From the NCBI RefSeq assembly GCF_003515945.1, contig NZ_QWLM01000002.1, positions 186,001 through 250,000 of the forward strand: 64,000 nt of DNA, read 5' to 3'. The notes under the pieces are model-generated. The model saw only the letters and a program-made list of their open reading frames with translations, did no database searches and was not told the origin of the DNA. Below, one piece after another: positions 1-64,000 of the stretch (within the stretch, counting starts at the first letter, position 1; each line of letters begins with the position of its first letter). This DNA comes from Dermacoccus abyssi (GTDB lineage Bacteria > Actinomycetota > Actinomycetes > Actinomycetales > Dermatophilaceae). A program made the position numbers and the translations under genes.

Positions 1-35
1 AACAGGTGAACGCTGCGGCGAAGGCCGCGGCTCAT
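1..35 (-). CDS. 5' end of a gene running off the left edge
   Basis: An ATG at 35..33 overlaps the TGA stop of the upstream methyltransferase gene in the four-base ATGA arrangement used repeatedly in this window. The eleven codons inside the window read M-S-R-G-L-R-R-S-V-H-L with no stop. This is too little to name a product. The call rests only on the overlap geometry, and the gene would be the next member of the same surface-polysaccharide operon. Confidence 0.35.
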   Translation of the reverse strand, partial: MSRGLRRSVHL

Positions 36-889
36 GAGGCAACCCTGGCCACGAGGTGGAGCGTGGGACGCAGGCGCGGCACAGCGGCGCGCGCTGCAAG
101 TGTCCCGGGCAGACCGAGTGCGGCCAGCGCCATCGTCGAGCGTTGCGCGAGCACGCCACGCGGGCGATCGGTCGGGCGCACGGCGCGAACCGTGCTCGCG
201 GCGCCGTGGACGAGCGAGTCGAGGACGGGGCGGCGGATCTCCACCGAGTCGAAGCCGGCGTCCCGCGCCATCGTGCTCAGAGACTTCGCCGTGAAGAAGC
301 GGATGTGTGTCGGATCCTCGAGCATCCACCAGCCGTCCTTGACGAGGCCGAGACCCGCCCAGTCACCGGCCGGCGTGAGGAAGTGCGCGCTGCCGCCGGG
401 GCGCAACAGGTCGCGGGTGCGCTGCAACGTCAGGGCTGGATCGACGACGTGCTCGAGCACGTGGATGCCGTAGGCCATGTCGACGGCGCCGGCGGGCAGG
501 GCGTCGGGCGTGACGTTCTCGATGCCGCAGGCGTGCAGCGATCCCTCGCGGGCCACACGGCCATCGACGGCGAGTTCGAGCTGGTCGGGATCGGCTCCCG
601 CGACGCTGGCTCCGCCGTCGAGGAAGCGACGCAGCAGAGCACCGGTGCCGAAGCCGATCTCGAACACCGACTCGGGTACGCCGTCCGCGATGAGCGTGCG
701 GTAGGTCAGGGCGAGACGCGCCGAGTCGAGCGTCGGGTCACCGCCGTAAGCGTGCTCACGGTGACGCGCGGGCGCGTCGTGGAGGGAGCGCACGAGGTGC
801 CCGCAGTGAGTGCACCGCCCGAGCACGGATGAGCCGAGCGTCCAAGGCTGCACGGCATGGCCGCACACCTCGCATCGAGACCTGGGAAT
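32..889 (-). CDS. Zinc-ribbon class I SAM-dependent methyltransferase, probable ATT start
   Basis: This is a class I SAM-dependent methyltransferase, probably acting on a sugar or lipid in the neighbouring polysaccharide pathway. A small N-terminal zinc ribbon (CEVC and CTHC, residues 6-9 and 26-29) precedes the SAM-binding motif EIGFGTG near residue 77; HVLEHVVDP follows further on as motif II. The frame stays open upstream to 1078, into the divergent glycosyltransferase gene. The best ribosome-binding site, AGGAGG, sits seven bases before an ATT codon at 889..887. That start keeps both zinc cysteine pairs and gives 285 residues. The next GTG upstream (958) has no Shine-Dalgarno sequence, and the next downstream would lose the first cysteine. 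Substrate unknown. Confidence 0.8.
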   Translation of the reverse strand: MPRSRCEVCGHAVQPWTLGSSVLGRCTHCGHLVRSLHDAPARHREHAYGGDPTLDSARLALTYRTLIADGVPESVFEIGFGTGALLRRFLDGGASVAGADPDQLELAVDGRVAREGSLHACGIENVTPDALPAGAVDMAYGIHVLEHVVDPALTLQRTRDLLRPGGSAHFLTPAGDWAGLGLVKDGWWMLEDPTHIRFFTAKSLSTMARDAGFDSVEIRRPVLDSLVHGAASTVRAVRPTDRPRGVLAQRSTMALAALGLPGTLAARAAVPRLRPTLHLVARVAS

Positions 890-917
890 CGGGACACCTC
901 CTGTTCGGCTCCCGGTT

Positions 918-923
918 ACTCTA
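918..923 (-). promoter_or_regulatory. Possible -10 element of the methyltransferase gene
   Basis: TAGAGT on the minus strand lies about 28 bases upstream of the ATT start, leaving room for a short leader with the AGGAGG site. No convincing -35 is visible. Confidence 0.3.
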
Positions 924-974
924 ACGGGCGACCCGAAACGGTCGCGGACGAATGGCACGAGGAGACGAGCAGGG

Positions 975-2222
975 ATGAACGGCGAGCACGCAGGTGCCCC
1001 GATGCGGGTGCTGTACCTGTCGTGGCGCGACCGCGAGAACCCCGAAGCCGGCGGCTCCGAGGTGTTCGTCGAGCGCACGAGCGAGGTGATGAGCGCTCTC
1101 GGGGACGAGGTGACGATTCACACCGCCCGCTTCCCGGGCGCAGCCCGACGCACGATGCACGGCGACGTCCGCGTCCTGCGTGCCGGCAACCGCTTCACCT
1201 GCTACGCGGCGGGGCTGTGGCACCTGCTGCGCCACTCCCGCGATTACGACGTCGTCATCGACGTGCAGAACGGTGTGCCGTTCTGGTCACCCATCGTCTC
1301 CCGCGTCCCCGTCGTCGCCGTCGTCCACCACGTGCACCGCGACCAATGGTCGAGCATCTTCGGTGAGCGCCTCGCGAGGTTCGGCTGGTTCCTCGAGTCG
1401 AAGGCCGCGCCGTTCGTCTACCGCAAGAGCCGCTACGTCACCGTCTCGAAGGCAACGCGGGCCGAACTCGTGGAACTCGGCGTCGACGCCGAACGCATCG
1501 ACCTCGTCTACAGCGGCAACGACCACCCGCGCGATCTCGACTCCTACGCGGACGTGCCTCGCACGTCCGAGCCGTCCATCACCGTGCTGGGCCGCCTCGT
1601 GCCGCACAAACAGGTGGAGATCGCCGTGGACACCGTGGCACGCCTGCGCCCCCAGTTCCCCGGGCTCGTGCTCAACGTCGTCGGTTCCGGGTACTGGCAG
1701 GAGAACATCGCCCAGCACGCCCGCGATCTCGGAGTAGAGGACGCCGTCCGTTTCCACGGATTCGTCGACGAGGAGACCAAGCACACGCTGCTCGCCTCGT
1801 CGTGGCTCGTCATGATGCCCTCGTACAAGGAGGGCTGGGGCTTGACGATCGTGGAGGCCGGGCTGCACGGCACCCCCTCGCTGGCGTTCATCCAGGCCGG
1901 TGGCCCCAGTGAGTCCATCCAGCACGCGAGCACCGGCGCTCTGGCCTCGACGACCGACGAACTCATCGACGACGTGCGCGTCCTCCTCGAACGAGCGGAT
2001 GTCCGGGAGGAACTCGGACGCAATGCGCGCCGCTACGCCCGCTCGTTCAGCTGGAGCAGCGCCGGCCGGAACTTGCACCACACGCTCGAGAACGTCCTCG
2101 GGCGCGCGACGCGTGCGCCCCAGCCGCCGGACACTCCCCTGCACGTCGAGCGCCTGCGTGCCCTCGTCGAGCGCGACGCGTTCGCTTCGGACGAGCGGCC
2201 ACACGTCGTCAGCGTCTCCTGA
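975..2222 (+). CDS. GT4-family glycosyltransferase
   Basis: Glycosyltransferase of the GT4 (GT-B fold) type, 415 residues, expected to transfer a nucleotide-activated sugar to a glycan or lipid acceptor on the cytoplasmic face of the membrane. The N-terminal Rossmann domain carries GGSEVFVER shortly after the first strand. The C-terminal nucleotide-sugar domain has VLGRLVPHKQ and the EX7E signature EGWGLTIVE, with glutamates at about 286 and 294. The ATG at 975 lies behind GGAGACGAGCAGGG; an ATG at 1002 is a possible alternative. It is divergent from the methyltransferase gene, and a strong terminator follows. Acceptor and linkage cannot be read from the sequence. Confidence 0.9.
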   Translation: MNGEHAGAPMRVLYLSWRDRENPEAGGSEVFVERTSEVMSALGDEVTIHTARFPGAARRTMHGDVRVLRAGNRFTCYAAGLWHLLRHSRDYDVVIDVQNGVPFWSPIVSRVPVVAVVHHVHRDQWSSIFGERLARFGWFLESKAAPFVYRKSRYVTVSKATRAELVELGVDAERIDLVYSGNDHPRDLDSYADVPRTSEPSITVLGRLVPHKQVEIAVDTVARLRPQFPGLVLNVVGSGYWQENIAQHARDLGVEDAVRFHGFVDEETKHTLLASSWLVMMPSYKEGWGLTIVEAGLHGTPSLAFIQAGGPSESIQHASTGALASTTDELIDDVRVLLERADVREELGRNARRYARSFSWSSAGRNLHHTLENVLGRATRAPQPPDTPLHVERLRALVERDAFASDERPHVVSVS

Positions 2223-2284
2223 TCTCAGGCACACGGTGCCCCGGTCGTCGACGGCAGCCGGTGCGGGCCACACACACACAACAG

Positions 2285-2320
2285 CGCGAGGGCGAGGCAT
2301 TTCGATGCCTCGCCCTCGCG
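2285..2320. terminator. Bidirectional terminator hairpin with TTCG loop
   Basis: A perfect 16-bp GC-rich stem (2285-2300 with 2305-2320) is closed by a TTCG tetraloop. It lies between the convergent glycosyltransferase (+) and small membrane protein (-) genes. There is no clear T-tract. Confidence 0.85.
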
Positions 2321-2323
2321 CAT

Positions 2324-2343
2324 GTTCGGCCGTGCGGCCGAAC
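2324..2343. terminator. Second hairpin beside the TTCG terminator
   Basis: A perfect 8-bp inverted repeat, GTTCGGCC-GTGC-GGCCGAAC, lies three bases before the stop codon of the minus-strand small gene. It probably reinforces termination of that gene. Confidence 0.5.
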
Positions 2344-2346
2344 GGA

Positions 2347-2499
2347 TCAGCCGTCGTAGCTGATCTTGGACTGGTACTTCTGCGACTGCTCCTGGTTGCC
2401 CTGGGTCTGGATGAGACCGAAGATCGCCAGAAGGGCGAGAAGGATGCCGACGATGGCACCGCCGACGTTGTACGCCGCCTTGTTCGTGGACGCGCTCAT
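2347..2499 (-). CDS. Small single-pass membrane protein, 50 aa
   Basis: Unrecognised 50-residue protein. After a short polar N-terminus (MSASTNKAAYN) there is one hydrophobic segment at about residues 12-32 (VGGAIVGILLALLAIFGLI), then a glutamine- and lysine-rich tail. The ATG at 2499 has an AAAGGCGG ribosome-binding site; an upstream in-frame start at 2532 has none. Two hairpins follow its stop. It stands alone between the first glycosyltransferase and the polytopic membrane protein. The topology suggests a small membrane component, but no function can be assigned. Confidence 0.7.
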   Translation of the reverse strand: MSASTNKAAYNVGGAIVGILLALLAIFGLIQTQGNQEQSQKYQSKISYDG

Positions 2500-2609
2500 G
2501 GTGAACCGCCTTTCGCTGTGTCCAGCTCTCACTTCGCCGGTGAGACGCGTCGCCCGTACGACGCATTTTCATCGAGTGTAGCCCGAATGTGACGTTCTGC
2601 GCAGGCGAA

Positions 2610-4406
2610 CTACTGTCTGGTACCCGAAGCGTGTCCTTGCGCGCCGCGTTCGAACTGCCTGCGCCGCACGAGCCACGCCGTACCCGCAGCCAGGGTGACC
2701 CCGGCGAGAGCCAGGCCCGTCGCGCCCCACCAGGGCGCGTTCCCTAGGCTCTGCGGGCCGTCGTGGCCGCTGGGACGGCCGATGTCGTAGAGCGTCAGGT
2801 CTCGTCCCGAGTGCACGACGGAGCCGATCGGGTTGAGCGTCCGAATGTCGTCGTCGGCCCCGGGTTGGGACTTCTCGACGACGACGTAGCGCACGCCGGC
2901 CCTACTCAGCGCAGCCTTGACCTGCGCCGCGTCCCCGCTCGCGAGGGCCCTCGACACCCGGTCGGCAGCCGCACTCTCACCCCGTACCGTGCTGTCACGC
3001 AGTGGCAGGTCGTCGTTGACGAGCACAGGAGAGGACGACAGGCGCTGCCACGCGTCGAGCACGGTGAGGTCGCCGTTCCAGCCGTACTGCCGGTACAGGC
3101 GCCACGGCAGGACGGCGGCCGCGTCCGACGACGCCGACAACCGCTGCGCGACGGCTCCGTACTCGTTCGGATAGCTCGACGAGACCCATTGGCCACCGCG
3201 GGCGAACGCAAGCCCCGGCAGAAGAACGACCGGCAGCACGGCGGCCGTGACGAGCGCGACAGGGGCGAGCGCGGTTCCTCGGGCGCGTGACACGACACGT
3301 GCCGCGAGCACGCCCCACCCGAGCGCTGCGGGCACGACGAGCAACGCGACGAACTTCTGTCCGTCGCGCAGCAGCCCGCCGCCGGGAACGGTCTCGACGA
3401 ACCACACAAGCAGTGGCGCCGTGACGGCGAAGCTTCCGAGGCTCGACAGGACGAGCGCGAGGATTCCGAGCGCCCCGATCCCCCAGCGCAGCGCCGGCAG
3501 ATGCCTCAGGAGCGTCACGAAGCCGACGACGACGAGGGCAGCGGCGAGAAAAGCGAAGACCACGGCGTGGCGCTCGGGGAACCACGACGGCTCGTGCCAG
3601 ATTCCGCCGCCCCCGAGGAGTGACCCGAGAACGCCCAGCGGCGTGTCGGCTCCGGCGGCAAAGGCCCGAACGCCGGTGGCGTCGGCCGCGGACGATGACG
3701 AGCTCGTGAGGAAGGGGAACCACCACGCGGCGTTGAGCAGGAGCCACGCGGCTGCTCCGACGGCGATGCTTCCCGCGCGGGGCCGACCCGCGCCGGGCGC
3801 AAGGAGGATGACGACCAACGCGATGGCGACGAGCACGGCGCCCGTCGAGCCCGACAGAGCGCTCATGCCCAGGCCCACCGCGGTGCTCGTCACGGCCCGG
3901 TGATGGCGCGTGTCATCGCCGTCGCTCCGCGCTGCGCGCAGTTCGAGTGCACCGACGACGGCCCACACGAGCGCTGCGTACCCCCAGAGGTAGCCCCAGT
4001 GACCGATGGCGAGACGCTCGGCCATCCACGGGCTCCACGTCGCGGCGACGGTTGCGACAACGGTGGTGACGACGCCGCGTCGCCAGCGGTCGAGACCGGC
4101 GCCGATGGCGAAGAACGCCCCGACGAGGACGAGCCGTTGCGTGATCCAGCCGGGCAGCACGAGGTCGAGCAGTGCGACGACGGTGTCGTTCGGCACGGCG
4201 CGGGGAACCCCGCCGTCCATCCCGAGCGTGCCCGCCGAAAGCGGGAGGTCGGGCACGAACACCATGTCGTAGTGGAGCAGGAAGCCGGGACGCCACAGCG
4301 CCGGGGACAGCACGACGAGCGCGACGGCAGTCGCCGTCAACAGGCCTGCATGCCGTGTGGGCCATGAGACAGCGCTCGACCGCTCCCCCTCGCCCCTGAC
4401 GCTCAC
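2610..4406 (-). CDS. Polytopic membrane protein, GT-C-like candidate
   Basis: A 598-residue protein with roughly eleven to thirteen membrane segments and a soluble region near the C-terminus (about 420-540), then a last membrane helix and a basic tail. The first extracytoplasmic loop contains HYDMVFVPD, an acidic loop of the sort seen in GT-C glycosyltransferases using polyprenyl-phosphate sugars. A YVVVEKS segment in the soluble part recalls YfhO-like proteins. The GTG at 4406 lies seven bases after the stop of the preceding glycosyltransferase gene, so the two are surely co-transcribed. A role in extracytoplasmic glycan assembly is inferred from neighbours and topology only. Confidence 0.75.
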   Translation of the reverse strand: MSVRGEGERSSAVSWPTRHAGLLTATAVALVVLSPALWRPGFLLHYDMVFVPDLPLSAGTLGMDGGVPRAVPNDTVVALLDLVLPGWITQRLVLVGAFFAIGAGLDRWRRGVVTTVVATVAATWSPWMAERLAIGHWGYLWGYAALVWAVVGALELRAARSDGDDTRHHRAVTSTAVGLGMSALSGSTGAVLVAIALVVILLAPGAGRPRAGSIAVGAAAWLLLNAAWWFPFLTSSSSSAADATGVRAFAAGADTPLGVLGSLLGGGGIWHEPSWFPERHAVVFAFLAAALVVVGFVTLLRHLPALRWGIGALGILALVLSSLGSFAVTAPLLVWFVETVPGGGLLRDGQKFVALLVVPAALGWGVLAARVVSRARGTALAPVALVTAAVLPVVLLPGLAFARGGQWVSSSYPNEYGAVAQRLSASSDAAAVLPWRLYRQYGWNGDLTVLDAWQRLSSSPVLVNDDLPLRDSTVRGESAAADRVSRALASGDAAQVKAALSRAGVRYVVVEKSQPGADDDIRTLNPIGSVVHSGRDLTLYDIGRPSGHDGPQSLGNAPWWGATGLALAGVTLAAGTAWLVRRRQFERGAQGHASGTRQ

Positions 4407-4413
4407 GCGGGCC

Positions 4414-5505
4414 TCACTCGAACTCGGCGAACGCCTCGCCGAGGCGACGGGTCTGCGTGACGATGTCGTGCTCCGCGACCATCCGTTCGCGGTTGGCTCG
4501 GCCCGTCTCGCGGGCAGCGTTGTCGTCCTCGAGGAAGTGCAGGAGCCCGTCGGCCAGTGCTGCGGCGTCGTCCTCGACGACGAGGTTCGGCGGCCGCACC
4601 GCCTCGTCGTTCGTACCACAGGCTGTCGTGACGACGGGAAGGCCGCACGCCTGCGCCTCGAGGTAGGCAAGACCGAGTTGCTCGGTCCACTTCCACGTCG
4701 GGCGGGGTGCCGTCGTGAACACCCGAGCCGAGCGCAGGAGATCGGCCACCCCCGACGCATCGAGCGAGCCCGCGAGGACGACCGAATCCGGCATGCGACG
4801 GGCGGCTTCCTCGACGAGCGGAAGCAACGGGCCGCGTCCGGCCACGACGAGCTGCGCCTCCGGCAGGTGTCGGCGCACGTGAGCCATCGCGTCGAGCACG
4901 GTGTCGATGCCCTTGTTCGGTGCCAGCGGCGAAGTGAAGACAACGCGCGGGCGGTCGGTGAGTTCGGCTGCCGGGGAGAACAGTTCCGTGTCGACACCGG
5001 GCTTGACGACGCGCGCCCGCTCGAGGTCGAAGCCGTTGAGGTCGAGGTGATCGAGGGCGGCGTCGACCATGCAGAGCACGAGGTCGGCGCTGCGTGCGGA
5101 TTCGACGGCCTGGCGGTACGGCGGCAGGGCGTACAGGGGCTGACGCGGCATGTTCTCCCACGTCACGACGGCCTGCTTGAAGCCTCCGGATCGGCGGCGC
5201 CGGGAAAGTTGCCCGGTGACGAGCGAACACAGCTCGAGGCTGACCGCCCAGTCGGGGCGAACGCGCGCGAGTTCGTCGTCGAGGTTCTCGGCCCAAGCGA
5301 AAGCGCCGGCCTCGATGAAGCGCTTCACCGGGCGGCGGTAGGTCGTCGGGACCCAGCTCATCTCCCCCACCGGCTCGTCGGCGGCCAGCGCTGTGACGTG
5401 GGTGTCGGGCATGCGCGACATCCAGTAGAGCTCACGGCGGGGACGCTGATCGGGCAGCGAGAGCCACAGGAGCTCACGCCGGCGCGACGCGTCACCGTGG
5501 GTCAC
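4414..5505 (-). CDS. GT4-family glycosyltransferase
   Basis: A 363-residue GT-B glycosyltransferase. The C-terminal domain has FTSPLAPNKGIDTVL near residue 190 and the EX7E motif EQLGLAYLE (E275, E283), followed by ACGLPVVTT. The N-terminal domain is less conserved. It overlaps the preceding GT2 gene by four bases (ATGA) and is followed after seven bases by the polytopic membrane protein gene, so GT2, GT4 and membrane protein form one translationally coupled unit behind the AftD-like gene. Donor and acceptor sugars are unknown. Confidence 0.88.
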   Translation of the reverse strand: MTHGDASRRRELLWLSLPDQRPRRELYWMSRMPDTHVTALAADEPVGEMSWVPTTYRRPVKRFIEAGAFAWAENLDDELARVRPDWAVSLELCSLVTGQLSRRRRSGGFKQAVVTWENMPRQPLYALPPYRQAVESARSADLVLCMVDAALDHLDLNGFDLERARVVKPGVDTELFSPAAELTDRPRVVFTSPLAPNKGIDTVLDAMAHVRRHLPEAQLVVAGRGPLLPLVEEAARRMPDSVVLAGSLDASGVADLLRSARVFTTAPRPTWKWTEQLGLAYLEAQACGLPVVTTACGTNDEAVRPPNLVVEDDAAALADGLLHFLEDDNAARETGRANRERMVAEHDIVTQTRRLGEAFAEFE

Positions 5506-6389
5506 GGCGTCTTTCCTCCGGAGGCCGCCTCACGGCGCGCGCTCCAGGCGCCGTAGCCGTAGCCGACCGCCTCCATGGCACGCATCGCGACCATGCCGGC
5601 GGCGTGCAGGGGGCGTCGGGCCAGGTCGCCGCGGTGGCTCCAGTACGCGCCGAGCACCGCACGCCCTTGGTCGCTGACGGCACCGTCGTGCTCGGCTTCG
5701 AGGGCCGGGATGCTTCGGCCGTAGTAGCGCCGCTTGTCGAAGACGTCGCGCAGGGTGAGGTGACCCTCGTCGTGGTCGATGACGATGGGAGCGAGTTCGA
5801 TGCGGTGTCCCGCACGGCGCATTTTCATGCGAAGGTCGGCGTCCTCCGGTCCGGACATCGCGAGGTGGAACTCGCCGTCGCCGACCATGAACTCACGGCG
5901 CAGCAGGCGTGGGTTGTGCAGCCACGGTTGGTCGAGGTAGCACTCACGCTCGAGGGCACGGCAGGCTGTCCAGAACCCCGTGCCGATCGTGCGCTCGGGC
6001 AGGGCGACGCCGGCCGCGCCTGTTTGCTCGGCCGTGTCGAGGGCGACTTCGAGAGCACGCGGCGGCAGGATCATGTCGCTGTCGAGCCACACGATCCACG
6101 GCGTCTCGGCAGCCTGAATGCCGCGGTTGCGCTGGGCGGAACGCTCGGGGCCCGCCTCGAGGTAGACGTCGGCGTACCGCTGGGCGATCTCGGGCGTCGC
6201 GTCGTTACTCGCGTTGTCGACGACGATGAGCGTCACGTTCGGCTCGGTCTGCACAACGACGGACGCGAGCGTCGCCTCGATCGTGCGCTCGTTGTTGCGC
6301 GTCGGCACGATGACGCTCACCGCGCGCGCAACACCGCCCTCCACATCGCGCCCGGCAGGCGTCCCGGCGCTCACGTGGCTGTCAATCAT
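5502..6389 (-). CDS. GT2-family glycosyltransferase
   Basis: A 295-residue GT-A fold glycosyltransferase. VSVIVPTRNNERTI opens the nucleotide-binding domain near residue 25, and DSD at 103-105 is the metal- and sugar-nucleotide-binding DXD motif. GPEDADLRMKMRRAG fits the ED acceptor/base region. There is no membrane segment, so it should act in the cytoplasm. The ATG at 6389 overlaps the end of the AftD-like gene by eight bases and has GGAGG nine bases upstream. The frame runs open further upstream but would then lie inside that gene. Confidence 0.88.
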   Translation of the reverse strand: MIDSHVSAGTPAGRDVEGGVARAVSVIVPTRNNERTIEATLASVVVQTEPNVTLIVVDNASNDATPEIAQRYADVYLEAGPERSAQRNRGIQAAETPWIVWLDSDMILPPRALEVALDTAEQTGAAGVALPERTIGTGFWTACRALERECYLDQPWLHNPRLLRREFMVGDGEFHLAMSGPEDADLRMKMRRAGHRIELAPIVIDHDEGHLTLRDVFDKRRYYGRSIPALEAEHDGAVSDQGRAVLGAYWSHRGDLARRPLHAAGMVAMRAMEAVGYGYGAWSARREAASGGKTP

Positions 6390-9300
6390 CCTCGGATCCT
6401 CCGTCGCTGTCGCTGTCGCGCGTGCGTCCCTCGTCCTCGGTGCGGTCGGCGGAGTCGGTGGCGTCAGCGGCCGGCTCGGCCGTTGCGGCACCGCGGGATC
6501 CCCCGGCCAGGCCTTCACGGCGCAGGAGGCCTGCGATGGCGACGACGAAACCGGCGCCGGCAACGCGATGCGGCCACAGGCTCGCCGAGATCGCATCCGC
6601 GCTCACCTCGCCGAGGTCGGGACTGAGGACGAGGAACAGGAGAATCGCCACGAACACCAGGGCAGCGCCGGTGACGACGAGTGCCCGTGATGTCACGCGT
6701 CCCCAGCGCAGGCCCGCCACGACGGCGAGACCCGCCACGAGTCCCGGAAGCCCCACAGCGAGCGCGGCGGCCACGACGAAGCCGGCTTGGAGCAGGACCT
6801 GACGATCCGAGCGACCCGGGGACCCGCCGCCACCGGTCATCCGCTCCTGTGGCGCGGACCGGTGCGCGCGATGAGCCGGCAGGTCCTCGTCGGCGCTCTC
6901 GTCTCGACCACCGACAAGCGCACCCGTCAGCCACGCACGCACCACGAGCGCTGCCGCGAGCAACAGTGCCGCAAGCGAGAAGAGGATGGCCCAGTTGGCG
7001 TAACGCTGAGGCGTGAAGCGCATCTCGACGGTGCCCTCGGCGCCGGCCGGCAGAACCCACCCGGAGGAGTAGCCGTCGAGCAGGACGGGGCGTCCCAGAT
7101 CCTTGTCGCCCAGCGTGGCGCTCCAGCGCTCGTCATAGCTCTGACCCAGCACGACGGCCTTCGGCGTGGAGCTCTTCGCCACGCGCACGGACTTCACGCT
7201 CGGCGAGTTCTTCGTCACGGCGAAGTCGACCGGGGCAGGCGAGACGCCGGCCCCCGCCTTCTCCGACACGGTGTCGCGCAGCACGAGCGAGTCGACGACG
7301 AAGTCGCGCACCGGCTCGACGTGCTGTTCGCGGGCCTTGAGGACAACCGGGTTGCACGCCGTCCAGCGGGTGCCGGCGTCCTTGGGCCCGGCCACACGGT
7401 CGCCCGACAGACGCATCGGCAGCGCCGTACCGTTGATCGTCGAGACTGCGAAGCACCGGTTCTTACCAGGCTCGTCGAACGCACCGAGAGGAGCCTTGCG
7501 CAGCACTTGTTTCGTATCGATCGACGTGAACTTCGCCGGGGCGCCGTTACGCGGCCCGCTCGAGGCGTCGAGCTGCACCCGCACGACCTTGCCCCGCGTC
7601 GCCGCGATGTCGATCGACGCCGTGCCGTTCGGCTTGAGAACTCCGGAGCCGACGACGCGGCCGTCGACGCTGACCGTGGCCCGCGTCGCCCACTGGGTGC
7701 GTGATTCACCGCCCTCACCGGGGGCCTGGGTGACGGAGACAGAGCTGATCTCGCGCTCGGGCCCGCGCATCTGCCACCAGGCACCCTGCGGGCTTGCGCC
7801 ACCGGGAACCCAGGCCGTCTTGTCGTTGTCGTCGGCGGCCTGGGACGCACGGTATTCGGGGCGGTCGAACCAGAACTCCGACGACGACGCCGTGACGGCA
7901 TCGCTGTAGCCCGCGCTGCGGTCGTAGAAGCGCTCCTGGTCGGCCTTCGCGAGGCGCACCGTGGCGGAGGCGTCGTAGCGACGGGCGTCGGGCATCGTGA
8001 AGATGCGGTTGAGCGAGGTCTCGGAGTCGTCGTTCGGGGAGGACGAGTTCTGCACGCGCTGGAAGAGGATGTCGAGCGGTGCCTTCTCGAAGGCCGTGCG
8101 GCCCTCGGCGTCGAGGCTGTCGTACAGGTCCTTCAGAGTCGACGGCGTGCGCGCCGCACGCTCTGCCTTCGCCCCGGGTAGCCCCACTTCGGAAACACCG
8201 ACGAGGTTGTAGCCGTCGCCGCGGGTCGAGTCGATCCGCAGGCGGACGGACTCGGCGTTCACGCCACCCATGCGGAACGTGGCACGGCCGGTGTCTGGCA
8301 CGCGCACGGAGACAGACTTGCCGCCTGCGATGAGGGTGGCGCGATCGATCTTGACGGGACCGAGATCGGCCTGAGCGACCGACACGTCACCGAGGCGGGC
8401 GGGCTTGTCGAGCTTCACGTTCAGGCTCTGGCCTGCGGCTCGCTGGAAGTCACCGAACCGCCACGACGTCGCATCGTCACCGTCGAAAGCGTTCTCGGCG
8501 GCGGCGAAGGGCAGGTCGAAGAACGTTCCACCGGCCGAGCTCGCGGTGACGTGCGCCCCGGAACGTTCCAGGACGGTCTGGTTCTTCGGATCGGTGCCCA
8601 GTGTGCGGCTGTTCTTCAGTGCCTCGTTCGCGGCAAGGAGCGAGCCCTGGCCGGCGGTGAGGCGCTGAGGGATGGTGTTGCGACGGGCGTTCGTGTCGGT
8701 TTGCGCGAGTCGTGCGCCGTCCTTGAGCGCGGCTTTGAGGCTCGTCTCGTCGAGGTCCTGCGCGTAGCGCACGGTGGGGCTCGAGCGAAGCAGGCCGGCG
8801 GCGGCGAGCTGGGGGAACGCCCAGCCGTCGCCGGCGACGATCATCTGACCCGCGAGGCTCTGGGCCCGGACCGCACGTCGGGAGTCCTTGACCCCGTAGA
8901 GCTGCACCGGCGTGAGCAGGGCCTCGTCCATGCTCTCGGGCTGGTTCGTGGGCGACAGGACGTTCTGACCGGGACGGCCGAAGTTCGCGACGCCGTACAG
9001 ACCACTGTCGCCGTCGATGAGGCGCGACATGGCAGCTGGCCGCGCACCGCCGTCGTTCTCCCAGACGGTGTCGTGACGCACGAGCACGTTGTCGGCCCCG
9101 AGGTAACGCGCGAACGTCGAGGCGATGTCGCCGTTCGAGCGATCCGACTGCACCGTGTCGTCCATGGCCGCGAGGAGGTTGGCGCCGGGTGCACTCGCGT
9201 TCGGCGTCGTCTCGGGCAGCACGGCCTCGCGCTTGAGAAGCGAGTTCGTGAGGTCGTCCGGCCGTTGAACGGTCCAGCGATAGGTCGGCCTGGTCTGGCC

Positions 9301-10668
9301 GGGAAGCATGAGAGTACGCGCGTTCGGGTCTCCCCCGTCGGCCGTCTTGGCCGCCTCGCGCCAGTAGTTCGGCACGTCCATCTCGGAGATGTAGAGCCCG
9401 TTGGACAGGGCCGGCAGGATCCAACCGGCCACGAGAACCGTGGCCAACGAACCGGCCACGGGGGCGAGCGCGCTGCGTCGTTGGACGAGGCGCACGAGTT
9501 GCACCGCGCCGAAAGCCAGCGCCAGCGCGAAGGCCAGCGCGAGAAGCGCTCCGATCTTGTTCGTCGTGCGGAACGCGGCGAGCGGGCCGAGGCCGAGCAC
9601 CTTCTCCAGCACCCACCCGACGGGGCTCTGGGCGCGTCCCTCACCCGGGAACAGCCCGACCATGACGACGGCAGCCAGGGCGGCGAGCAACACGAGAGTG
9701 CGGCGAAGAGCAGTTCGCGCAAAGGCGAGGGAGACGAGCGCAAGCGTCGGCCACAGCGCGGTGAGGACGATGACGACCGGGCTCGTGATGTAGGTGGCGT
9801 TCTGAGGCACCCACGGACCCGTGTCACTGTGGCCGTAGAGCGGCCACAGACCGAGGCCGCGCAGCACCTCGGTGAAGGACGACACCTTGTGAATACCGGT
9901 GAGCGTCTCGGACATGTCGACGATCTGCGCGCCTGTGCCAAGCGCTGCGATGGCGGGCACGAGCCAGTAGACCGAGACGGCGACGACGAAGAGGCCGCAC
10001 TTGGCTGTCACGGCGAGCACCTGACGCCACGTGGCGCGGCGGTGCCACAGCGCGACGGCGGCGATCGGCACGAGCGCGAGCAGCTGGTACAGCGGCACGA
10101 CGGCCACGTTCATGCCGCTCATCGCGAAGAACGCAAGGCCGAACGCGGCCGGCCAGGCCCAGCTGTGCGGCTGCTGCAGACCCCTCGAGTGGGCCAGGAG
10201 CATCCAGGGCAACAACGCCATCGGCAGGGCGATTGCGAGCGTGTTTCCGGCGGCTATCGTGTAGGGGTTGGCGAGGTAGAAGACGCCCGCGAACAGGCCG
10301 ACCCACTTCGTCGCGCGGACGGTGGCTGCCCGCACGAGACGGTTCGCTCCCCACGCAGCGACGAGCCAGAGAGCGAAGTGGAAGACCTTGAAGGTCCACT
10401 CCGGTGACAGACCGAGCCCGCGCAGCGCCGACAGCAGGAGCAGCACGGGGACGAGGCCGACGTTGAAGTTGGCCGACCCGAGGTAGGGAGAGCTCGTCCA
10501 CGACGAGAGGTAGCGCTCGACCATTGTCCACGGCGCGAGGTAGACCTCTGGCTTGATGTCGGTGTGGAAGTGACCGAGCGAGTTGCCGAAGACGATGATC
10601 GCGAGGAAGAGAACGAGCCCGCCGGCCGTGAGCGCGTACGGGCTGACCCGCGCGGCGAAGCGTCTCAC
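6382..10668 (-). CDS. AftD-like alpha-(1->3)-arabinofuranosyltransferase (DUF3367-type)
   Basis: A 1428-residue membrane glycosyltransferase of the AftD type, which in mycobacteria adds arabinofuranose from decaprenyl-phosphoryl-arabinose to arabinan. The N-terminal part has about eleven membrane helices. The first outer loop, with HTDIKPEVYLAP, supplies the acidic residues expected of a GT-C active site. From about residue 430 to 1230 there is a large extracytoplasmic region with beta-rich segments resembling carbohydrate-binding (F5/8C-like) modules. A terminal cluster of helices follows, ending in an acidic tail. The start is GTG at 10668 with GGAGG upstream. It heads the operon containing the GT2, GT4 and membrane protein genes. 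Whether it makes an arabinan here is inference, since this organism need not have a mycolyl cell wall. Confidence 0.82.
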   Translation of the reverse strand: MRRFAARVSPYALTAGGLVLFLAIIVFGNSLGHFHTDIKPEVYLAPWTMVERYLSSWTSSPYLGSANFNVGLVPVLLLLSALRGLGLSPEWTFKVFHFALWLVAAWGANRLVRAATVRATKWVGLFAGVFYLANPYTIAAGNTLAIALPMALLPWMLLAHSRGLQQPHSWAWPAAFGLAFFAMSGMNVAVVPLYQLLALVPIAAVALWHRRATWRQVLAVTAKCGLFVVAVSVYWLVPAIAALGTGAQIVDMSETLTGIHKVSSFTEVLRGLGLWPLYGHSDTGPWVPQNATYITSPVVIVLTALWPTLALVSLAFARTALRRTLVLLAALAAVVMVGLFPGEGRAQSPVGWVLEKVLGLGPLAAFRTTNKIGALLALAFALALAFGAVQLVRLVQRRSALAPVAGSLATVLVAGWILPALSNGLYISEMDVPNYWREAAKTADGGDPNARTLMLPGQTRPTYRWTVQRPDDLTNSLLKREAVLPETTPNASAPGANLLAAMDDTVQSDRSNGDIASTFARYLGADNVLVRHDTVWENDGGARPAAMSRLIDGDSGLYGVANFGRPGQNVLSPTNQPESMDEALLTPVQLYGVKDSRRAVRAQSLAGQMIVAGDGWAFPQLAAAGLLRSSPTVRYAQDLDETSLKAALKDGARLAQTDTNARRNTIPQRLTAGQGSLLAANEALKNSRTLGTDPKNQTVLERSGAHVTASSAGGTFFDLPFAAAENAFDGDDATSWRFGDFQRAAGQSLNVKLDKPARLGDVSVAQADLGPVKIDRATLIAGGKSVSVRVPDTGRATFRMGGVNAESVRLRIDSTRGDGYNLVGVSEVGLPGAKAERAARTPSTLKDLYDSLDAEGRTAFEKAPLDILFQRVQNSSSPNDDSETSLNRIFTMPDARRYDASATVRLAKADQERFYDRSAGYSDAVTASSSEFWFDRPEYRASQAADDNDKTAWVPGGASPQGAWWQMRGPEREISSVSVTQAPGEGGESRTQWATRATVSVDGRVVGSGVLKPNGTASIDIAATRGKVVRVQLDASSGPRNGAPAKFTSIDTKQVLRKAPLGAFDEPGKNRCFAVSTINGTALPMRLSGDRVAGPKDAGTRWTACNPVVLKAREQHVEPVRDFVVDSLVLRDTVSEKAGAGVSPAPVDFAVTKNSPSVKSVRVAKSSTPKAVVLGQSYDERWSATLGDKDLGRPVLLDGYSSGWVLPAGAEGTVEMRFTPQRYANWAILFSLAALLLAAALVVRAWLTGALVGGRDESADEDLPAHRAHRSAPQERMTGGGGSPGRSDRQVLLQAGFVVAAALAVGLPGLVAGLAVVAGLRWGRVTSRALVVTGAALVFVAILLFLVLSPDLGEVSADAISASLWPHRVAGAGFVVAIAGLLRREGLAGGSRGAATAEPAADATDSADRTEDEGRTRDSDSDGGSEDD

Positions 10669-10750
10669 GTCGTTGGCCTCCGGATCGTCGACTTCGTCAC
10701 TGCACCGCGCGCCGAGCGCGCTTTCCGTCGGCGCCCCGGCGGTGACTGCC

Positions 10751-10756
10751 TAATAT
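10751..10756 (+). promoter_or_regulatory. Possible -10 of the flippase gene
   Basis: TAATAT lies in a short AT-rich island, in the gap between the divergent AftD-like and flippase genes, about 40 bases before the flippase start. No good -35 is visible. Confidence 0.35.
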
Positions 10757-10794
10757 AACTGGGAAGTAACCCCCAAGAGGACCAACCCGAGAAG

Positions 10795-12090
10795 GTGGAG
10801 ACGTTGAACGCTGGACGCACCGACGTCTCCGCTGACTCCGCCGACGAACCGTCCGAGGCTCCTGGCAACCGGACCGAGCTCACGGCGGGCATCGGTTCGG
10901 GCGCCCTCCTCGGAGTCGCCATGGGCGTCGGCAACGCCCTGAGCTACGTCTTCGTTCTCGTGCTGACGCGCGCCCTCGGTACCGCGGGGTTCGGCGCCTA
11001 CTCGGCGCTCATCACGCTCGGCATCGTGCTCGTCATCCCGGCCGGCGCCTTCCAGGTCATCATCGCGCGGCGCTGGGCGGACGAGGAAGCACGCACGTCC
11101 GGGCTCGTCGCCGCGGCCGGGACGGGCATCGCTCTCACCGGGCTCACGTGCCTGCTCGCCGCACCGATCGGCGATACCTTCCACCTCGACGGTGTGGCCG
11201 CCACCGTCGCGATGTCGCTCATGCTCCTTCCGATGACGCTCACGGGAGCGTTTCAGGGCATGTTGCTGGGGGACGAACGCCTCGGGCGCCTGTCGACGCT
11301 CTACGTCCTCACCGCGGCCACCCGTCTGCTCGGCGCGTTCGTGTGCCTTGCGATCGACTCGAACGTCACGCAGGTCTTCGTCGCCATGGCGATCGCGGCC
11401 TGGCTCACCGCGGCGTACGGCTGGTGGGCCTGTCGCGATCTGGCCGCCACCACCTGGCGCCACTCCCCCTCGCTCCTGGCCGAGATGGCGCGATCCAACT
11501 CGACGCTCGCGGCCTTCACCGCCCTGACGAACGTCGACGTGCTCCTCGTGCGCCACTTCCTCGACGAGCACACCTCCGGCGGCTACGGGCTCGCGTCGAC
11601 CTTCGGGCGGGCGATGTGCTGGGGCACCCAGTTCATCGCGCTGCTCGTCGTGCCGCGCCTGTCGCGTCAGGGGTCGTCGATGATCTGGCGGGCGGCGGCG
11701 CTCGTCGTCGGAATCGGCGCGATCGCGGCCGCGGTTGTCGCGATTGACGCCGACGCCCTCGTGCGGCTCATCGGCGGCACGGCCTTCGACGGTTTCGGAA
11801 CGCTCGTCCTGGCCTGCATCGCGCTCGGCACGCTGTGGGCCCTGGCGCAGCTGTGGCTCTTCTCCCAGATGGCCGACGACGACACGACTCTCGGCAAGGT
11901 GGCCTGGGTGGCCGTCACCGTCGAACTTGTTGTCGGGTGGCTGTGGTGGCACGACAGTGCCGAGCAGGTCATCGGACTCGCCACCGGCTGCGCGGCGCTC
12001 GTCGTCCTCGTCGGCGTGGTTCGCACCCGCCGTCACGCCGTGACGCAGCTCCAGTCCGAGGAGGACCTCCTCGTCACCGACCGCACGTGA
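10795..12090 (+). CDS. Oligosaccharide flippase / polysaccharide biosynthesis membrane protein
   Basis: A 431-residue integral membrane protein with about twelve predicted helices, spread over the MOP/Wzx flippase pattern. LLGVAMGVGNALSYVFVLV followed by ALGTAGFGAYSAL is the typical first-helix and loop signature of polysaccharide transporters. It would flip a lipid-linked saccharide across the membrane. The first 40 residues are polar and poorly conserved, so the start is uncertain: GTG at 10795 is used here, and TTG at 10804 is the alternative. It is divergent from the AftD-like gene and convergent with a methyltransferase gene, with a terminator between. Confidence 0.85.
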   Translation: METLNAGRTDVSADSADEPSEAPGNRTELTAGIGSGALLGVAMGVGNALSYVFVLVLTRALGTAGFGAYSALITLGIVLVIPAGAFQVIIARRWADEEARTSGLVAAAGTGIALTGLTCLLAAPIGDTFHLDGVAATVAMSLMLLPMTLTGAFQGMLLGDERLGRLSTLYVLTAATRLLGAFVCLAIDSNVTQVFVAMAIAAWLTAAYGWWACRDLAATTWRHSPSLLAEMARSNSTLAAFTALTNVDVLLVRHFLDEHTSGGYGLASTFGRAMCWGTQFIALLVVPRLSRQGSSMIWRAAALVVGIGAIAAAVVAIDADALVRLIGGTAFDGFGTLVLACIALGTLWALAQLWLFSQMADDDTTLGKVAWVAVTVELVVGWLWWHDSAEQVIGLATGCAALVVLVGVVRTRRHAVTQLQSEEDLLVTDRT

Positions 12091-12096
12091 CACGCA

Positions 12097-12133
12097 TCGG
12101 GCCGAGCCGACACACGTGGTCAGCTCGGCCCGA
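12097..12133. terminator. Bidirectional terminator hairpin
   Basis: An 11-bp perfect stem (TCGGGCCGAGC, 12097-12107, with 12123-12133) encloses a 15-base loop. It sits between the convergent flippase (+) and methyltransferase (-) genes. Confidence 0.75.
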
Positions 12134-12145
12134 GGCAACGGTGGG

Positions 12146-12991
12146 TCACTTCGCGCTGTCGTCGTCACCGATCTTGCGCGAGCGTCCGAGCAGCACCTTC
12201 GCCACGGCGGTGATCGGGCCGGGCACGATGCCCACGGCCTTCCACATCACGGCGTTGACGCGGTCCTGCACCGTCACCTGGTAGCGGCGCAGGGCCTCGT
12301 CCGTGCCCGAGAGTTTGCGGGCTGTACCGGGCACACGGCGGAATGTGAGGGCGTGCAGGCCGTTGGCCCAGCGCGGGTCGTCGGCGTGCGCCGCGTCCCA
12401 CGTCTCGACGATCTCCCAGCCCTTGTGCCGCTGGAGGAAGAGCTTGTGGGCCTTCTGCACGACCGGCCACGACGCGTCGTCGATGAGCACGAGCGCCTCG
12501 TTCGCGAGCAATGGCTCGACGACAGCCAGGGCGAGGTAGTGCGACAGCAGGGTGTGCTCGCCGTCGTAGAAGTAGACGCCGACCGGCCGATCGAGCGCGC
12601 CTGGCTCGACCATGAGCTTGAAGCAGTCGCCCTCGAGCAGTTCGACGTCGGCGTCACTCGCGTGCTCGGCGAGGTTCGTCATGAGCTCCTCGCGCGCCAT
12701 CTCGCCGGCCATGCCGAACTCCATGAAGTTCTCCATGACGACGAACTTCTTGCCGGCGTTGCCCCGCACCGCAGCGCAGATCGAGCGGCCCTTGAACGTG
12801 CCGACCTCGAGGTAGGCCTCGCCCTCGGGCAGGTGACGCGCGGCCTCGTTGAGCACCGCGAGTTCGTTGACCGCCGTGTAGCCGGCCACCTGGGACGCGA
12901 GGCCCTTCCACGAGCCGTCGACCGGGTCGCCACTTTGGACGTCGGGGGTGAACAGCGCCGGAAGGGCTTCGAAGAAGGCAGACGTTTTCAT
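12146..12991 (-). CDS. Class I SAM-dependent methyltransferase (Methyltransf_24-like)
   Basis: A 281-residue soluble methyltransferase. The SAM motif YLEVGTFKGRSI lies near residues 60-71. An acidic post-II segment (ELLEGDCFKL) and YFYDGEHT, which supplies the Asp often found in this family, follow. This type commonly modifies sugars or small molecules in glycan clusters. The ATG at 12991 has AAGGAA upstream; the frame is open to 13063 without a better start. It lies between the flippase and the acyltransferase pair, so a role in methylating the exported glycan is reasonable but unproved. Confidence 0.8.
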   Translation of the reverse strand: MKTSAFFEALPALFTPDVQSGDPVDGSWKGLASQVAGYTAVNELAVLNEAARHLPEGEAYLEVGTFKGRSICAAVRGNAGKKFVVMENFMEFGMAGEMAREELMTNLAEHASDADVELLEGDCFKLMVEPGALDRPVGVYFYDGEHTLLSHYLALAVVEPLLANEALVLIDDASWPVVQKAHKLFLQRHKGWEIVETWDAAHADDPRWANGLHALTFRRVPGTARKLSGTDEALRRYQVTVQDRVNAVMWKAVGIVPGPITAVAKVLLGRSRKIGDDDSAK

Positions 12992-13084
12992 GGGTTCCTT
13001 ACGTGGGTGAGGCCCGAACGCACACGGCGGACCACGGACGGTGTCGGCGAACTCGGGCGGCACAAGAATGCCACCTCATGCGCC

Positions 13085-15073
13085 TCAGCGCTGGGCAGTC
13101 GCCAGAACCTGGGGCGCCAGCCACTTCCAGATCATCGGTGTGGCCTCCTCGGAGAAGTGGACGCTGTCGGTGTACAGCCGCTTACCGCTCACCTCGGGCT
13201 GGAAGGGATTGCTGCACACCGTCCTCGCGAGGTCGAGCAGCGGCACGTGCTCCTCGGACGCCCACTCCCGGATCAGGGCGTTGACCTGGTCGGGTCGCTG
13301 CGACTCGGCGAGCGCAGGGCCGTCGGCGCGCATCGCGGCGGCGTCCTCGGGCGGGAGGACGGACAGATCGGCCTGACGGCACGGCACCGTCGTCACGTAG
13401 ACACGCTGCGCTCCCCCGGCGCGGATCTTCCCGACGGTCTCGGTGAGACGCTTCTTCGCGAGGTCGCGGTAGGCGGCGTCGTCGATCCACACCTTTCGGC
13501 CGTCGAGCATGTGCCGCGAGGCGAGGTGCACGCCGGGCATGAGGACGGCGGCCTCCGCACCCGAGCCGCGAACCTTCGACGTCAGGTCGCGCTTGAGGGA
13601 GGCACAGTCCTTCGGGTTGGGCACGATCTTGCTCTTGGAATCGACGATCGGGATGTCGAGCATGTCGCAGCCCGGCACAGCCAGGGCCACGGGGTGGAGC
13701 CCCGGGAAGTTGAGCGACGGGTAGTTCTCGACGAGCTTGAGGGGCACCGAGTCGCCCACCATGGCCACCGTGGTCCGGCTCGAGGTCATGGGGTAGGCCT
13801 TCTGCCCCGGCACGAGGTCGGGAACGTTCGCCACGTACTGCGGCGGGCCGCTGACTCGGGTCATCGTCCACATGAGGCCTGAACCGAGGACGAGGGCCAG
13901 TGCCGAACCGACGGCGACGAACTGCCGCGTGCCGGAAGTGGATTTCGGCAGCAGACCCTTGACGCCGTTCTGCAGGACGGGCACTTCGATGTAGCGGAAG
14001 CTGAGGTACGCAGCGGCGAACGTGAGCGCACCCTTGAGCACGGCCTCGGCGATGTCGGGGAGGCCCGGCACGTCGACCCACAGGTTGATGGGCCAGTGGT
14101 AGAGGTAGAGCCCGTACGAGATGCGGCCCAGGAACGCCAGGGGCTCCCACCCGAAGATGCGGTTGATGAGCAGGTTGCGCGGGTCGACGCTCGACCACCC
14201 CATGAGGGCGGCGCCGACGGCGAAGAGCAGGATGCCACCGCGGTCGTAGACCCACGTGGTGCTCGGGTCGAGGAGGAAGACCGCCGAGACCGAGACGCCG
14301 AAGCCGATGACGCCGAGCGCCTGCGTCACGGCGCGTGGAGGGAGCACCGGGCCCCGTTTGTCGTTGCCGAGTCCAAGCAGACAGCCCAGCGCGACACCGA
14401 CGAGCAGAGCCTGCACGCGGGTGTCGGTGCCGTAGTAGAGGCGCGTCTGGTCCTGCGGCGTCTCGAAGCCGAGCTGCGCCGTCCAGCAGGCGCTCACCGC
14501 CGCAAGAGCGAGAGCGATGCCGGCCTTCGCGCCCCGGCGACGGGCGAGGGCGACGAGGGCGAGCACGAGGAAGGGGACGATGACGTAGAACTGTTCCTCG
14601 ACCGAGAGCGTCCACGCGTGACGCAGCGGCGACGGGTCGACGAACTGGTCGAAGTAGGCGTCGCCACGGCTGATGAGTCGCCAGTTGAGGAAGAATCCGA
14701 GCGTCGCGAAAGCGTCGCCGGCGTACTCCTTGCGCTGCTCCGCGTCGGCAAAGAAGGCCGTGTGAACGAGCACCGCGGCGACGAGCACGAACATCGCGGG
14801 GAGAACGCGGCGGGCCCGCCGGGCGTAGAAGCGGCGGACGTCGATGCGCCCCGTCTTCTGGCGCTCCTTGAGGAGCAGGCGAGTGATGAGGAAGCCGGAG
14901 AAGACGAAGAAGTGGTTGATGCCGACCCAGCCACCGACGAGCGCCGTCACGCCCAAGTGGTAGGCGATGACGAGAACGACGAACAGGCCGCGGTAACCGT
15001 CGAGCGCCGCATAGCGCGACGGCGTGCGCACGCCCTTGCCGTTGCGTCGCTGTGCGCGCGTGCTGCCCGTCAC
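13085..15073 (-). CDS. Acyltransferase-3 / SGNH fusion O-acyltransferase (OafA-type)
   Basis: A 662-residue membrane O-acyltransferase expected to move an acyl (often acetyl) group across the membrane onto an extracellular glycan. The N-terminal AT3 domain (about 1-390) begins with YAALDGYRGLFVVLVIAYHL, including the catalytic-region His, and has about eleven helices. The C-terminal SGNH domain has GDSVPLK (block I Ser) and DSVHFSEEATP (the Asp-His of block V). The GTG at 15073 overlaps the preceding gene's stop by four bases and has AGGTGG upstream. It is a tandem paralogue of that gene: both end in the same TPMIW-W-LAPQVL pattern. Confidence 0.9.
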   Translation of the reverse strand: MTGSTRAQRRNGKGVRTPSRYAALDGYRGLFVVLVIAYHLGVTALVGGWVGINHFFVFSGFLITRLLLKERQKTGRIDVRRFYARRARRVLPAMFVLVAAVLVHTAFFADAEQRKEYAGDAFATLGFFLNWRLISRGDAYFDQFVDPSPLRHAWTLSVEEQFYVIVPFLVLALVALARRRGAKAGIALALAAVSACWTAQLGFETPQDQTRLYYGTDTRVQALLVGVALGCLLGLGNDKRGPVLPPRAVTQALGVIGFGVSVSAVFLLDPSTTWVYDRGGILLFAVGAALMGWSSVDPRNLLINRIFGWEPLAFLGRISYGLYLYHWPINLWVDVPGLPDIAEAVLKGALTFAAAYLSFRYIEVPVLQNGVKGLLPKSTSGTRQFVAVGSALALVLGSGLMWTMTRVSGPPQYVANVPDLVPGQKAYPMTSSRTTVAMVGDSVPLKLVENYPSLNFPGLHPVALAVPGCDMLDIPIVDSKSKIVPNPKDCASLKRDLTSKVRGSGAEAAVLMPGVHLASRHMLDGRKVWIDDAAYRDLAKKRLTETVGKIRAGGAQRVYVTTVPCRQADLSVLPPEDAAAMRADGPALAESQRPDQVNALIREWASEEHVPLLDLARTVCSNPFQPEVSGKRLYTDSVHFSEEATPMIWKWLAPQVLATAQR

Positions 15074-17073
15074 GGACGTCCACCTGCCTTGCTCAGAACC
15101 TGCGGGGCGAGCCAGCCCCATATCATCGGGGTTGCCTCGGGCGAGAAGTGAATGCCGTCCTCGTAGACCTTCTTGCCGTGCAGCGTCGGCTGGTAACCGT
15201 CACCGCACACGGCGGAGGCGAGGTCGACGACAGGCACGTTCTCCTCCTTCGCCCAGGTACTGATGAGGGCGTTGAGGCGCTTGGGGTTCTGGGCCTCGGC
15301 CACGAGTTCGGGGGAGCGGCTCAGCTCCGTACGGTACTGGGGCGGAAGGTTGAGTTCGCTCATCCGTCGGCACGGAACGGTGGTGATCTGCACCGAACGA
15401 GCCCCGGCCGCCTCGGCTTTCGTCGTGAGTTCGGAGAGCTTCGAGCGCACGGCAGCAACGTACGCCGGGTCGTCGAGCCACACCGTGCGCCCTCTGAGTT
15501 GGTGGCGCAGCGCGAGCTGGAGACTGGGCATGATGACGAACGTCTCGGCGCCCGAGGTACGCACCTTCTCCTCGTAGGTCGCCTTGTTCTGCCGGCACGC
15601 GGCGTCGGCGCCGAGCGCCACCGTCGGTGTCCACTGCACAGGGGCGTCGACGATGTCGCAACCGGGTGTGCCGAGGTTGACGACCTCAAGGCCCGGGAAG
15701 TTGCCGCTGGGGAAACGGGAGACGAGGTGGAACGGCACCGAGTCACCGAACAGCGCGACCTTCGTCGGCGGCTTCGGCGCCGTGAACGTCGGCTGCCCCT
15801 CGACGAGCTGGGGGATGTTCGCCACCTTCTGCGGGACGCTCTCGTCGCGCACGGGTGCGGTGGCCTGCGCCGTACCTCCCGAGACGAAGAGCGCGCCGAC
15901 GACGACCGCGGCCAGCCCTGCGAAGCCTGCGGCCCCCGTCCGACGGCGACCGAACGCGCCGAGTCCGTGCTTCATGATCGGCTGTTCGAGGAAGCGGTAG
16001 CTCACGGCGGCCGCCGCGTAGGACAGGGCGAGCGTCAGCACCGCGAGAACCCAGACGTTGACGCCGGTGAGGTAGCGCGAGAGCCAGATGAAGATCGGCC
16101 AGTGGTACAGGTAGAGGCCGTACGAGATCTTGCCCGTGTAGACCGCGGGTGGCAGGGAGAACACGCGAACGAGGGGTGTGGCGCGCCTCTGCGCACAGCC
16201 GATGATCCACGCCGTCGCCGCGATGGAGGTCAGCAGCATCCCGCCGCGCGAGAACATCCACGGTGCGAGCGGCTCGATCGTGACGAACGCGACGAGCGTG
16301 GCCGCCAGCCCGAGCCACCCGACGATCTCGATCCACGGGCGGCCGCCGTCGAGGGGATCACGCGGGTCGCGAGGTTTGAGCAGCGCCCCGCCGCTCCCCC
16401 GGTGCCCACTCCACACGCCCGCCGCGACGCCGAGCGCCAAGGCCTGAACGCGGATGTCCGTGCCGTAGTAGGCGTGTGACTGACCACCCAGCCCGACGAG
16501 GTCCAACCGCGTGGCCCACAGGGCACTGAGTCCGGCGAGCAGCACGAACGGAAGGGTCCTCGCCAGGCGCGTACGCCCCAGGGCCAGTACGGCCACGACG
16601 AGCCACGGCACGACGAGATAGAACTGCTCCTCGACTGACAGACTCCACGCGTGCCGCGTGATGCTCGGGTGGCTGAAAGCCTCGAAGTACTGATCGTCAC
16701 GGGCCACAAGACGCCAGTTCATGACGTAGGTGAGGGTGGCGAGGATGTCGCCCTTGAGGTACGCCTTCTCCTCATCGGGGGCCAAGAACAGCCCATCGAG
16801 CGTCACCGCGCCGAGCATGACGAGCAGTGCCGGGCCGAGGCGCCGCACCCGTCGGACGTAGAAATCGTGAACGCTGATGTCGCCGTAGCTACGCCGCTCG
16901 GCGAGGAGCAGACGCGTGATGAGGAAGGCGGAGAGTATGAAGAAGACGTTCATGAACACCCACAGCCCCGGCAGAACCGTGAGTGCCCCCACGTGCCACA
17001 GCATGAAGACGACCATGCCGTAGCCGCGGATGCCGTCCAGGCCAGGACGGTGGGCGAAGAGCCGTGCGGCCAT
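15070..17073 (-). CDS. Acyltransferase-3 / SGNH fusion O-acyltransferase (OafA-type)
   Basis: A 667-residue paralogue of the next gene in the operon. The AT3 domain opens with GLDGIRGYGMVVFMLWHVG and carries RHAWSLSVEEQFYLVVPWL, the family's most conserved membrane-face segment. The C-terminal SGNH domain has GDSVPFH and DGIHFSPEATP. GGAGAGG precedes the ATG at 17073. It likely acylates a surface polysaccharide outside the cell. The four-base overlap with the following acyltransferase implies equimolar synthesis. The pair may add acyl groups at two positions or use two acyl donors; the sequence does not say which. Confidence 0.9.
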   Translation of the reverse strand: MAARLFAHRPGLDGIRGYGMVVFMLWHVGALTVLPGLWVFMNVFFILSAFLITRLLLAERRSYGDISVHDFYVRRVRRLGPALLVMLGAVTLDGLFLAPDEEKAYLKGDILATLTYVMNWRLVARDDQYFEAFSHPSITRHAWSLSVEEQFYLVVPWLVVAVLALGRTRLARTLPFVLLAGLSALWATRLDLVGLGGQSHAYYGTDIRVQALALGVAAGVWSGHRGSGGALLKPRDPRDPLDGGRPWIEIVGWLGLAATLVAFVTIEPLAPWMFSRGGMLLTSIAATAWIIGCAQRRATPLVRVFSLPPAVYTGKISYGLYLYHWPIFIWLSRYLTGVNVWVLAVLTLALSYAAAAVSYRFLEQPIMKHGLGAFGRRRTGAAGFAGLAAVVVGALFVSGGTAQATAPVRDESVPQKVANIPQLVEGQPTFTAPKPPTKVALFGDSVPFHLVSRFPSGNFPGLEVVNLGTPGCDIVDAPVQWTPTVALGADAACRQNKATYEEKVRTSGAETFVIMPSLQLALRHQLRGRTVWLDDPAYVAAVRSKLSELTTKAEAAGARSVQITTVPCRRMSELNLPPQYRTELSRSPELVAEAQNPKRLNALISTWAKEENVPVVDLASAVCGDGYQPTLHGKKVYEDGIHFSPEATPMIWGWLAPQVLSKAGGRP

Positions 17074-17113
17074 GAGTTCCTCTCCGATCGAACGCGTGCG
17101 AGCTTCCGCTCAC

Positions 17114-17161
17114 GGCGACGGGCTCACCCACCGACGAATCGGAGCGGGTGAGCCCGTTGCC
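17114..17161 (-). terminator. Terminator of the acidic membrane protein gene
   Basis: A 16-bp stem with one G-T pair (17114-17129 with 17146-17161) encloses a 16-base loop. It lies twelve bases after the stop of the minus-strand gene ending at 17173 and upstream of the acyltransferase pair, which therefore probably has its own promoter. Confidence 0.75.
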
Positions 17162-17172
17162 GTCAGCGGCAG

Positions 17173-17763
17173 TCAGTCGCGAACCGTGTCGGGCTCGTCG
17201 TCGTCGAAGCGCGTGCGACGGCGGGCCGGACGCACATCGTCGTCGTCCTCGTCGTCGACCAGGCGCGTGCGGCGGACCTTGCGAGGGGCGTCGTCCTCGT
17301 CACCCAAACGGGAACGACGGCGCGGCTCCGTGGTGCGCTCGCTCTGGCGCTCCGTGCGACCGGCGAGGAGGCCCGGGCGGCGATCGGAGTCGGCGTCGTC
17401 GACGTCGTCGTCCTCCACGGCCTCGTCCTCGAGGCGGGTGCGGGCGCCGCGCGTCTGCGCTGCCGACTCCGAGCCGAAGAGGAGGAAGCCGAGGGCGGCG
17501 GTGATGATGGCGAGGGCGAGGAAGAGGAGGCTCTGGTTGCGTGCGACGTCCTCGATGATGCCGCACTGGCCCTTGGCCAGACCGTTCGTGTTAGGTGACA
17601 TCGGGCTACCGCAACGGAAGAGGCCGCCGTCCTTGCCCATGAAGCTGGTCGGCGTGAGGAAGAAGTACGCGGCCACCGCGAGGAATCCGGTGGCGACGAT
17701 GAGCGCGACCTTCGTTCCGGGGCGCAGCGACGTCACTGTACGAGTGTCTGACTGGTTCGACAT
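17173..17763 (-). CDS. Two-helix membrane protein with acidic/arginine repeat tail
   Basis: Unrecognised 196-residue protein. It has two hydrophobic segments (about 18-36 and 78-95) separated by an outer loop with two cysteines, FRCGSPMSP and GQCGII, which could form a disulfide. The last 95 residues are a low-complexity charged tail with three degenerate copies of R-R-x-R-[LF]-x-[DE]-[DE]. The topology places the tail in the cytoplasm. The gene looks leaderless: TAGCAT lies six bases before the ATG, with no ribosome-binding site. It lies between acyltransferase genes, but a link to glycan assembly is only positional. Confidence 0.8.
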   Translation of the reverse strand: MSNQSDTRTVTSLRPGTKVALIVATGFLAVAAYFFLTPTSFMGKDGGLFRCGSPMSPNTNGLAKGQCGIIEDVARNQSLLFLALAIITAALGFLLFGSESAAQTRGARTRLEDEAVEDDDVDDADSDRRPGLLAGRTERQSERTTEPRRRSRLGDEDDAPRKVRRTRLVDDEDDDDVRPARRRTRFDDDEPDTVRD

Positions 17764-17769
17764 GCCCGC

Positions 17770-17775
17770 ATGCTA
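17770..17775 (-). promoter_or_regulatory. -10 element, leaderless start
   Basis: TAGCAT on the minus strand ends six bases before the ATG at 17763, placing the transcription start at or next to the start codon. Confidence 0.45.
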
Positions 17776-17857
17776 GCGAAGTGGAACCGCCTGCGGCCCG
17801 GCCATTGGGCAAATAGACTCGCGCCCGTTGTCCTGTTCCCGTCGAGAGGCCCACCCC

Positions 17858-19777
17858 GTGCCACGTCGCGCACCCACTTCGTCGGGTTACCGCCCGGCGC
17901 TCGACGGACTTCGTGGCGTCGCCGTCCTCGCCGTTCTCGTTTTTCACCTCTGGCCGGCGGGGGTTCAGGGCGGCTGGCTCGGTGTCGACCTCTTCTTCGT
18001 CCTGTCGGGTTACCTCATCACGAGTCTGCTCGTGCGCGAGTACGCCCGTTCGGGCCGCATCGACCTGCGCCGCTTCTGGACTGCCCGCGCCCGACGCCTG
18101 CTGCCCAGCCTCATCACCGTGCTCATCGCGGTGCTGGCGGCGGCAGCTTTCTGGACACCCCCGGGACGACGCAGCTCGGTGGCGCTCGACACTCTCGCGA
18201 CGCTCTTCTACGTCCAGAACTGGCGCCTCCTCGCGAGCAACGAGGCCTACTTCGACGCCAACGGCGTTCCCTCTCCGCTGCGCCACGCCTGGTCGCTGGC
18301 CATCGAGGAGCAGTACTACCTCCTCTTCCCGCTGCTGTTCCTCTTCCTCGCGCGGTATGTCCACCGCCGCTGGACGCTCGCGCTCGTCTTCGCCGTCGCT
18401 GCCGCCGCCAGTGCTGCCTGGATGGCCTACCTCTACGTGCCGGACGTCGACCCGACGCGCGTCTACTACGGCACCGACACCCGCGCCTTCGAACTGCTCA
18501 TCGGCGCTGCGATCGGCGCGTGGGTCGGTCCGAGCCAATGGGGGCACGAACGCCCGTCGCGCTGGGTCGAGATCATCTCGAAGCTCGCCTGGCCGAGCCT
18601 CGCGGCGCTGCTCGTTGCGTTCGTCGCCCTCTCCGAGGACTCGCCGCTCGTCTTCCGCGGCGGCCTCGTCGTCGTCTGTCTTCTGACGCTGCCCGCGATC
18701 CTCGCCGCGGCGTCACCGCACGCGAACGCCTTTCAGCGGGCGTTCTCGTTCGAGCCACTGCGGCAGGTCGGCCTCATCAGTTACGCGTTGTACCTGTGGC
18801 ACTGGCCCGTACACGTCTTCCTCTCGCCTGAGCGTCTGCGCATGGGCACCGCTGCCGCCGCGCTCGTGCAGGCCGTGCTGTCGATCGTCTTCGCGACGCT
18901 GACCTACCGCTACCTCGAGGCGCCGATCCGGGCGGGTGGACTGCGCGGTCTGGTGCCCCGCTCGCCCAGGATCTCCCGCCTGGTCGCGGTGACGGCCTGT
19001 GCTGCCGTCGCCGTGGGTACGGTTGCGCTCCCGAGGGTCACCAGCGGTAACCCGACCGAGGAGACCGGTGCGGGAGGCGGCGAACTCACGTACGCGGTGC
19101 CGTCGTACCAGCCGGGCGCCTCGCAGCGCGTCGTCGTCGTGGGTAACTCCATTCCGCACAGCCTCATGGTGAGCTTCCCGTCCACACGGTTCACCGACCT
19201 CGACGTCTCGGAGTCGACGAGCTTCGGCTGCACCACCTTCCCCGGTCAGCAGATCCTCAACGGCAAACCTGCCCCCATCCCCGCGGCCTGCCGCACGTTC
19301 TGGAAGAACTGGCACCTCGGGCTCTTCGAGGCAGACACGATGCTGTACTTCCTGCCGCAGAACCTGCTCGACGACTACGAGGTCGACGGCCGACGGCTGA
19401 AGGCGGGCAGCGCCGAGCACGACGCCTTCATCCGTTCCTCGCTCGACTCGATGCTCGCCAAGTCCAAGGAATCCCGGGTGAAGCGCCCGGTGCTGCTCGA
19501 CCTCGCCTGCCACGAGATGCCGACGTTCGGCCAGAATCCGCCGTCCCTCAACGACACCGCGAAGGTGCGTCACCTCAACGGGGTCGCCAAGCATTGGGCT
19601 GCGCAGAACAAGGTGCAGTTCCTGTCGCAGTTCGACCGGCTGTGCCCCGGCGGCACGTACCACGGCAAACTCAACGGCCAGGAGCTCTACGAGGACGCCC
19701 TGCACTACACATCCGTCTCCGGACCCATCATGTGGTCGTGGATCGCACCGCAGATCCGCAAGGACACCGCGAAGTGA
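17858..19777 (+). CDS. Acyltransferase-3 / SGNH fusion O-acyltransferase, variant SGNH block I
   Basis: A third AT3-SGNH protein, 639 residues, on the opposite strand to the tandem pair. The AT3 part begins with ALDGLRGVAVLAVLVFHLW and has RHAWSLAIEEQYYLLFPLL. In the SGNH part, block I reads VVVGNSIPHSL, with Asn where the family usually has Asp before the nucleophilic Ser. The Ser and the terminal DALHY Asp-His are kept. The GTG at 17858 follows GAGAGG at eight bases; a TTG at 17828 is less likely. It overlaps the nucleotidyltransferase gene by four bases, so acylation and sugar activation are coupled in expression. Confidence 0.88.
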   Translation: MPRRAPTSSGYRPALDGLRGVAVLAVLVFHLWPAGVQGGWLGVDLFFVLSGYLITSLLVREYARSGRIDLRRFWTARARRLLPSLITVLIAVLAAAAFWTPPGRRSSVALDTLATLFYVQNWRLLASNEAYFDANGVPSPLRHAWSLAIEEQYYLLFPLLFLFLARYVHRRWTLALVFAVAAAASAAWMAYLYVPDVDPTRVYYGTDTRAFELLIGAAIGAWVGPSQWGHERPSRWVEIISKLAWPSLAALLVAFVALSEDSPLVFRGGLVVVCLLTLPAILAAASPHANAFQRAFSFEPLRQVGLISYALYLWHWPVHVFLSPERLRMGTAAAALVQAVLSIVFATLTYRYLEAPIRAGGLRGLVPRSPRISRLVAVTACAAVAVGTVALPRVTSGNPTEETGAGGGELTYAVPSYQPGASQRVVVVGNSIPHSLMVSFPSTRFTDLDVSESTSFGCTTFPGQQILNGKPAPIPAACRTFWKNWHLGLFEADTMLYFLPQNLLDDYEVDGRRLKAGSAEHDAFIRSSLDSMLAKSKESRVKRPVLLDLACHEMPTFGQNPPSLNDTAKVRHLNGVAKHWAAQNKVQFLSQFDRLCPGGTYHGKLNGQELYEDALHYTSVSGPIMWSWIAPQIRKDTAK

Positions 19778-20748
19778 GCCTTCACGCCGTCATCCTCGCG
19801 GGCGGCTACGGCTCACGGATGATGCCGCTGACGACACGCACGCCGAAGCATCTTCTCCCGATCGGTGACGAGCCCGTCATCGCTCACCAGCTTCGTCGCC
19901 TCGCCGCCGCGGGAGTGGACTCCGTGACGTTGGCGACCGCCCACCACGCCGAGGCCTTCCTGCCGGCGCTCGGCCACGGTGAGCGCTTCGGGCTCCACCT
20001 GCGCTACACCCGTGAGCCCGAACCGCGGGGCACCGGTGGCGCGCTGAAACACGCGTGCGCCGGGCTCACGCTTCACCCGGACGACGCGCTCGTCGTCATC
20101 AACGGCGACCTCGTGAGCGACCACGACCTCGCCGCGCACGTGCGCGCGCATGTCCACGCCGGCGCACCCGTGGCGACGATCCACGCGCGACCGGTCGATG
20201 ACGCGAGTGCCTTCGGCCTGCTCCATCTCGACGGTGACCGCATCACCCGGTTCGAAGAGAAGCCCGCCGGCGCACCTGCCGGTTTCGTCAACGCCGGCAC
20301 GTACGTCGTCAGCCCGTCATTGCTCGATCTCATCCCGGCCGGCGAGGTGGTCTCGCTCGAGCGGGACGTGTTCCCCCGAGCCGTGGCGCTCGACGAGGGT
20401 GTGCGGGTCTACCGCGAAGACGCGCGCTTCGCCGACATCGGAACACCCGCCGCGCTGCTCGCGGCGAACCTGGCGTGGGCCCGGGATCACGTCCCGAGCG
20501 ACCGCCCGAACGCCACGAGTGTTCTGCTCGGCGCCCAGGTCGCCCCCACGGCTCGCGTCGAGCGCTGCCTCGCCATGCCGGGTGCCCAGATCGGCGCCGA
20601 TGCGGTGCTCACCGACAGCGTGCTCGGGCCGGGCTGCGTCATCGGTGACGGCGCGCACCTCAAGGGTTGTGTTCTGGGCGACGGGGCTCGGGTGAGCCCC
20701 GGGCTGCGACTCGCCGACGCCGTACTGGAGGTCGACGAGCGCCGCTGA
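19774..20748 (+). CDS. Sugar-1-phosphate nucleotidyltransferase (mannose-1-phosphate guanylyltransferase-like)
   Basis: A 324-residue nucleotidyltransferase that joins a sugar-1-phosphate to a nucleoside triphosphate, giving an activated sugar for the local glycosyltransferases. The N-terminal motif AVILAGGYGSRMMPLT-(x4)-PKHLLP is the GGxxxRxxP...PK signature. INGDLVSD supplies a metal-binding Asp and GTGGAL the sugar pocket. Four or five hexapeptide repeats at the C-terminus (about 245-315) form a short left-handed beta-helix. The GTG start at 19774 overlaps the acyltransferase stop. Similarity in length and motifs favours mannose-1-P guanylyltransferase, but glucose-1-P enzymes share this layout. 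Confidence 0.85.
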   Translation: MSLHAVILAGGYGSRMMPLTTRTPKHLLPIGDEPVIAHQLRRLAAAGVDSVTLATAHHAEAFLPALGHGERFGLHLRYTREPEPRGTGGALKHACAGLTLHPDDALVVINGDLVSDHDLAAHVRAHVHAGAPVATIHARPVDDASAFGLLHLDGDRITRFEEKPAGAPAGFVNAGTYVVSPSLLDLIPAGEVVSLERDVFPRAVALDEGVRVYREDARFADIGTPAALLAANLAWARDHVPSDRPNATSVLLGAQVAPTARVERCLAMPGAQIGADAVLTDSVLGPGCVIGDGAHLKGCVLGDGARVSPGLRLADAVLEVDERR

Positions 20749-20778
20749 ACGAGTCTCACTCAGCCGGGCGACCCGATA

Positions 20779-23448
20779 TCAGTGCTCGGCGTCCTGCCAG
20801 CTCGCGCCGGTGCCGACGTTGACGTCGAGCGGAACGTCGAGATCGGCGGCCGATCCCATCTGTTCACGCACGAGCTTCTCGACGGCCTCGCGTTCACCCT
20901 CGGCGATCTCGAGGATGAGTTCGTCGTGCACCTGGAGCAGGACGCGCGAGGCGTACTCGCCGTCGCGCAATGCCTCGTCGACGCCGAGCATCGCCTTCTT
21001 CATGATGTCGGCCGCGCTGCCCTGGATGGGCGCGTTGAGCGCCATGCGCTCGGCCATGTCGCGGCGCTGACGGTTGTCGCTCGCGAGGTCGGGCAGATAA
21101 CGGCGGCGGCCCATCATCGTCTCGGTGTAACCGACGGCGCGCGCGTCGTCGACGACATGACGCAGGTAGTCACGCACCCCGCCGAAGCGCTCGAAGTAGC
21201 CGTCCATGAGGCGCTGGGCCTCGGCGGTGGAGATGCGTAGCTGCTTGCTCAGGCCGAAGGCCGAGAGGCCGTAGGCCAGGCCGTACGACATGGCCTTGAC
21301 CTTGGCGCGCATCTCGGGCGTGACGCCGTCGGGCTCGACGCCGAAAACGCGGGAGCCGACGAAGCGGTGCAGGTCTTCGCCCTCGTTGAACGCGTGGATG
21401 AGGCCCTCGTCGCCGGACAGGTGCGCCATGACGCGCATCTCGATCTGCGAGTAGTCGGCCGACATGAGGCACTCGTAGCCCTCACCCACGACGAACACGC
21501 GGCGGATGCGCCGGCCCGACTCGGTACGGATCGGGATGTTCTGCAGGTTCGGGTCCGTGGAGCTCAGTCGCCCCGTGGCCGCGATCGTCTGCTGGTACGT
21601 GGTGTGGATGCGCCCGTCGTCCGCGACCGACTTGATGAGACCGGCAACGGTGGAACGCAGCTTCGAGGAGTCGCGATGACGCAGGAGCGCCTCGAGAAAG
21701 GGGTGTGGCTCCTTCTCGTAGAGGTCGGCGAGAGCCTCGGCGTCCGTCGTGTAGCCGGTCTTCGTCTTCTTCGTCTTCGGCATACCGAGCGTCTCGAAGA
21801 GCACTGTCTGCAGCTGCTTGGGCGAACCGAGGTTGACCTGCTCGCCGCCGATCGCGTCCCACGCGTCGTGCTGAGCCTGGACGACGAGAGCGTCGTAGTC
21901 GCTCTCGAGGCTCTGCAGCTCGTCGAGATCCACGGCGATACCCGCCTTCTCCATGCCGGCGAGGACGTCGACGACGGGCATTTCGAGGTCGGCCATGAGC
22001 TCGGTGCCCCCGACCTCGGCGACGGCCTCGTCGAGCGCCGTGGCGAGCTTGGCGACGGCCGCTGCGCGTGCCATGACGTCGTCGGTCTCGGCCGTGGCGG
22101 TGCCGCCGAGGTCGAGCATGCCCTGACCGGAGGCAGCGTCACCCGCCTGCGGGAGCTCGATGTGGCAGTAGCGCAACAGGAGGTCGTCGAAGCCGTACGA
22201 GCGCTGGTCGGGTCGCACGATGTAGGCGGCGATCGCGGTGTCGCTCGTCAGGCCGCGCAGCGTGAGGCCGCGCGCGTCGAGGGCGTGCATCGGGCCCTTG
22301 GCGTCGTGCATTGCCTTCGGCTTGGACTCGTCGGCGAGCCAGGCGGCGAGGGGCTTCTCGTCGTCCGGTGTGAGCGCGGTGAGGTCGATGTAGAGCGCGC
22401 GACCGTCGTCACCTGCGAGACCGATGCCGGCAGCGTCACCGGTGCCGCGAGCCCAGGTGCCGAGGACGTGGACACCGGTCCGTCCGGTGAGTGAGGCCAG
22501 GGCCTTCTCGGCGCCGCCCTCGGCAACGACCTCGCCGTCGACGTCGACGTTGCCCTCGGCCTCCGGCTCGCTCGTACCGAGCGTGGCGAAGAGGCGGTCG
22601 CGCAGCACCTTGAACTCGAGACCGTCGAAGACGCGGTGCACCTCGTCACGGTTCCAGTCCGCTCGCACGAGGTCGTCCGGTCCGAGCTCGAGCGGGACGT
22701 CGGTGAGCAGCTGGTTGAGGCGGCGGTTGCGCAGCACACCGTCGAGATGGGCACGCACGGACTCGCCGGCCTTGCCCTTGATCTGGTCGATGGAGGCGAC
22801 GAGACCGGTGAGGTCGCCGTAGGTCGTGAGCCACTTCGCCGCCGTCTTGGGGCCGACACCGGGCACGCCGGGCAGGTTGTCGGACTTCTCACCGACGAGG
22901 GCCGCGAGGTCGCTGTAGCGCTCGGGCGGAACGCCGTACTTCTCCTCGACGGCGGCCGGCGTCATGCGCGCCAGCTCGGAGACGCCCTTGACCGGGTACA
23001 GGACGGTGACCTTGTCCCCCACGAGCTGCAGGGCGTCACGGTCACCGGAGCACAGGAGCACCTCGTCGAAGCCCTGATCGACGGCCTGCGTGGTCAGCGT
23101 GGCGAGGATGTCGTCGGCCTCGTAGCCGTCGAGTTCGATGTGCGCGACGCCCATGGCGTCGAGCACCTCCTTGACGAGGCTGACCTGCCCCTTGAACTCG
23201 TTCGGCGTCGTGGCGCGCCCCGCCTTGTACTCGGCGTACTCCTCGGTGCGGAACGTCTGACGCGACACGTCGAAGGCCACACCGAGGTGGGTGGGTTCGG
23301 TGTCGCGCAGGACGTTGATGAGCATCGAGGTGAAGCCGTACACGGCGTTCGTGTGCTGCCCCGTGGAGGTGGAGAAGTTCTCCGCGGGCAGCGCGAAGAA
23401 CGCCCGGTAGGCGAGGGAATGACCGTCCAGCAACAACAAGCGCTTCAC
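20779..23448 (-). CDS. polA: DNA polymerase I
   Basis: 889-residue DNA polymerase I, filling gaps in repair and Okazaki-fragment processing. The 5'-3' exonuclease domain (about 1-300) starts with LLLLDGHSLAYRAF. The middle domain lacks the DxE of a working 3'-5' exonuclease, as is usual in actinobacterial PolA, so no proofreading is expected. The polymerase domain has motif A DYSQIEMRV, motif B RAKVKAMSYGLAYG and motif C VHDELI. GTG at 23448 is preferred because TAGGCT lies seven bases before it, indicating a leaderless transcript. In-frame TTG and GTG codons further upstream have no signal. It is divergent from the thioesterase gene with 47 bases between. Confidence 0.97.
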   Translation of the reverse strand: MKRLLLLDGHSLAYRAFFALPAENFSTSTGQHTNAVYGFTSMLINVLRDTEPTHLGVAFDVSRQTFRTEEYAEYKAGRATTPNEFKGQVSLVKEVLDAMGVAHIELDGYEADDILATLTTQAVDQGFDEVLLCSGDRDALQLVGDKVTVLYPVKGVSELARMTPAAVEEKYGVPPERYSDLAALVGEKSDNLPGVPGVGPKTAAKWLTTYGDLTGLVASIDQIKGKAGESVRAHLDGVLRNRRLNQLLTDVPLELGPDDLVRADWNRDEVHRVFDGLEFKVLRDRLFATLGTSEPEAEGNVDVDGEVVAEGGAEKALASLTGRTGVHVLGTWARGTGDAAGIGLAGDDGRALYIDLTALTPDDEKPLAAWLADESKPKAMHDAKGPMHALDARGLTLRGLTSDTAIAAYIVRPDQRSYGFDDLLLRYCHIELPQAGDAASGQGMLDLGGTATAETDDVMARAAAVAKLATALDEAVAEVGGTELMADLEMPVVDVLAGMEKAGIAVDLDELQSLESDYDALVVQAQHDAWDAIGGEQVNLGSPKQLQTVLFETLGMPKTKKTKTGYTTDAEALADLYEKEPHPFLEALLRHRDSSKLRSTVAGLIKSVADDGRIHTTYQQTIAATGRLSSTDPNLQNIPIRTESGRRIRRVFVVGEGYECLMSADYSQIEMRVMAHLSGDEGLIHAFNEGEDLHRFVGSRVFGVEPDGVTPEMRAKVKAMSYGLAYGLSAFGLSKQLRISTAEAQRLMDGYFERFGGVRDYLRHVVDDARAVGYTETMMGRRRYLPDLASDNRQRRDMAERMALNAPIQGSAADIMKKAMLGVDEALRDGEYASRVLLQVHDELILEIAEGEREAVEKLVREQMGSAADLDVPLDVNVGTGASWQDAEH

Positions 23449-23455
23449 ACATGGC

Positions 23456-23461
23456 AGCCTA
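23456..23461 (-). promoter_or_regulatory. -10 element of polA, leaderless start
   Basis: TAGGCT on the minus strand lies seven bases before the GTG start, with no ribosome-binding site. The identical hexamer and spacing precede hisF. Confidence 0.45.
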
Positions 23462-23495
23462 TGTCCCGACACTGACAACCCGAAAGGCGACCGAC

Positions 23496-23945
23496 ATGAC
23501 CGACGCTTCCCGCCCCTCCTCCGCCGCGGACAACCGCCCCGCCACCGACGAGGAACTCGCGATGCTGCGCGAGATGAGCAAGGGAACGCTCGACGAGCGC
23601 ATGGGCATCGAGATCGTCGAGGCCAGCGCCGAGCGCGTCGTCGCGACGATGCCGGTGGAGGGAAACACCCAGCCCTACGGTCTCCTCCACGGCGGCGCGA
23701 ACGTCGTCATCGCCGAAAGCGTGGGTTCGATCGGTGCGGCAATCGCCGCGGGCCCGGGCCGCTACGCGGTCGGCCTCGACATCAACGCCACGCACCACCG
23801 CTCGGCGCGTTCGGGCATCGTGACGGCGACGGCGACCGCCTTGTCGCTCGGTCGCACGCTCGCGGCCTACGACGTCGTCATCACCGACGACCAGGGGCGA
23901 CGCACCTGCACGGCACGCATCACGTGCATGCTGCGCGACCAGTGA
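23496..23945 (+). CDS. Hotdog-fold acyl-CoA thioesterase (PaaI/YdiI-like)
   Basis: 149-residue hotdog thioesterase hydrolysing an acyl- or aryl-CoA, plausibly the DHNA-CoA thioesterase of menaquinone synthesis or a PaaI-type enzyme. TQPYGLLHGGANVVIAESVG contains the family's HGG and catalytic Glu; INATHHRSARSG is the second conserved segment. The ATG at 23496 has AAAGG eight bases upstream; an ATG at 23451 would overlap the polA control region. It is convergent with the response-regulator gene, separated by 13 bases. Substrate not determinable here. Confidence 0.87.
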   Translation: MTDASRPSSAADNRPATDEELAMLREMSKGTLDERMGIEIVEASAERVVATMPVEGNTQPYGLLHGGANVVIAESVGSIGAAIAAGPGRYAVGLDINATHHRSARSGIVTATATALSLGRTLAAYDVVITDDQGRRTCTARITCMLRDQ

Positions 23946-23958
23946 ACTGAGCGCAGAG

Positions 23959-24561
23959 TCAGTCGCCGAACTCGGCGATGACACCGTCGCAGACCTGCTG
24001 CATCGACAGGCGCCGATCCATGGCCGTCTTCTGGATCCACCGGAAGGCGGCCTGCTCGTCGAGGCCGAGCTTCGTCGTGAGCAGCCCCTTGGCACGGTCG
24101 AGCGACTTGCGCGCCTCGAAGCGCGTCTTCATCTCCTCGAGTTCGTCGCTGAGCGACCGGGTGTCACTCCAGCGACGCAGCGCGACGGTGAGCGCCGGGC
24201 CGAGGTCGTTCCAGGTGAACGGCTTGACGACGTAGCCCATGACGCCCGCGTCGCCGGCACGGTCGACGAGGTGCTTGTCGCTGAACGCGGTGAGCAGCAC
24301 GACGGGCGCGAGGTGCTCGCGGCCGATCTCCTCTGCGGCGCTGATGCCGTCCTTGGCCGGCATCTTGACGTCGAAGACGGCCAGGTCGGGGCGGTGCTCG
24401 CGAACGGCGGCGAGTGCTGCCTCGCCGTCGGAAACCGCCGCGACGACGTCGTAGCCGCCCGCCTCGAGCATCTCGACGAGGTCGAGGCGGATGAGGGCCT
24501 CGTCCTCGGCCACCACGACGCGGGGAAGGGTGTTCGTCGGTTCAGCGCTGTTCGTCGTCAC
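23959..24561 (-). CDS. pdtaR: ANTAR-domain response regulator (PdtaR-like)
   Basis: 200-residue response regulator that should act on RNA rather than DNA. The receiver domain (about 13-130) has acidic residues at 20-21, phosphoacceptor Asp64 in VFDVKMPAKDG and Lys in VVKPF. A coiled helix leads to an ANTAR domain with ARKSLDRAKGLL and AFRWIQKTAMD, the RNA-hairpin-binding signature. In mycobacteria the partner kinase is PdtaS; no kinase gene is in this window. GTG at 24561 is chosen because TAGGAT lies seven bases upstream (leaderless); an ATG at 24570 would overlap that hexamer. The symbol follows the closest known architecture. Confidence 0.88.
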   Translation of the reverse strand: MTTNSAEPTNTLPRVVVAEDEALIRLDLVEMLEAGGYDVVAAVSDGEAALAAVREHRPDLAVFDVKMPAKDGISAAEEIGREHLAPVVLLTAFSDKHLVDRAGDAGVMGYVVKPFTWNDLGPALTVALRRWSDTRSLSDELEEMKTRFEARKSLDRAKGLLTTKLGLDEQAAFRWIQKTAMDRRLSMQQVCDGVIAEFGD

Positions 24562-24568
24562 CCGGAGC

Positions 24569-24574
24569 ATCCTA
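24569..24574 (-). promoter_or_regulatory. -10 element of the ANTAR regulator, leaderless start
   Basis: TAGGAT on the minus strand lies seven bases before GTG 24561. It overlaps the alternative ATG at 24570, which argues against that start. Confidence 0.45.
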
Positions 24575-24609
24575 AGCCCGCGTCGAACACGACTCGATCA
24601 GGCAGCCAA

Positions 24610-25422
24610 TCATGCTTTGGAGCGGGAGAACTCCGACGCCGCGCGAGTCTGCTCGTCGGTGGGACGCACGCCCGTGTAGAGGACGAACTGCTCGGCGGCC
24701 TGGAGTGCGATGACCTCGGCCCCGGTGATGACGCTCTTGCCGCGCTCACGCGCCGCCGCGATGAGTGGGGTCTCGCTCGGCTTGGCGACGACGTCGACGA
24801 TCCAGTCCGCAGCGTCGATCTCCGCTTCGGTGAAGCTGAGTTGGCCCTCCCTGTCGCCCCCGGCCATGCCGAGCGGCGTGACGTTGACGAGGACGCGAGT
24901 TCCCTCCGGCACCTCGCGCGAGTGCTCCCAGCCGTACTGTTCGGCGAGGGCACGGCCCGTGTCCACGTTGCGCGCGACGACGGTGCCACGGGTGAATCCC
25001 GTGTCCCGGCAGGCAGCGACGACGGCCTTGCCCATGCCGCCACTCCCCCGCACGGCGATCGTCAGATCGGTCGGTACGCCGTGGCTCGCGAGGAGCGAGG
25101 CGACAGCCGAGTAGTCGGTGTTGTACCCGGTGAGGACACCGTCGTCGTTGACGATCGTGTTGACCGAATCGATGGCCTTCGCCGACTCGTCGAGCCGGTC
25201 GAGCATGGGAATGACCTGCTCCTTGAACGGCATGCTCACCGCGGCGCCACGGATCGGCAGCCCCCTGATGCCTGCCACGGCCTGCTCGAGGTCGGGGGGC
25301 GAGAACGCCTTGTAGACGTAGTCGAGCCCGAGTTCGTCGTAGAGGCGGTTGTGGAAGCGCGTGCCGATGTTGCTCGGGTTGCCCGACATCGAGATGCACA
25401 GCTGGGTGTCCTTCGAGAGCAT
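24610..25422 (-). CDS. Shikimate dehydrogenase-like protein (SdhL-type)
   Basis: 270-residue member of the shikimate dehydrogenase family. VSMPFKE (K67), SVNTIVND (N88) and GYNTD (D103) preserve the catalytic Lys-Asp and substrate Asn. RGSGGMGKAV is the nucleotide-binding glycine loop. The N-terminal shikimate-binding motif of AroE (HSxSP) is replaced by NIGTRFHN, matching the SdhL/HI0607 branch, whose activity on shikimate is weak. It may therefore act on a related substrate. It stands outside any shikimate cluster and has TAGGGT six bases before its ATG (leaderless). Confidence 0.85.
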   Translation of the reverse strand: MLSKDTQLCISMSGNPSNIGTRFHNRLYDELGLDYVYKAFSPPDLEQAVAGIRGLPIRGAAVSMPFKEQVIPMLDRLDESAKAIDSVNTIVNDDGVLTGYNTDYSAVASLLASHGVPTDLTIAVRGSGGMGKAVVAACRDTGFTRGTVVARNVDTGRALAEQYGWEHSREVPEGTRVLVNVTPLGMAGGDREGQLSFTEAEIDAADWIVDVVAKPSETPLIAAARERGKSVITGAEVIALQAAEQFVLYTGVRPTDEQTRAASEFSRSKA

Positions 25423-25428
25423 GGCCCA

Positions 25429-25434
25429 ACCCTA
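25429..25434 (-). promoter_or_regulatory. -10 element of the SdhL-like gene, leaderless start
   Basis: TAGGGT on the minus strand ends six bases before the ATG at 25422. The same hexamer at the same spacing precedes pyk. Confidence 0.45.
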
Positions 25435-25501
25435 CTGAGGCGCCGCGAGGGCTTCACCCCGGCGCTCTACGGGTACGCGGCCCACTGGGCGACACACCCT
25501 G

Positions 25502-25966
25502 CTAAGCGCCCAAGAGCTCACCGAGGTTGCTGAGCCGCTCTTCCGGGAACGGATGCGTCGGCCAGGTGTCGAGGTACGCGCCCCGATCGACGGCTGCGAC
25601 GCCGTCATAGATCAACCGCGCCAAGCTCTCGGGCGTTGACGTGAAGCGATACGCACGACGGTCGTCGCTCGAGGTGATCAACAGCAGGATGTGGTTCTCG
25701 GTAGCGAGGCATCCGACGATCGTCGCGTCAGGTTCGCGGTGAAGAACGAAGCTCGCAGCGCGCGACGACTCCGTCGCCAGGGTCCACGCGGCATCGAGGA
25801 AGTCGGTCAGAACGTCCGAGACGTAGCTCGCCCGAACCGTGAGTGGGACCCCGTCGCTCGCCGCGAACGTGCAGTCCATCCACCCGGAGGAGTCGAGGGC
25901 GAACGAGATCGCCTCCAGCTCGCGCGGTGCGTCCTCGAAACGGAGGTGCGAGTCGATCTCGGTCAT
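25502..25966 (-). CDS. Hypothetical protein, 154 aa
   Basis: I do not recognise this 154-residue soluble protein. It is acidic, has no membrane segment or signal peptide, and alternates predicted strands (ASFVLHREPDATIVGCL, NHILLLITSSDDRRAYRF) with helices, as in small YbjN-like or immunity-type folds; that resemblance is only structural impression. The ATG at 25966 has GGAGG five bases upstream, a good reason to believe it is translated. It lies between the tRNA-Leu terminator and the SdhL-like gene, 79 bases from the latter. Confidence 0.7.
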   Translation of the reverse strand: MTEIDSHLRFEDAPRELEAISFALDSSGWMDCTFAASDGVPLTVRASYVSDVLTDFLDAAWTLATESSRAASFVLHREPDATIVGCLATENHILLLITSSDDRRAYRFTSTPESLARLIYDGVAAVDRGAYLDTWPTHPFPEERLSNLGELLGA

Positions 25967-25988
25967 TCATGCCTCCAGTGAGAGGACG

Positions 25989-26020
25989 AAGGCCCTCGTC
26001 CGGTGCCGGACGAGGGCCTT
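25989..26020 (-). terminator. Terminator of tRNA-Leu
   Basis: A GC-rich hairpin with a 14-bp stem (25989-26002 with 26007-26020) and a four-base loop lies 31 bases beyond the tRNA 3' end. Its arm AAGGCCCTCGTCC nearly matches that of the gltD terminator at 27822. Confidence 0.75.
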
Positions 26021-26051
26021 GCGGGTCCGACATTCCTGACGAACCCCGGTG

Positions 26052-26132
26052 TGCCGACGGGGGGATTCGAACCCCCACGCCCGAAGGCAAAGCATTTTGA
26101 GTGCTCCGTGTCTGCCGTTCCACCACGTCGGC
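26052..26132 (-). tRNA. tRNA-Leu (anticodon CAA)
   Basis: On the minus strand the 7-bp acceptor arms GCCGACG (26132-26126) and CGTCGGC (26059-26053) pair perfectly, with discriminator A at 26052. The anticodon loop CTCAAAA gives anticodon CAA (26099-26097), decoding UUG. A class II variable arm (TTTGCCTTCGGGCG region) and a GGGGGTTCGAATCCCCC T-arm confirm leucine identity. CCA is not encoded. No integrase or duplicated 3' end is seen nearby. Confidence 0.96.
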
Positions 26133-26145
26133 GCGTGACCCGGAC

Positions 26146-26151
26146 ATGCTA
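26146..26151 (-). promoter_or_regulatory. -10 element of tRNA-Leu
   Basis: TAGCAT on the minus strand lies 13 bases upstream of the tRNA 5' end, a usual distance for a tRNA promoter. The -35 region is not clear. Confidence 0.4.
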
Positions 26152-26201
26152 GCCGACGCCGGGCCCGTCGCCGTCATCGGGACAGCCCATGGCCACAGAC
26201 G

Positions 26202-26252
26202 CGAAACACCCCCGACAGCGCACGGAAACGTGGGCTTGTCAGGGGTGTTTCG
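26202..26252 (-). terminator. Terminator of pyk
   Basis: A 16-base stem with one C-T mismatch (CGAAACACCCC...GGGGTGTTTCG) has a 19-base loop that contains a small CACG/CGTG hairpin. It lies 15 bases after the pyk stop. Confidence 0.75.
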
Positions 26253-26267
26253 AGACCGGTCGGCCGA

Positions 26268-27725
26268 TCAGGCCTCGGTGCCGACGGCGTTGTAGGCCGG
26301 GGCCACCTTGTTCTTGGCGTCGCCCATCTTGTGGACGCGAAGCGCGTTCGTGGAGCCGGGGATTCCGGGTGGGGAACCAGCCACGATGACGACGAGGTCG
26401 CCCTCGGACACGCGACCGTCGCCGAGGAAGATCTCGTCGACCTGCTGCGCCATCTCGTCGGTGTGACGCACCTTCGGGCGGCAGATCGTCTCGATGCCCC
26501 ACACGAGCGCCAACTGGGCGCGCACGACAGGGTCGGGCGTGAACGCGACGATCGGCGTGCTCGGGCGCAGCCGCGACATGCGCTGCGCGGAGTCACCGGT
26601 GGTCGTGAAGTTGATGAGGTACTTGCAGTCGAGCTCGGTGGCCACGACGACAGCGGCCTTCGTCACGACGCCGCCCTTCGTGTGCGGCTTCGTGCCGAGC
26701 ACCGGAACGCGGTCGAGACCGTGGTTCTCGGTGGAGGCGATGATGCGCGCCATCGTGCGCACCGTCTCGACCGGCCAGGCGCCGACCGAGGTCTCGCCCG
26801 AGAGCATGACGGCGTCCGCGCCGTCGAGCACCGCGTTGGCGCAGTCGGAGGCCTCGGCTCGCGTCGGACGCGGGTTCTCGATCATCGACTCGAGCACCTG
26901 CGTGGCGACGATGACGGGCTTCGCCGCGCGGCGGGCGAGCTCGACGGCCCGCTTCTGCACGAGCGGGACGTCTTCGAGCGGGAGCTCCACACCGAGGTCA
27001 CCGCGGGCCACCATGATGCCGTCGAAGGCCTCGACGATCTCCTCGAGGTTGTCGACGGCCTGCGGCTTCTCGACCTTGGCGATGACGGGGCGGCGGATAC
27101 CCTCCTCGTCCATGATCTCGTGGCAGCGCACGATGTCGGCGGCGTCACGAACGAACGACAGGGCGATGAGGTCCGCACCGGCCTTGAGCGCCCAGCGCAG
27201 GTCGGCCTCGTCCTTCTCGGACAGGGCCGGCACGCTGACGGCAACACCGGGCAGGTTGATGCCCTTGTTGTTCGACACCGTGCCTGGGACGACGACCTCG
27301 GTGATGACGTCGGTGTCGGTCACCTCGACGGCACGCAGGGCGACCTTGCCGTCGTCTATGAGCAGGTCGTCGCCGACCTTCACGTCACCCGGCAGGCCCT
27401 TGTACGTCGTACTGACGCGCTCGGCGTTGCCGTCGACGTCCTCGATCGTGATGGTGAAGCGGTCGCCCTTGGCGAGTTCGACCGGGCCACCCGAGAAACG
27501 AGCCGTGCGGATCTTCGGGCCCTGCAGGTCGGCCAGGACGCCGACAGCGCGACCTGTTGCCTCGGCGGCAGCGCGGACGTTGTCGAGTCGCGTCTGGTGC
27601 TCGTCGTACGAGCCGTGCGAAAGGTTGAAGCGGGCCACGTCGAGGCCGGCCTCGACGAGTTCACGGATACGTTCGGGGGTTTCGGATGCGGGACCTAGAG
27701 TTCCTACGATCTTTGCGCGACGCAT
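26268..27725 (-). CDS. pyk: Pyruvate kinase
   Basis: 485-residue pyruvate kinase, converting phosphoenolpyruvate and ADP to pyruvate and ATP in the last step of glycolysis. RRAKIVGTLGPAS, ARFNLSHGSYDEH, the catalytic VIAKVEKPQA and MVARGDLGVELP run in family order. The A and B domains occupy about 1-350 and the allosteric C domain about 360-485. It is expressed apart from gltD, whose terminator lies 85 bases upstream. TAGGGT six bases before the ATG indicates a leaderless or near-leaderless transcript. Confidence 0.98.
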   Translation of the reverse strand: MRRAKIVGTLGPASETPERIRELVEAGLDVARFNLSHGSYDEHQTRLDNVRAAAEATGRAVGVLADLQGPKIRTARFSGGPVELAKGDRFTITIEDVDGNAERVSTTYKGLPGDVKVGDDLLIDDGKVALRAVEVTDTDVITEVVVPGTVSNNKGINLPGVAVSVPALSEKDEADLRWALKAGADLIALSFVRDAADIVRCHEIMDEEGIRRPVIAKVEKPQAVDNLEEIVEAFDGIMVARGDLGVELPLEDVPLVQKRAVELARRAAKPVIVATQVLESMIENPRPTRAEASDCANAVLDGADAVMLSGETSVGAWPVETVRTMARIIASTENHGLDRVPVLGTKPHTKGGVVTKAAVVVATELDCKYLINFTTTGDSAQRMSRLRPSTPIVAFTPDPVVRAQLALVWGIETICRPKVRHTDEMAQQVDEIFLGDGRVSEGDLVVIVAGSPPGIPGSTNALRVHKMGDAKNKVAPAYNAVGTEA

Positions 27726-27731
27726 GCCTCA

Positions 27732-27737
27732 ACCCTA
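27732..27737 (-). promoter_or_regulatory. -10 element of pyk, leaderless start
   Basis: TAGGGT on the minus strand ends six bases before the ATG at 27725. Confidence 0.45.
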
Positions 27738-27821
27738 GCCCCCGTCGAAGCCACACATCTCGCGGTATCGCGCGCTGAGACCCCGGAATTGCCCTACTGG
27801 TGAGTACCCGCTCGGGGACGC

Positions 27822-27860
27822 CGAAGGCCCCCGTCCGCGTGCTGCGAACGAGGGCCTTCG
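27822..27860 (-). terminator. Terminator of gltBD
   Basis: A 13-bp stem with one mismatch (CGAAGGCCCCCGT with ACGAGGGCCTTCG) lies ten bases after the gltD stop. It shares most of its arm with the tRNA-Leu terminator. Confidence 0.75.
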
Positions 27861-27869
27861 AGGTTGCGA

Positions 27870-29327
27870 TCAGACCGTCAGCGGACGATCCGTGGGCGCG
27901 ATCGGCGCTGGGAGCGTCGAATCGCCCATGAGCCACGTGTCGACGCCGCGCGCCGCGCTGCGGCCCTCGGCTATCGCCCACACGATGAGCGACTGGCCGC
28001 GCCCACAGTCACCGGCGACGAACACGCCGGTCACGCTCGACATGTAGTTCGCATCGCGCTGCACGTTGCTGCGCTCGTCGGTGTCGACGCCGAGCTGCTC
28101 GAGCAGACCCTCGCCCTGCGGGCCGAGGAAGCCCATCGCGAGCAGCACGAGCTGCGCCGGGATGACTCGCTCCGAGCCTTCGACCTCCTCGAACTTGCCG
28201 TCGACGAACTTCACCTCGACGATCTTCAGACCGCTGACGTTGCCGTCGTCGTCCGCGAGGATCTCCTTCGTCGAGGCGGAGTAGACGCGCTCGCCACCCT
28301 CCTCGTGCGCCGAGGCGACGCGGAAGATCATCGGGTACGTCGGCCACGGCTGGTTGGCCGGACGCTCCTCGCCGGGCTGCGGCATGATCTCGAGGCTCGT
28401 CACCGACTTCGCGCCCTGACGCAGCGCCGTACCGATGCAGTCGGCTCCGGTGTCGCCACCACCGATGACGACGACGTCCTTGCCGGTCGCGAGGATCTGA
28501 CCCTCGACCTCGCCGCCGAGCGCGACGCGGTTGGCCTGGGGCAGGTACTCCATCGCCTGGTACGTGCCCGTGTGCTCACGCCCCGGCACCGGCAGGTCGC
28601 GACGCACCGTCGCGCCCATCGCGAGGACGACGGCGTCGTAGCGCGAGCGCAGCTGCTCCGCCGTCAGCGTCACGCCGATCTCGGTGTTGCAGCGGAAACG
28701 GGTGCCCTCGGCCTTCATCTGCTCGATGCGACGATCGAGGATGCCCTTCTCCATCTTGAACTCGGGGATGCCGTAGCGCATCAGGCCACCGGGGGCGTCG
28801 TCGCGCTCGAACACGGCGACGGTGTGCCCGGCGCGCGTCAGCTGCTGTGCGGCGGCGAGGCCCGCGGGCCCCGAACCGACGACGGCGACAGTCTTGCCCG
28901 TCAGGCGCGTCGGCACCTGCGGCGTGACGTAACCACGCTCGAAGCCCTCCTCGACGATCGTCTTCTCGACCTGCTTGATCGTGACGGCGGGCTGGCTGAT
29001 GCCGAGCACGCACGCCGTCTCGCACGGCGCCGGGCACAGGCGCCCGGTGAACTCGGGGAAGTTGTTCGTGGCGTGAAGGCGCTCGATGGCCTCCTCCCAC
29101 TCCCCCTTCCACGCGAGGTCGTTCCACTCCGGAATGAGGTTTCCGAGGGGGCAGCCCGAGTGACAGAACGGGATGCCGCAGTCCATGCATCGGCCGGCCT
29201 GACGCTGCAGGGTGCCGAGCTGCTGCTCCTCGTACACCTCCTTCCAGTCACGGATACGAACGGGAACGGGGCGACGGGCCGGGAGCTCGCGCTCACGGGT
29301 CTTGAGGAATCCGCGGGGGTCAGCCAC
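27870..29327 (-). CDS. gltD: Glutamate synthase small subunit
   Basis: 485-residue NADPH-dependent beta subunit of glutamate synthase, passing electrons from NADPH through FAD to the large subunit. The N-terminal Fe-S region has [14 protein letters not shown] and [24 protein letters not shown] binds FAD and [13 protein letters not shown] binds NADPH. GTG at 29327 is preferred over an upstream start because GGAGG lies nine bases before it. It then overlaps gltB by eight bases (GTGGCTGA), coupling the two subunits. Confidence 0.97.
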
Positions 29328-32300
29328 GAGACGACACCTCCATGATCTGGTCCCACACCTGGGCACTGTCGGGGTCGACGCCCATGCCTTCGGCGTCCTT
29401 TCGGATGCTCAGCACGCGCTGGTACTCACGCGGCGTGACGAGCGAGAAGCGCACGAGGCTGGCGGGCCAGTCCTCGAGCAGTGACGTGGCGACGGCCGAA
29501 CCGGTCTCCTCGGCGTGCTGGGTGAGCAGTTCCTTGACGATCTCCTCGTCGCTCTCCCGCAGGCCGGTGATGTCGACGAGTTCGGCGTTGACGAGTTCCT
29601 CGCGCAGGTCGAGGACGTAGGCCTCGCCGCCGGACATGCCGGCCGCGAAGTTGCGTCCCGTCGGGCCGAGGATGAGGACGCGACCGCCCGTCATGTACTC
29701 GCACCCGTGGTCACCGACGCCTTCGACGACGGCGGTGGCACCGGAGTTGCGCACGCAGAAGCGTTCGCCGACCTTGCCGCGCAGGAACAGTTCGCCGCTC
29801 GTCGCGCCGTAAGCGATGACGTTGCCGGCGATGGCGTTCTCCTCCGCGACGAGGGCCGTGTCGGTGTCGGGGTGCACGATGATGCGTCCGCCCGACAGGC
29901 CCTTGCCGACGTAGTCGTTGCCCTCACCGACGAGGCGCAGCGTGAGCCCCTTCGGCACGAAGGCGCCGAAGCTCTGCCCCGCGGCACCGCGCAGCGTGAT
30001 GTCGACGAGGTTGTCGGGCAGCTGCTCGTCGCGGTAACGCTTCGTCAGCGTGTGGCCGAGCATCGTGCCGACGGTGCGGTTGACGTTGCGGACCTTCGTC
30101 TCGAACGCGACCGCTTCCTTCTGCTCGATCGCGGCCTTCGCCTTTTCGATGAGCTCGTTGTCGAGTGCTGCGTCGAGGTGGTGGTCCTGGCCCTGGGAGT
30201 TGAACAGGTCGCCACCGAACGGCATCTCCGCCTTCGCGAAGATCGGCGCGAGGTCGAGACCACTGGCCTTCCAGTGCTCGACGGCCTCGTCGGTGTCGAG
30301 CGCCTCGACGTGACCCACGGCCTCCTCGATCGAGCGGAAACCGAGCTCGGCGAGGATCTCGCGCACCTCCTCGGCGATGTACTCGAAGAACGTCTCGACG
30401 AACTCCGGCTTGCCGCTGAAACGCTCGCGCAGCTCCGGGTTCTGCGTCGCGATGCCGACCGGGCAGGTGTCGAGGTGACACACGCGCATCATGATGCAGC
30501 CGCTGACGACGAGGGGCGCGGTTGCGAAACCGAACTCCTCCGCGCCGAGCAGCGCGGCGATGACGACGTCACGGCCCGTCTTGAGCTGGCCGTCGGTCTG
30601 CACGACGATGCGGTCGCGCAGGCCGTTGAGCAACAGCGTCTGCTGCGCTTCGGCGAGGCCGAGCTCCCACGGCCCACCGGCGTGCTTGAGCGAGGTCAGC
30701 GGTGAGGCTCCCGTGCCGCCGTCGTGGCCGGAGATGAGCACGACGTCCGCGTGGGCCTTCGAGACACCCGCGGCGACGGTGCCGACGCCGACCTCGGAGA
30801 CGAGCTTGACGTGGATGCGCGCGCTCGGGTTCGCGTTCTTCAGGTCGTGGATGAGCTGCGCGAGATCCTCGATCGAGTAGATGTCGTGGTGCGGCGGCGG
30901 CGAGATGAGACCCACGCCGGGCGTCGCGTGACGCGTGCGCGCCACCCACGGGTACACCTTCGGCCCGGGCAGCTGACCGCCCTCGCCGGGCTTCGCGCCC
31001 TGCGCCATCTTGATCTGGATGTCGTCGGCCTCCGTGAGGTACAGCGACGTCACGCCGAAGCGACCCGAGGCGACCTGCTTGATCGCCGAACGACGCTTCG
31101 GGTCGAGCAGGCGATCGACGTCCTCGCCGCCCTCTCCGGTGTTCGACTTCGCGCCGAGACGGTTCATCGCGATCGCGAGCGTCTCGTGTGCCTCCTTCGA
31201 GATCGAGCCGTACGACATCGCACCCGTCGAGAAGCGCTTGACGATGGCGCTCGCCGGCTCCACCTCGTCGATCGAGATCGACGGACGGTCGGAGGCGAAC
31301 TTGAACAGCCCGCGCAGAGTCATGAGCTCTGCCGACTGGTCGTCGACGGCCTGCGTGTACTGCTTGAAGATGTCGTAACGACGCGCGCGCGTCGAGTGCT
31401 GCAGGCGGAACACCGTCGTCGGGTTGAACAGGTGCGGTGCACCCTCGCGGCGCCACTTGTACTCGCCACCGACCTCGAGCTCGCGGTGCGCGGGGCCCTG
31501 ACCGTCGCTCGGGTAGGCCTTCGCGTGACGCGCCGCGACCTCGGCCGCGATGACGTCGAGACCGATGCCGCCGAGACGCGACGTCGTCGCGGTGAAGTAC
31601 TCGTCGACGACCTCCTGGCTGAGGCCGAGCGCCTCGAACACCTGCGCGCCGCGGTAGGAGGCGACGGTCGAGATGCCCATCTTCGACATGACCTTGAGCA
31701 GGCCCTTGCCGAGCGCCTTGATGAGGTTCTTGACGGCCTGCTCGGGCGTCGTGTCACCGAGCGCACCCTCATGGGCGAGCTGCTCGACGGACTCCATCGC
31801 GAGGTACGGGTTGACGAGCGCCGCGCCGTAGCCGACGAGCAGCGCGACGTGGTGGACCTCGCGCACATCGCCGGCCTCGACGACGAGCCCGACCTGCAGA
31901 CGCGTCTTCTGACGGATGAGGTGGTGGTGCACCGCCGCCGTCAGCAGCAGCGACGGGATCGGCGCGAACTCGGCGTTCGAGTCACGATCGGACAGGACGA
32001 CGAAGCGGTGGCCGTCGGCGATCGCCTGGTCGACCTCGGCGAAGATGCCCTGCAGGCGCGCCTTGAGCGCGCTCGCACCACCGTCGACGCGGTACGTGCC
32101 GCGGATGACGTACGCCGCGAAGCCGGCGCGGTCGCCGTCGGCGTTGATGTGGACGATCTTCGCGAGCTCGTCGTTGTCGATGACGGGGAAGCCGAACTCG
32201 ACCTGCTTGACGTGCTCGGGGCCGTCGGTGAGCAGGTTGCCCTCCGGACCCATCGTCGTGCCGAGGCTCGTGACGAGCTCCTCGCGGATCGCGTCGAGCG

Positions 32301-33864
32301 GCGGGTTCGTCACCTGCGCGAACAGCTGCGTGAAGTAGTCGAACAGCAGGCGCGGGCGCGAGCTGAGGACGGCGACGGGCGTGTCGGTGCCCATCGAACC
32401 GAGCGCCTCGGCGCCCGTCGACGCCATCGGCGTCAGCAGGATCTTCAGCTCCTCGTTCGTGTAGCCGAACGTCTGCTGACGGCGCGTGACCGAGCTGAGC
32501 GAGTGGGTGATGTGCTCACGATCCGGCAGGTCGCCGACCTTGACGATGCCCGAGTCGAGCCACTCCTGATACGGCTTCGACGTGGCGAGTTCGCCCTTGA
32601 TCTCCTCGTCCGGGATGATGCGCCCGGCCTCGGTGTCGATGAGGAACATGCGGCCCGGCTGCAAGCGGCCGCGTTCGACGACGTCCTCGGGCGGCAGGTC
32701 GAGCACGCCGGCCTCGGAGGCGAGGACGACGAGGCCGTCCTTGGTCACCGAGTAGCGGCCGGGGCGAAGGCCGTTGCGGTCGAGAACGGCACCGATGAGG
32801 CTGCCGTCGGTGAACGTGACACACGCAGGGCCGTCCCACGGCTCCATGAACGCTCCGTGATACTCGTAGAACGCGCGGCGAGCGGCGTCCATCTCGGCGT
32901 GGTTCTCCCACGCCTCGGGGATCATCATGAGCACGGCGTGCGGCAGGCTGCGGCCCGACAGGTGGAGCAGTTCGAGCGTCTCGTCGAACGTGGCCGAGTC
33001 GGAGGCGTCCGGCGTGCAGATCGGCAGCAGACGCGAGATGTCGCCCGGCAGGACGTCGCTCTCGAGCTGCGACTCACGCGCGCTCATCCAGTTGCGGTTA
33101 CCGCGGACGGTGTTGATCTCACCGTTGTGCGCGATGAAGCGGAACGGGTGCGCCAGCGGCCAGCTCGGGAATGTGTTCGTCGAGAAGCGGCTGTGCACGA
33201 GGGCGAGGGCCGTCGCGAAACGCTCGTCGGACAGGTCCGGGTAGAACTGCTCCAGCTGCGCGGTGGTGAGCATGCCCTTGTAGACCACGGTGCGCGCCGA
33301 CAGGGACGCGAAGTACACGTCGAGGTCGTGCTCGGCACGCTTGCGGGCGCAGAAGGCACGACGATCGAGTTCGAGGCCGCTGAGGCTCCCGTCGGCAGCC
33401 GCGAGGAAGACCTGGCGGAAGACGGGCATCGTCTCGCGGGCCGACTCACCGACGACGCTCGGGTCGACCGGAACGTCGCGCCAGCCGAGAACCGTGAGGC
33501 CCTCCTCCTCGGCGATGGCGTCGAACTTCTCGCCGACGGCCCACTGACCGTCCGCATCCTGCGGCAGGAACGCGATACCGACGGCGTACTCGCCCTTGGC
33601 CGGCAGGTCGAAGTCGACGACGGCGCGCAGGAACTCGTCGGGAATCTGGGTGAGGATGCCGGCGCCGTCACCGACGAGCGGGTCGGCGCCGGTGGCGCCG
33701 CGGTGATCGAGGTTCGTCAGGGCCAGAAGGGCCGCATCGACGATGTCGTGGCCGCCGTGGCCGCGCATCGTCGCGACGAGAGCGACACCGCAAGCGTCGT
33801 GCTCGAAGGTGGGGTCGTACAGCCCCTGGGCGGATGGGTGGGCGGAGAAAGCATGCGCTGACAT
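29320..33864 (-). CDS. gltB: Glutamate synthase large subunit
   Basis: 1514-residue alpha subunit, transferring the glutamine amide group to 2-oxoglutarate to give two glutamates. The propeptide of 24 residues ends before Cys25 (CGVALVA), the N-terminal nucleophile of the glutaminase domain. The FMN-binding synthase domain follows ([26 protein letters not shown]). The 3Fe-4S cysteines are in [15 protein letters not shown], and the gxgxG helix domain is at the C-terminus. ATG at 33864 follows a GGACGGTG site. About 150 bases separate it from the lgt terminator, so gltBD probably has its own promoter. Confidence 0.98.
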
Positions 33865-34013
33865 GGCTCACCGTCCTGTTCGTCGTCGGGACGCACGCAT
33901 CGTCGTGAGACGGCACGTGCGTCGAGCAGTGTTCGGAACAAACCGCGGGACGGCGTTGGCCTGCGGGCCCGAGAAGACTATCGCCTGACGGGCGTTTTCG
34001 CTCAGAAAGCGGA

Positions 34014-34044
34014 CACCCTCATCTCACTGAATGAAATGAGGGCG
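34014..34044 (-). terminator. Terminator of lgt
   Basis: A 13-base stem with one wobble and one mismatch (34014-34026 with 34032-34044) has a five-base loop and lies 19 bases after the lgt stop. Confidence 0.65.
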
Positions 34045-34063
34045 TCATCGTGCGAACGGCGTC

Positions 34064-35017
34064 TCAGTCCGTGGAGTCCTTCGTCGTGGAGGTCGCCTCG
34101 TCGGAGGTGGCGGTCTCGGACGTGTCCGACGACGCAGTGGACACGCCGTCGTCGGCGCCCCGGTCGCTGTCGTCGTCAGCCCGTGCCAGCCGCACATCCG
34201 GATCGGCCTTCCTGCGCGCCAGGAAGACTCCCAGGCCCAGGAGGAAGACGAGGATCGAGACCCAGACGTTCACCCGCAGCCCGAGGATGCGGTTGGCGAA
34301 GTCGCTTCGCATGAGCTCCACGATGATGCGGCCCATCGGGTAGAGCATGACGTAGAGGCCAAAGGCCTGTCCGCGACGCAGACATCCGCTGTCCGAGATA
34401 CGCCAGATGACGAACGCGATGAGCAGGCACCACAGCGCCTCGTAGAGGAACGTCGGGTGGAACGTGCCGAGCACGACCGGCTGACCCGTGGAATCGACGA
34501 CGGCCTTGCCGGCTCCACTGTCCCACTGGTGGATCTCCAAGGCCCACGGCACGTCGGTGCGGCGGCCGTAGAGCTCGTTGTTGAAGTAATTGCCGAAGCG
34601 GCCGATGGCCTGGGCGAGCGGCAGGCCGGGGGCGATGGCATCGGCCAGAACGGCGAAGGGCACGCCCTCACGGCGTGCGCCGATCCAGGCGCCCAGAGCA
34701 CCGAGGGCGACCGCGCCCCAAATACCGAGGCCGCCCTGCCACACCTTGAGTGCGTCTACGGGGTTGCCGTTCTCGCCGAAGTACGGCTGCGGCGTCGTGA
34801 TGACGTGATACAGCCTGCCGCCGACGATGCCGAACGGAACGATCCACAGCACGACGCCTACGGCGGCGTCACGCGCGTACCCGCGGGCCTCGAGGCGACG
34901 ACCGGCGATGATCGTGGCCACAACGACGCCCGCGAGGATGCACAGGGCGTAACCGCGCAGCGGGATCGGCCCCAGCCACAGGACGCCCTCGGTGGGCGAA
35001 GGGATCGTTGCGAGCAT
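34064..35017 (-). CDS. lgt: Prolipoprotein diacylglyceryl transferase
   Basis: 317-residue membrane enzyme that attaches diacylglycerol to the lipobox cysteine of prolipoproteins. The Lgt signature AIGRFGNYFNNELYG lies in the middle, and seven membrane segments are visible. The C-terminal 45 residues are a charged Asp/Ser/Thr-rich tail (DDDSDRGADDG...), an extension common in actinobacterial Lgt. The ATG at 35017 shares its A with the stop of the thioredoxin-like gene (TGATG), so it is the last gene of the trp-mauE-lgt unit and ends in a terminator. Confidence 0.96.
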   Translation of the reverse strand: MLATIPSPTEGVLWLGPIPLRGYALCILAGVVVATIIAGRRLEARGYARDAAVGVVLWIVPFGIVGGRLYHVITTPQPYFGENGNPVDALKVWQGGLGIWGAVALGALGAWIGARREGVPFAVLADAIAPGLPLAQAIGRFGNYFNNELYGRRTDVPWALEIHQWDSGAGKAVVDSTGQPVVLGTFHPTFLYEALWCLLIAFVIWRISDSGCLRRGQAFGLYVMLYPMGRIIVELMRSDFANRILGLRVNVWVSILVFLLGLGVFLARRKADPDVRLARADDDSDRGADDGVSTASSDTSETATSDEATSTTKDSTD

Positions 35018-35775
35018 CAGGACTTCGCCAGAACCTTGTCGATCGTCGTGGGGGTGGAACCCTCGATGTTCATCATTCCGGCCATGTCGGCGTTCTCGAC
35101 GTCCTTGCCGTTGATCTTGACGACAGGGGTGGAGTTCACGCCGTCCTTGTTCGTCTGCTCCTCGGTCTGCTCGACGTAGGAGCCGTACGTGTTGTTCTTC
35201 ACGCAGGAGGCGAAGGCGGACTCGGCACCGTCGCTGATGCCCACGTTCTTGCCGAACACGAGCAGGTCGTCCTGCGTGTAGCCCTTGCCCTCTTCCGGCT
35301 GGTTCTCGAACGTCTCGCGCGTGAACTCGGCGAACTTGCCGGCGTTGGCCGAGCAGAACGCGGCGTTGGCGGCGCGGGCCGAGTTGTCACCCGGGATGTT
35401 CTCGTCGAGGAACGTCTTGACGTGGTAGTTCAGCTTGATGTCACCGGACTTGGCCAGTTCGGTGAGCTTCTCCCCCTGCGCCGTTTCGAACTTCCCGCAG
35501 AACGGGCACTGGAAGTCGAGGTAGACGTCCACGGTCTTCGCGCTGTCCTTGGCCTTGTCGGCGAAGACCGGCATGCCCTTGCCGCCCGCCATGGCGCCCT
35601 GTGGCAGCGACTTGGCACTTGTCGCCTGGGGCGTCTCGTCCTTGCGAAGGCTCATGAAGGCGACGAGGCCGATCGCGAGGACGGCCACGAGCCCCACCAC
35701 CGTCGCGATGACGGCCTTGCTCGGCCCCTTCCTGGGGCCGACGGAGGCCAACTTGTCGGAAGCGTCGGGACGCAT
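35017..35775 (-). CDS. Membrane-anchored DsbA-like thioredoxin-fold protein
   Basis: 252-residue protein with a cytoplasmic N-terminus, one membrane anchor (about 21-42) and an extracellular thioredoxin/DsbA domain. The redox motif is CPFC (C90, C93) in DFQCPFCGKF, and STPVVKING supplies the cis-proline. A second cysteine pair (FCSA, ASCV) lies in the helical insert. It would catalyse disulfide formation in exported proteins. The ATG at 35775 follows AAAGG. It lies 37 bases after mauE, whose CxC protein may re-oxidise it. Confidence 0.9.
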   Translation of the reverse strand: MRPDASDKLASVGPRKGPSKAVIATVVGLVAVLAIGLVAFMSLRKDETPQATSAKSLPQGAMAGGKGMPVFADKAKDSAKTVDVYLDFQCPFCGKFETAQGEKLTELAKSGDIKLNYHVKTFLDENIPGDNSARAANAAFCSANAGKFAEFTRETFENQPEEGKGYTQDDLLVFGKNVGISDGAESAFASCVKNNTYGSYVEQTEEQTNKDGVNSTPVVKINGKDVENADMAGMMNIEGSTPTTIDKVLAKS

Positions 35776-35812
35776 GCGCACGAACCTTTCGAAGAAGACC
35801 CTAGTGTGTCGT

Positions 35813-36292
35813 TCAGCCCCAGAGGGCCTGGTCCACACTAAACCGGCTGCGTGGGCGCAGGCTGAGTGCCCCCGCCATGACGAGGAAAACGAGGTCGCGG
35901 GCGATCTCGAGCGGATACTTCGTGGCGTTCTCGGAGACTGCTCCGCCTTCGCTGAAGCAGCCGCAGTCGATGGAGAGCCCCCGGGCCCACGCGGAGGCGA
36001 TTCCGGCGATGAAGACGACGAGAAGAAGCGCTGCGCAAAGCGCCGAGAAGCGGGTGAAGAGCCCCATGAGCAGGAGCACGCCGAGGGCGACCTCGACCAT
36101 GGGCAACAGGGTGCCGATGAGGTTCGACACGTCGTAGGAGAACAGTTCGTAGGCGCGCACCGAACGGCGCGATGCGGGGAAGTTCGTCAGCTTCGGCACA
36201 CCGGCGAAGAGGAACACCGCGGCCAGTGCGAGGCGGAGCACGAGCGACACCCACGGCATGCGGGTGCCCTCGAGACGCGCCCTGTCCGTCAT
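35813..36292 (-). CDS. MauE/DoxX-family membrane protein
   Basis: 159-residue protein with four membrane helices and the paired cysteines IDCGC (C110, C112) of MauE-type redox proteins. MauE proteins are thought to keep thioredoxin-like partners oxidised; the DsbA-like gene directly downstream fits that. The ATG at 36292 overlaps the trpA stop by four bases (ATGA), so the thiol-redox pair is translationally coupled to tryptophan synthase. The long open frame upstream is the trpA shadow. Confidence 0.87.
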   Translation of the reverse strand: MTDRARLEGTRMPWVSLVLRLALAAVFLFAGVPKLTNFPASRRSVRAYELFSYDVSNLIGTLLPMVEVALGVLLLMGLFTRFSALCAALLLVVFIAGIASAWARGLSIDCGCFSEGGAVSENATKYPLEIARDLVFLVMAGALSLRPRSRFSVDQALWG

Positions 36293-37080
36293 CCGCGGAC
36301 GCCCGCCGCGAGTTCGCGCGTTTTCTCCGCAAGTCGCTCGAGACCTTCGTCGAGGTCGACGTCGAGCAGGCACTTGACGAGGGCCGAGCCGACGATGACG
36401 CCGTCCGCGTACTGGCCGATCTCGCGGGCCTGCTCGCCGCTGGCGACACCGAGGCCGACGCACACGGGCAGATCGGTGGTGGCGCGCACCTTCTCGACGA
36501 GGCCCTTGGCGGCCTCGCCCACCGACGTGCGAGCACCTGTCACACCCATGACGGACGCGGCGTACACGAAGCCGGAGGTGACGTTCGTCGTCGCTGCGAT
36601 GCGAGCGGGCGTCGAACTCGGCGCCACGAGGAAGATCTTGGCCAGGCCGAGTTCGTCGGCGACCTCGATCCAGTCGGCGCCCTCGTCGGGCACGAGGTCG
36701 GGCGTGATGAGACCGCTACCGCCTGCGGCGGCGAGGTCCTGGGCGAACTCGCGCACGCCGTGACGCAGCACGGGGTTCCAGTACGTCATGACGACGGCCG
36801 CTCCCCCGGCGTCCGAGACCTCGCGCACCGCGGCGAAGACGTCGGACACGTGCACGCCCTGCTCGAGCGCTTGCGTGGCAGCCGTCTGGATGACCGGACC
36901 GTCCATGAGCGGGTCGGTGTAGGGAAGGCCGACCTCGACGATGTCGCAGCCCGCCTCGACCATCGTGCGCACGGCCCGCAGGCAGCCCTCGCGCGACGGG
37001 AATCCTACGGGCAAGTACCCCACGAGGGCCGCACGGCCCTCGCTGCGCGTCGCCGCGAGGACCTCGTCCAGCTTCGTCAT
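36289..37080 (-). CDS. trpA: Tryptophan synthase alpha subunit
   Basis: 263-residue alpha subunit, cleaving indole-3-glycerol phosphate to indole and glyceraldehyde-3-phosphate. [17 protein letters not shown] holds the catalytic Glu and Asp. [10 protein letters not shown] and [12 protein letters not shown] form the phosphate-binding loops. It overlaps trpB by four bases. The length is normal for the family. Confidence 0.98.
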
Positions 37081-38348
37081 ACCTGCGTCTCCTCTTCGTC
37101 GCCCGCGACGACGACCTCGTCCTCGTCGATGAGGCCGAACCAGCGTCCGGCGGTGTGGACGTCCTTGTCACCGCGCCCGGACAGGCTGACGAGCACGAGC
37201 CCGTCCGGGCCGAGTTCGCGACCGACCTTCATCGCGCCGGCGAGGGCGTGCGCCGACTCGATGGCCGGGAGGATGCCCTCGGTCTGCGACAGGAGCTTGA
37301 AGGCCTCCATCGCCTCGGCGTCGGTGATGGGGTGGTACTCCGCCCGGCCGGAATCCTTGAGGTAGCTGTGCTCCGGGCCGACGCTCGGGTAGTCGAGACC
37401 GGCCGAGACCGAGTGCGTCTCGACGGTCTGACCCTCGTCGTCCTGGATGACGTAGGTGTAGGCGCCGTGGAGCACGCCGGGCGACCCCTCGCCGGTGAAA
37501 CGCGAGGCGTGCTTGCCCGTCTCGACGCCCTCGCCGCCGCCCTCGAGGCCGATGAGGCGCACGTCCTCGTCGCCGATGAAGCGGTGGAAGATGCCCATGG
37601 CGTTCGAGCCGCCGCCGACGCACGCGCAGATGGCGTCGGGCAGGCGTCCGGTCTCCGCGAGGATCTGCTCACGGGCTTCCTCGCCGATGACCTTGTGGAA
37701 GTCACGCACCATCTCGGGGAACGGGTACGGGCCCGTCACCGTACCGAGCACGTAGTGGGTGTGCTCGACGTTCGCCACCCAGTCGCGGAACGCCTCGTTG
37801 ACGGCGTCCTTGAGCGTCTGACTGCCGTGTTCGACAGGCACGACCTTGGCGCCGAGCAACTGCATGCGCGCGACGTTGAGCGCCTGGCGCTCCGTGTCGA
37901 CCTTGCCCATGTAGACGACGCACTCGAGCCCCATGAGAGCCGCGGCCGTAGCGGTCGCGACGCCGTGCTGGCCCGCCCCCGTCTCGGCGATGACGCGCGT
38001 CTTGCCCATGCGCCTGGCGAGCAGCGTCTGACCGAGGACGTTGTTGATCTTGTGCGAACCCGTGTGGTTGAGGTCCTCACGCTTGAGGAAGATCCGCGCA
38101 CCGCCACAGTGCTCGGCGAACCGCGGCACCTCGGTGAGGATGCTCGGACGGCCCGTGTAGCTGCGCTGCAACTCGGCGAGTTCGGTGGTGAACGCCTCAT
38201 CCTCCATCGCGGCGAGGCGGTGCTCGTCGAGTTCCTCGAGCGCGGCGACGAGCGCTTCGGGAACGTAGCGGCCGCCGTAGGCGCCGAAACGACCAAGCCC
38301 GGCCGGGGCCAGGCCTTCGCCCGAAGGGCGAACCTGCTTCTCGCTCAT
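37077..38348 (-). CDS. trpB: Tryptophan synthase beta subunit
   Basis: 423-residue PLP enzyme joining indole to serine. [15 protein letters not shown] carries the PLP lysine, ETGAGQHG the catalytic Glu, and GGGSNAMG the phosphate-binding glycines. N-terminal [11 protein letters not shown] is the family opening. Four-base overlaps join it to trpC upstream and trpA downstream. Confidence 0.98.
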
Positions 38349-39154
38349 GCCGGGGCTCCTTCGCAGGCGCGGATGATGTCGGCCAGCCCCTCGCGTGGGG
38401 CGCCGTTCTTGACGAGCGCCTCGCCGATGAGGAGCGCCTGGGCGCCCTCCTCGGCATAGCGGCGGGCGTCGTCCGGGCCGGAGATGCCGGATTCGGCGAC
38501 CTTGACGACGTCCGACGGCAGCGTCTTCGCGATGGGGCCGAAGACCTCGGGGTGGACCTCCAGCGTCTTGAGGTTGCGCGCGTTGACGCCGATGAGCTTC
38601 GCGTCGAGCGCGAGAGCTCGCTCGGCCTCGTCGGGGTCGTGGACCTCGACGAGGGCGGTCATGCCGAGCTCGCGCGTGATGTCGTGGAAGTCGCGCAGCT
38701 GGGCGTCGTCGAGCGCGGCGACGATGAGCAGGACGAGGTCGGCACCGTGCGCCCGGGCCTCGAAGAACTGGTACGGCTCGACCATGAAGTCCTTGCGCAG
38801 AACCGGGATGTCGACCGCCGCACGAACGGCGTCGAGGTCGGCGAGGCTCCCACCGAAGCGCCGCTGCTCGGTGAGAACGGAGATGGCCGTCGCGCCACCG
38901 TCGGCGTACGCGCTCGCGAGGTGCGCCGGGTCCGGGATCTCGGCGAGCGCGCCCTTGCTCGGGCTGGAGCGCTTCACCTCGGAGATGACGCCGATGCGGC
39001 CTTGCTCGCTGGAGGCGCGAAAAGCCGCGAGCGCGTCACGTGCCGGTGCCTGCGCACGAGCGTCGGCTTCGACGCTGGCGAGGGACCTGACGCGGACGCG
39101 CTCAGCGAGATCTTCGCGGACCCCGGCGATGATCGAGTCGAGAACAGTGGTCAC
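38345..39154 (-). CDS. trpC: Indole-3-glycerol phosphate synthase
   Basis: 269-residue TIM-barrel enzyme closing the indole ring of Cd[34 protein letters not shown] and VAESGISGP appear in order. GTG at 39154 is preferred because family members start VTTVLDSI and GGATAAG precedes it; a TTG four codons upstream is the alternative. No trpD or trpF gene is in the window, so those steps are encoded elsewhere (a PriA-type HisA isomerase usually replaces TrpF in actinobacteria). Confidence 0.97.
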
Positions 39155-39209
39155 TGTCTTATCCAATCATCGTGAGGCCCACGGCCTCACGGGTTGTCCA
39201 CAAGACGAG

Positions 39210-39434
39210 TCAGGCGTGGCTCGCCTGGCCCTTCTTCTTGCCCTTGTTCGCCTTGCCCATGGCCCAGCCGACGAGGCCGCCGGCGATGAAGACGATGCCA
39301 CCGACGATGGCAAGCATGTCGTTACCGAACCAGACACCGGCTGCGATGATGAGCGAGGCGATCATGCAGATGGCGACGCCCGTCCACGCGGCGACGCTGT
39401 GACCGTGGTCGAGGTAGGGGCTGTCTCCGGACAT
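39210..39434 (-). CDS. HGxxxAAW-motif small membrane protein (DUF6704-like)
   Basis: 74-residue protein with two membrane helices (about 16-34 and 39-59) and a lysine-rich C-terminus. DHGHSVAAW near the N-terminus is the HGxxPAAW-type motif that defines this actinobacterial family, which is often encoded beside trpC. AAGGAGA lies ahead of the ATG. Its function is unknown; the conserved place inside the trp region suggests a link to tryptophan synthesis or to the neighbouring membrane protein. Confidence 0.85.
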   Translation of the reverse strand: MSGDSPYLDHGHSVAAWTGVAICMIASLIIAAGVWFGNDMLAIVGGIVFIAGGLVGWAMGKANKGKKKGQASHA

Positions 39435-39526
39435 CGTCAGGCTTCTCCTTGATGAGGGCGCGCTGAGTCGTTCCGATTCGTACCGGATCCGACGGGCGCG
39501 GCGAGGTGTTCCAGGTCATTCTGTCA

Positions 39527-39549
39527 GGCTCACACGGCTCGTGCGAGCC
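39527..39549 (-). terminator. Hairpin after the Trp-associated membrane protein gene
   Basis: A 10-base stem with one mismatch (GGCTCACACG with CGTGCGAGCC) and a three-base loop lies 20 bases after the stop at 39570. It divides hisI-trpE-membrane protein from the HGxxxAAW-trpCBA unit. Confidence 0.6.
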
Positions 39550-39569
39550 CGGGGTGTGGCGCGTGTCGC

Positions 39570-40145
39570 TCAGGTGCGATCGGTCGGGTCGACGCCGCGC
39601 GACATGAGATCCCAGTCGCTCTCCTCGGAGCGCTTGGGCGCCTCACCGTCGACGGGCGCCTCGTAACGACTCGACAGACCGTGCCAGCGGCGCAGACCGA
39701 GCAGGCCGAGCACCGAGGACAACAGCGCGAGGAGCGCCGCGAACACGGCCACCCAGAACCAGACGGTGAACTCGCCGCGGGCCACCGCTTCACCGGTGTG
39801 GCCGGTGACGGAGGACATGCGGCTCTTCACGGCCGAGGCAGGGTCGAGCAGTGTCCGCAGCGTCAGAGCGACCATGGCAATCGAACCGAGCAAGGAGATG
39901 ACGCCGGCGGGCCAGCGCGCAATGCGACCGGCCGTCGCGGCGGCCAGCAGGCCCGCGCACGAGACGAGGGCGATTCCGAAGTACCCCGGGATCGCCTGGT
40001 TGCCCGTCACGTCGACCGCGTTCGTCGAGAGGACGCCGTCGTTGAGGGTGCCGTTGATCCACGCGCGTCCGGAGGCGATGAGCGCGAGGACGCCCGCGAT
40101 GAGCGACAGGAGGATGACGCTGCGCTTCGAGGAGATGTCCCTCAT
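39570..40145 (-). CDS. Trp biosynthesis-associated membrane protein (TIGR02234-like)
   Basis: 191-residue protein with four membrane helices and a soluble C-terminus ending in [22 protein letters not shown] after the first helix and the large loop before the second fit the actinobacterial family always found between trpE and trpC. It overlaps the trpE stop by four bases (ATGA). Its biochemical role is not established. Confidence 0.87.
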
Positions 40146-41688
40146 CGGATGGGCTCCATCCCGGTGGCGGTCGCAACTGCTCGCAGGGCGGCCGCCGCCT
40201 TGTTGATCGTCTCTAGGTATTCGCTCTCGGGCACCGAGTCGGCCACGACGCCGGCTCCCGCCTGAACGTGGGCCACGCCGTCCTTGAGCACCGCCGTGCG
40301 GATGGCGATGGCCGCGTCCGCGTCACCGGCGAAGTCGAAGTAGCCGATCACTCCCCCGTACACGCCGCGGCGTGAGCCTTCGCGCGACTCGATGATCTGC
40401 ATGGCGCGCGGCTTCGGGGCACCCGAGAGCGTCCGGCCGGGAAGGTGGCCTCGAGCACGTCGTACGCGCTGGCGTCCTCGCGCTTCGTGCCGACGACGGT
40501 GGACTCGAGGTGGATGACGTGGCTGTAGTTGCGGATGTTCATGAACTCGACCGTCTCCACGGTTCCGGCGCCGCAGACGCGTTGCAGGTCGTTGCGCGAG
40601 AGGTCGACGAGCATGAGGTGCTCGCTGCGTTCCTTCGGGTCGTTCAGCAGGTCGTCGCCCAGCTCCCGGTCGTGTTCCGGCGTCTTGCCGCGCGGGCGCG
40701 AGCCGGCGATGGGGTGGGTGATGACCCGCTCGCCCGTCACCTTGACGAGAGCCTCGGGCGATGAGCCGACGACGTCGTAGACGCCGCCGTCGGGCAGGGG
40801 CAGGCGCAGCAGGTACATGTACGGGCTGGGGTTGCTCGCACGCAGGGCGCGGTAGACGTCGAGTGCGTCGGCGTCGGTGTCGACGCTGAAGCGCTGGGAG
40901 ACGACGATCTGGAACGCCTCGCCGGCGCGGATGTCCTCCTTGCAGGCCTCGACCATGTCGTGGAACTGCTCGCGCGTGTGAGTGCTGCGCACGTCCTGCT
41001 CGGGCGTGTGCGGCACGGCGACCGTGGAGGGTGCCGAGTCGCCGAGGCGCTGCTGCATGGCGTCGAGGCGCGCAACGGCGTCCGCGTAGGCGCCCTCGAC
41101 GCCGGTGTCGAGGCCGTCGAAGTTGACCGCGTTGGCGATGAGCAGGAGCGAGCCGTCCTGGTGGTCCATGACGGCCAGGTCGGTGGCGAGCAGCATCGTC
41201 ACCTCGGGGATGCCCAGCGCGTCCTCGGCATCGTCGCCGATTTTCTCCCAGCGGCGCACGGCGTCGTAGCCGATGGCGCCCACGAGGCCACTCGTCAGGG
41301 GCGGCAAGCCGGGGATGCGTTCGGTGTGGAGCAGTTCGAGGCTCTCGCGCAGGGCGTCGACGGCGAGGCCGCTCGTCGGAAGGCCGGTGGGCACGTCGCC
41401 GAGCCAGACGACTTCACCGTCACGCTCGGTGAGTGTGGCGCGGCTGGCGGCGCCGATGAACGAGTAGCGCGACCACACGCCGCCGTGCTCGGCGGATTCG
41501 AGGAGGAACGTGCCGGGCTCGTCGCGCGCGAGCTTGCGGTAGACGCCGATCGGGGTTTCGGCGTCGGCGAGCAGGCGTCGGACGACGGGAATGACGCGGC
41601 GTTCCGTTGCGAGGTGAGCGAAGACGTCGGCGCTCGGCCACGTGGCGCCCCAGGAGAGGTCGGCGGCCAGGCTGGGCGTCGTCGTCAT
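40142..41688 (-). pseudogene. trpE: Anthranilate synthase component I, split by a one-base deletion
   Basis: Anthranilate synthase large subunit, chorismate plus ammonia/glutamine to anthranilate; 515 residues if repaired. The N-terminal frame (41688 to about 40434) contains the tryptophan feedback site LLES (62-65), [15 protein letters not shown] and [14 protein letters not shown]. It then reads ATFPAG and leaves frame. The next frame continues [15 protein letters not shown] and [12 protein letters not shown] to the normal end at 40142. One missing base near 40432-40434 explains everything, and no other damage is present. As trpE is an essential biosynthetic gene with intact neighbours, I favour a sequence error. 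It overlaps hisI and the membrane protein gene by four bases each. Confidence 0.93.
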
Positions 41689-42149
41689 GCGGGATCCTCC
41701 GTTGGGTGCTGCTCGTGGGTCGGCTTGAGGTCGTGCTGGTCGATCTCCGACATCGCATCCGCGGCGGGGCCAGTGGCGTGTGTCGGAGCTCCGACGGTGG
41801 CGTCCAGATCGGTGAAGAAGCAGGTGCGCGCGCCGGTGTGGCAGGCGGCACCGATCTGCTCCACGCGGACGAGGAGTGCGTCACCGTCGCAGTCGAGCGC
41901 GACGGACTTCACGTACTGCGCATGCCCCGACGTGTCGCCCTTGCGCCAGTACTCACCACGGCTGCGCGACCAGAAGGTGACGCGCCCGTCGTTCAGCGTG
42001 CGCCGCAGCGCCTCGTCGTCCATCCAGCCCAGCATGAGCACCTCGCCACTCGCCTCATCCTGGACGATGGCGGCCACGAGACCCGAGTCGTCGCGCTTGA
42101 GCCGCTGGGCGATCTCGGTGGGCAGGGGCGTCGAAGTCATGGGTGCCAT
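41685..42149 (-). CDS. hisI: Phosphoribosyl-AMP cyclohydrolase
   Basis: 154-residue enzyme opening the adenine ring of PR-AMP in histidine synthesis. [27 protein letters not shown] and [13 protein letters not shown] carry the zinc and magnesium ligands. The C-terminus is about 30 residues longer than the minimal enzyme. ATG codons at 42149 and 42140 are both possible; neither has a strong ribosome-binding site. It heads the operon and overlaps trpE by four bases. hisE is a separate gene at 52 kb. Confidence 0.95.
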
Positions 42150-42248
42150 TGTGCCAACCGCACGCGCCGGAGCGAGAACCCGTCTGTGCTTGGCGGCACC
42201 GGGCGGGCGTGAGGGCGCCGCGCCGACGCGGGCAGACGATGCGATTTA

Positions 42249-42306
42249 GTTCACGTGACGCAGTCTGAGCAGGCGCAAAACGCGTCAGGTGAACCGAACT
42301 GCGTCA
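42249..42306. repeat. Interlocking inverted repeats built on TGACGC/GCGTCA
   Basis: GTTCACGTGACGC (42249-42261) pairs with GCGTCAGGTGAAC (42282-42294) with one mismatch. The overlapping TGACGCAGT (42256-42264) pairs perfectly with ACTGCGTCA (42298-42306). The two pairings exclude each other. The element lies 19 bases after the HNH gene stop and about 100 bases upstream of hisI, so it may end one transcript, regulate the other, or both. Confidence 0.5.
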
Positions 42307-42324
42307 GCTGCGCCACAGCGACGC

Positions 42325-43810
42325 TCAGGCGACGCGGCCCGCGCGCGGTTCCAGCGGCACCGTGACTCCGCCGGGGCGGGTCAGCCAGCGGCGGCCGAAG
42401 GGCGACTCCCACTCGCATGTGGCTTCGGCATCCATGCTCACCGCGTATCCGCCGAACGTCTTGGCGCGGTGGTGATGACGGCACAGGCTCTGGAGGTTCG
42501 ACCCGCTCGTTGCACCGCCCTCGACGAACGGGATGACGTGGTCGAGGTCTGCAGATGTCCCGGGCCGCGTGCAGTACGGGAAGCGGCACACCTCGTCGCG
42601 ATCGGTGACGAGGGCCGCCATTGTGGCGTGCGGTCGGTACGTCTGCGACAGCGTGCCGGTTGTCACGACGCGACCGTTGGCCAGATCGCGGGTGAGGCGA
42701 ACCGCGAACGTCGTTCCGATCGATGCGGCTAGCCGAGCGAGCGCCTCACCTGTCACGACACCCATTCCTGGCACGTCGACGTCAGCGAAGGCAGAGCTCT
42801 CCCCTGGTGAGGAACGCAGCGCTCTGACGAAACGCATGGTGGAGCACTGCTCGCGCCGGAGGGACTGAGTGGGCGGCGAGTCAGCGGCCAACGGCACTTG
42901 CAGCGTGAAAGCAGCATGCACCGAACTGCTCTCGAGCATCAGGTCGACCAGCGCATCGACACGACAGCGACCCCGCGACGGCGGCAGCCCTCCTCCGCCC
43001 CAGCCGGCGCGCAGGTGTTCGGCGCGGGCCTCGATGACGGCGTGCAGCGCCAGCGCGTCGCCCGTGTCGAGGACGACACGCATCTCGGTGAGTGAGTCGA
43101 CGTCGAGGTGCGGTTCGAACCACACACCCTTCTCGCGGTCGGCCAGCACTTCGTCAGCCTCCCGAGCGAGCCCCAGTGCACGCAGGAGCTTCCGCCGTGC
43201 CGCCGCGCGGCACTGCCGCCCATGCGGGGCGCACCGGACTCCTCCACCAGGTCAGTGACGCGGGCCAGGGCTTCCGGTTCGACGATGTGGTCGAGTTCGT
43301 CCGAGATGACCGTGGCCGTCGCGAAGCGCGCTCGACCGGCGAGGCACTCGGCCAGCATCCACGGGTGACGCGACCGGAGTGTTGCGGCGTCGTCGGCCAT
43401 GGAGGCAACGCTGCCCGAGCGCATCCCGAGCACGGGAGCGAGCGAGTCGGCCGCGAACTCGCCGACAGCCAGCGGGTACGAGTCGTCGCCCGCCAGGTGG
43501 GTCCACGAGAGGTGGTCGTGCTGGCGACAACGCCCTCGTGGGCATCCGCGACGACGCGCATGACCGCGTCGGCGCTGCGGCTGACGAGCGAGGCCACCTC
43601 GGCGGCCCGCTCCAGACTGCGTCGGGTGTGCTCCAGCGTCTCGATTTGCTCGTCGAACGTCGGCCCTTCAGCGACGTCACCAACGAGGGAATCGGGCGAG
43701 ACGAGGGCGCGATCGGCGATGGCGCGGGTGAGCACCAACCATGCTTCGACGAGTTCGTCACCCGCCGCGCCCGCGAGCGCTTCCGCGCTCGTCACCGACC
43801 TCAGATCCAT
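42325..43810 (-). pseudogene. DUF222 / HNH endonuclease (13E12-like), two frameshifts
   Basis: A DUF222 protein with C-terminal HNH nuclease, 495 residues if repaired. Frame 1 (43810 to about 43521) gives the N-terminal helical region. Frame 2 gives HDHLSWTHLAGDDSYPLAVG through DLVEESGAPRMGGSAARR. Frame 3 (from 43200) gives RKLLRALGLAREADEVL to the end, with the HNH site CRFPYC, DLDHVIPF and NLQSLCRHHHRAKT. Both breaks need one added base, next to G or C runs near 43520 and 43200. The start ATG is ten bases from an SOS-box-like sequence. The catalytic site is intact, so either sequence error or recent decay is possible. Confidence 0.88.
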
Positions 43811-43819
43811 GCTCTATTC

Positions 43820-43835
43820 TCGCACACCTGTTCGA
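43820..43835 (-). promoter_or_regulatory. SOS box (LexA site) before the DUF222/HNH gene
   Basis: TCGCACACCTGTTCGA (plus-strand reading) matches the actinobacterial LexA consensus TCGAAC-N4-GTTCGA with one half-site perfect and one base off in each of two positions of the other. It lies ten bases before the HNH start, over the expected promoter. The rest of 43811-44079, between this gene and the divergent NUDIX gene, shows no gene. Confidence 0.6.
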
Positions 43836-44079
43836 ATCATGGCAGGTCCGTGCGCAACCAATGCCCTGACCCACGTGCCGCTGACCACAGGATCACCGCC
43901 CGCAAGCGCCCATCCTTTAGCCGCAGAGCCTCGCTGTTCCGCGCACTAGTGAACGGTTTCCCGGAGTGGCCAAGCGCGTGTCTGACGCACTGGCGATGGC
44001 GCGCCCCGAACCAGCGCCCGATGCGCCACGATGGGTTCTGCCCGAACCCAGCAGAGTCACCCGAAGAGGAGCCGCCCGC

Positions 44080-44691
44080 ATGCCCCGTGAAGACGACCTG
44101 CGTCAGCGCATTGCGCAGCAGCTCTCCTCCTTCGAGCCTCGTGAAGCCACCGGTAACCCCCTGCGCGAGGCCGCGGTTTGCGTCGTCATCGCCCACAGGG
44201 CGGACGAGCCGGTCGTTCTCATGGAGAAGCGAGCACCCAGCCTCCGCGCCCACGCCGGTCAGTTCGCGCTACCGGGCGGTCGTATCGACGCAGATGAAAC
44301 GCCCCAGGAAGCTGCCCTGCGCGAACTGCACGAGGAACTCGGCATTGCGGCTTCGGCCGACGCCGTTCTCGGCCGGCTCGACGACTTCGCGACGCGCTCG
44401 GGCTATCTCATCCGCCCGTTCGTCGTCTGGGCCGGCGATGTACTCGACGACGTGGTGCTCAACCCGGCCGAGGTTGCGGTGCTCCACGAGATCACGCTCC
44501 CCCAGCTGGACGCGGAACCGCGGTTCGTCGAGCAGCGTGGGCTGGGCGAGCCGGTGTTCCAGTGGCCCTTCGAGGACTACTGGATCCACGCGCCGACGGC
44601 GGCGATCCTCCATCAGTTCCGGGAAGTCGTTCTCCACGGCCGCAGCACGCGCGTGGCCCACTTCGAGCAGCCCAAGTTCGCCTGGAAGTAG
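44080..44691 (+). CDS. NUDIX hydrolase, CoA diphosphatase-like
   Basis: 203-residue NUDIX protein. The complete box (residues 66-89) begins GGRIDADE and ends RELHEELGI, giving the metal-binding glutamates. Just before it, LMEKRAPSLRAHAGQFALP closely follows the UPF0035 motif of coenzyme A diphosphatases (NudL type), which cleave CoA to phosphopantetheine and 3',5'-ADP. ATG at 44080 follows AGAGGAG; an upstream ATG at 43966 has no such site. It is convergent with the ABC gene: their TAG stops lie in one palindrome, GTAGCGCGCTAC. Confidence 0.87.
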   Translation: MPREDDLRQRIAQQLSSFEPREATGNPLREAAVCVVIAHRADEPVVLMEKRAPSLRAHAGQFALPGGRIDADETPQEAALRELHEELGIAASADAVLGRLDDFATRSGYLIRPFVVWAGDVLDDVVLNPAEVAVLHEITLPQLDAEPRFVEQRGLGEPVFQWPFEDYWIHAPTAAILHQFREVVLHGRSTRVAHFEQPKFAWK

Positions 44692-44695
44692 CGCG

Positions 44696-46471
44696 CTACT
44701 CCGCGTGGGAGGCCACCCAGCCTTCGTGCAGCCGCCGGTAGGGTCCGTCAGCGCCGACGAGTTCAACGTGCGAGCCGCGCTGGACGAGTCGTCCGGCGTC
44801 CATGACCCAGATCTCGTCGGCCTTCTCGGCCGTCGCGAGGCGGTGGGCGATGACGACGCTCGTCCGGCCGCGCATCAGCTCGTCGAGTGCCCGGCCGACG
44901 GCAACATCGGTCGACGGGTCGACACTCGAGGTGGCCTCGTCGAGGATGAGCACGTCCGGGTCCGTCACGTACGTGCGCGCGAGCGCGACGATCTGCCGCT
45001 CCCCCGCGCTGAGCCGCGATCCACGAGCTCCCACCTCAGTGCGCACGCCCTCGGGCTGACGAGCGAGCCAGTCCTCACACCCGATGCCGACAAAGGCGCG
45101 CTCGACACCTGCGTCGTCGAGGTCCGGCCGCGCGAAGCGCACGTTGTCGGCGATCGTGCCGGTGAAGAGGAAACCCTCCTGCGGCAGGTACGCCACGGCC
45201 TCACGCAGAGAGGCATCCCCGACGTCCCGAAGGTCGAGTCCACCGACGCGCACGACACCCGACGTGGGGTCAACCAGGCGCGTCAGTAGTTTCGCGAGCG
45301 TGCTCTTGCCCGAGCCCGTCTCACCGACGACGGCGACGCTCGTACCCGGCGCGATCGTCGCGTCGACGTCGCGCAGCACAAGGTCGGCGTCGGGTGAGTA
45401 GGCGAAGTCGACGTGGTCGAGCTGCACCGACTTGGCGCCGGCACTCAACGACTGCGGTTGCGCCGGCGGCACGACCTCGAGGGGCGTGTCGAGCAACTCG
45501 ATGACACGCCGCCAGCCCGCGAGAGCGTTCTGCAGGTCGTTGAGGACCTCGGTGGCCGTCTGAACGGGCTGCGTGAAGAGGTTGGTGAGGAACACGAAGG
45601 CGGTGATCTCACCGATCGTCATGTGTCCGTTGGCGCCCATCCACGCACCCGCGATGATGACGAGGATGAGCGCGGCGCCGGAGACGCCCTGGCCCGACAC
45701 GAACGCACCCACGGCACGGATCTGCGCCCCGATGGCGGCCTTGCGCTGCGCCTCGATCGCATCGTCCATGCGCTCCTGGGTGCGCGGCTGAATACCGAAC
45801 AGGCGGACGGTCGCTGCCCCGGCCACGGACTCCGAGATCGTGCTCAGCATGTCGGCCACCCGCTCGCGGACGACGGCGTACGCGCGCCCGACGAGCCGCT
45901 GGAAGTAGCGCAGGAGGAAGAACAGCGGCAGGAAGCAGATCCACACGAAGATGGCGAGCGGCCACGAGTACCAGAGCATGAGGATCGTCGCGACGAGCAG
46001 TTGCCCGATGGAGACGATGAGCATCATGCCGCCGCGCTGGACGAACATCGAGATCTGGTCGACGTCGCTCGTCACGCGCGAAACCATCGAACCGCGGCGG
46101 GACGCGTTGAGCGTCAGCGTCGACAGGGCGTGCACGTGGGCGAACGCCTTGCTGCGCAACGTCGCCAGCCCCCGCTCCGAGGCGCGGAAGAGCCTGACGT
46201 TCATGACGTAGGAGCAGACACCCGCCACGACGACGCCGAGGGCCGCGAGGGCGCACGTCCACCGCACGACGCCGAGATCGACCCCGCCCGGCGCGAGGAT
46301 GCCGTGGTCGATGGCGCGCTGCAGCGTCAACGGCACGATGACCTGGCTCGACGTGGCCACGAGCGCGAGCAACAGCGTCCAGCCGAAGCCCTTCGTCATC
46401 TCCGGAGCGAGCGAGAGCCCGCGCCGCAGGGTGCCGCGGTCGCTCGTCACCTTGGTTGCGCCGGCGCTCAT
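44696..46471 (-). CDS. ABC exporter subunit with consensus ATPase site
   Basis: 591-residue half-transporter: six membrane helices (about 28-300) then an ATPase domain. Walker A is GETGSGKS (383-390), Walker B LILDEATSSVD has the catalytic Glu, and the signature is the atypical LSAGE. With the overlapping upstream gene, which has LSGGQ but Asp in place of the catalytic Glu, it forms a textbook heterodimeric exporter with one working and one degenerate site. The start ATG overlaps that gene by four bases. Substrate (drug, lipid or peptide) is unknown. Confidence 0.92.
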   Translation of the reverse strand: MSAGATKVTSDRGTLRRGLSLAPEMTKGFGWTLLLALVATSSQVIVPLTLQRAIDHGILAPGGVDLGVVRWTCALAALGVVVAGVCSYVMNVRLFRASERGLATLRSKAFAHVHALSTLTLNASRRGSMVSRVTSDVDQISMFVQRGGMMLIVSIGQLLVATILMLWYSWPLAIFVWICFLPLFFLLRYFQRLVGRAYAVVRERVADMLSTISESVAGAATVRLFGIQPRTQERMDDAIEAQRKAAIGAQIRAVGAFVSGQGVSGAALILVIIAGAWMGANGHMTIGEITAFVFLTNLFTQPVQTATEVLNDLQNALAGWRRVIELLDTPLEVVPPAQPQSLSAGAKSVQLDHVDFAYSPDADLVLRDVDATIAPGTSVAVVGETGSGKSTLAKLLTRLVDPTSGVVRVGGLDLRDVGDASLREAVAYLPQEGFLFTGTIADNVRFARPDLDDAGVERAFVGIGCEDWLARQPEGVRTEVGARGSRLSAGERQIVALARTYVTDPDVLILDEATSSVDPSTDVAVGRALDELMRGRTSVVIAHRLATAEKADEIWVMDAGRLVQRGSHVELVGADGPYRRLHEGWVASHAE

Positions 46472-48323
46472 GCCCGGCCCCCTTCAGCCTCGGCGTGGGA
46501 TGCGTCGGCATCGTCCCCGTCACCGTCATTGACGTCCGCGGCATCAGGGGCAGCACCCTCGGCTTCCTCCACCTCGTACGCGCTGAGTAGCGCCGCGTAC
46601 CCGGGGTGGCCGGCCATGAGTTCGTCGTGACGGCCGCTGGCGGCCACCCGTCCGTTCTCGAGGTACACGACGCGGTCCGCGAGCAGGATGCTCGAGCGGC
46701 GGTGCGCGACGATGACGGTGGTGCTGCCCTCGGTCGCAGAACGCAGCGACGTGAGGATGTCGCCTTCGACGGCGGGGTCGATCGCGCTCGTCGAGTCGTC
46801 GAGCACGACGAGACCGGGTTTACCGGCGATCACTCGTGCGAGCGCGATGCGCTGACGCTGACCGCCCGACAGGCGCGAACCACGCTCACCGAGCGCCTCG
46901 TCCCGACCGTGCGGCAGGGCCTCGACGAACGTCGCCGCGTGCGCGACGTCGAGTGCGTGATCGACCTCGCCGCGACCGAGATCCGAGCGCCCCAGCGCCA
47001 CGTTCTCCTCGCTCGACTCGTTGAACACGAACGCGTCCTGCGTCGCGAGCGCCACCCGCTCCTCACGGTTCGCCACGCCACCGATGTCGTGACCACCCAC
47101 CTCGACGACGCCGGCCGTCGGCGGGGTGAGCCCGACGAGCACCTGAGCGAGCGTGCTCTTGCCCGAGCCCGTCGCACCGACGACGGCGAGCGAGCCGCCG
47201 GCGGGAACCTCGAGGTCGACGCCGGTGAGCGCGGGAGCGTCGGCGTCCTCGTACGTGAACGAGACACCGCGCGCCCGCAGCTCCAACGGCCCTTCGGGCA
47301 GGGACGCCTCCCGGCGGCGCGGCGGCAGATCGGCTGCGTCGTCGAGGATCGGCTTGACGCGCTTCCACCCGATGGCCACCTGCGGGAGGCTGAACAGGAT
47401 CCAACCGAAGGCGCGCACCGGCCACGCGAGCAGGCTGAAGAGGTAGGCGACCTGAACGACGTCAGCGGCCGTGATCGAGCCCGAGGCCACACGTTCGGCA
47501 CGACCACGACGACGGCGAGCGACCCGAGCGTCGGCAGCGCATTCGTCATCGGGTCGAAGATGCCCTCGGTCCGTCCGAGACGGATGTTGGCATCACGCAG
47601 TTCTTCGGCCGAGCGCGTGAGGCGCGCGGTCTCCGAGTCGGCGCGACCGAGCGCCTTGACGACGAGCGCGCCGTCGAAGCTCTCGTCGGCCACGGTGCTC
47701 ACCTGCGCGCGGGCCGCCTGCGATGCCTCGACACGACGGCGCATGACGATCTGGAACCAGTAGTTGATGACGATGAGCAGCGGGAACACGACGAGCGCGA
47801 CGAAGCCCAGGACGACGTCGACGAGGAAGATCGAGACGAAGCCGAAGAGCAGCATGATGGCGACGCCGAGCGCCATGGGCAGTGGCTGGAAGATGTTCCA
47901 GATCGTCTCGACGTCCGAGTTCGCGTGCGAGAGCAGACGTCCCGAGGGATGTACCTGGTGCCAACGCATCGGCAGGTCCTGGTAGGCGCGCGTCACCCGA
48001 CGCCGCGTCGAGGCGATGAGGTTGTTGTACGTGATGCCGGCGGCGATACGTCGCACGATGACGGCGATGACGTTGAGGAACACGACGCCGCCGAGTTGCC
48101 AGGCCACCTGCCAGGCCATCGCGCCGGTGAGTTCGCCCTCGCGCACGGCAGGCGTGACGACGTCCGCCACGAGCCCGCCGATCACGGACGCGGTGAGCAC
48201 GGTGAGCACGCCGTAGCCGGTCGCCCCGAGAACGGAGAAGACGAACCAGCGCCACTCCTCACGGCACCCTTCCAGGGTGACGCGAACGGGTGACGCGTCG
48301 GGGGCCAGGTCGGCTGCACTCAC
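46468..48323 (-). pseudogene. ABC exporter subunit with degenerate ATPase site, one-base frameshift
   Basis: 618 residues if repaired. GTG at 48323 (AAAGGAA upstream) opens six membrane helices. The frame is lost after GSLAVVVVVP near 47497 and regained as VASGSITAADVVQVAY. Restoring one C in a CC pair gives a continuous VVVPERVASG. The ATPase domain is intact: GATGSGKST, signature LSGGQRQ, and Walker B VVLDDSTSAID with Asp where the catalytic Glu should be, as in the degenerate half of heterodimeric exporters. The C-terminal 40 residues are acidic (DVNDGDGDDADAS). It is coupled to the partner gene by ATGA. Confidence 0.9.
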
Positions 48324-48371
48324 GCGGGGGTTCCTTTGCTCGCTCGGTCGCGGGGGTGACAACATTGCGCC

Positions 48372-49016
48372 ATGCCGAACTATGCCCAAGCCGAACGACA
48401 GGCTCTCTGCGACACCGCCCTACGGATCGGACCGGACGCTCCGACGCTCTGCGACGGCTGGACCGTGAAGGACCTCCTGGCCCACCTCGCGATGCGTGAG
48501 CGTCGCCCGGAGGCCGTCGGCATCCTTCTGCCCCAGGCACGCGACCTCGCCGAGCGTACCCGCGCGCGCTACGCGCTGCGTCCCTTCGAGGACCTCGTCG
48601 ACATGGTGCGCCGCGGCCCGCACGAGTTCTCGCCCTTCCGCATCCCCGCGGTCGACGCGCGCGCGAACCTGCAGGAGTACTTCATCCACCACGAGGATAT
48701 CCTGCGCGCGCAGCTGCCTTACGCCGACGAGTCGCAGGTGCGCACCGTCGGTGAGCGCCTGCAGAACTCGCTTTACGCCGCCCTGCCGGCCGCCGGCACG
48801 ATGATGCTGCGCCACTCGCGGATGCGCGTTGCCGCCCTCTGCCCGGGACGCACGCCGGTTGCCCTCACCAGCCCCGACGAGCCGCTCGGTGAAGTGGTCA
48901 TCGAGGGCCTGCCCAGCGAGGTTCTCCTCCACCTGGCGGGCCGCATGAGCTTCGTTCAGTTCGCGGGCGAGCCGGACGACATCAACCGCTTCGCGTCGAC
49001 GCCGAAGGGCATCTGA
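48372..49016 (+). CDS. TIGR03085-family protein (DinB/mycothiol-dependent-isomerase-like fold)
   Basis: 214-residue soluble protein. TLCDGWTVKDLLAHLAMRE and the EYFIHHEDILRAQ segment are diagnostic of TIGR03085, a branch of the maleylpyruvate isomerase/DinB helical-bundle superfamily found in actinobacteria; the two histidines could bind metal. Proteins of this fold often use mycothiol as cofactor. The exact reaction is unknown. It is divergent from the ABC pair by 48 bases and followed by a strong terminator. Confidence 0.87.
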   Translation: MPNYAQAERQALCDTALRIGPDAPTLCDGWTVKDLLAHLAMRERRPEAVGILLPQARDLAERTRARYALRPFEDLVDMVRRGPHEFSPFRIPAVDARANLQEYFIHHEDILRAQLPYADESQVRTVGERLQNSLYAALPAAGTMMLRHSRMRVAALCPGRTPVALTSPDEPLGEVVIEGLPSEVLLHLAGRMSFVQFAGEPDDINRFASTPKGI

Positions 49017-49045
49017 CCAGCGTCCTTCCTTGCTAGTTCAACGAA

Positions 49046-49082
49046 TTCGGGCCTCACCTTCGAGTTGAAGGTGAGGCCCGAA
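49046..49082. terminator. Bidirectional terminator hairpin
   Basis: A perfect 16-bp stem (49046-49061 with 49067-49082) with a GAGTT loop lies between the convergent TIGR03085 (+) and hisF (-) genes. TTCG precedes and GAAA follows. Confidence 0.85.
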
Positions 49083-49096
49083 ATCGAGTGGCGCGT

Positions 49097-49849
49097 TCAG
49101 CGCACCGGCGCACCGGTGGCTGCCAGGGCCTGCTTGACGTCGCCGATCGTCATCTCGCCGTAGTGGAAGACGGAGGCTGCGAGCACGGCGTCGGCGCCGG
49201 CTTCGACCGCGGCCGGGAAGTGCTCGACGGCGCCCGCGCCACCACTCGCGATGAGAGGCACGGTGACCTCGCGGCGCACTGCCTCGATGAGTTCGAGGTC
49301 GAATCCGCGCTTCGTGCCGTCGGCGTCCATCGAGTTGAGCAGGATCTCCCCTGCCCCCAACTCCTCCGCGCGCGCACACCACTCGACGGCCTCCAGGCCG
49401 GAGCTCGTGCGGCCGCCGTGCGTCGTCACCTCATAGCGCCCGTCGATGCGCCGCACGTCCGCGGACAGCACGAGAACCTGGGCGCCGAAGCGGTCGGCGA
49501 TCTCGGCGATGACCTCGGGGCGGGCGATGGCACCGGTGTTGATACCCACCTTGTCCGCGCCCGAACGCAACAGTCGGTCGACGTCGCCGACAGTGCGCAC
49601 GCCTCCCCCGACGGTGAGGGGAATGAAGACCTGCTCGGCCGTGCGCGCGACGAGGTCGTACGTCGTCGATCGGTCCGCCGAGCTCGCGGTGACGTCGAGG
49701 AAGGTGAGTTCGTCAGCGCCCTGACGCTCGTAGCGTGCCGCGAGTTCGACGGGGTCGCCCGCGTCACGAAGATTCTCGAAGTTGACGCCCTTGACGACGC
49801 GTCCTGCGTCGACGTCGAGACAGGGAATGACACGTACCGCAACCGACAT
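49097..49849 (-). CDS. hisF: Imidazole glycerol phosphate synthase cyclase subunit
   Basis: 250-residue TIM barrel forming imidazole glycerol phosphate and AICAR with ammonia from His[18 protein letters not shown] and [10 protein letters not shown] hold the catalytic Asp11-type residue and partners; VGGGVRT and [12 protein letters not shown] bind the two phosphates. No other his gene is adjacent. TAGGCT seven bases before the ATG indicates a leaderless, separate transcript. Confidence 0.97.
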
Positions 49850-49856
49850 GGCACCG

Positions 49857-49862
49857 AGCCTA
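49857..49862 (-). promoter_or_regulatory. -10 element of hisF, leaderless start
   Basis: TAGGCT on the minus strand lies seven bases before the ATG at 49849, the same hexamer and spacing as polA. Confidence 0.45.
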
Positions 49863-49888
49863 AGCCCTCAGGCCCCGCGCCCGGCCGG

Positions 49889-49894
49889 TACGTT
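49889..49894 (+). promoter_or_regulatory. -10 element of the P-loop kinase gene, leaderless start
   Basis: TACGTT ends six bases before the GTG at 49901. With the hisF element it makes a compact divergent promoter pair in 51 bases. Confidence 0.4.
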
Positions 49895-49900
49895 TGCTCC

Positions 49901-50512
49901 GTGAACACGCCGCCCATCGCCGTCCAATCGCCCGGTCTCGCCGCGGTGCCGACGTTGTCACCGGACGCCGTGCTCGCGTGGTTCGACACCCGCGCGTCCC
50001 TGAACGAGCGTTGGCTGTTCACACTCGACGGGCGCTCCGGAGCAGGTAAGACCCAGCTCTCGGACCGCCTCGCTCAGCACTACCCTCACGCCCAGGTGCT
50101 TCACCTCGACGACCTCTACCGCGATTGGGACAGCCTGCCCAGCGGCGTGTTGCGTGCCCGCCAGCTCGTCGAACACTGGCGCGCCGGCCGCTCTCCGAGT
50201 TACAAGCCGACGCAGTGGGCCGGTGTGCCACCGCGCGAGCGTGAGCCCATCCACGCCACCCGCTCCCTCATCGTCGAGGGCGTCGGCGCCGGATGGGTGG
50301 GACAGAACATCGCGGAGGGCTCGGCGTGGCTGGAGGCCTCGCGCGAGCAGCGGCGCATCCGTGCACTGCGTCGCGACGGCGAGATGTTCGCGCCGTACTG
50401 GGTGAGCTGGGAGGCGCAGGAACGGTCCTGGTTCACCGCGCATCCGCCCCGGGCGGACGTCGTCGTCGACGCGAGCGATCTCACGGACGAAGAACGCTCC
50501 GCTGCGCACTGA
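49901..50512 (+). CDS. P-loop kinase-like protein (uridine kinase family)
   Basis: 203-residue P-loop protein. Walker A is DGRSGAGKTQLS near residues 43-54; VLHLDDLYRDWDSL is the Asp-containing acceptor segment of the uridine kinase/phosphoribulokinase group; RSLIVEGVGAG is the Walker B-like strand. It probably phosphorylates a nucleoside or other small molecule; the family members in actinobacteria are uncharacterised. GTG at 49901 is supported by the -10 at the leaderless distance; the reading frame is open upstream through the hisF shadow. Confidence 0.8.
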   Translation: MNTPPIAVQSPGLAAVPTLSPDAVLAWFDTRASLNERWLFTLDGRSGAGKTQLSDRLAQHYPHAQVLHLDDLYRDWDSLPSGVLRARQLVEHWRAGRSPSYKPTQWAGVPPREREPIHATRSLIVEGVGAGWVGQNIAEGSAWLEASREQRRIRALRRDGEMFAPYWVSWEAQERSWFTAHPPRADVVVDASDLTDEERSAAH

Positions 50513-50546
50513 GGCCGCCGACCTGCCTCAACCAGAACGTGACCGT

Positions 50547-51008
50547 TCAGTCGTTCGGGATCTCGCCCTGATTGACGTGGACGAGAGCGGCCAGCCGTGA
50601 GGCCTCCGCCTCGGCGGACGGGCCGTCGGCGCGCTGGATCGCCATGACGGCGAGCTGCTCGGTGTCGGCCAGGTCGAGCAGGCACCACGGGCGCCCGCCG
50701 CCGAACTGGACGCCAACGATCTCGGCCCACGGCACGAAGCGCTTCGTCAGCAGGTTGCGCACCGTGATGCCCTCGGGCGACGGCTCGGCCTTGACGAGCC
50801 CCCACCGGCTCAGACCCCAGCCGAGGAAACAGCCGAAGAAGAACACGGCCCACTTGTCGAGCATCGTCCAACCGGTAGCCCCGCCGGTGGGCAGGACGAC
50901 GAAGGCGACGACACCGAAGGTCACGACCATCGCCACGGCGGCTGCGAAGGCCACCGCTCGGCCGCGACGCGGAATGAACGGACGATAGGCGTCCTCGTTC
51001 TTGGCCAT
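50547..51008 (-). CDS. PH-like domain membrane protein
   Basis: 153-residue protein with two N-terminal membrane helices (about 18-38 and 50-68) and a C-terminal bacterial PH-like domain (about 70-135), including VRNLLTKRFVPWAEIVGVQF, typical of actinobacterial bPH proteins. It lies 39 bases after hisG on the same strand, an arrangement kept in many actinobacteria. Its function is unknown. Confidence 0.8.
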   Translation of the reverse strand: MAKNEDAYRPFIPRRGRAVAFAAAVAMVVTFGVVAFVVLPTGGATGWTMLDKWAVFFFGCFLGWGLSRWGLVKAEPSPEGITVRNLLTKRFVPWAEIVGVQFGGGRPWCLLDLADTEQLAVMAIQRADGPSAEAEASRLAALVHVNQGEIPND

Positions 51009-51047
51009 GGGATGACTCCTCTCGGGTGCTCGGGCGCGAGGCGTGGA

Positions 51048-51893
51048 TCAGAGCCGGCAGGCGGCGATGTCGGTGACGAGGATGGCGCGCGCCCCGAGGT
51101 CGTACAACTCGTCCATGACGCGGTTGAGCGAACGGCGGTGCACCATGACGCGCACGGCGACCTGGTTCGGGTCGTGAAGCGGCGACACGGTGGGCGACTC
51201 GCTGCCGGGCGTCAGCGCGGCGGCCTCCTCGACGAGTGCGGCGTCGATGTCGTAATCCATCATGACGTAGTGGCGCGCGGTGAGAACGCCCTCGAGACGG
51301 CGCACGAGAGTCGCGGCCTGACCGGACAGCTCGCGGTCGGAGGGACGGATGAGCAGGGCCTCGCTCGTGAGGATCGGGTCACCGAAGACCTCGAGTCCGG
51401 CGTTGCGCAGGGTCGTACCGGTCTCGACGACGTCGGCGATGACGTCGGCGACGCCGAGCGTCACAGCCGTCTCGACCGCACCGTCGAGGCGAACGACCTC
51501 AGCGTTCACACCGTTCTTCTCGAGGTCGGCCCTGACGAGGCCGGCGAACGACGTCGCGATCCGTCGACCTTCGAGGTCGGCAACGCTCGACGCGACGCCC
51601 GGACGCCCGGCGTAGCGGAACGTGGACGCCCCGAAGCCGAGCTGCAGGTGCTCGACGGCCTTGGAACCGGAGTCGAGCATGAGGTCGCGCCCGGTGATAC
51701 CCAGGTCGAGGGTTCCCGAGCCGACGTAGACGGCGATGTCCTTGGGGCGCAGGAAGAAGAACTCGACCTCGTTGTCGGCGTCCACGACGACGAGTTCCTT
51801 GGAGTCGCGGCGCCCGCGGTAGCCGGCCTCCTTGAGCATCGAGGCGGCGGATTCGGAAAGGGCGCCCTTGTTGGGGACTGCGACGCGCAGCAT
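51048..51893 (-). CDS. hisG: ATP phosphoribosyltransferase (long form)
   Basis: 281-residue HisG catalysing the first step of histidine synthesis. LRVAVPNKGALSE opens domain I, and DVVETGTTLRNAGL is the PRPP loop. The C-terminal ACT-like regulatory domain (about 210-281) makes it the long, histidine-inhibited, HisZ-independent form. GGAAGGACACC precedes the ATG at 51893, 14 bases after hisE. Confidence 0.97.
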   Translation of the reverse strand: MLRVAVPNKGALSESAASMLKEAGYRGRRDSKELVVVDADNEVEFFFLRPKDIAVYVGSGTLDLGITGRDLMLDSGSKAVEHLQLGFGASTFRYAGRPGVASSVADLEGRRIATSFAGLVRADLEKNGVNAEVVRLDGAVETAVTLGVADVIADVVETGTTLRNAGLEVFGDPILTSEALLIRPSDRELSGQAATLVRRLEGVLTARHYVMMDYDIDAALVEEAAALTPGSESPTVSPLHDPNQVAVRVMVHRRSLNRVMDELYDLGARAILVTDIAACRL

Positions 51894-51907
51894 GGTGTCC
51901 TTCCGGC

Positions 51908-52171
51908 TCAGAGGTGGGAGTAGACGTCGTCGAGCGTGATGCCGCGCTCGATCATGAGCACCTGCAGGTGGTACAGGAGCTGGCTGATCTCCTCGGCCGC
52001 AGCGGCGTTGCCCTCGTGCTCGGCGGCCATCCACACCTCGGCGGCCTCCTCGACGATCTTCTTGCCGATGAAGTGCACACCCCGGTCGAGTTCGGCGACG
52101 GTGGCGGAACCCTCCGGACGCGTCTGCACCTTCTCATTGAGTTCGGCCCACAGCTCTTCGAACGTCTTCAC
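51908..52171 (-). CDS. hisE: Phosphoribosyl-ATP pyrophosphatase
   Basis: 87-residue all-helical enzyme hydrolysing PR-ATP to [22 protein letters not shown] and [14 protein letters not shown] provide the metal-binding acidic residues. GTG at 52171 gives the family length; upstream starts would add an unrelated tail. TAACCT at 52185..52180 lies eight bases upstream, and ribH ends 67 bases before, so hisE-hisG-PH-like probably has its own promoter. Confidence 0.95.
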
Positions 52172-52238
52172 AGGGTGCAAGGTTACCGGTCGCGCAGGTG
52201 CGGCCCGCGCGCCGTCCGGCATGGAAGCCGGACGACGA

Positions 52239-52715
52239 TCACGCACCGAGCGCGCGCAGCGTCACCTCGGTGGCGACGGCGGCGGTCGCGGCCTCGTGGC
52301 CCTTGTCCTCCGAGGAGTTCTCCAGGCCCGCACGGTCGAGGGCCTGCTCGTCGTTGTCGCATGTGAGCACACCGAAGCCGATGGCCTTGCCCGTCGTGAC
52401 GCCGATCTGGGTGAGGCCGTCCGTGGCAGCGCTGCAGACGTAGTCGAAGTGCGGCGTTCCGCCACGGATGACGACGCCGAGCGCGACGAGGACGTCGAAC
52501 TTGTCCGCGAGACGCGCGCAGGCCGCCGTCAGTTCGAAGGTGCCGGGCACGCGCACGAGCGTGACGTCGGACTCGGCGACGCCGGCGTCGGCCAGGCCGC
52601 GGCGAGCGCCGTCGATGAGGCCGTTCATCACGACGTCGTGCCAGCTGGCCGCGACGATCGCGACGCGCAGACCCGAGCCGTCGACGTTGAGTTCGGGGGA
52701 ACCGTGTCCACTCAT
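52239..52715 (-). CDS. ribH: Lumazine synthase
   Basis: 158-residue enzyme condensing the RibBA product (dihydroxybutanone phosphate) with the pyrimidine made by RibD to give lumazine. [36 protein letters not shown] (active-site His) and [12 protein letters not shown] are in order. It overlaps ribBA by four bases and ends the riboflavin operon. Confidence 0.97.
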
Positions 52716-53965
52716 GATGCTTCTCCTACCTGAGGTTCGTCGCCACGGTCGAAGGTGTGACCGAGGCGTTCGATCTTGGTGCGCACGTACGTCGCGTTGT
52801 CAGGCCCCACACCGGCCACGAGCGGAACCCGCTCGACGACCGCGATGCCGAAGCGCGCGAGTTGCTCTGCCTTGTCGGGGTTGTTCGTCAGCAGCCGCAC
52901 GCGGGTGTGACCGAGCGCGCGCAACATGGCGGCCGCCGCACCGTACTCGCGTCCGTCGATGGGCAGCCCTAACTCGACCTGCGCGTCGACGGTGTCGAAG
53001 CCCGCGTCCTGCAGGCCGTACGCGCGCATCTTGTTGAGCAGCCCGACGCCGCGCCCCTCCTGGCCGCGCAGGTACAGCACGACGCCGCCCTCGCGCGAGA
53101 CGAGGCGCTGCGCTTCCCGCAGCTGCGGGCCGCAGTCGCAGCGCAACGAACCGAGGGCGTCACCGGTGAGGCACTCGGAGTGCAGGCGCACGAGCGGCAC
53201 ATCCCCCGGCTCGCGCTCGCTCACGAGGGCCAGGTGCTCAGCGCCGCTCTCGCGGTCCTCGAAGCCCCACGCCGTGAACGTGCCGTACTCCGTCGGCAGG
53301 TTGGCGGAGGCGATGTGCTCGACGCGGTCGTGGCGCCGACGCCACTCGATGAGCTGCTCGATCGTGATGACGGCGAGCCCTTCGGCCTCGGCGAGCTCCA
53401 CGGCACCCGGCAGGCGCATCATCGCGCCGTCGTCGTGGACGAGTTCGACGATCATCGCGACCGGGGAGAGGCCCGCGAGTCGGCACAGGTCGACCGACGC
53501 CTCGGTGTGGCCGTCACGCTCGAGCACGCCGCCCGGTCGGGCGCGCAGCGGGAAGACGTGACCGGGGCGCGTCAGCGCGTCAGGAGGCGTGGTCGGGTCG
53601 GCGAGCACACGCAGCGTCAGTGCGCGGTCGGCGGCCGAGATGCCGGTGTGCACGCCGTCCTTCGCATCAACGGAGATCGTGTACGCGGTGCCCTTCGGGT
53701 CTTCGTTGCGCGAGACCATCGGCGGAAGGAGGAGCCGGTCGGCGACGTCGTCCGGCAACGGTGCGCAGATGACGCCCGAGCTGTGACGGATCGCCCACGC
53801 CATCCATTCGGCGGTCATCGTCTCGCCGGCCATGACGATGTCGGCCTCGTTCTCGCGGTTCTCGTCGTCGGCAACGAGCACGGGGCGTCCGGCACGCAGC
53901 TGCTCGAGGGCGTCCTCGACGCTCGACAGCCGCAGTGCCTCCTCGGATGCGTTCGGGGTGGTCAT
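52712..53965 (-). CDS. ribBA: Bifunctional DHBP synthase / GTP cyclohydrolase II
   Basis: 417-residue fusion. The N-terminal DHBP synthase (about 10-210) has [10 protein letters not shown] and [10 protein letters not shown], the latter followed by [11 protein letters not shown]. The C-terminal GTP cyclohydrolase II has the zinc site [18 protein letters not shown] and the catalytic EGRGVGL. It makes both precursors of riboflavin. ATG at 53965 shares its A with the ribM stop (TGATG) and has GGAGG seven bases upstream; the overlapping GTG at 53968 is less well placed. Confidence 0.97.
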
Positions 53966-54657
53966 CACGATGCCTCCATCTCACGGGCCGCCACGTCCCG
54001 GCTGCGTGAGGCACGCAGCCACTGGGTGAAGCCGTAGGCGACGAGCAGGGCGTACAGCGCATAGAGCGCAGCACTCGGGTAGTACTTGGAATAGATGAGT
54101 TCAGGCACGCCGACGAGGTCGACGGCCAGCCACATGAGCCAGAAGTCGTTCCAGCCCCGGGCCATGGCGTACGTCGCGAGTAGCGAGCCGACGAAGATCC
54201 AGGCGTCACACCAGAAGTACCACCAAGGGGCGGGCCACCCGGCACCGATGATCTCGAACACCCAGTGCATGATGACGACGCCCGCGCCCCAGGCGATGAC
54301 GTAGCCGAGACGCTGTTTCGCGCTCGCCCAGTGCGGGATGACGGCCTCGCCGGTGCTGCCCTTGTTCTTGCTCTCGCGCCACACGTACCAGCCGTAGAGC
54401 GAGGTAACGATGAAGAAGATCTGACGCCCGGCCTGCCCGAGCATCGGCGCCCGGTCGTCCATGCCGAAGACGAGGCCCGCGAACACGGTGAAGAGCAGCA
54501 CGTTACCGACGATGCCGACCGGCCATGCCCACACCTTGCGGCGCATGCCGCCGATCGCCGAGGCCATGCCGAAGCCGTTGCCGATGATCTCGCGCCACGT
54601 GATCTGCGAGCCGCCGATCGTGAGGTGCGCGGTGTAGATCTGCTCCCAGACGCTCAT
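53965..54657 (-). CDS. ribM: PnuC-family transporter, probable riboflavin uptake protein RibM
   Basis: 230-residue membrane protein with about seven helices. WPVGIVGNVLLF, the WYVWRES loop and WNDFWLMWLAVD follow the PnuC pattern for vitamin-nucleoside facilitators. Its place inside a riboswitch-controlled riboflavin operon, overlapping ribE and ribBA, matches RibM (PnuX) of Corynebacterium and Streptomyces, which imports riboflavin. The position is the reason for choosing riboflavin over nicotinamide riboside. Confidence 0.88.
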   Translation of the reverse strand: MSVWEQIYTAHLTIGGSQITWREIIGNGFGMASAIGGMRRKVWAWPVGIVGNVLLFTVFAGLVFGMDDRAPMLGQAGRQIFFIVTSLYGWYVWRESKNKGSTGEAVIPHWASAKQRLGYVIAWGAGVVIMHWVFEIIGAGWPAPWWYFWCDAWIFVGSLLATYAMARGWNDFWLMWLAVDLVGVPELIYSKYYPSAALYALYALLVAYGFTQWLRASRSRDVAAREMEAS

Positions 54658-55286
54658 GCGCTCTCCGCCTTCGCCAGGCGTTCCTCGAGGGCCGCAAGGC
54701 GCGGGCCGACGAGGTGCTCGACGTACTTGGCGAGCACGTCGACCTCGACGTTGACGGCGTCGCCGACGCTCGCGTCACCGAACGTCGTGAGGTCGAGGGT
54801 CGTCGGAATGAGGCTGACGGTGAAGGTGTCGGTCTCGCGTGAGGCCACCGTGAGCGAGACGCCGTTGAGCGTGATCGAACCCTTCTCCACGACGTAGGGC
54901 GCGAGCTCGACCGGCAGGTCGAAGCGCACGACGCTCCAGCGCTCCCCCGGCTCGATGGCGACGATGCGCGTCGTGCCGTCGACGTGACCCTGCACGACGT
55001 GGCCGCCGAACCGCGCGTCCGCGCGCATGGCGCGCTCCAGGTTGACCGGTGATCCGGGCTGCAGGGCACCGAGGCTCGTGCGGTCGAGCGTCTCCTTCAT
55101 GACGTCGAGCGTGAAGGTGAGGGTGTCGAACGTCGTCACCGTGAGGCAGACGCCGTTGACCGCGATGCTGTCGCCGTGGTGCGCGTCCGTGAGCACCTCG
55201 GCCCCTTCGACGGCCAGGACGACGGCGTCGGCGGTGTGCTCGATCGAGGCAACCCGGCCTTTGGCTTCGACGATTCCGGTGAACAC
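54654..55286 (-). CDS. ribE: Riboflavin synthase alpha chain
   Basis: 210-residue enzyme dismutating two lumazines to riboflavin. It starts with the family hallmark MFTGIVE (GTG codon at 55286). The two homologous barrels repeat the NGVCLTV and NGVSLTV motifs, and GGHVVQGHVDGT lies at the junction. It sits five bases after ribD and overlaps ribM by four. Confidence 0.97.
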   Translation of the reverse strand: MFTGIVEAKGRVASIEHTADAVVLAVEGAEVLTDAHHGDSIAVNGVCLTVTTFDTLTFTLDVMKETLDRTSLGALQPGSPVNLERAMRADARFGGHVVQGHVDGTTRIVAIEPGERWSVVRFDLPVELAPYVVEKGSITLNGVSLTVASRETDTFTVSLIPTTLDLTTFGDASVGDAVNVEVDVLAKYVEHLVGPRLAALEERLAKAESA

Positions 55287-55291
55287 GGTGT

Positions 55292-56359
55292 TCAGCTCTC
55301 CTCACGCGTCGCGAGCGGGCGCAGGGTCAGGCGCAGGTCGGTCTGCGCGGGGGTGGTGGCATCTGCGGGCGTGACGAGGCTCGTCACGTCGACGAGGTCG
55401 AAACGCCGCAGGTCGGTCATGGACGCGGCGCCGAAGTCTGCCGCTGCGGGCCTGCCGGCGCCGAGCATCGCGGGGGCGACGTAGGCGAGTACCTCGTCGA
55501 CGCGCTCGGCCGCGAGGAAGGCGGCGGCGAGCGTTGGCCCGCCCTCGAGCCACACCGCGTGGATGCCGCGCTCGTGCAGCGCCTCGAGAACGGCGTCGAC
55601 GTCGTGGGTGCGCAGCTGGAGGGTCTCGGCTGCGTCGTCGAGGACGCGGGCGTCGGCGGGCAGGTCGCGGCCACCGATGACAACGCGCAGGGGCTGCGTC
55701 GAGAGGTTCGTGCCGTCGGTGTCGCGGACGGTGAGCTGCGGGTCGTCGGCGAGCGCCGTTCCCGTGCCGACGACGACGGCGCCGTGCTGCGCACGCAGCC
55801 GGTGGACGTCCGCGCGGGCCGTGGAACCGGTGATCCATCGGGAGGTGCCGTCGGCGGCAGCGCTGAACCCGTCGAGGGTGGCGGCGAACTTCCAGCGGAC
55901 GACGGGCCGAGCGTGGGTGACGGAGAACGTCCAGTCCTCGTTGAGCGCGGCCCCCTGGCGTGCAAGCTCGGCGTCCTGGTCGACGGCGATGCCCGCGTCG
56001 GCGAGGATGCCCGCTCCCCCGGCGGCTGCGCCGTTCGGGTCGCTCTGGCCGTAGACCACGCGGCCCACACCGGCTGCGACGAGCGCGCGGGCGCAGGACG
56101 GCGTACGGCCCTGGTGGGCACAGGGTTCGAGGGTGACGTAAGCGGTGGCTCCACGCAGGTCCACGCCATCGGCGTTCGCCTCGGCGATGGCCGCCGCTTC
56201 GGCGTGCGGCGTTCCGGCGCCTCGGTGGTAGCCCTCGGCGAGCACCGAGCCGTCGGTCGAGACGATGACGCAGCCGACGCGCGGGTTCGCGTCCGGAAGG
56301 GGCGAAAGAGCCGCGAGCGCGACAGCACGACGCACGGCGCCTGAGCGGTCGAGCTTCAT
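55292..56359 (-). CDS. ribD: Bifunctional riboflavin deaminase-reductase
   Basis: 355-residue fusion. The deaminase domain (about 1-145) has the zinc site TPHAEAAAI and TLEPCAHQGRTPSCARAL. The reductase domain (about 150-355) has ATLDGFSAAADGTSRWIT, where NADPH and substrate bind, and WLEGGPTLA. GGAGGTG precedes the ATG at 56359. It is the first gene behind the FMN riboswitch, about 145 bases downstream. Confidence 0.95.
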   Translation of the reverse strand: MKLDRSGAVRRAVALAALSPLPDANPRVGCVIVSTDGSVLAEGYHRGAGTPHAEAAAIAEANADGVDLRGATAYVTLEPCAHQGRTPSCARALVAAGVGRVVYGQSDPNGAAAGGAGILADAGIAVDQDAELARQGAALNEDWTFSVTHARPVVRWKFAATLDGFSAAADGTSRWITGSTARADVHRLRAQHGAVVVGTGTALADDPQLTVRDTDGTNLSTQPLRVVIGGRDLPADARVLDDAAETLQLRTHDVDAVLEALHERGIHAVWLEGGPTLAAAFLAAERVDEVLAYVAPAMLGAGRPAAADFGAASMTDLRRFDLVDVTSLVTPADATTPAQTDLRLTLRPLATREES

Positions 56360-56504
56360 CGTTGTCACCTCCGGTTCGGAACAGCACCGTTCACCGGGGT
56401 GGTGCGAGATCGCACGAAATGCAGGCTCGTCACACGACGAGCAGTGCACGGCATCTCGGGCGATGCCGAACACGGGCGCTCGCTCACGCGACCGCCCTCA
56501 TGCT

Positions 56505-56627
56505 GCCTCCCATCCGGACTTTAACCGTCGGTCTCGGAATTTCACCGAGTCAACCGACCCCTGACGAAGCGGGCCGGGTCGCGGACTTTAACCGCCGGCT
56601 AGGAATTTCACCTACCCCGGAGCACGC
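56505..56627 (-). promoter_or_regulatory. FMN riboswitch (RFN element)
   Basis: On the minus strand the RFN landmarks occur in order: CTCCGGGGTAGGTGAAATTCC, then ACCGGCGGTTAAAGTCCGCGACC and a variable stem. GGTGAAATTCCGAGACCGACGGTTAAAGTCCGGATGGG closes it (these pieces are contiguous; shown only as landmarks of 18-20 bases each in part). It controls ribD-ribE-ribM-ribBA-ribH by sensing FMN. The 145 bases between it and ribD must hold the expression platform; I see no obvious terminator there, so sequestration of the ribD start is likely. This element and the rpe terminator account for the gene-free stretch 56360-56684. Confidence 0.95.
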
Positions 56628-56637
56628 CGCTCATGCT

Positions 56638-56670
56638 ACACCCGGGGTGCGCGCCTGCGACCCCGGGTGT
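56638..56670 (-). terminator. Terminator of rpe
   Basis: A perfect 11-bp stem (ACACCCGGGGT with ACCCCGGGTGT) lies 15 bases after the rpe stop and just upstream of the FMN riboswitch. The rib promoter must overlap this zone or the end of rpe. Confidence 0.75.
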
Positions 56671-56684
56671 CAACGATCGGTCCG

Positions 56685-57371
56685 TCAGTGAGCGTGGCCG
56701 GCTGCGAGACGTCGCAGATCCTCGACGGCGTCGGCCGCCGAGGCCGCGCCGTACACGGCGGAACCGGCGACGAACGTGTCCGCACCGGCTTCGGCGCACT
56801 GCTCGATCGTCTTCGCGGAGACGCCACCGTCCACCTGGATCCAAATGTCACCGCCGTGCTTCTTCACGCTCTCGCGCACAGCGCGCACCTTCGGCATCTG
56901 CTCGGCCATGAAGGACTGGCCACCGAAACCGGGCTCGACCGTCATGACGAGCACCATGTCGAGTTCGGGCAGCAGCTCCTCGTACGGCTCCCACGGGGTG
57001 CCGGGCTTGATGGCCATCGACGCGCGGGCACCGGCAGCGCGGATGTCACGCGCGATCTTCTTCGGGTCGGCGGCGGCCTCGACGTGGAAGGTGACGCTCT
57101 TGCAGCCCGCTTCCGCGTACTGCGGGGCCCAGCGGTCGGGGTCGTCGATCATGAGGTGCGCATCGAGCGGCATGGGTGCCACCTTGAGCAGCGACTCTAC
57201 GACGGGAAGCCCGAGCGTCAGGTTGGGCACGAAGTGGTTGTCCATGACGTCGACGTGCGCCCAGTCGGCGTTCTTGATCGCGTCGAGTTCGCTCTGCAGG
57301 TTGGCGAAGTCCGCCGAGAGGATGCTCGGCGCGATGCGCATGGTGGGTTCGACGCGGGCGGTGTCGGTCAT
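56685..57371 (-). CDS. rpe: Ribulose-phosphate 3-epimerase
   Basis: 228-residue TIM barrel interconverting ribulose-5-P and xylulose-5-[47 protein letters not shown] and [10 protein letters not shown] carry the metal ligands and catalytic aspartates. AAAGG precedes the ATG, 18 bases after rsmB. C-terminal GSAVYGA binds phosphate. Confidence 0.97.
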
Positions 57372-57389
57372 CGAGGGCCTTTCCGGTGG

Positions 57390-59038
57390 TCAGCGCGTCT
57401 TGCGCAGGAGGGCGAAGAACATGGCGTCGGTGCCGTGAACGTGCGGCCACAGCTGGACCGACGGCAAGGTGCCGATGCGTTCGATCGGTTCGTCGTAGGC
57501 GTCGAGGAAGTACGGCCAGGCGTCCTCCTGCACGACGTCGTCACGCGCACCGAGCACCTCACCGACGACGGCAATGGTTTCGGCCGGGTGCGGCGAGCAC
57601 GTCGCGTAACCGACGATGCCGCCCGGACGCGTGGCGTCGAGCGCCGAGTTGAGCAGCTCCACCTGCAGGGCGGCGAGCTCTGCGACGTCGAAGGGACGCC
57701 GGCGCCAACGCGACTCGGGTCGGCGACGCATCGCACCGAGACCGGTGCAGGGAGCGTCGAGCAGGACGCGGTCGTACGTCGCAGGTTCCTCGGACCCGAG
57801 CTCACGGCCATCACCGGTGCCGACGTAGATCTCGGCGCCGTCGTCGAGCAGAGCGCGCAGCGTGCGGCGAACGAGCTCGGTGCGGTGCTCGCTCGACTCG
57901 TTGCAGAACAGGACGTGTCCGCGCAGGTGCGCGATGGAACCGAGCACCGCCGCCTTGCCACCCGGCCCGGCGCACATGTCGAGCCACCGCTCGCCGGTCG
58001 TGGGGCGGGCCGAGGCCTCGGCCATCTCGTTGTCGGCCTCGATCGGCTTCGCAGCTCGACGGGCGCTTCGGCCAGGGCGATGGCGAGCAGCTGAGAGCCT
58101 TCGTCCTGCACAGCAGCGCGCGTCTCGCGGACGGCCGGGATGTTCGCCGGGTCGCCGAACGGCAGGGTGGCCGCGATGGGCGACAGATCGCTGAGTTCGG
58201 CACCGGCCTCGACGAGTTCGTCGACGTCCGCGAGGCCTGGACGTGCCACGAGCGCGACGCGGGGTGCCTCGTTGTCCGCGGCGAGCAACGCGTCGAGCGC
58301 GTCGTCGAGGCTCGGCTGACCTTCACCGCCGGCCGCTTCGTGACCGCGCAGTGCCTGACGCAGGGCCGAGACGACCCAGGCGGGGTGCGACGTCGCGATG
58401 GCGCGCACGTCGTCGGCGTCCTCGACGCCGCGGGTGAGGTCGGCGATCCAGGTGTCGCGGTCACGCTCCCCAGCGCGGCGCAGAACGGCGTTGACGAAGC
58501 CGGACGCACCGGCGCCCGCATGCTCACGAGCGAGCGCGACGGTCTCGGACGTCGCCGCGTGCGTGGGCACGCGCATCGAGAGCAGTTGGTGAACACCGAG
58601 GCGCAGGATGTCGAGCACGATCGGGTCGATGTCGGCCGGCGCGCGGCCTGCTCCGACCTCGATGACCCGGTCGTAGAGGCCCTGACGACGGATGGTGCCG
58701 AGGGCCAGTTCGGTGGCGAAGGCCGCGTCGCGACCGCTGAGGTCGTGGCGGCGCAACACCTTGGGCATCTCGAGGTTGGCGTACGCGCCGTCGTCGACCG
58801 CGCGCAGAACGGCCAGAGCCGCGGTACGCGCCGGGTCGCCGCTGCGGCGTCGCTCGGACGGGGCGGCCGCGCTGCGGTGGCCCGCACTGCGCAGCCGGGC
58901 ATCCGATCGCTCTCGGCCCTTGGCGTCACGACGCGAGGCGTCGTGGCCACCTCGAGAGCCGCGACCGTCACCGCGGTCGTCCCGTCGGGGGTTCGAGCCG
59001 CGGCCGTAGCCACCCGATCCTTCGCGCGCGTCAGCCAC
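57390..59038 (-). pseudogene. rsmB: 16S rRNA m5C967 methyltransferase, one-base frameshift
   Basis: RsmB/Sun-type rRNA cytosine methyltransferase, 549 residues if repaired. It has an N-terminal Arg/Gly/Asp-rich tail of about 65 residues, then a NusB-like domain (TAALAVLRAV, DAAFATELALGTIRRQG) and the first half of the catalytic domain. The frame is lost after LAEAPVELRS near 58047 and resumes as PIEADNEMAEAS. Then follow LDMCAGPGGKAA (SAM), LLDAPCTGLG (Cys) and YATCSPHPAE (catalytic Cys). One base restored in a CC pair reunites the frames. GTG at 59038 has AAGGAG nine bases upstream and overlaps fmt by eight bases. Confidence 0.92.
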
Positions 59039-59968
59039 CGAGGCGTTCTCCTTCGTCGATTCGTACGCCGCGCGCCCAGTCGGCCGCGACCATGCTCTTC
59101 TTGCCCTGAGGCTGCACCTCGAGCAATTCCAGGGTGCCTCCGACGGCGCCCACGAAGACCTGCTTCTTCGTCGCGCGCAGCGCACCGGCCGCCAGGGGCG
59201 GGTTCGCCTCGTCGGTCACCGCGAGGGTGCTGCGCAGCACCTTGAGGCGCTCACTACGGAACGTCGTCCAGGCCCCTGCGCCGGGGACGCGCCGCGAATG
59301 CGGCGGTCGACAGCGAAGGCGGGCGACTTCCAGTCGATCTGCACGTCCTCGACGAGGATCTTCGGCGCGAGGGAGACACCGTCGGCCGACTGGGCGACGG
59401 GCGTGACCTCTCCCGCTTCAAGGGCATCGAGGGTCTTGACGAGCAACGACGCTCCGCCCTCGGCGAGGCGTCCCAGCAGGTCGCCGGCCGTGTCCGTGGC
59501 GCGGACGGCCTCTGTCATCGTGCCGAAGACTGGCCCGGTGTCGAGGCCCTCCTCGAGGAGGAAGGTCGAGGCGCCCGTGACATCGTCGCCGGCCATGAGC
59601 GCGTGCTGCACGGGCGCAGCGCCACGCCACGCGGGCAGGAGCGAGAAGTGCAGGTTGATCCAGCCCAGACGAGGCACGTCGAGGACGTCACGTGGGATGA
59701 GCGCGCCATAGGCGACGACGGGGCAGGCATCGGGTGCCAGTTCGCGCAGACGTGCGACGAACTCGGGGTCGGACGGCTTGGTCGGCGTGAGTACCTCGAC
59801 GCCGGCGTCCTCGGCGACGCGACGCACCGGCGAAGCGGACGTCTTGCGACCGCGCCCAGAGCGGGCGTCGGGGCGGGTGATGACACCCACGACGTCGTGG
59901 GCCGAGTCGAGCAGTGCGCTCAGCGAGGGAACCGCGGCCTCGGGAGTGCCGGCGAACACAACGCGCAT
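59031..59968 (-). pseudogene. fmt: Methionyl-tRNA formyltransferase, one-base frameshift
   Basis: Formylates initiator Met-tRNA; 312 residues if repaired, the normal size. The first frame has [31 protein letters not shown] (catalytic Asn, His) and EEGLDTGPV (catalytic Asp), up to [10 protein letters not shown]. The second frame continues [15 protein letters not shown] into the C-terminal OB domain, ending at 59031. Adding one G to the GGGG run at 59273-59276 (minus-strand reading) restores SPAQGAWTTF exactly. A broken fmt next to a broken rsmB, both core genes, argues for sequence error. Confidence 0.93.
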
Positions 59969-60056
59969 GGGAGCACGTCCCTTCGTCGAGTGGAGCGGGG
60001 TCGGGGTATCGGCCTCGGCCGACGTCCGGCCAAGTCTAGTGGGCGCGCTACCGCCG

Positions 60057-60782
60057 TCAGTCACGCACGATCGGCGCCAACGGCAGACCCCTCAGGAGCA
60101 GTTCGTCGCGCAGCGTGTCCGGGTCGGTGAACAGCAACGCGTCGAGCCCCGCCTGCTCGGCGCTCATGACGTTGGCGCTCGAGTCGTCGATGAACACCGC
60201 GTCCTCGAGGCCCCCGATGTGACGGGTCACCTCCTCGAGGATCTCCCACACCTCCGGATCGGGCTTCGTCACGCCCTCCTCGCCCGAGACGATGATCTCC
60301 TCGAACAGATCGAGAAAGTCGTGCAGTTCTCGGGCGATCGGGAAGAGCTCGGCCGAGAAGTTCGTCACGGCGAACAGCGGCACCTGCGCTTCGTGGAGTT
60401 CCCGCAGGATGGCGACGGTGCCGTCGATGGGCTCGCGGATGGCGTCGGCGTAGTGGTCGACGTAGGCCTGGCCCACCTCTCCGACGGCTGCGTCGTGTTC
60501 GGCGAGTTCGGCGACGATCTCGGACCACGGCGTGCCCCCGTCCGCGCGCAAGTTGCGCCCGTGGAAGTCGATGGCGGCCTCGGCGAGAAAGGCCTCGGCG
60601 CGCTCGCGCCCGACGACGGGTTCGAGGGCGAGCAACGGCTCCCAGCGGATGAGCACGTTGCCGATGTCGAAGACGACGAAGTCGACCGGGTTGGGGGCCG
60701 TGTCGTCCGTGAAGCCCCCGAGTTCCTCGAGATCGGGGCCGTCGATGTCGTCGAGTCTGCTCAGGTCAGGCGTCGAAGTCAT
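60057..60782 (-). CDS. HAD-superfamily phosphatase (YihX-like)
   Basis: 241-residue HAD hydrolase. Motif I is [10 protein letters not shown] (nucleophile Asp39, with Gly at +2, as in YihX and the epoxide-hydrolase N-terminal domains). Motif II Thr/Ser is in [10 protein letters not shown], motif III Lys in [10 protein letters not shown], motif IV in [10 protein letters not shown]. It probably removes phosphate from a small sugar phosphate. The start ATG lies 25 bases after priA; TACGGT seven bases upstream could also support a leaderless transcript. Confidence 0.87.
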
Positions 60783-60789
60783 GGCGCCC

Positions 60790-60795
60790 ACCGTA
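60790..60795 (-). promoter_or_regulatory. -10-like element of the HAD gene
   Basis: TACGGT on the minus strand lies seven bases before the ATG at 60782, in the short gap after priA. Confidence 0.35.
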
Positions 60796-60807
60796 ACGGA
60801 GTGGTTC

Positions 60808-63072
60808 TCATGCCAGGCCGTCGAGCATCGGGTCGAGCCGCAGCGTGACGACCGGTTCGCGTGCCGCCGAGCGGGCGGCCTGCACGCCACGCAGCAGCTT
60901 CGGGGGCTCGGGCGCACCGGGGTCGTTCCAGCGCACGAGGTAGCGCACCTTCGGGTCGTCGTCGTTCGAGCGGCCCGTCGCGCGATCGAACATGTGGCGT
61001 CGTCCCAACGGCAGTGGTCCGAGCACGTCGAGCGGCACGCCGTCGTCGTTCGCGCGGCGCGAGACCTCGTCGGCCACGTCCTGCGCCGCACGTCTCGGCC
61101 CCTCGAGCGCGGCCATCCGGACGACCGGGGGTAGACCGACCTCGGCGCGTTCGGCCAGCTCGCGCTCGGCGAACCACCGCGGCGCCGCACGCACGAGCGC
61201 CTCCACGCTCGGGAACGGCACGTGGCGCGGCACGCCGCACAGGTAGACCGCTCCCCCGTCAGCGGCGCCCCGCACGAGGCCAGCGGCGGTGGACCAGTGC
61301 GTGAGCGCCCGCTCGGACGAGTCGAGCCCGGCGCGATCGAGCAGTGCCCACGCGTCGAGCAGGATGGCTGCGCTGTAGCCGTTTTCGGCGACCGGCTCCG
61401 CACCGGGCGTTGCGATGACGAGCGCGGGGGTGTCGGGCACCGTGGCCAGAACGTCCGGTGCACCCGATCGGCGCACCGGCACGCCGGGGAAGGCGCGCCC
61501 CAGTTCCTCCGCGGTTCGGCCGGCGCCAACGACGAGCGACCTCAGTTCGTGCGCACCGCATTCCGGGCACGTGATGACGTGGGCGACGTGACCACACCAG
61601 CGGCACGTGGGTGTGGCCCCTTCATCGGCCAACCCCAGGGGCCCGTGGCAGACGGGGCACGCAGCCTTCGTGCGGCAGCGCGCACAGGCGAGCGCCGGAA
61701 CGTAGCCGCGCCGCGGCACTTGGACGAGGACGGGGCCGTGTGCGAGCGCATCTGTCGCGCCGCGCCAGGCCTGAGCAGGAATACGCGCGCGGGCGGCCGG
61801 TCCGTGACGTTCGACCGCCCGGTCGTCACCTGTCACGACGACGGCCGCACCGGTTCGAGCCACAGCATCGACGGCGACGAGACCCCGGCTCTCCACCCAG
61901 GCCTCGACCGCCGCCGACCGCGTGGGGCCCGCTGAGACGAGCGCCGCGCCACTGAGGCGGGCGCGCTCGCGCAGGACGTCGCGCACGTGCGGATAGGGAG
62001 CGTGGGGTTCGGCGTGCAGCGGGTCCGTGTCGTCCCACCACACGACGAGCCCGAGATCCTTCACGGGTGCGAACATCGCGGCCCGTGTGCCGACGACGAC
62101 GTCGGCCTCACCGCGCACCGCCTTGAGGAACGAGGTGTAGCGCGCCTGCGGCCCTTGATCGGCGCTGAGGCGCACGACCTTGTCTCGCCCGAGCAGTGCG
62201 GTGCAGGCCTCGAGCACGCGCTCGACGTCGCGCGAGTCCGGCACGACGACGAGGCTCCCCCGCTTCGAGCGTCGAGCCGCGTCGGCGAGCTCGGCGACTG
62301 CCCCCGGCCAGGCGTCGTCACCGAACAGCCCGGGTGCCACGTTCCACGACGCGCGTGGGCCCTCGCCGTCGGCGATGTGCTTGAGCAGCGACAACCCGCC
62401 GCCGTAGTAACGCCAGGCGCTCGATGCTTCGTCGACCGCTGCCCCGGCAGGCTCGGCCGGCTCGCTCTCGGACCGCTCGCCGTCGCTCGGCGCACCCGGC
62501 GATCCGTCCGCCGCCGTCGTGTCCGACGCGTCAGCGGTCTCCCCGACGGCGACGACATCCGCCCTTTCTGACGCCGCGGCCTTCTCGTCCCGAGCGTCGA
62601 GCGCCGCCTCGGCGCGGGCGTGCCGGGGCGGGATGGCAAGGCGCAGGACGTCGCTGACGTTCCCGGCGTCACGAGCGGCCACGGCGCGAGCCAGCTCCCA
62701 CACGTGCGGCGTGAGCACGACCTGGGACGAGATGACGCGTTGGATGGGCCGCAGGGTGCCCGAGAACTCGGCCTGCTCCCGCAGGGCCACGACATAGCCG
62801 GTGATCTGCTGCGCCTTGAACCTCACCTTGACGGCGACACCGACTGCGATGTCGTCACGCATCTCCTCGGGCACCGTGTACTCGAACTCGCGGTCGAGGT
62901 GAGGCACTTCGAGCATGGGCCAGACGACGGCGACCAGGTCGGGTTTCGACGCGGGCGCAGCGTCATCAGTCGTGTCCGTGCCGGTGGCGCCGGCAGGTTC
63001 CTTGCGTTGGGGACGCGCGGCCTCACGCAGCAGGGCCAGCTGTTCGCTGGTCGGTGCGTGCGGCTCGCTCAT
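60808..63072 (-). CDS. priA: Primosomal protein PriA, helicase motifs degenerate
   Basis: 754-residue replication-restart protein. The N-terminal 3'-DNA-binding domain starts near residue 40 (VVWPMLEVPHLDREFEYTVP). The eight zinc cysteines are present (CARCRTKAACPVC, CRWCG, CPECG). The Walker A loop expected as GxTGSGKT is absent and the DEAH box reads VVWWDDTDP, so ATPase/helicase activity is probably lost, as in other actinobacterial PriA. An acidic low-complexity insert lies near 150-200. The ATG at 63072 is chosen over upstream starts because family homology begins there. Confidence 0.93.
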   Translation of the reverse strand: MSEPHAPTSEQLALLREAARPQRKEPAGATGTDTTDDAAPASKPDLVAVVWPMLEVPHLDREFEYTVPEEMRDDIAVGVAVKVRFKAQQITGYVVALREQAEFSGTLRPIQRVISSQVVLTPHVWELARAVAARDAGNVSDVLRLAIPPRHARAEAALDARDEKAAASERADVVAVGETADASDTTAADGSPGAPSDGERSESEPAEPAGAAVDEASSAWRYYGGGLSLLKHIADGEGPRASWNVAPGLFGDDAWPGAVAELADAARRSKRGSLVVVPDSRDVERVLEACTALLGRDKVVRLSADQGPQARYTSFLKAVRGEADVVVGTRAAMFAPVKDLGLVVWWDDTDPLHAEPHAPYPHVRDVLRERARLSGAALVSAGPTRSAAVEAWVESRGLVAVDAVARTGAAVVVTGDDRAVERHGPAARARIPAQAWRGATDALAHGPVLVQVPRRGYVPALACARCRTKAACPVCHGPLGLADEGATPTCRWCGHVAHVITCPECGAHELRSLVVGAGRTAEELGRAFPGVPVRRSGAPDVLATVPDTPALVIATPGAEPVAENGYSAAILLDAWALLDRAGLDSSERALTHWSTAAGLVRGAADGGAVYLCGVPRHVPFPSVEALVRAAPRWFAERELAERAEVGLPPVVRMAALEGPRRAAQDVADEVSRRANDDGVPLDVLGPLPLGRRHMFDRATGRSNDDDPKVRYLVRWNDPGAPEPPKLLRGVQAARSAAREPVVTLRLDPMLDGLA

Positions 63073-63128
63073 GGCCCCATGTATACGGCACACCTCCGAC
63101 AACCGTCGAACCTCCCCGCGTGGACGCC

Positions 63129-63170
63129 GAAGGGCGCCGCCCCGTCCGGTGTGGACAGGCGGCGCCCTTC
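63129..63170 (-). terminator. Terminator of metK
   Basis: A perfect 13-bp stem (GAAGGGCGCCGCC with GGCGGCGCCCTTC) lies 18 bases after the metK stop. The 16-base loop can form a further GTCC/GGAC pair. Confidence 0.8.
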
Positions 63171-63188
63171 GCTCTGTGAGGTCGGTGA

Positions 63189-64000
63189 TCAGCCGGCAGC
63201 GCGCTGCAGTTCCTCGACGCGGTTGGTGCGCTCCCACGTGAACCCGTTCTCCAGGCCGGGTGCCTCGGTGCGACCGAAGTGGCCGTAGGCCGCGGTGGGC
63301 TGGTAGATCGGGCGCAGGAGGTCGAGCTGCTCGACGAGCGCGGCGGGGCGCAGGTCGAACGTCGTGTCGATGGCCTTCTGGATGACGTCGAGCGGCTTGG
63401 TCTCGGTGCCGAAGCACTCGACGTAGAGGCCGACCGGCTGTGCCTTGCCGATGGCGTACGCGACCTGCACCTCGCAGCGCTTCGCGAGGCCGGCGGCGAC
63501 GACGTTCTTGGCCACCCAGCGCATGGCGTAGGCGGCCGAGCGGTCGACCTTCGACGGGTCCTTGCCGGAGAAGGCGCCGCCGCCGTGGCGGGCCATGCCG
63601 CCGTAGGTGTCGACGATGATCTTGCGCCCGGTGAGGCCGGCGTCACCCATGGGGCCGCCGATGACGAACTTGCCCGTGGGGTTGATGAGCTGGCGCACGT
63701 TCGTGGTGTCGAGCGCGACGCCGCTGGCCGCGAGTTCGGCGATGACCGGGTCGATGACGTGGCGCTCGATGTCGGGCGCGAGCTGACCGCCCAGGTCGAT
63801 GCCTTCGTCGTGCTGGGTCGAGAGCACGACGGTCTCGAGGCCGACAGCCTTGTCACCGTCGTAGGCGATGGTGACCTGCGTCTTGCCGTCCGGGCGCAGG
63901 TACTCGAGCGTGCCGTCCTTGCGCACGCGGGTGAGGCGCTCGGAGAGGCGGTGCGCGAGGAAGATCGGCAGCGGCATGAGTTCGGGGGTGTCGTCGCAGG
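63189..64000 (-). CDS. metK: S-adenosylmethionine synthetase, C-terminal part
   Basis: The last 269 residues of MetK, cut by the right edge. It makes SAM from methionine and ATP, the donor for the methyltransferases in this window. [31 protein letters not shown] and [16 protein letters not shown] (ATP and K+ binding) are all present, and the C-terminus [10 protein letters not shown] is complete. It shares the strand with priA, but its terminator separates the two. Confidence 0.97.

What the first reader, a model, noticed from the sequence alone, without database searches (positions are those of the whole stretch)
1..20748. Surface-glycan locus combining an AftD-like transferase with three O-acyltransferases
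An AftD-type arabinofuranosyltransferase is associated with mycolic-acid bacteria, yet here it sits with a flippase, two GT4, one GT2, a second polytopic protein, two methyltransferases, three AT3-SGNH acyltransferases and a nucleotidyltransferase. No Wzy-type polymerase is evident. This set could build a decorated arabinan-like or other heteroglycan by an unusual route. That combination, in an organism whose other genes look like Micrococcales, is the best candidate here for an undescribed pathway.
Basis: partly seen in the sequence, partly recalled or inferred. Interest (0 to 1): 0.6.

Follow-up and report, generated by a model that had tools for sequence, protein, structure and literature searches.

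The report
Mycobacterial envelope gene set without mycolates
A gene cluster in a Micrococcales-like bacterium carries relatives of the mycobacterial envelope genes AftD, MmpA, PgfA, TmaT and MtrP although the bacterium lacks key genes for mycolic acids and arabinan, which suggests that these proteins began as parts of a different sugar-coat pathway.

Summary
That left part holds a second, stronger AftD homologue, an AT3 acyltransferase, PgfA, a heptose-phosphate-type trio and a UXS1-like gene. The 'second polytopic protein' is MmpA (334 bits, cut-off 210). Six genes (AftD1, MmpA, PgfA, AT3/TmaT, MT1/MtrP, GT4) match the tmaT locus of Corynebacteriales, whose MmpA was printed as absent elsewhere. 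All 21 recur, partly rearranged, in Aeromicrobium; 20 are collinear in Metallococcus. MmpA occurs in 105 of 186 genomes of this family. Profile and fold comparisons make MmpA a GT-C protein related to AftD, with a conserved Asp after TM1 and an Arg aligned to AftD's. Best reading: a widespread actinobacterial glycan-assembly locus with three extracytoplasmic GT-C proteins using a donor other than decaprenyl-phosphoarabinose; product probably O-methylated, O-acylated, perhaps with heptose or xylose. Sugar, acceptor and catalysis are inferred, not shown.

The parts
1..38 (-). MT1, MtrP-like methyltransferase; only the start of the gene is in the window, the rest lies left of it (C2:185322-186038)
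   Evidence: PF08241 5.5e-18; best own-locus match at the MtrP position in two mycobacteria-like loci, 43% and 45%
32..898 (-). MT2, methyltransferase (start not fixed; the ORF runs to 1078)
   Evidence: PF13489 9.8e-20
972..2222 (+). GT4a, glycosyltransferase matching the GT4 between MmpA and MtrP in mycobacteria-like loci (start not fixed; ORF opens at 810)
   Evidence: PF00534 3.6e-29; 42-43% over 375-381 aa to the two mycobacteria-like loci
2610..4412 (-). MmpA, polytopic protein predicted here to be a GT-C glycosyltransferase (start not fixed)
   Evidence: NF053599 334 bits, cut-off 210; profile match to AftD, probability 99.9; GT-C fold matches
4414..5505 (-). GT4b glycosyltransferase
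   Evidence: PF13692 7.6e-25
5502..6380 (-). GT2 glycosyltransferase (start not fixed)
   Evidence: PF00535 2.3e-26; 63-71% identity in Aeromicrobium, Flexivirga and Metallococcus
6382..10668 (-). AftD2, AftD-family GT-C protein with F5/8C domain
   Evidence: PF11847 3.4e-56, PF00754 1.9e-9; AftD structure 6w98 E 1.5e-22
10795..12090 (+). Wzx-type flippase
   Evidence: PF01943 7.3e-10
12146..13063 (-). MT24, methyltransferase
   Evidence: PF13578 1.3e-8
13085..15121 (-). AT3-SGNH O-acyltransferase 1
   Evidence: PF01757 1.2e-26, PF19040 5.9e-8
15070..17073 (-). AT3-SGNH O-acyltransferase 2
   Evidence: PF01757 1e-18, PF19040 2.2e-12
17173..17763 (-). small membrane-type protein with a charged tail, conserved in the locus, function unknown
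   Evidence: no Pfam hit; homologue in the Aeromicrobium, Metallococcus and Flexivirga loci
17828..19777 (+). AT3-SGNH-type O-acyltransferase 3
   Evidence: PF01757 3.8e-27; full-length match to acyltransferase 2
19774..20748 (+). sugar-1-phosphate nucleotidyltransferase with left-handed beta-helix, mannose/heptose-1-P guanylyltransferase-like
   Evidence: PF00483 3.2e-41; 7d72 GMPP-beta E 3.1e-38; NCBIfam scores below curated cut-offs
20779..23478 (-). polA, right border of the locus, not part of it
   Evidence: PF00476 1.6e-147; also borders the locus in Metallococcus, G085 and G214, Flexivirga and Aeromicrobium

Best explanation
The finding is the right half of a conserved actinobacterial glycan-assembly locus lying between rpsA and polA. 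Its core (AftD1, MmpA, PgfA, an AT3/TmaT-like protein, an MtrP-like methyltransferase, a GT4) is homologous to the tmaT locus of Corynebacteriales, but here it works without mycolates and without decaprenyl-phosphoarabinose (DPA). Proposed mechanism: GT4a, GT4b and GT2 build an oligosaccharide on a polyprenyl or lipid carrier in the cytoplasm, perhaps from GDP-heptose and UDP-xylose made by locus enzymes. The methyltransferases modify it and the Wzx-type protein flips it. Outside, three GT-C proteins (AftD1, AftD2, MmpA) add sugars from a polyprenyl-phosphate donor other than DPA. The AT3 enzymes O-acylate the product, and PgfA, placed in lipid traffic in mycobacteria, carries the lipid-linked intermediate. 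Shown: gene content, order, homology, conservation, GT-C relation of MmpA, absence of DPA-pathway and Pks13 matches in the own genome. Inferred: direction of flow, donors, product, and catalysis by MmpA.
For: 21 of 21 own genes recur in Aeromicrobium flavum (partly rearranged) and 20 of 21, collinear, in Metallococcus carri; rpsA and polA border the locus in own, Metallococcus, G085 and G214, in Aeromicrobium. MmpA and PgfA exceed their NCBIfam cut-offs. AftD1 matches AftD structures at E 1.7e-76, AftD2 at 1.5e-22; D70, E292, R410 and K414 are present in both. MmpA against AftD profile: probability 99.9, E 8.4e-31, 481 columns. MmpA D49 in 21 of 22 rows (the other a gap) and R349 in 22 of 22. 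Foldseek ranks 1-7 and VIA-align ranks 1-40 for the MmpA model are GT-C enzymes or parts or relatives of them. Own genome: no DPPR synthase or DprE1, Pks13 best match 95.5 bits of 2100, no Emb. In 382 genomes outside the mycobacteria-like family f7, 21 have MmpA; of these 15 have AftD, 17 PgfA, 4 DprE1. MmpA in 105 of 186 genomes of the own family.
Against: No substrate is known for any member here. The MmpA model has low confidence (pLDDT 57.7, pTM 0.54; residues 35-75 with D49 under 50), the fold matches have rmsd of about 5-14 A and Z 6.7-11.4, and the tool warns that helical models can reach Z 13 by a common arrangement alone; Foldseek has one match under E 0.001. hhalign puts MmpA D49 opposite AftD D74, not the conserved D70. 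K353 is K in 16, R in 5 of 22 MmpA rows. A profile search of the PDB with MmpA did not find AftD. AftD as a whole still goes with DprE1 outside f7 (27 of 40). Published work on C. glutamicum reads MmpA as needed for acetylation and transport of trehalose corynomycolate (PMC8698533, passages), which fits a non-enzymatic role too. The heptose-type genes score below equivalog cut-offs (HddA 275 of 600, GmhA 172 of 276) and no match to them appeared in the rpsA-polA intervals of G085 and G214. No polyprenyl-phosphate-sugar synthase was identified in the locus (GT2) and no initiating transferase; three PF02397 genes lie elsewhere. Six of 35 MmpA genomes lack an AftD match. DprE1 was not tested in the Aeromicrobium, Flexivirga and Metallococcus genomes.
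Confidence: 0.6

Rival explanations
1. Acylated-glycolipid export machine: MmpA, PgfA, the TmaT-like AT3 and the MtrP-like MT acylate and hand over a glycolipid, MmpA being a non-catalytic GT-C-derived scaffold or carrier, as proposed for trehalose corynomycolates. Here the cargo is another glycolipid.
For: C. glutamicum mutants of tmaT, mtrP and mmpA share the loss of acetylated TMCM (PMC8698533 passages); PgfA is placed in TMM transport in mycobacteria (PMC9678360 passages); four AT3 acyltransferases in the locus.
Against: D49 and R349 of MmpA are conserved in every row that has the position, down to other classes, unexpected for a mere scaffold; three GTs, a flippase and nucleotide-sugar genes sit in the same conserved block.
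Confidence: 0.2
2. Lipoglycan maturation: the locus elongates or caps a lipomannan-type lipoglycan with heptose or xylose caps and O-acyl groups, PgfA/LmcA acting at the mannan elongation step.
For: The PgfA homologue LmcA of C. glutamicum is needed for full-length LM/LAM (PMC8972800 and PMC8698533 passages).
Against: A Wzx-type flippase and several cytoplasmic-type GTs point to a separately assembled lipid-linked oligosaccharide; lipomannan genes were not examined.
Confidence: 0.12
3. Decorated arabinan made with AftD and decaprenyl-phosphoarabinose.
For: AftD homology with conserved residues; in the phylum AftD does go with DprE1 outside f7 in 27 of 40 genomes.
Against: No DPPR synthase, DprE1 or Emb match in the own genome, rated 100% complete. 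Of the 15 genomes outside f7 with MmpA and AftD, 11 lack a DprE1 match; 7 of these 11 are rated over 90% complete, 4 (G013, G170, G181, G297) are 74-86% complete (one search set, completeness).
Confidence: 0.04
4. An ordinary variable exopolysaccharide island, with mycobacterial-looking names that mean nothing.
For: Such loci often carry AT3, GT4, GT2, Wzx and methyltransferases (general knowledge).
Against: Gene order conserved with Metallococcus at 33-84% protein identity and position between rpsA and polA in own, Metallococcus, G085 and G214; curated family cut-offs exceeded by MmpA and PgfA.
Confidence: 0.04

Closest known systems
tmaT-mmpA-mtrP-aftD locus of Corynebacteriales (cg3161 aftD, cg3163 tmaT, cg3164, cg3165, cg3166 putative GT, cg3168 mtrP; PMC7775120, PMC8698533, PMC11175481, passages read)
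   Same: Six homologous genes clustered; in G085 and G214 they are the matched genes between rpsA and polA (G214 also a flippase).
   Different: No Pks13, Emb or DPA-pathway match in the own genome; extra block AftD2-GT2-GT4b-Wzx-MT24-AT3 x3-NTase plus heptose-type genes; position between rpsA and polA, whereas in the mycobacteria-like G150 rpsA and polA are neighbours and the module lies elsewhere.
AftD, mycobacterial arabinofuranosyltransferase (PDB 6w98, 6wbx)
   Same: PF11847 GT-C domain and conserved D, E, R, K positions; AftD1 lies in an 11-row clade with AftD of the mycobacteria-like genomes, 100/100 support.
   Different: No DPA pathway found; AftD2 falls in a different 12-row clade (100/99), all rows from MmpA-bearing genomes.
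Three-component extracytoplasmic glycosylation systems (PMC11127046, passages read)
   Same: GT-C enzyme, in AftD2 with an extra F5/8C carbohydrate-binding-type domain, and a presumed lipid-linked donor.
   Different: That paper ties Araf systems to DprE1/E2 and pentofuranoses to a polyprenyl-phosphate charging enzyme; no DprE1 or DPPR-type UbiA here.
[quoted passage not shown]
   Same: Adjacent SIS isomerase, GHMP kinase (3k85 E 8e-77) and HAD phosphatase, plus a nucleotidyltransferase.
   Different: All score below the curated equivalog cut-offs; the nucleotidyltransferase is closer to mannose-1-P guanylyltransferase than to HddC.

Membership tests
AftD family (PF11847) | GT-C_AftD N-terminal domain over the curated cut-off | tested here: met
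   AftD2 190.9 bits and AftD1 492 bits, cut-off 26
AftD family (PF11847) | conserved D70, E292, R410, K414 (AftD1 numbering) | tested here: met
   present in both own proteins; of 32 rows D70 in 30, E292 in 32, R410 in 32, K414 in 24 with R in the other 8. That these residues act in catalysis is recall/inference, not from a call
AftD as arabinofuranosyltransferase | decaprenyl-phosphoarabinose donor pathway in the genome | tested here: not met
   no DPPR synthase or DprE1 found in a genome rated 100% complete
AftD as arabinofuranosyltransferase | ACP partner and carbohydrate-binding modules | tested here: inconclusive
   F5/8C domain found by Pfam in AftD2, not in AftD1; ACP binding not tested
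MmpA (NCBIfam NF053599) | score over curated cut-off | tested here: met
   334 bits, cut-off 210
MmpA as trehalose-mycolate delivery protein | mycolic acid condensing enzyme in the genome | tested here: not met
   best Pks13-model match 95.5 bits, cut-off 2100; over the cut-off in 2 of 11 genomes, G150 and G385, and in control C. glutamicum
GT-C glycosyltransferase (for MmpA) | GT-C membrane fold | tested here: met
   hhalign to AftD; Foldseek ranks 1-7 GT-C; VIA-align ranks 1-40 GT-C enzymes, their parts or relatives, Z 11.4 to 6.7. Caveat: low-confidence model and middling Z for a helical protein
GT-C glycosyltransferase (for MmpA) | acidic residue in the first extracytoplasmic loop, equivalent to that of AftD | tested here: inconclusive
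   D49 in 21 of 22 rows, one gap, but aligned to AftD D74, not D70
PgfA/LmcA (NF053601, PF11271) | score over curated cut-off | tested here: met
   256.7 bits, cut-off 160
tmaT locus of Corynebacteriales | AftD, TmaT, PgfA, MmpA, GT, MtrP clustered | tested here: met
   best own-locus match of each at its place in the G150 and G385 loci; clustering in own, G085, G214
Wzx/Wzy polysaccharide pathway | Wzy polymerase in the locus | tested here: inconclusive
   flippase present, no Wzy-type Pfam family among the genes scanned; a Wzy can lack a Pfam match
GDP-heptose pathway | GmhA, HddA, GmhB, HddC equivalogs over cut-off | tested here: inconclusive
   right families, below equivalog cut-offs; best PDB hits of the kinase are heptose kinases
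UDP-xylose synthase | closest solved relative is UXS1 | tested here: met
   4gll/2b69 E 1.6e-111/2.6e-111, next a UDP-glucose 4-epimerase 3.2e-39; activity not testable

The most novel reading that the evidence does not exclude
MmpA, reported essential in M. tuberculosis and named for trehalose-lipid delivery, is a GT-C glycosyltransferase. The AftD-MmpA-PgfA-TmaT-MtrP set is then an ancient actinobacterial pathway for an acylated, methylated lipid-linked glycan that mycobacteria kept and added to the mycomembrane. The sugar moved by the MmpA-linked AftD proteins would not be arabinofuranose, since those genomes outside the mycobacteria-like family mostly lack DprE1.
Probability: 0.42. Interest if true: 0.8.

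Novelty: new variant of a known kind. Interest (0 to 1): 0.6.

Why it matters
In the papers seen, TmaT, MtrP, MmpA, PgfA and AftD are studied as mycomembrane, lipoglycan or arabinan genes, and MmpA was reported to have no homologue outside corynebacteria and mycobacteria (PMC8698533, passage). Finding the set in bacteria without Pks13, Emb or DprE1 matches means that their shared function must be something else, and gives organisms in which that function is not masked by mycolates. It offers a concrete, testable activity for MmpA. It also warns that the NCBIfam name 'trehalose lipid delivery protein' is reached by genomes (101 of 186 over the cut-off in this family) that most likely make no mycolates; Pks13 itself was tested in only three genomes of that group (own, G085, G139) and in Flexivirga, Metallococcus and Aeromicrobium.

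Tried and rejected
Arabinan by the DPA route: rejected. The ORF 10750-12168 (-) has no Pfam hit; the overlapping + strand ORF is the flippase. ORFs 1287-2459 (-), 56-832 (+), 17030-17776 (+) and 17770-18831 (+) have no family and overlap better-supported genes. GT2 as a polyprenyl-phosphate-sugar synthase: not supported. PDB hmmsearch with the MmpA profile gave five chance-level matches, E 0.23-0.5, although hhalign and the fold comparison connect it to AftD. The MmpA structure prediction from 4 sequences was poor. A first AftD tree used wrong translations for several rows and is replaced, where L061 (genome G128) was left out as the same gene as L095. In one search the weak AftD hit of G056, which lies on its MmpA ORF, was dropped before counting (54 of 55 AftD genomes kept). 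In one search two MmpA rows (one of the two L087 frames, and L089) were left out; one search repeats the count with all 22 rows, two of which are two frames of one broken gene (L087). A1 holds 19 sequences, without L087 and L089. Fisher tests ignore phylogeny and are only descriptive. Family f7 is called mycobacteria-like from two of its 14 members (G150, G385: Pks13 and three Emb each). Heptose genes elsewhere in the compact genomes were not sought; DprE2 and lipomannan genes were not sought in any. In the Flexivirga genome the locus is split over two contigs: no AftD1, GT4a, MT1 or PgfA was found beside its MmpA (L006), while AT3, NTase and the small protein lie next to polA on C24. Literature: 0 papers for DUF3367, 0 for MmpA with GT-C and mycobacter, 0 in the first AftD search; the library lacks most subscription papers, including the AftD structure paper.
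Full report
What is there. The window is C2:186001-250000 of a 3.16 Mb genome in 55 contigs, rated 100% complete. The locus continues to the left: the same search found a second and much stronger AftD match 2.6 to 0.8 kb left of the window start (493.9 bits against 192.8 for the one in the window). Reading the flank and scanning it gave, from the window outwards, a methyltransferase (MT1), AftD1, an AT3 acyltransferase, a GHMP kinase of the HddA type, a SIS isomerase of the GmhA type, a HAD phosphatase of the GmhB type, PgfA (256.7 bits, cut-off 160) and an SDR closest to UXS1 (2b69, E 2.6e-111). rpsA lies beyond; polA is the right border. I count 21 locus genes in the 31.8 kb between rpsA and polA; one further methyltransferase-type gene next to rpsA (L004:7331-8167) is not counted.

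What it is. In C. glutamicum the order is aftD (cg3161), tmaT (cg3163), cg3164, cg3165, a putative GT (cg3166), mtrP (cg3168) (PMC7775120, passage). cg3165 is MmpA (PMC11175481, passage); that cg3164 is NCgl2760, the LmcA/PgfA homologue, I infer from its place between tmaT and mmpA (PMC8698533, PMC9678360, PMC8972800; passages). At the corresponding places of two mycobacteria-like genomes the best matches among my 21 own-locus proteins are AftD1 (with a C-terminal stretch nearer AftD2), the AT3 next to it, PgfA, MmpA, GT4a and MT1. PMC8698533 states that MmpA has no homologue outside corynebacteria and mycobacteria, and that it resembles the N-terminal part of AftD (data not shown there), which it takes for the membrane anchor.

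Conservation. All 21 genes have matches in Aeromicrobium flavum, partly rearranged, and 20 of 21 (not MT24) in the same order and strands in Metallococcus carri. In Flexivirga caeni six genes (MT24 to MmpA) stand at the start of one contig, and AT3, nucleotidyltransferase and small-protein matches stand beside polA on another; the AftD1, GT4a, MT1 and PgfA part was not found there. In G085 (own family) and G214 (same class) a compact set, PgfA-AT3-AftD1-MT1-GT4a-MmpA, lies between rpsA and polA; in G150 rpsA and polA are adjacent and the module is elsewhere; in G139 the module is on another contig than polA. In two genomes of another class (L084, L085) GT2, AftD2, Wzx, PgfA, MmpA and GT4a occur together. 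The own polA is nearest to Metallococcus (72%), then G085, Flexivirga and G139 (70%) among 13 other genomes compared; the family name Dermacoccaceae for these is recall.

No arabinan, no mycolate genes. Own UbiA proteins are heme o synthase and MenA. Own ALO proteins score 68 and 37 bits on the DprE1 model, cut-off 500. DprE1 gives no match at E 1e-40 in G000, G085, G139 or G214; it was not tested in the three named genomes. Emb matched 2 of 14 genomes, both mycobacteria-like. Pks13 was over its cut-off in 2 of 11 genomes, the same two, and in the C. glutamicum control.

Spread. In one draw of 396 genomes of the phylum: MmpA 35 (26 over the cut-off), AftD 55, DprE1 62, PgfA 62 (34 over the cut-off). 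Leaving out the 14 genomes of the mycobacteria-like family f7, 21 of 382 have MmpA; of these 15 have AftD, 17 PgfA and 4 DprE1. AftD genomes outside f7 without DprE1 have MmpA in 11 of 13; those with DprE1 in 4 of 27. So there seem to be two AftD settings, one with DprE1 and one with MmpA. AftD itself still goes with DprE1 overall (27 of 40 outside f7), which speaks against a non-arabinan story for the whole family. Four of the 11 genomes are under 90% complete. In the own family MmpA is in 105 of 186 genomes and 34 of 53 genera.

AftD tree. With 32 rows AftD1 groups with the Aeromicrobium and Metallococcus copies (100/100) inside an 11-row clade that also holds the AftD of f7 and f6 genomes (100/100). 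AftD2 groups with three named relatives (100/100) inside a 12-row clade (100/99), all from MmpA-bearing genomes. An 8-row clade, six of whose genomes have DprE1 and no MmpA, has R in place of K414. Both own proteins keep D70, E292, R410 and K414.

MmpA as a GT-C protein. Profile comparison of 19 MmpA with 19 AftD sequences gives probability 99.9, E 8.4e-31 over 481 columns, with R349 opposite R410 and K353 opposite K414; D49 falls opposite D74, not the conserved D70. In all 22 MmpA rows D49 is present in 21 (one gap), R349 in 22, and position 353 is K in 16 and R in 5; the mycobacteria-like rows keep all three. A model from 4 sequences is poor (pLDDT 57.7). Yet Foldseek's seven best PDB matches are GT-C enzymes (one under E 0.001), and the first 40 VIA-align rows are GT-C enzymes, their parts or relatives (PIG-U as a relative is recall), Z 11.4 to 6.7, among them AftD (9.4), AftA, AftB, Emb, ArnT, PimE and PglB; the first unrelated row is rank 41, Z 6.6 over 85 residues. 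The tool warns that such Z values alone do not settle a helical fold; together with the profile match I take the GT-C relation as shown. That it means catalysis is inference.

Mechanism proposed. Cytoplasmic assembly by GT4a, GT4b and GT2, O-methylation, flipping by the Wzx-type protein, then extracytoplasmic sugar addition by three GT-C proteins from a lipid-phosphate donor that is not DPA, O-acylation by AT3 enzymes, and hand-over by PgfA. The heptose-type trio and the UXS1-like gene suggest heptose and xylose as building blocks in the extended locus; no match to them appeared in the compact loci, so they are probably not part of the core function. The absence of a Wzy candidate fits a short lipid-linked oligosaccharide as well as a polymer made elsewhere.

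Verdict. Observation confirmed and extended; arabinan reading not supported; the locus is a non-mycolate variant of a known corynebacterial gene set. I score interest 0.6 because it moves a medically important gene set out of its assumed context and makes the activity of MmpA testable.

Noticed in passing
L004:5441-6997 and window 20779-23478: The rpsA-polA interval carries the glycan locus in own, Metallococcus, G085 and G214, while rpsA and polA are adjacent in G150; in G139 they lie about 5 kb apart and the module is on another contig.
   Followed up: partly
window 17173-17763 (-): Small membrane-type protein with a charged tail, conserved in the locus in Aeromicrobium, Metallococcus and Flexivirga, without any Pfam family.
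   Followed up: no
AftD tree: K414 of AftD is R in 8 of 32 rows, all in one clade of which six genomes have DprE1 and no MmpA; it may mark a donor difference.
   Followed up: no
L090, L091, L092, L093, L094: Distant actinobacterial genomes hold MmpA-like proteins without an AftD match beside them; 6 of 35 MmpA genomes have no AftD once the G056 hit is dropped.
   Followed up: no
window 23959-24570 (-): Response regulator with an ANTAR RNA-binding domain near polA.
   Followed up: no
window 17828-19777 (+): Third AT3 protein has GNS where its neighbour has GDS in the first SGNH block and misses the Pfam SGNH model.
   Followed up: no
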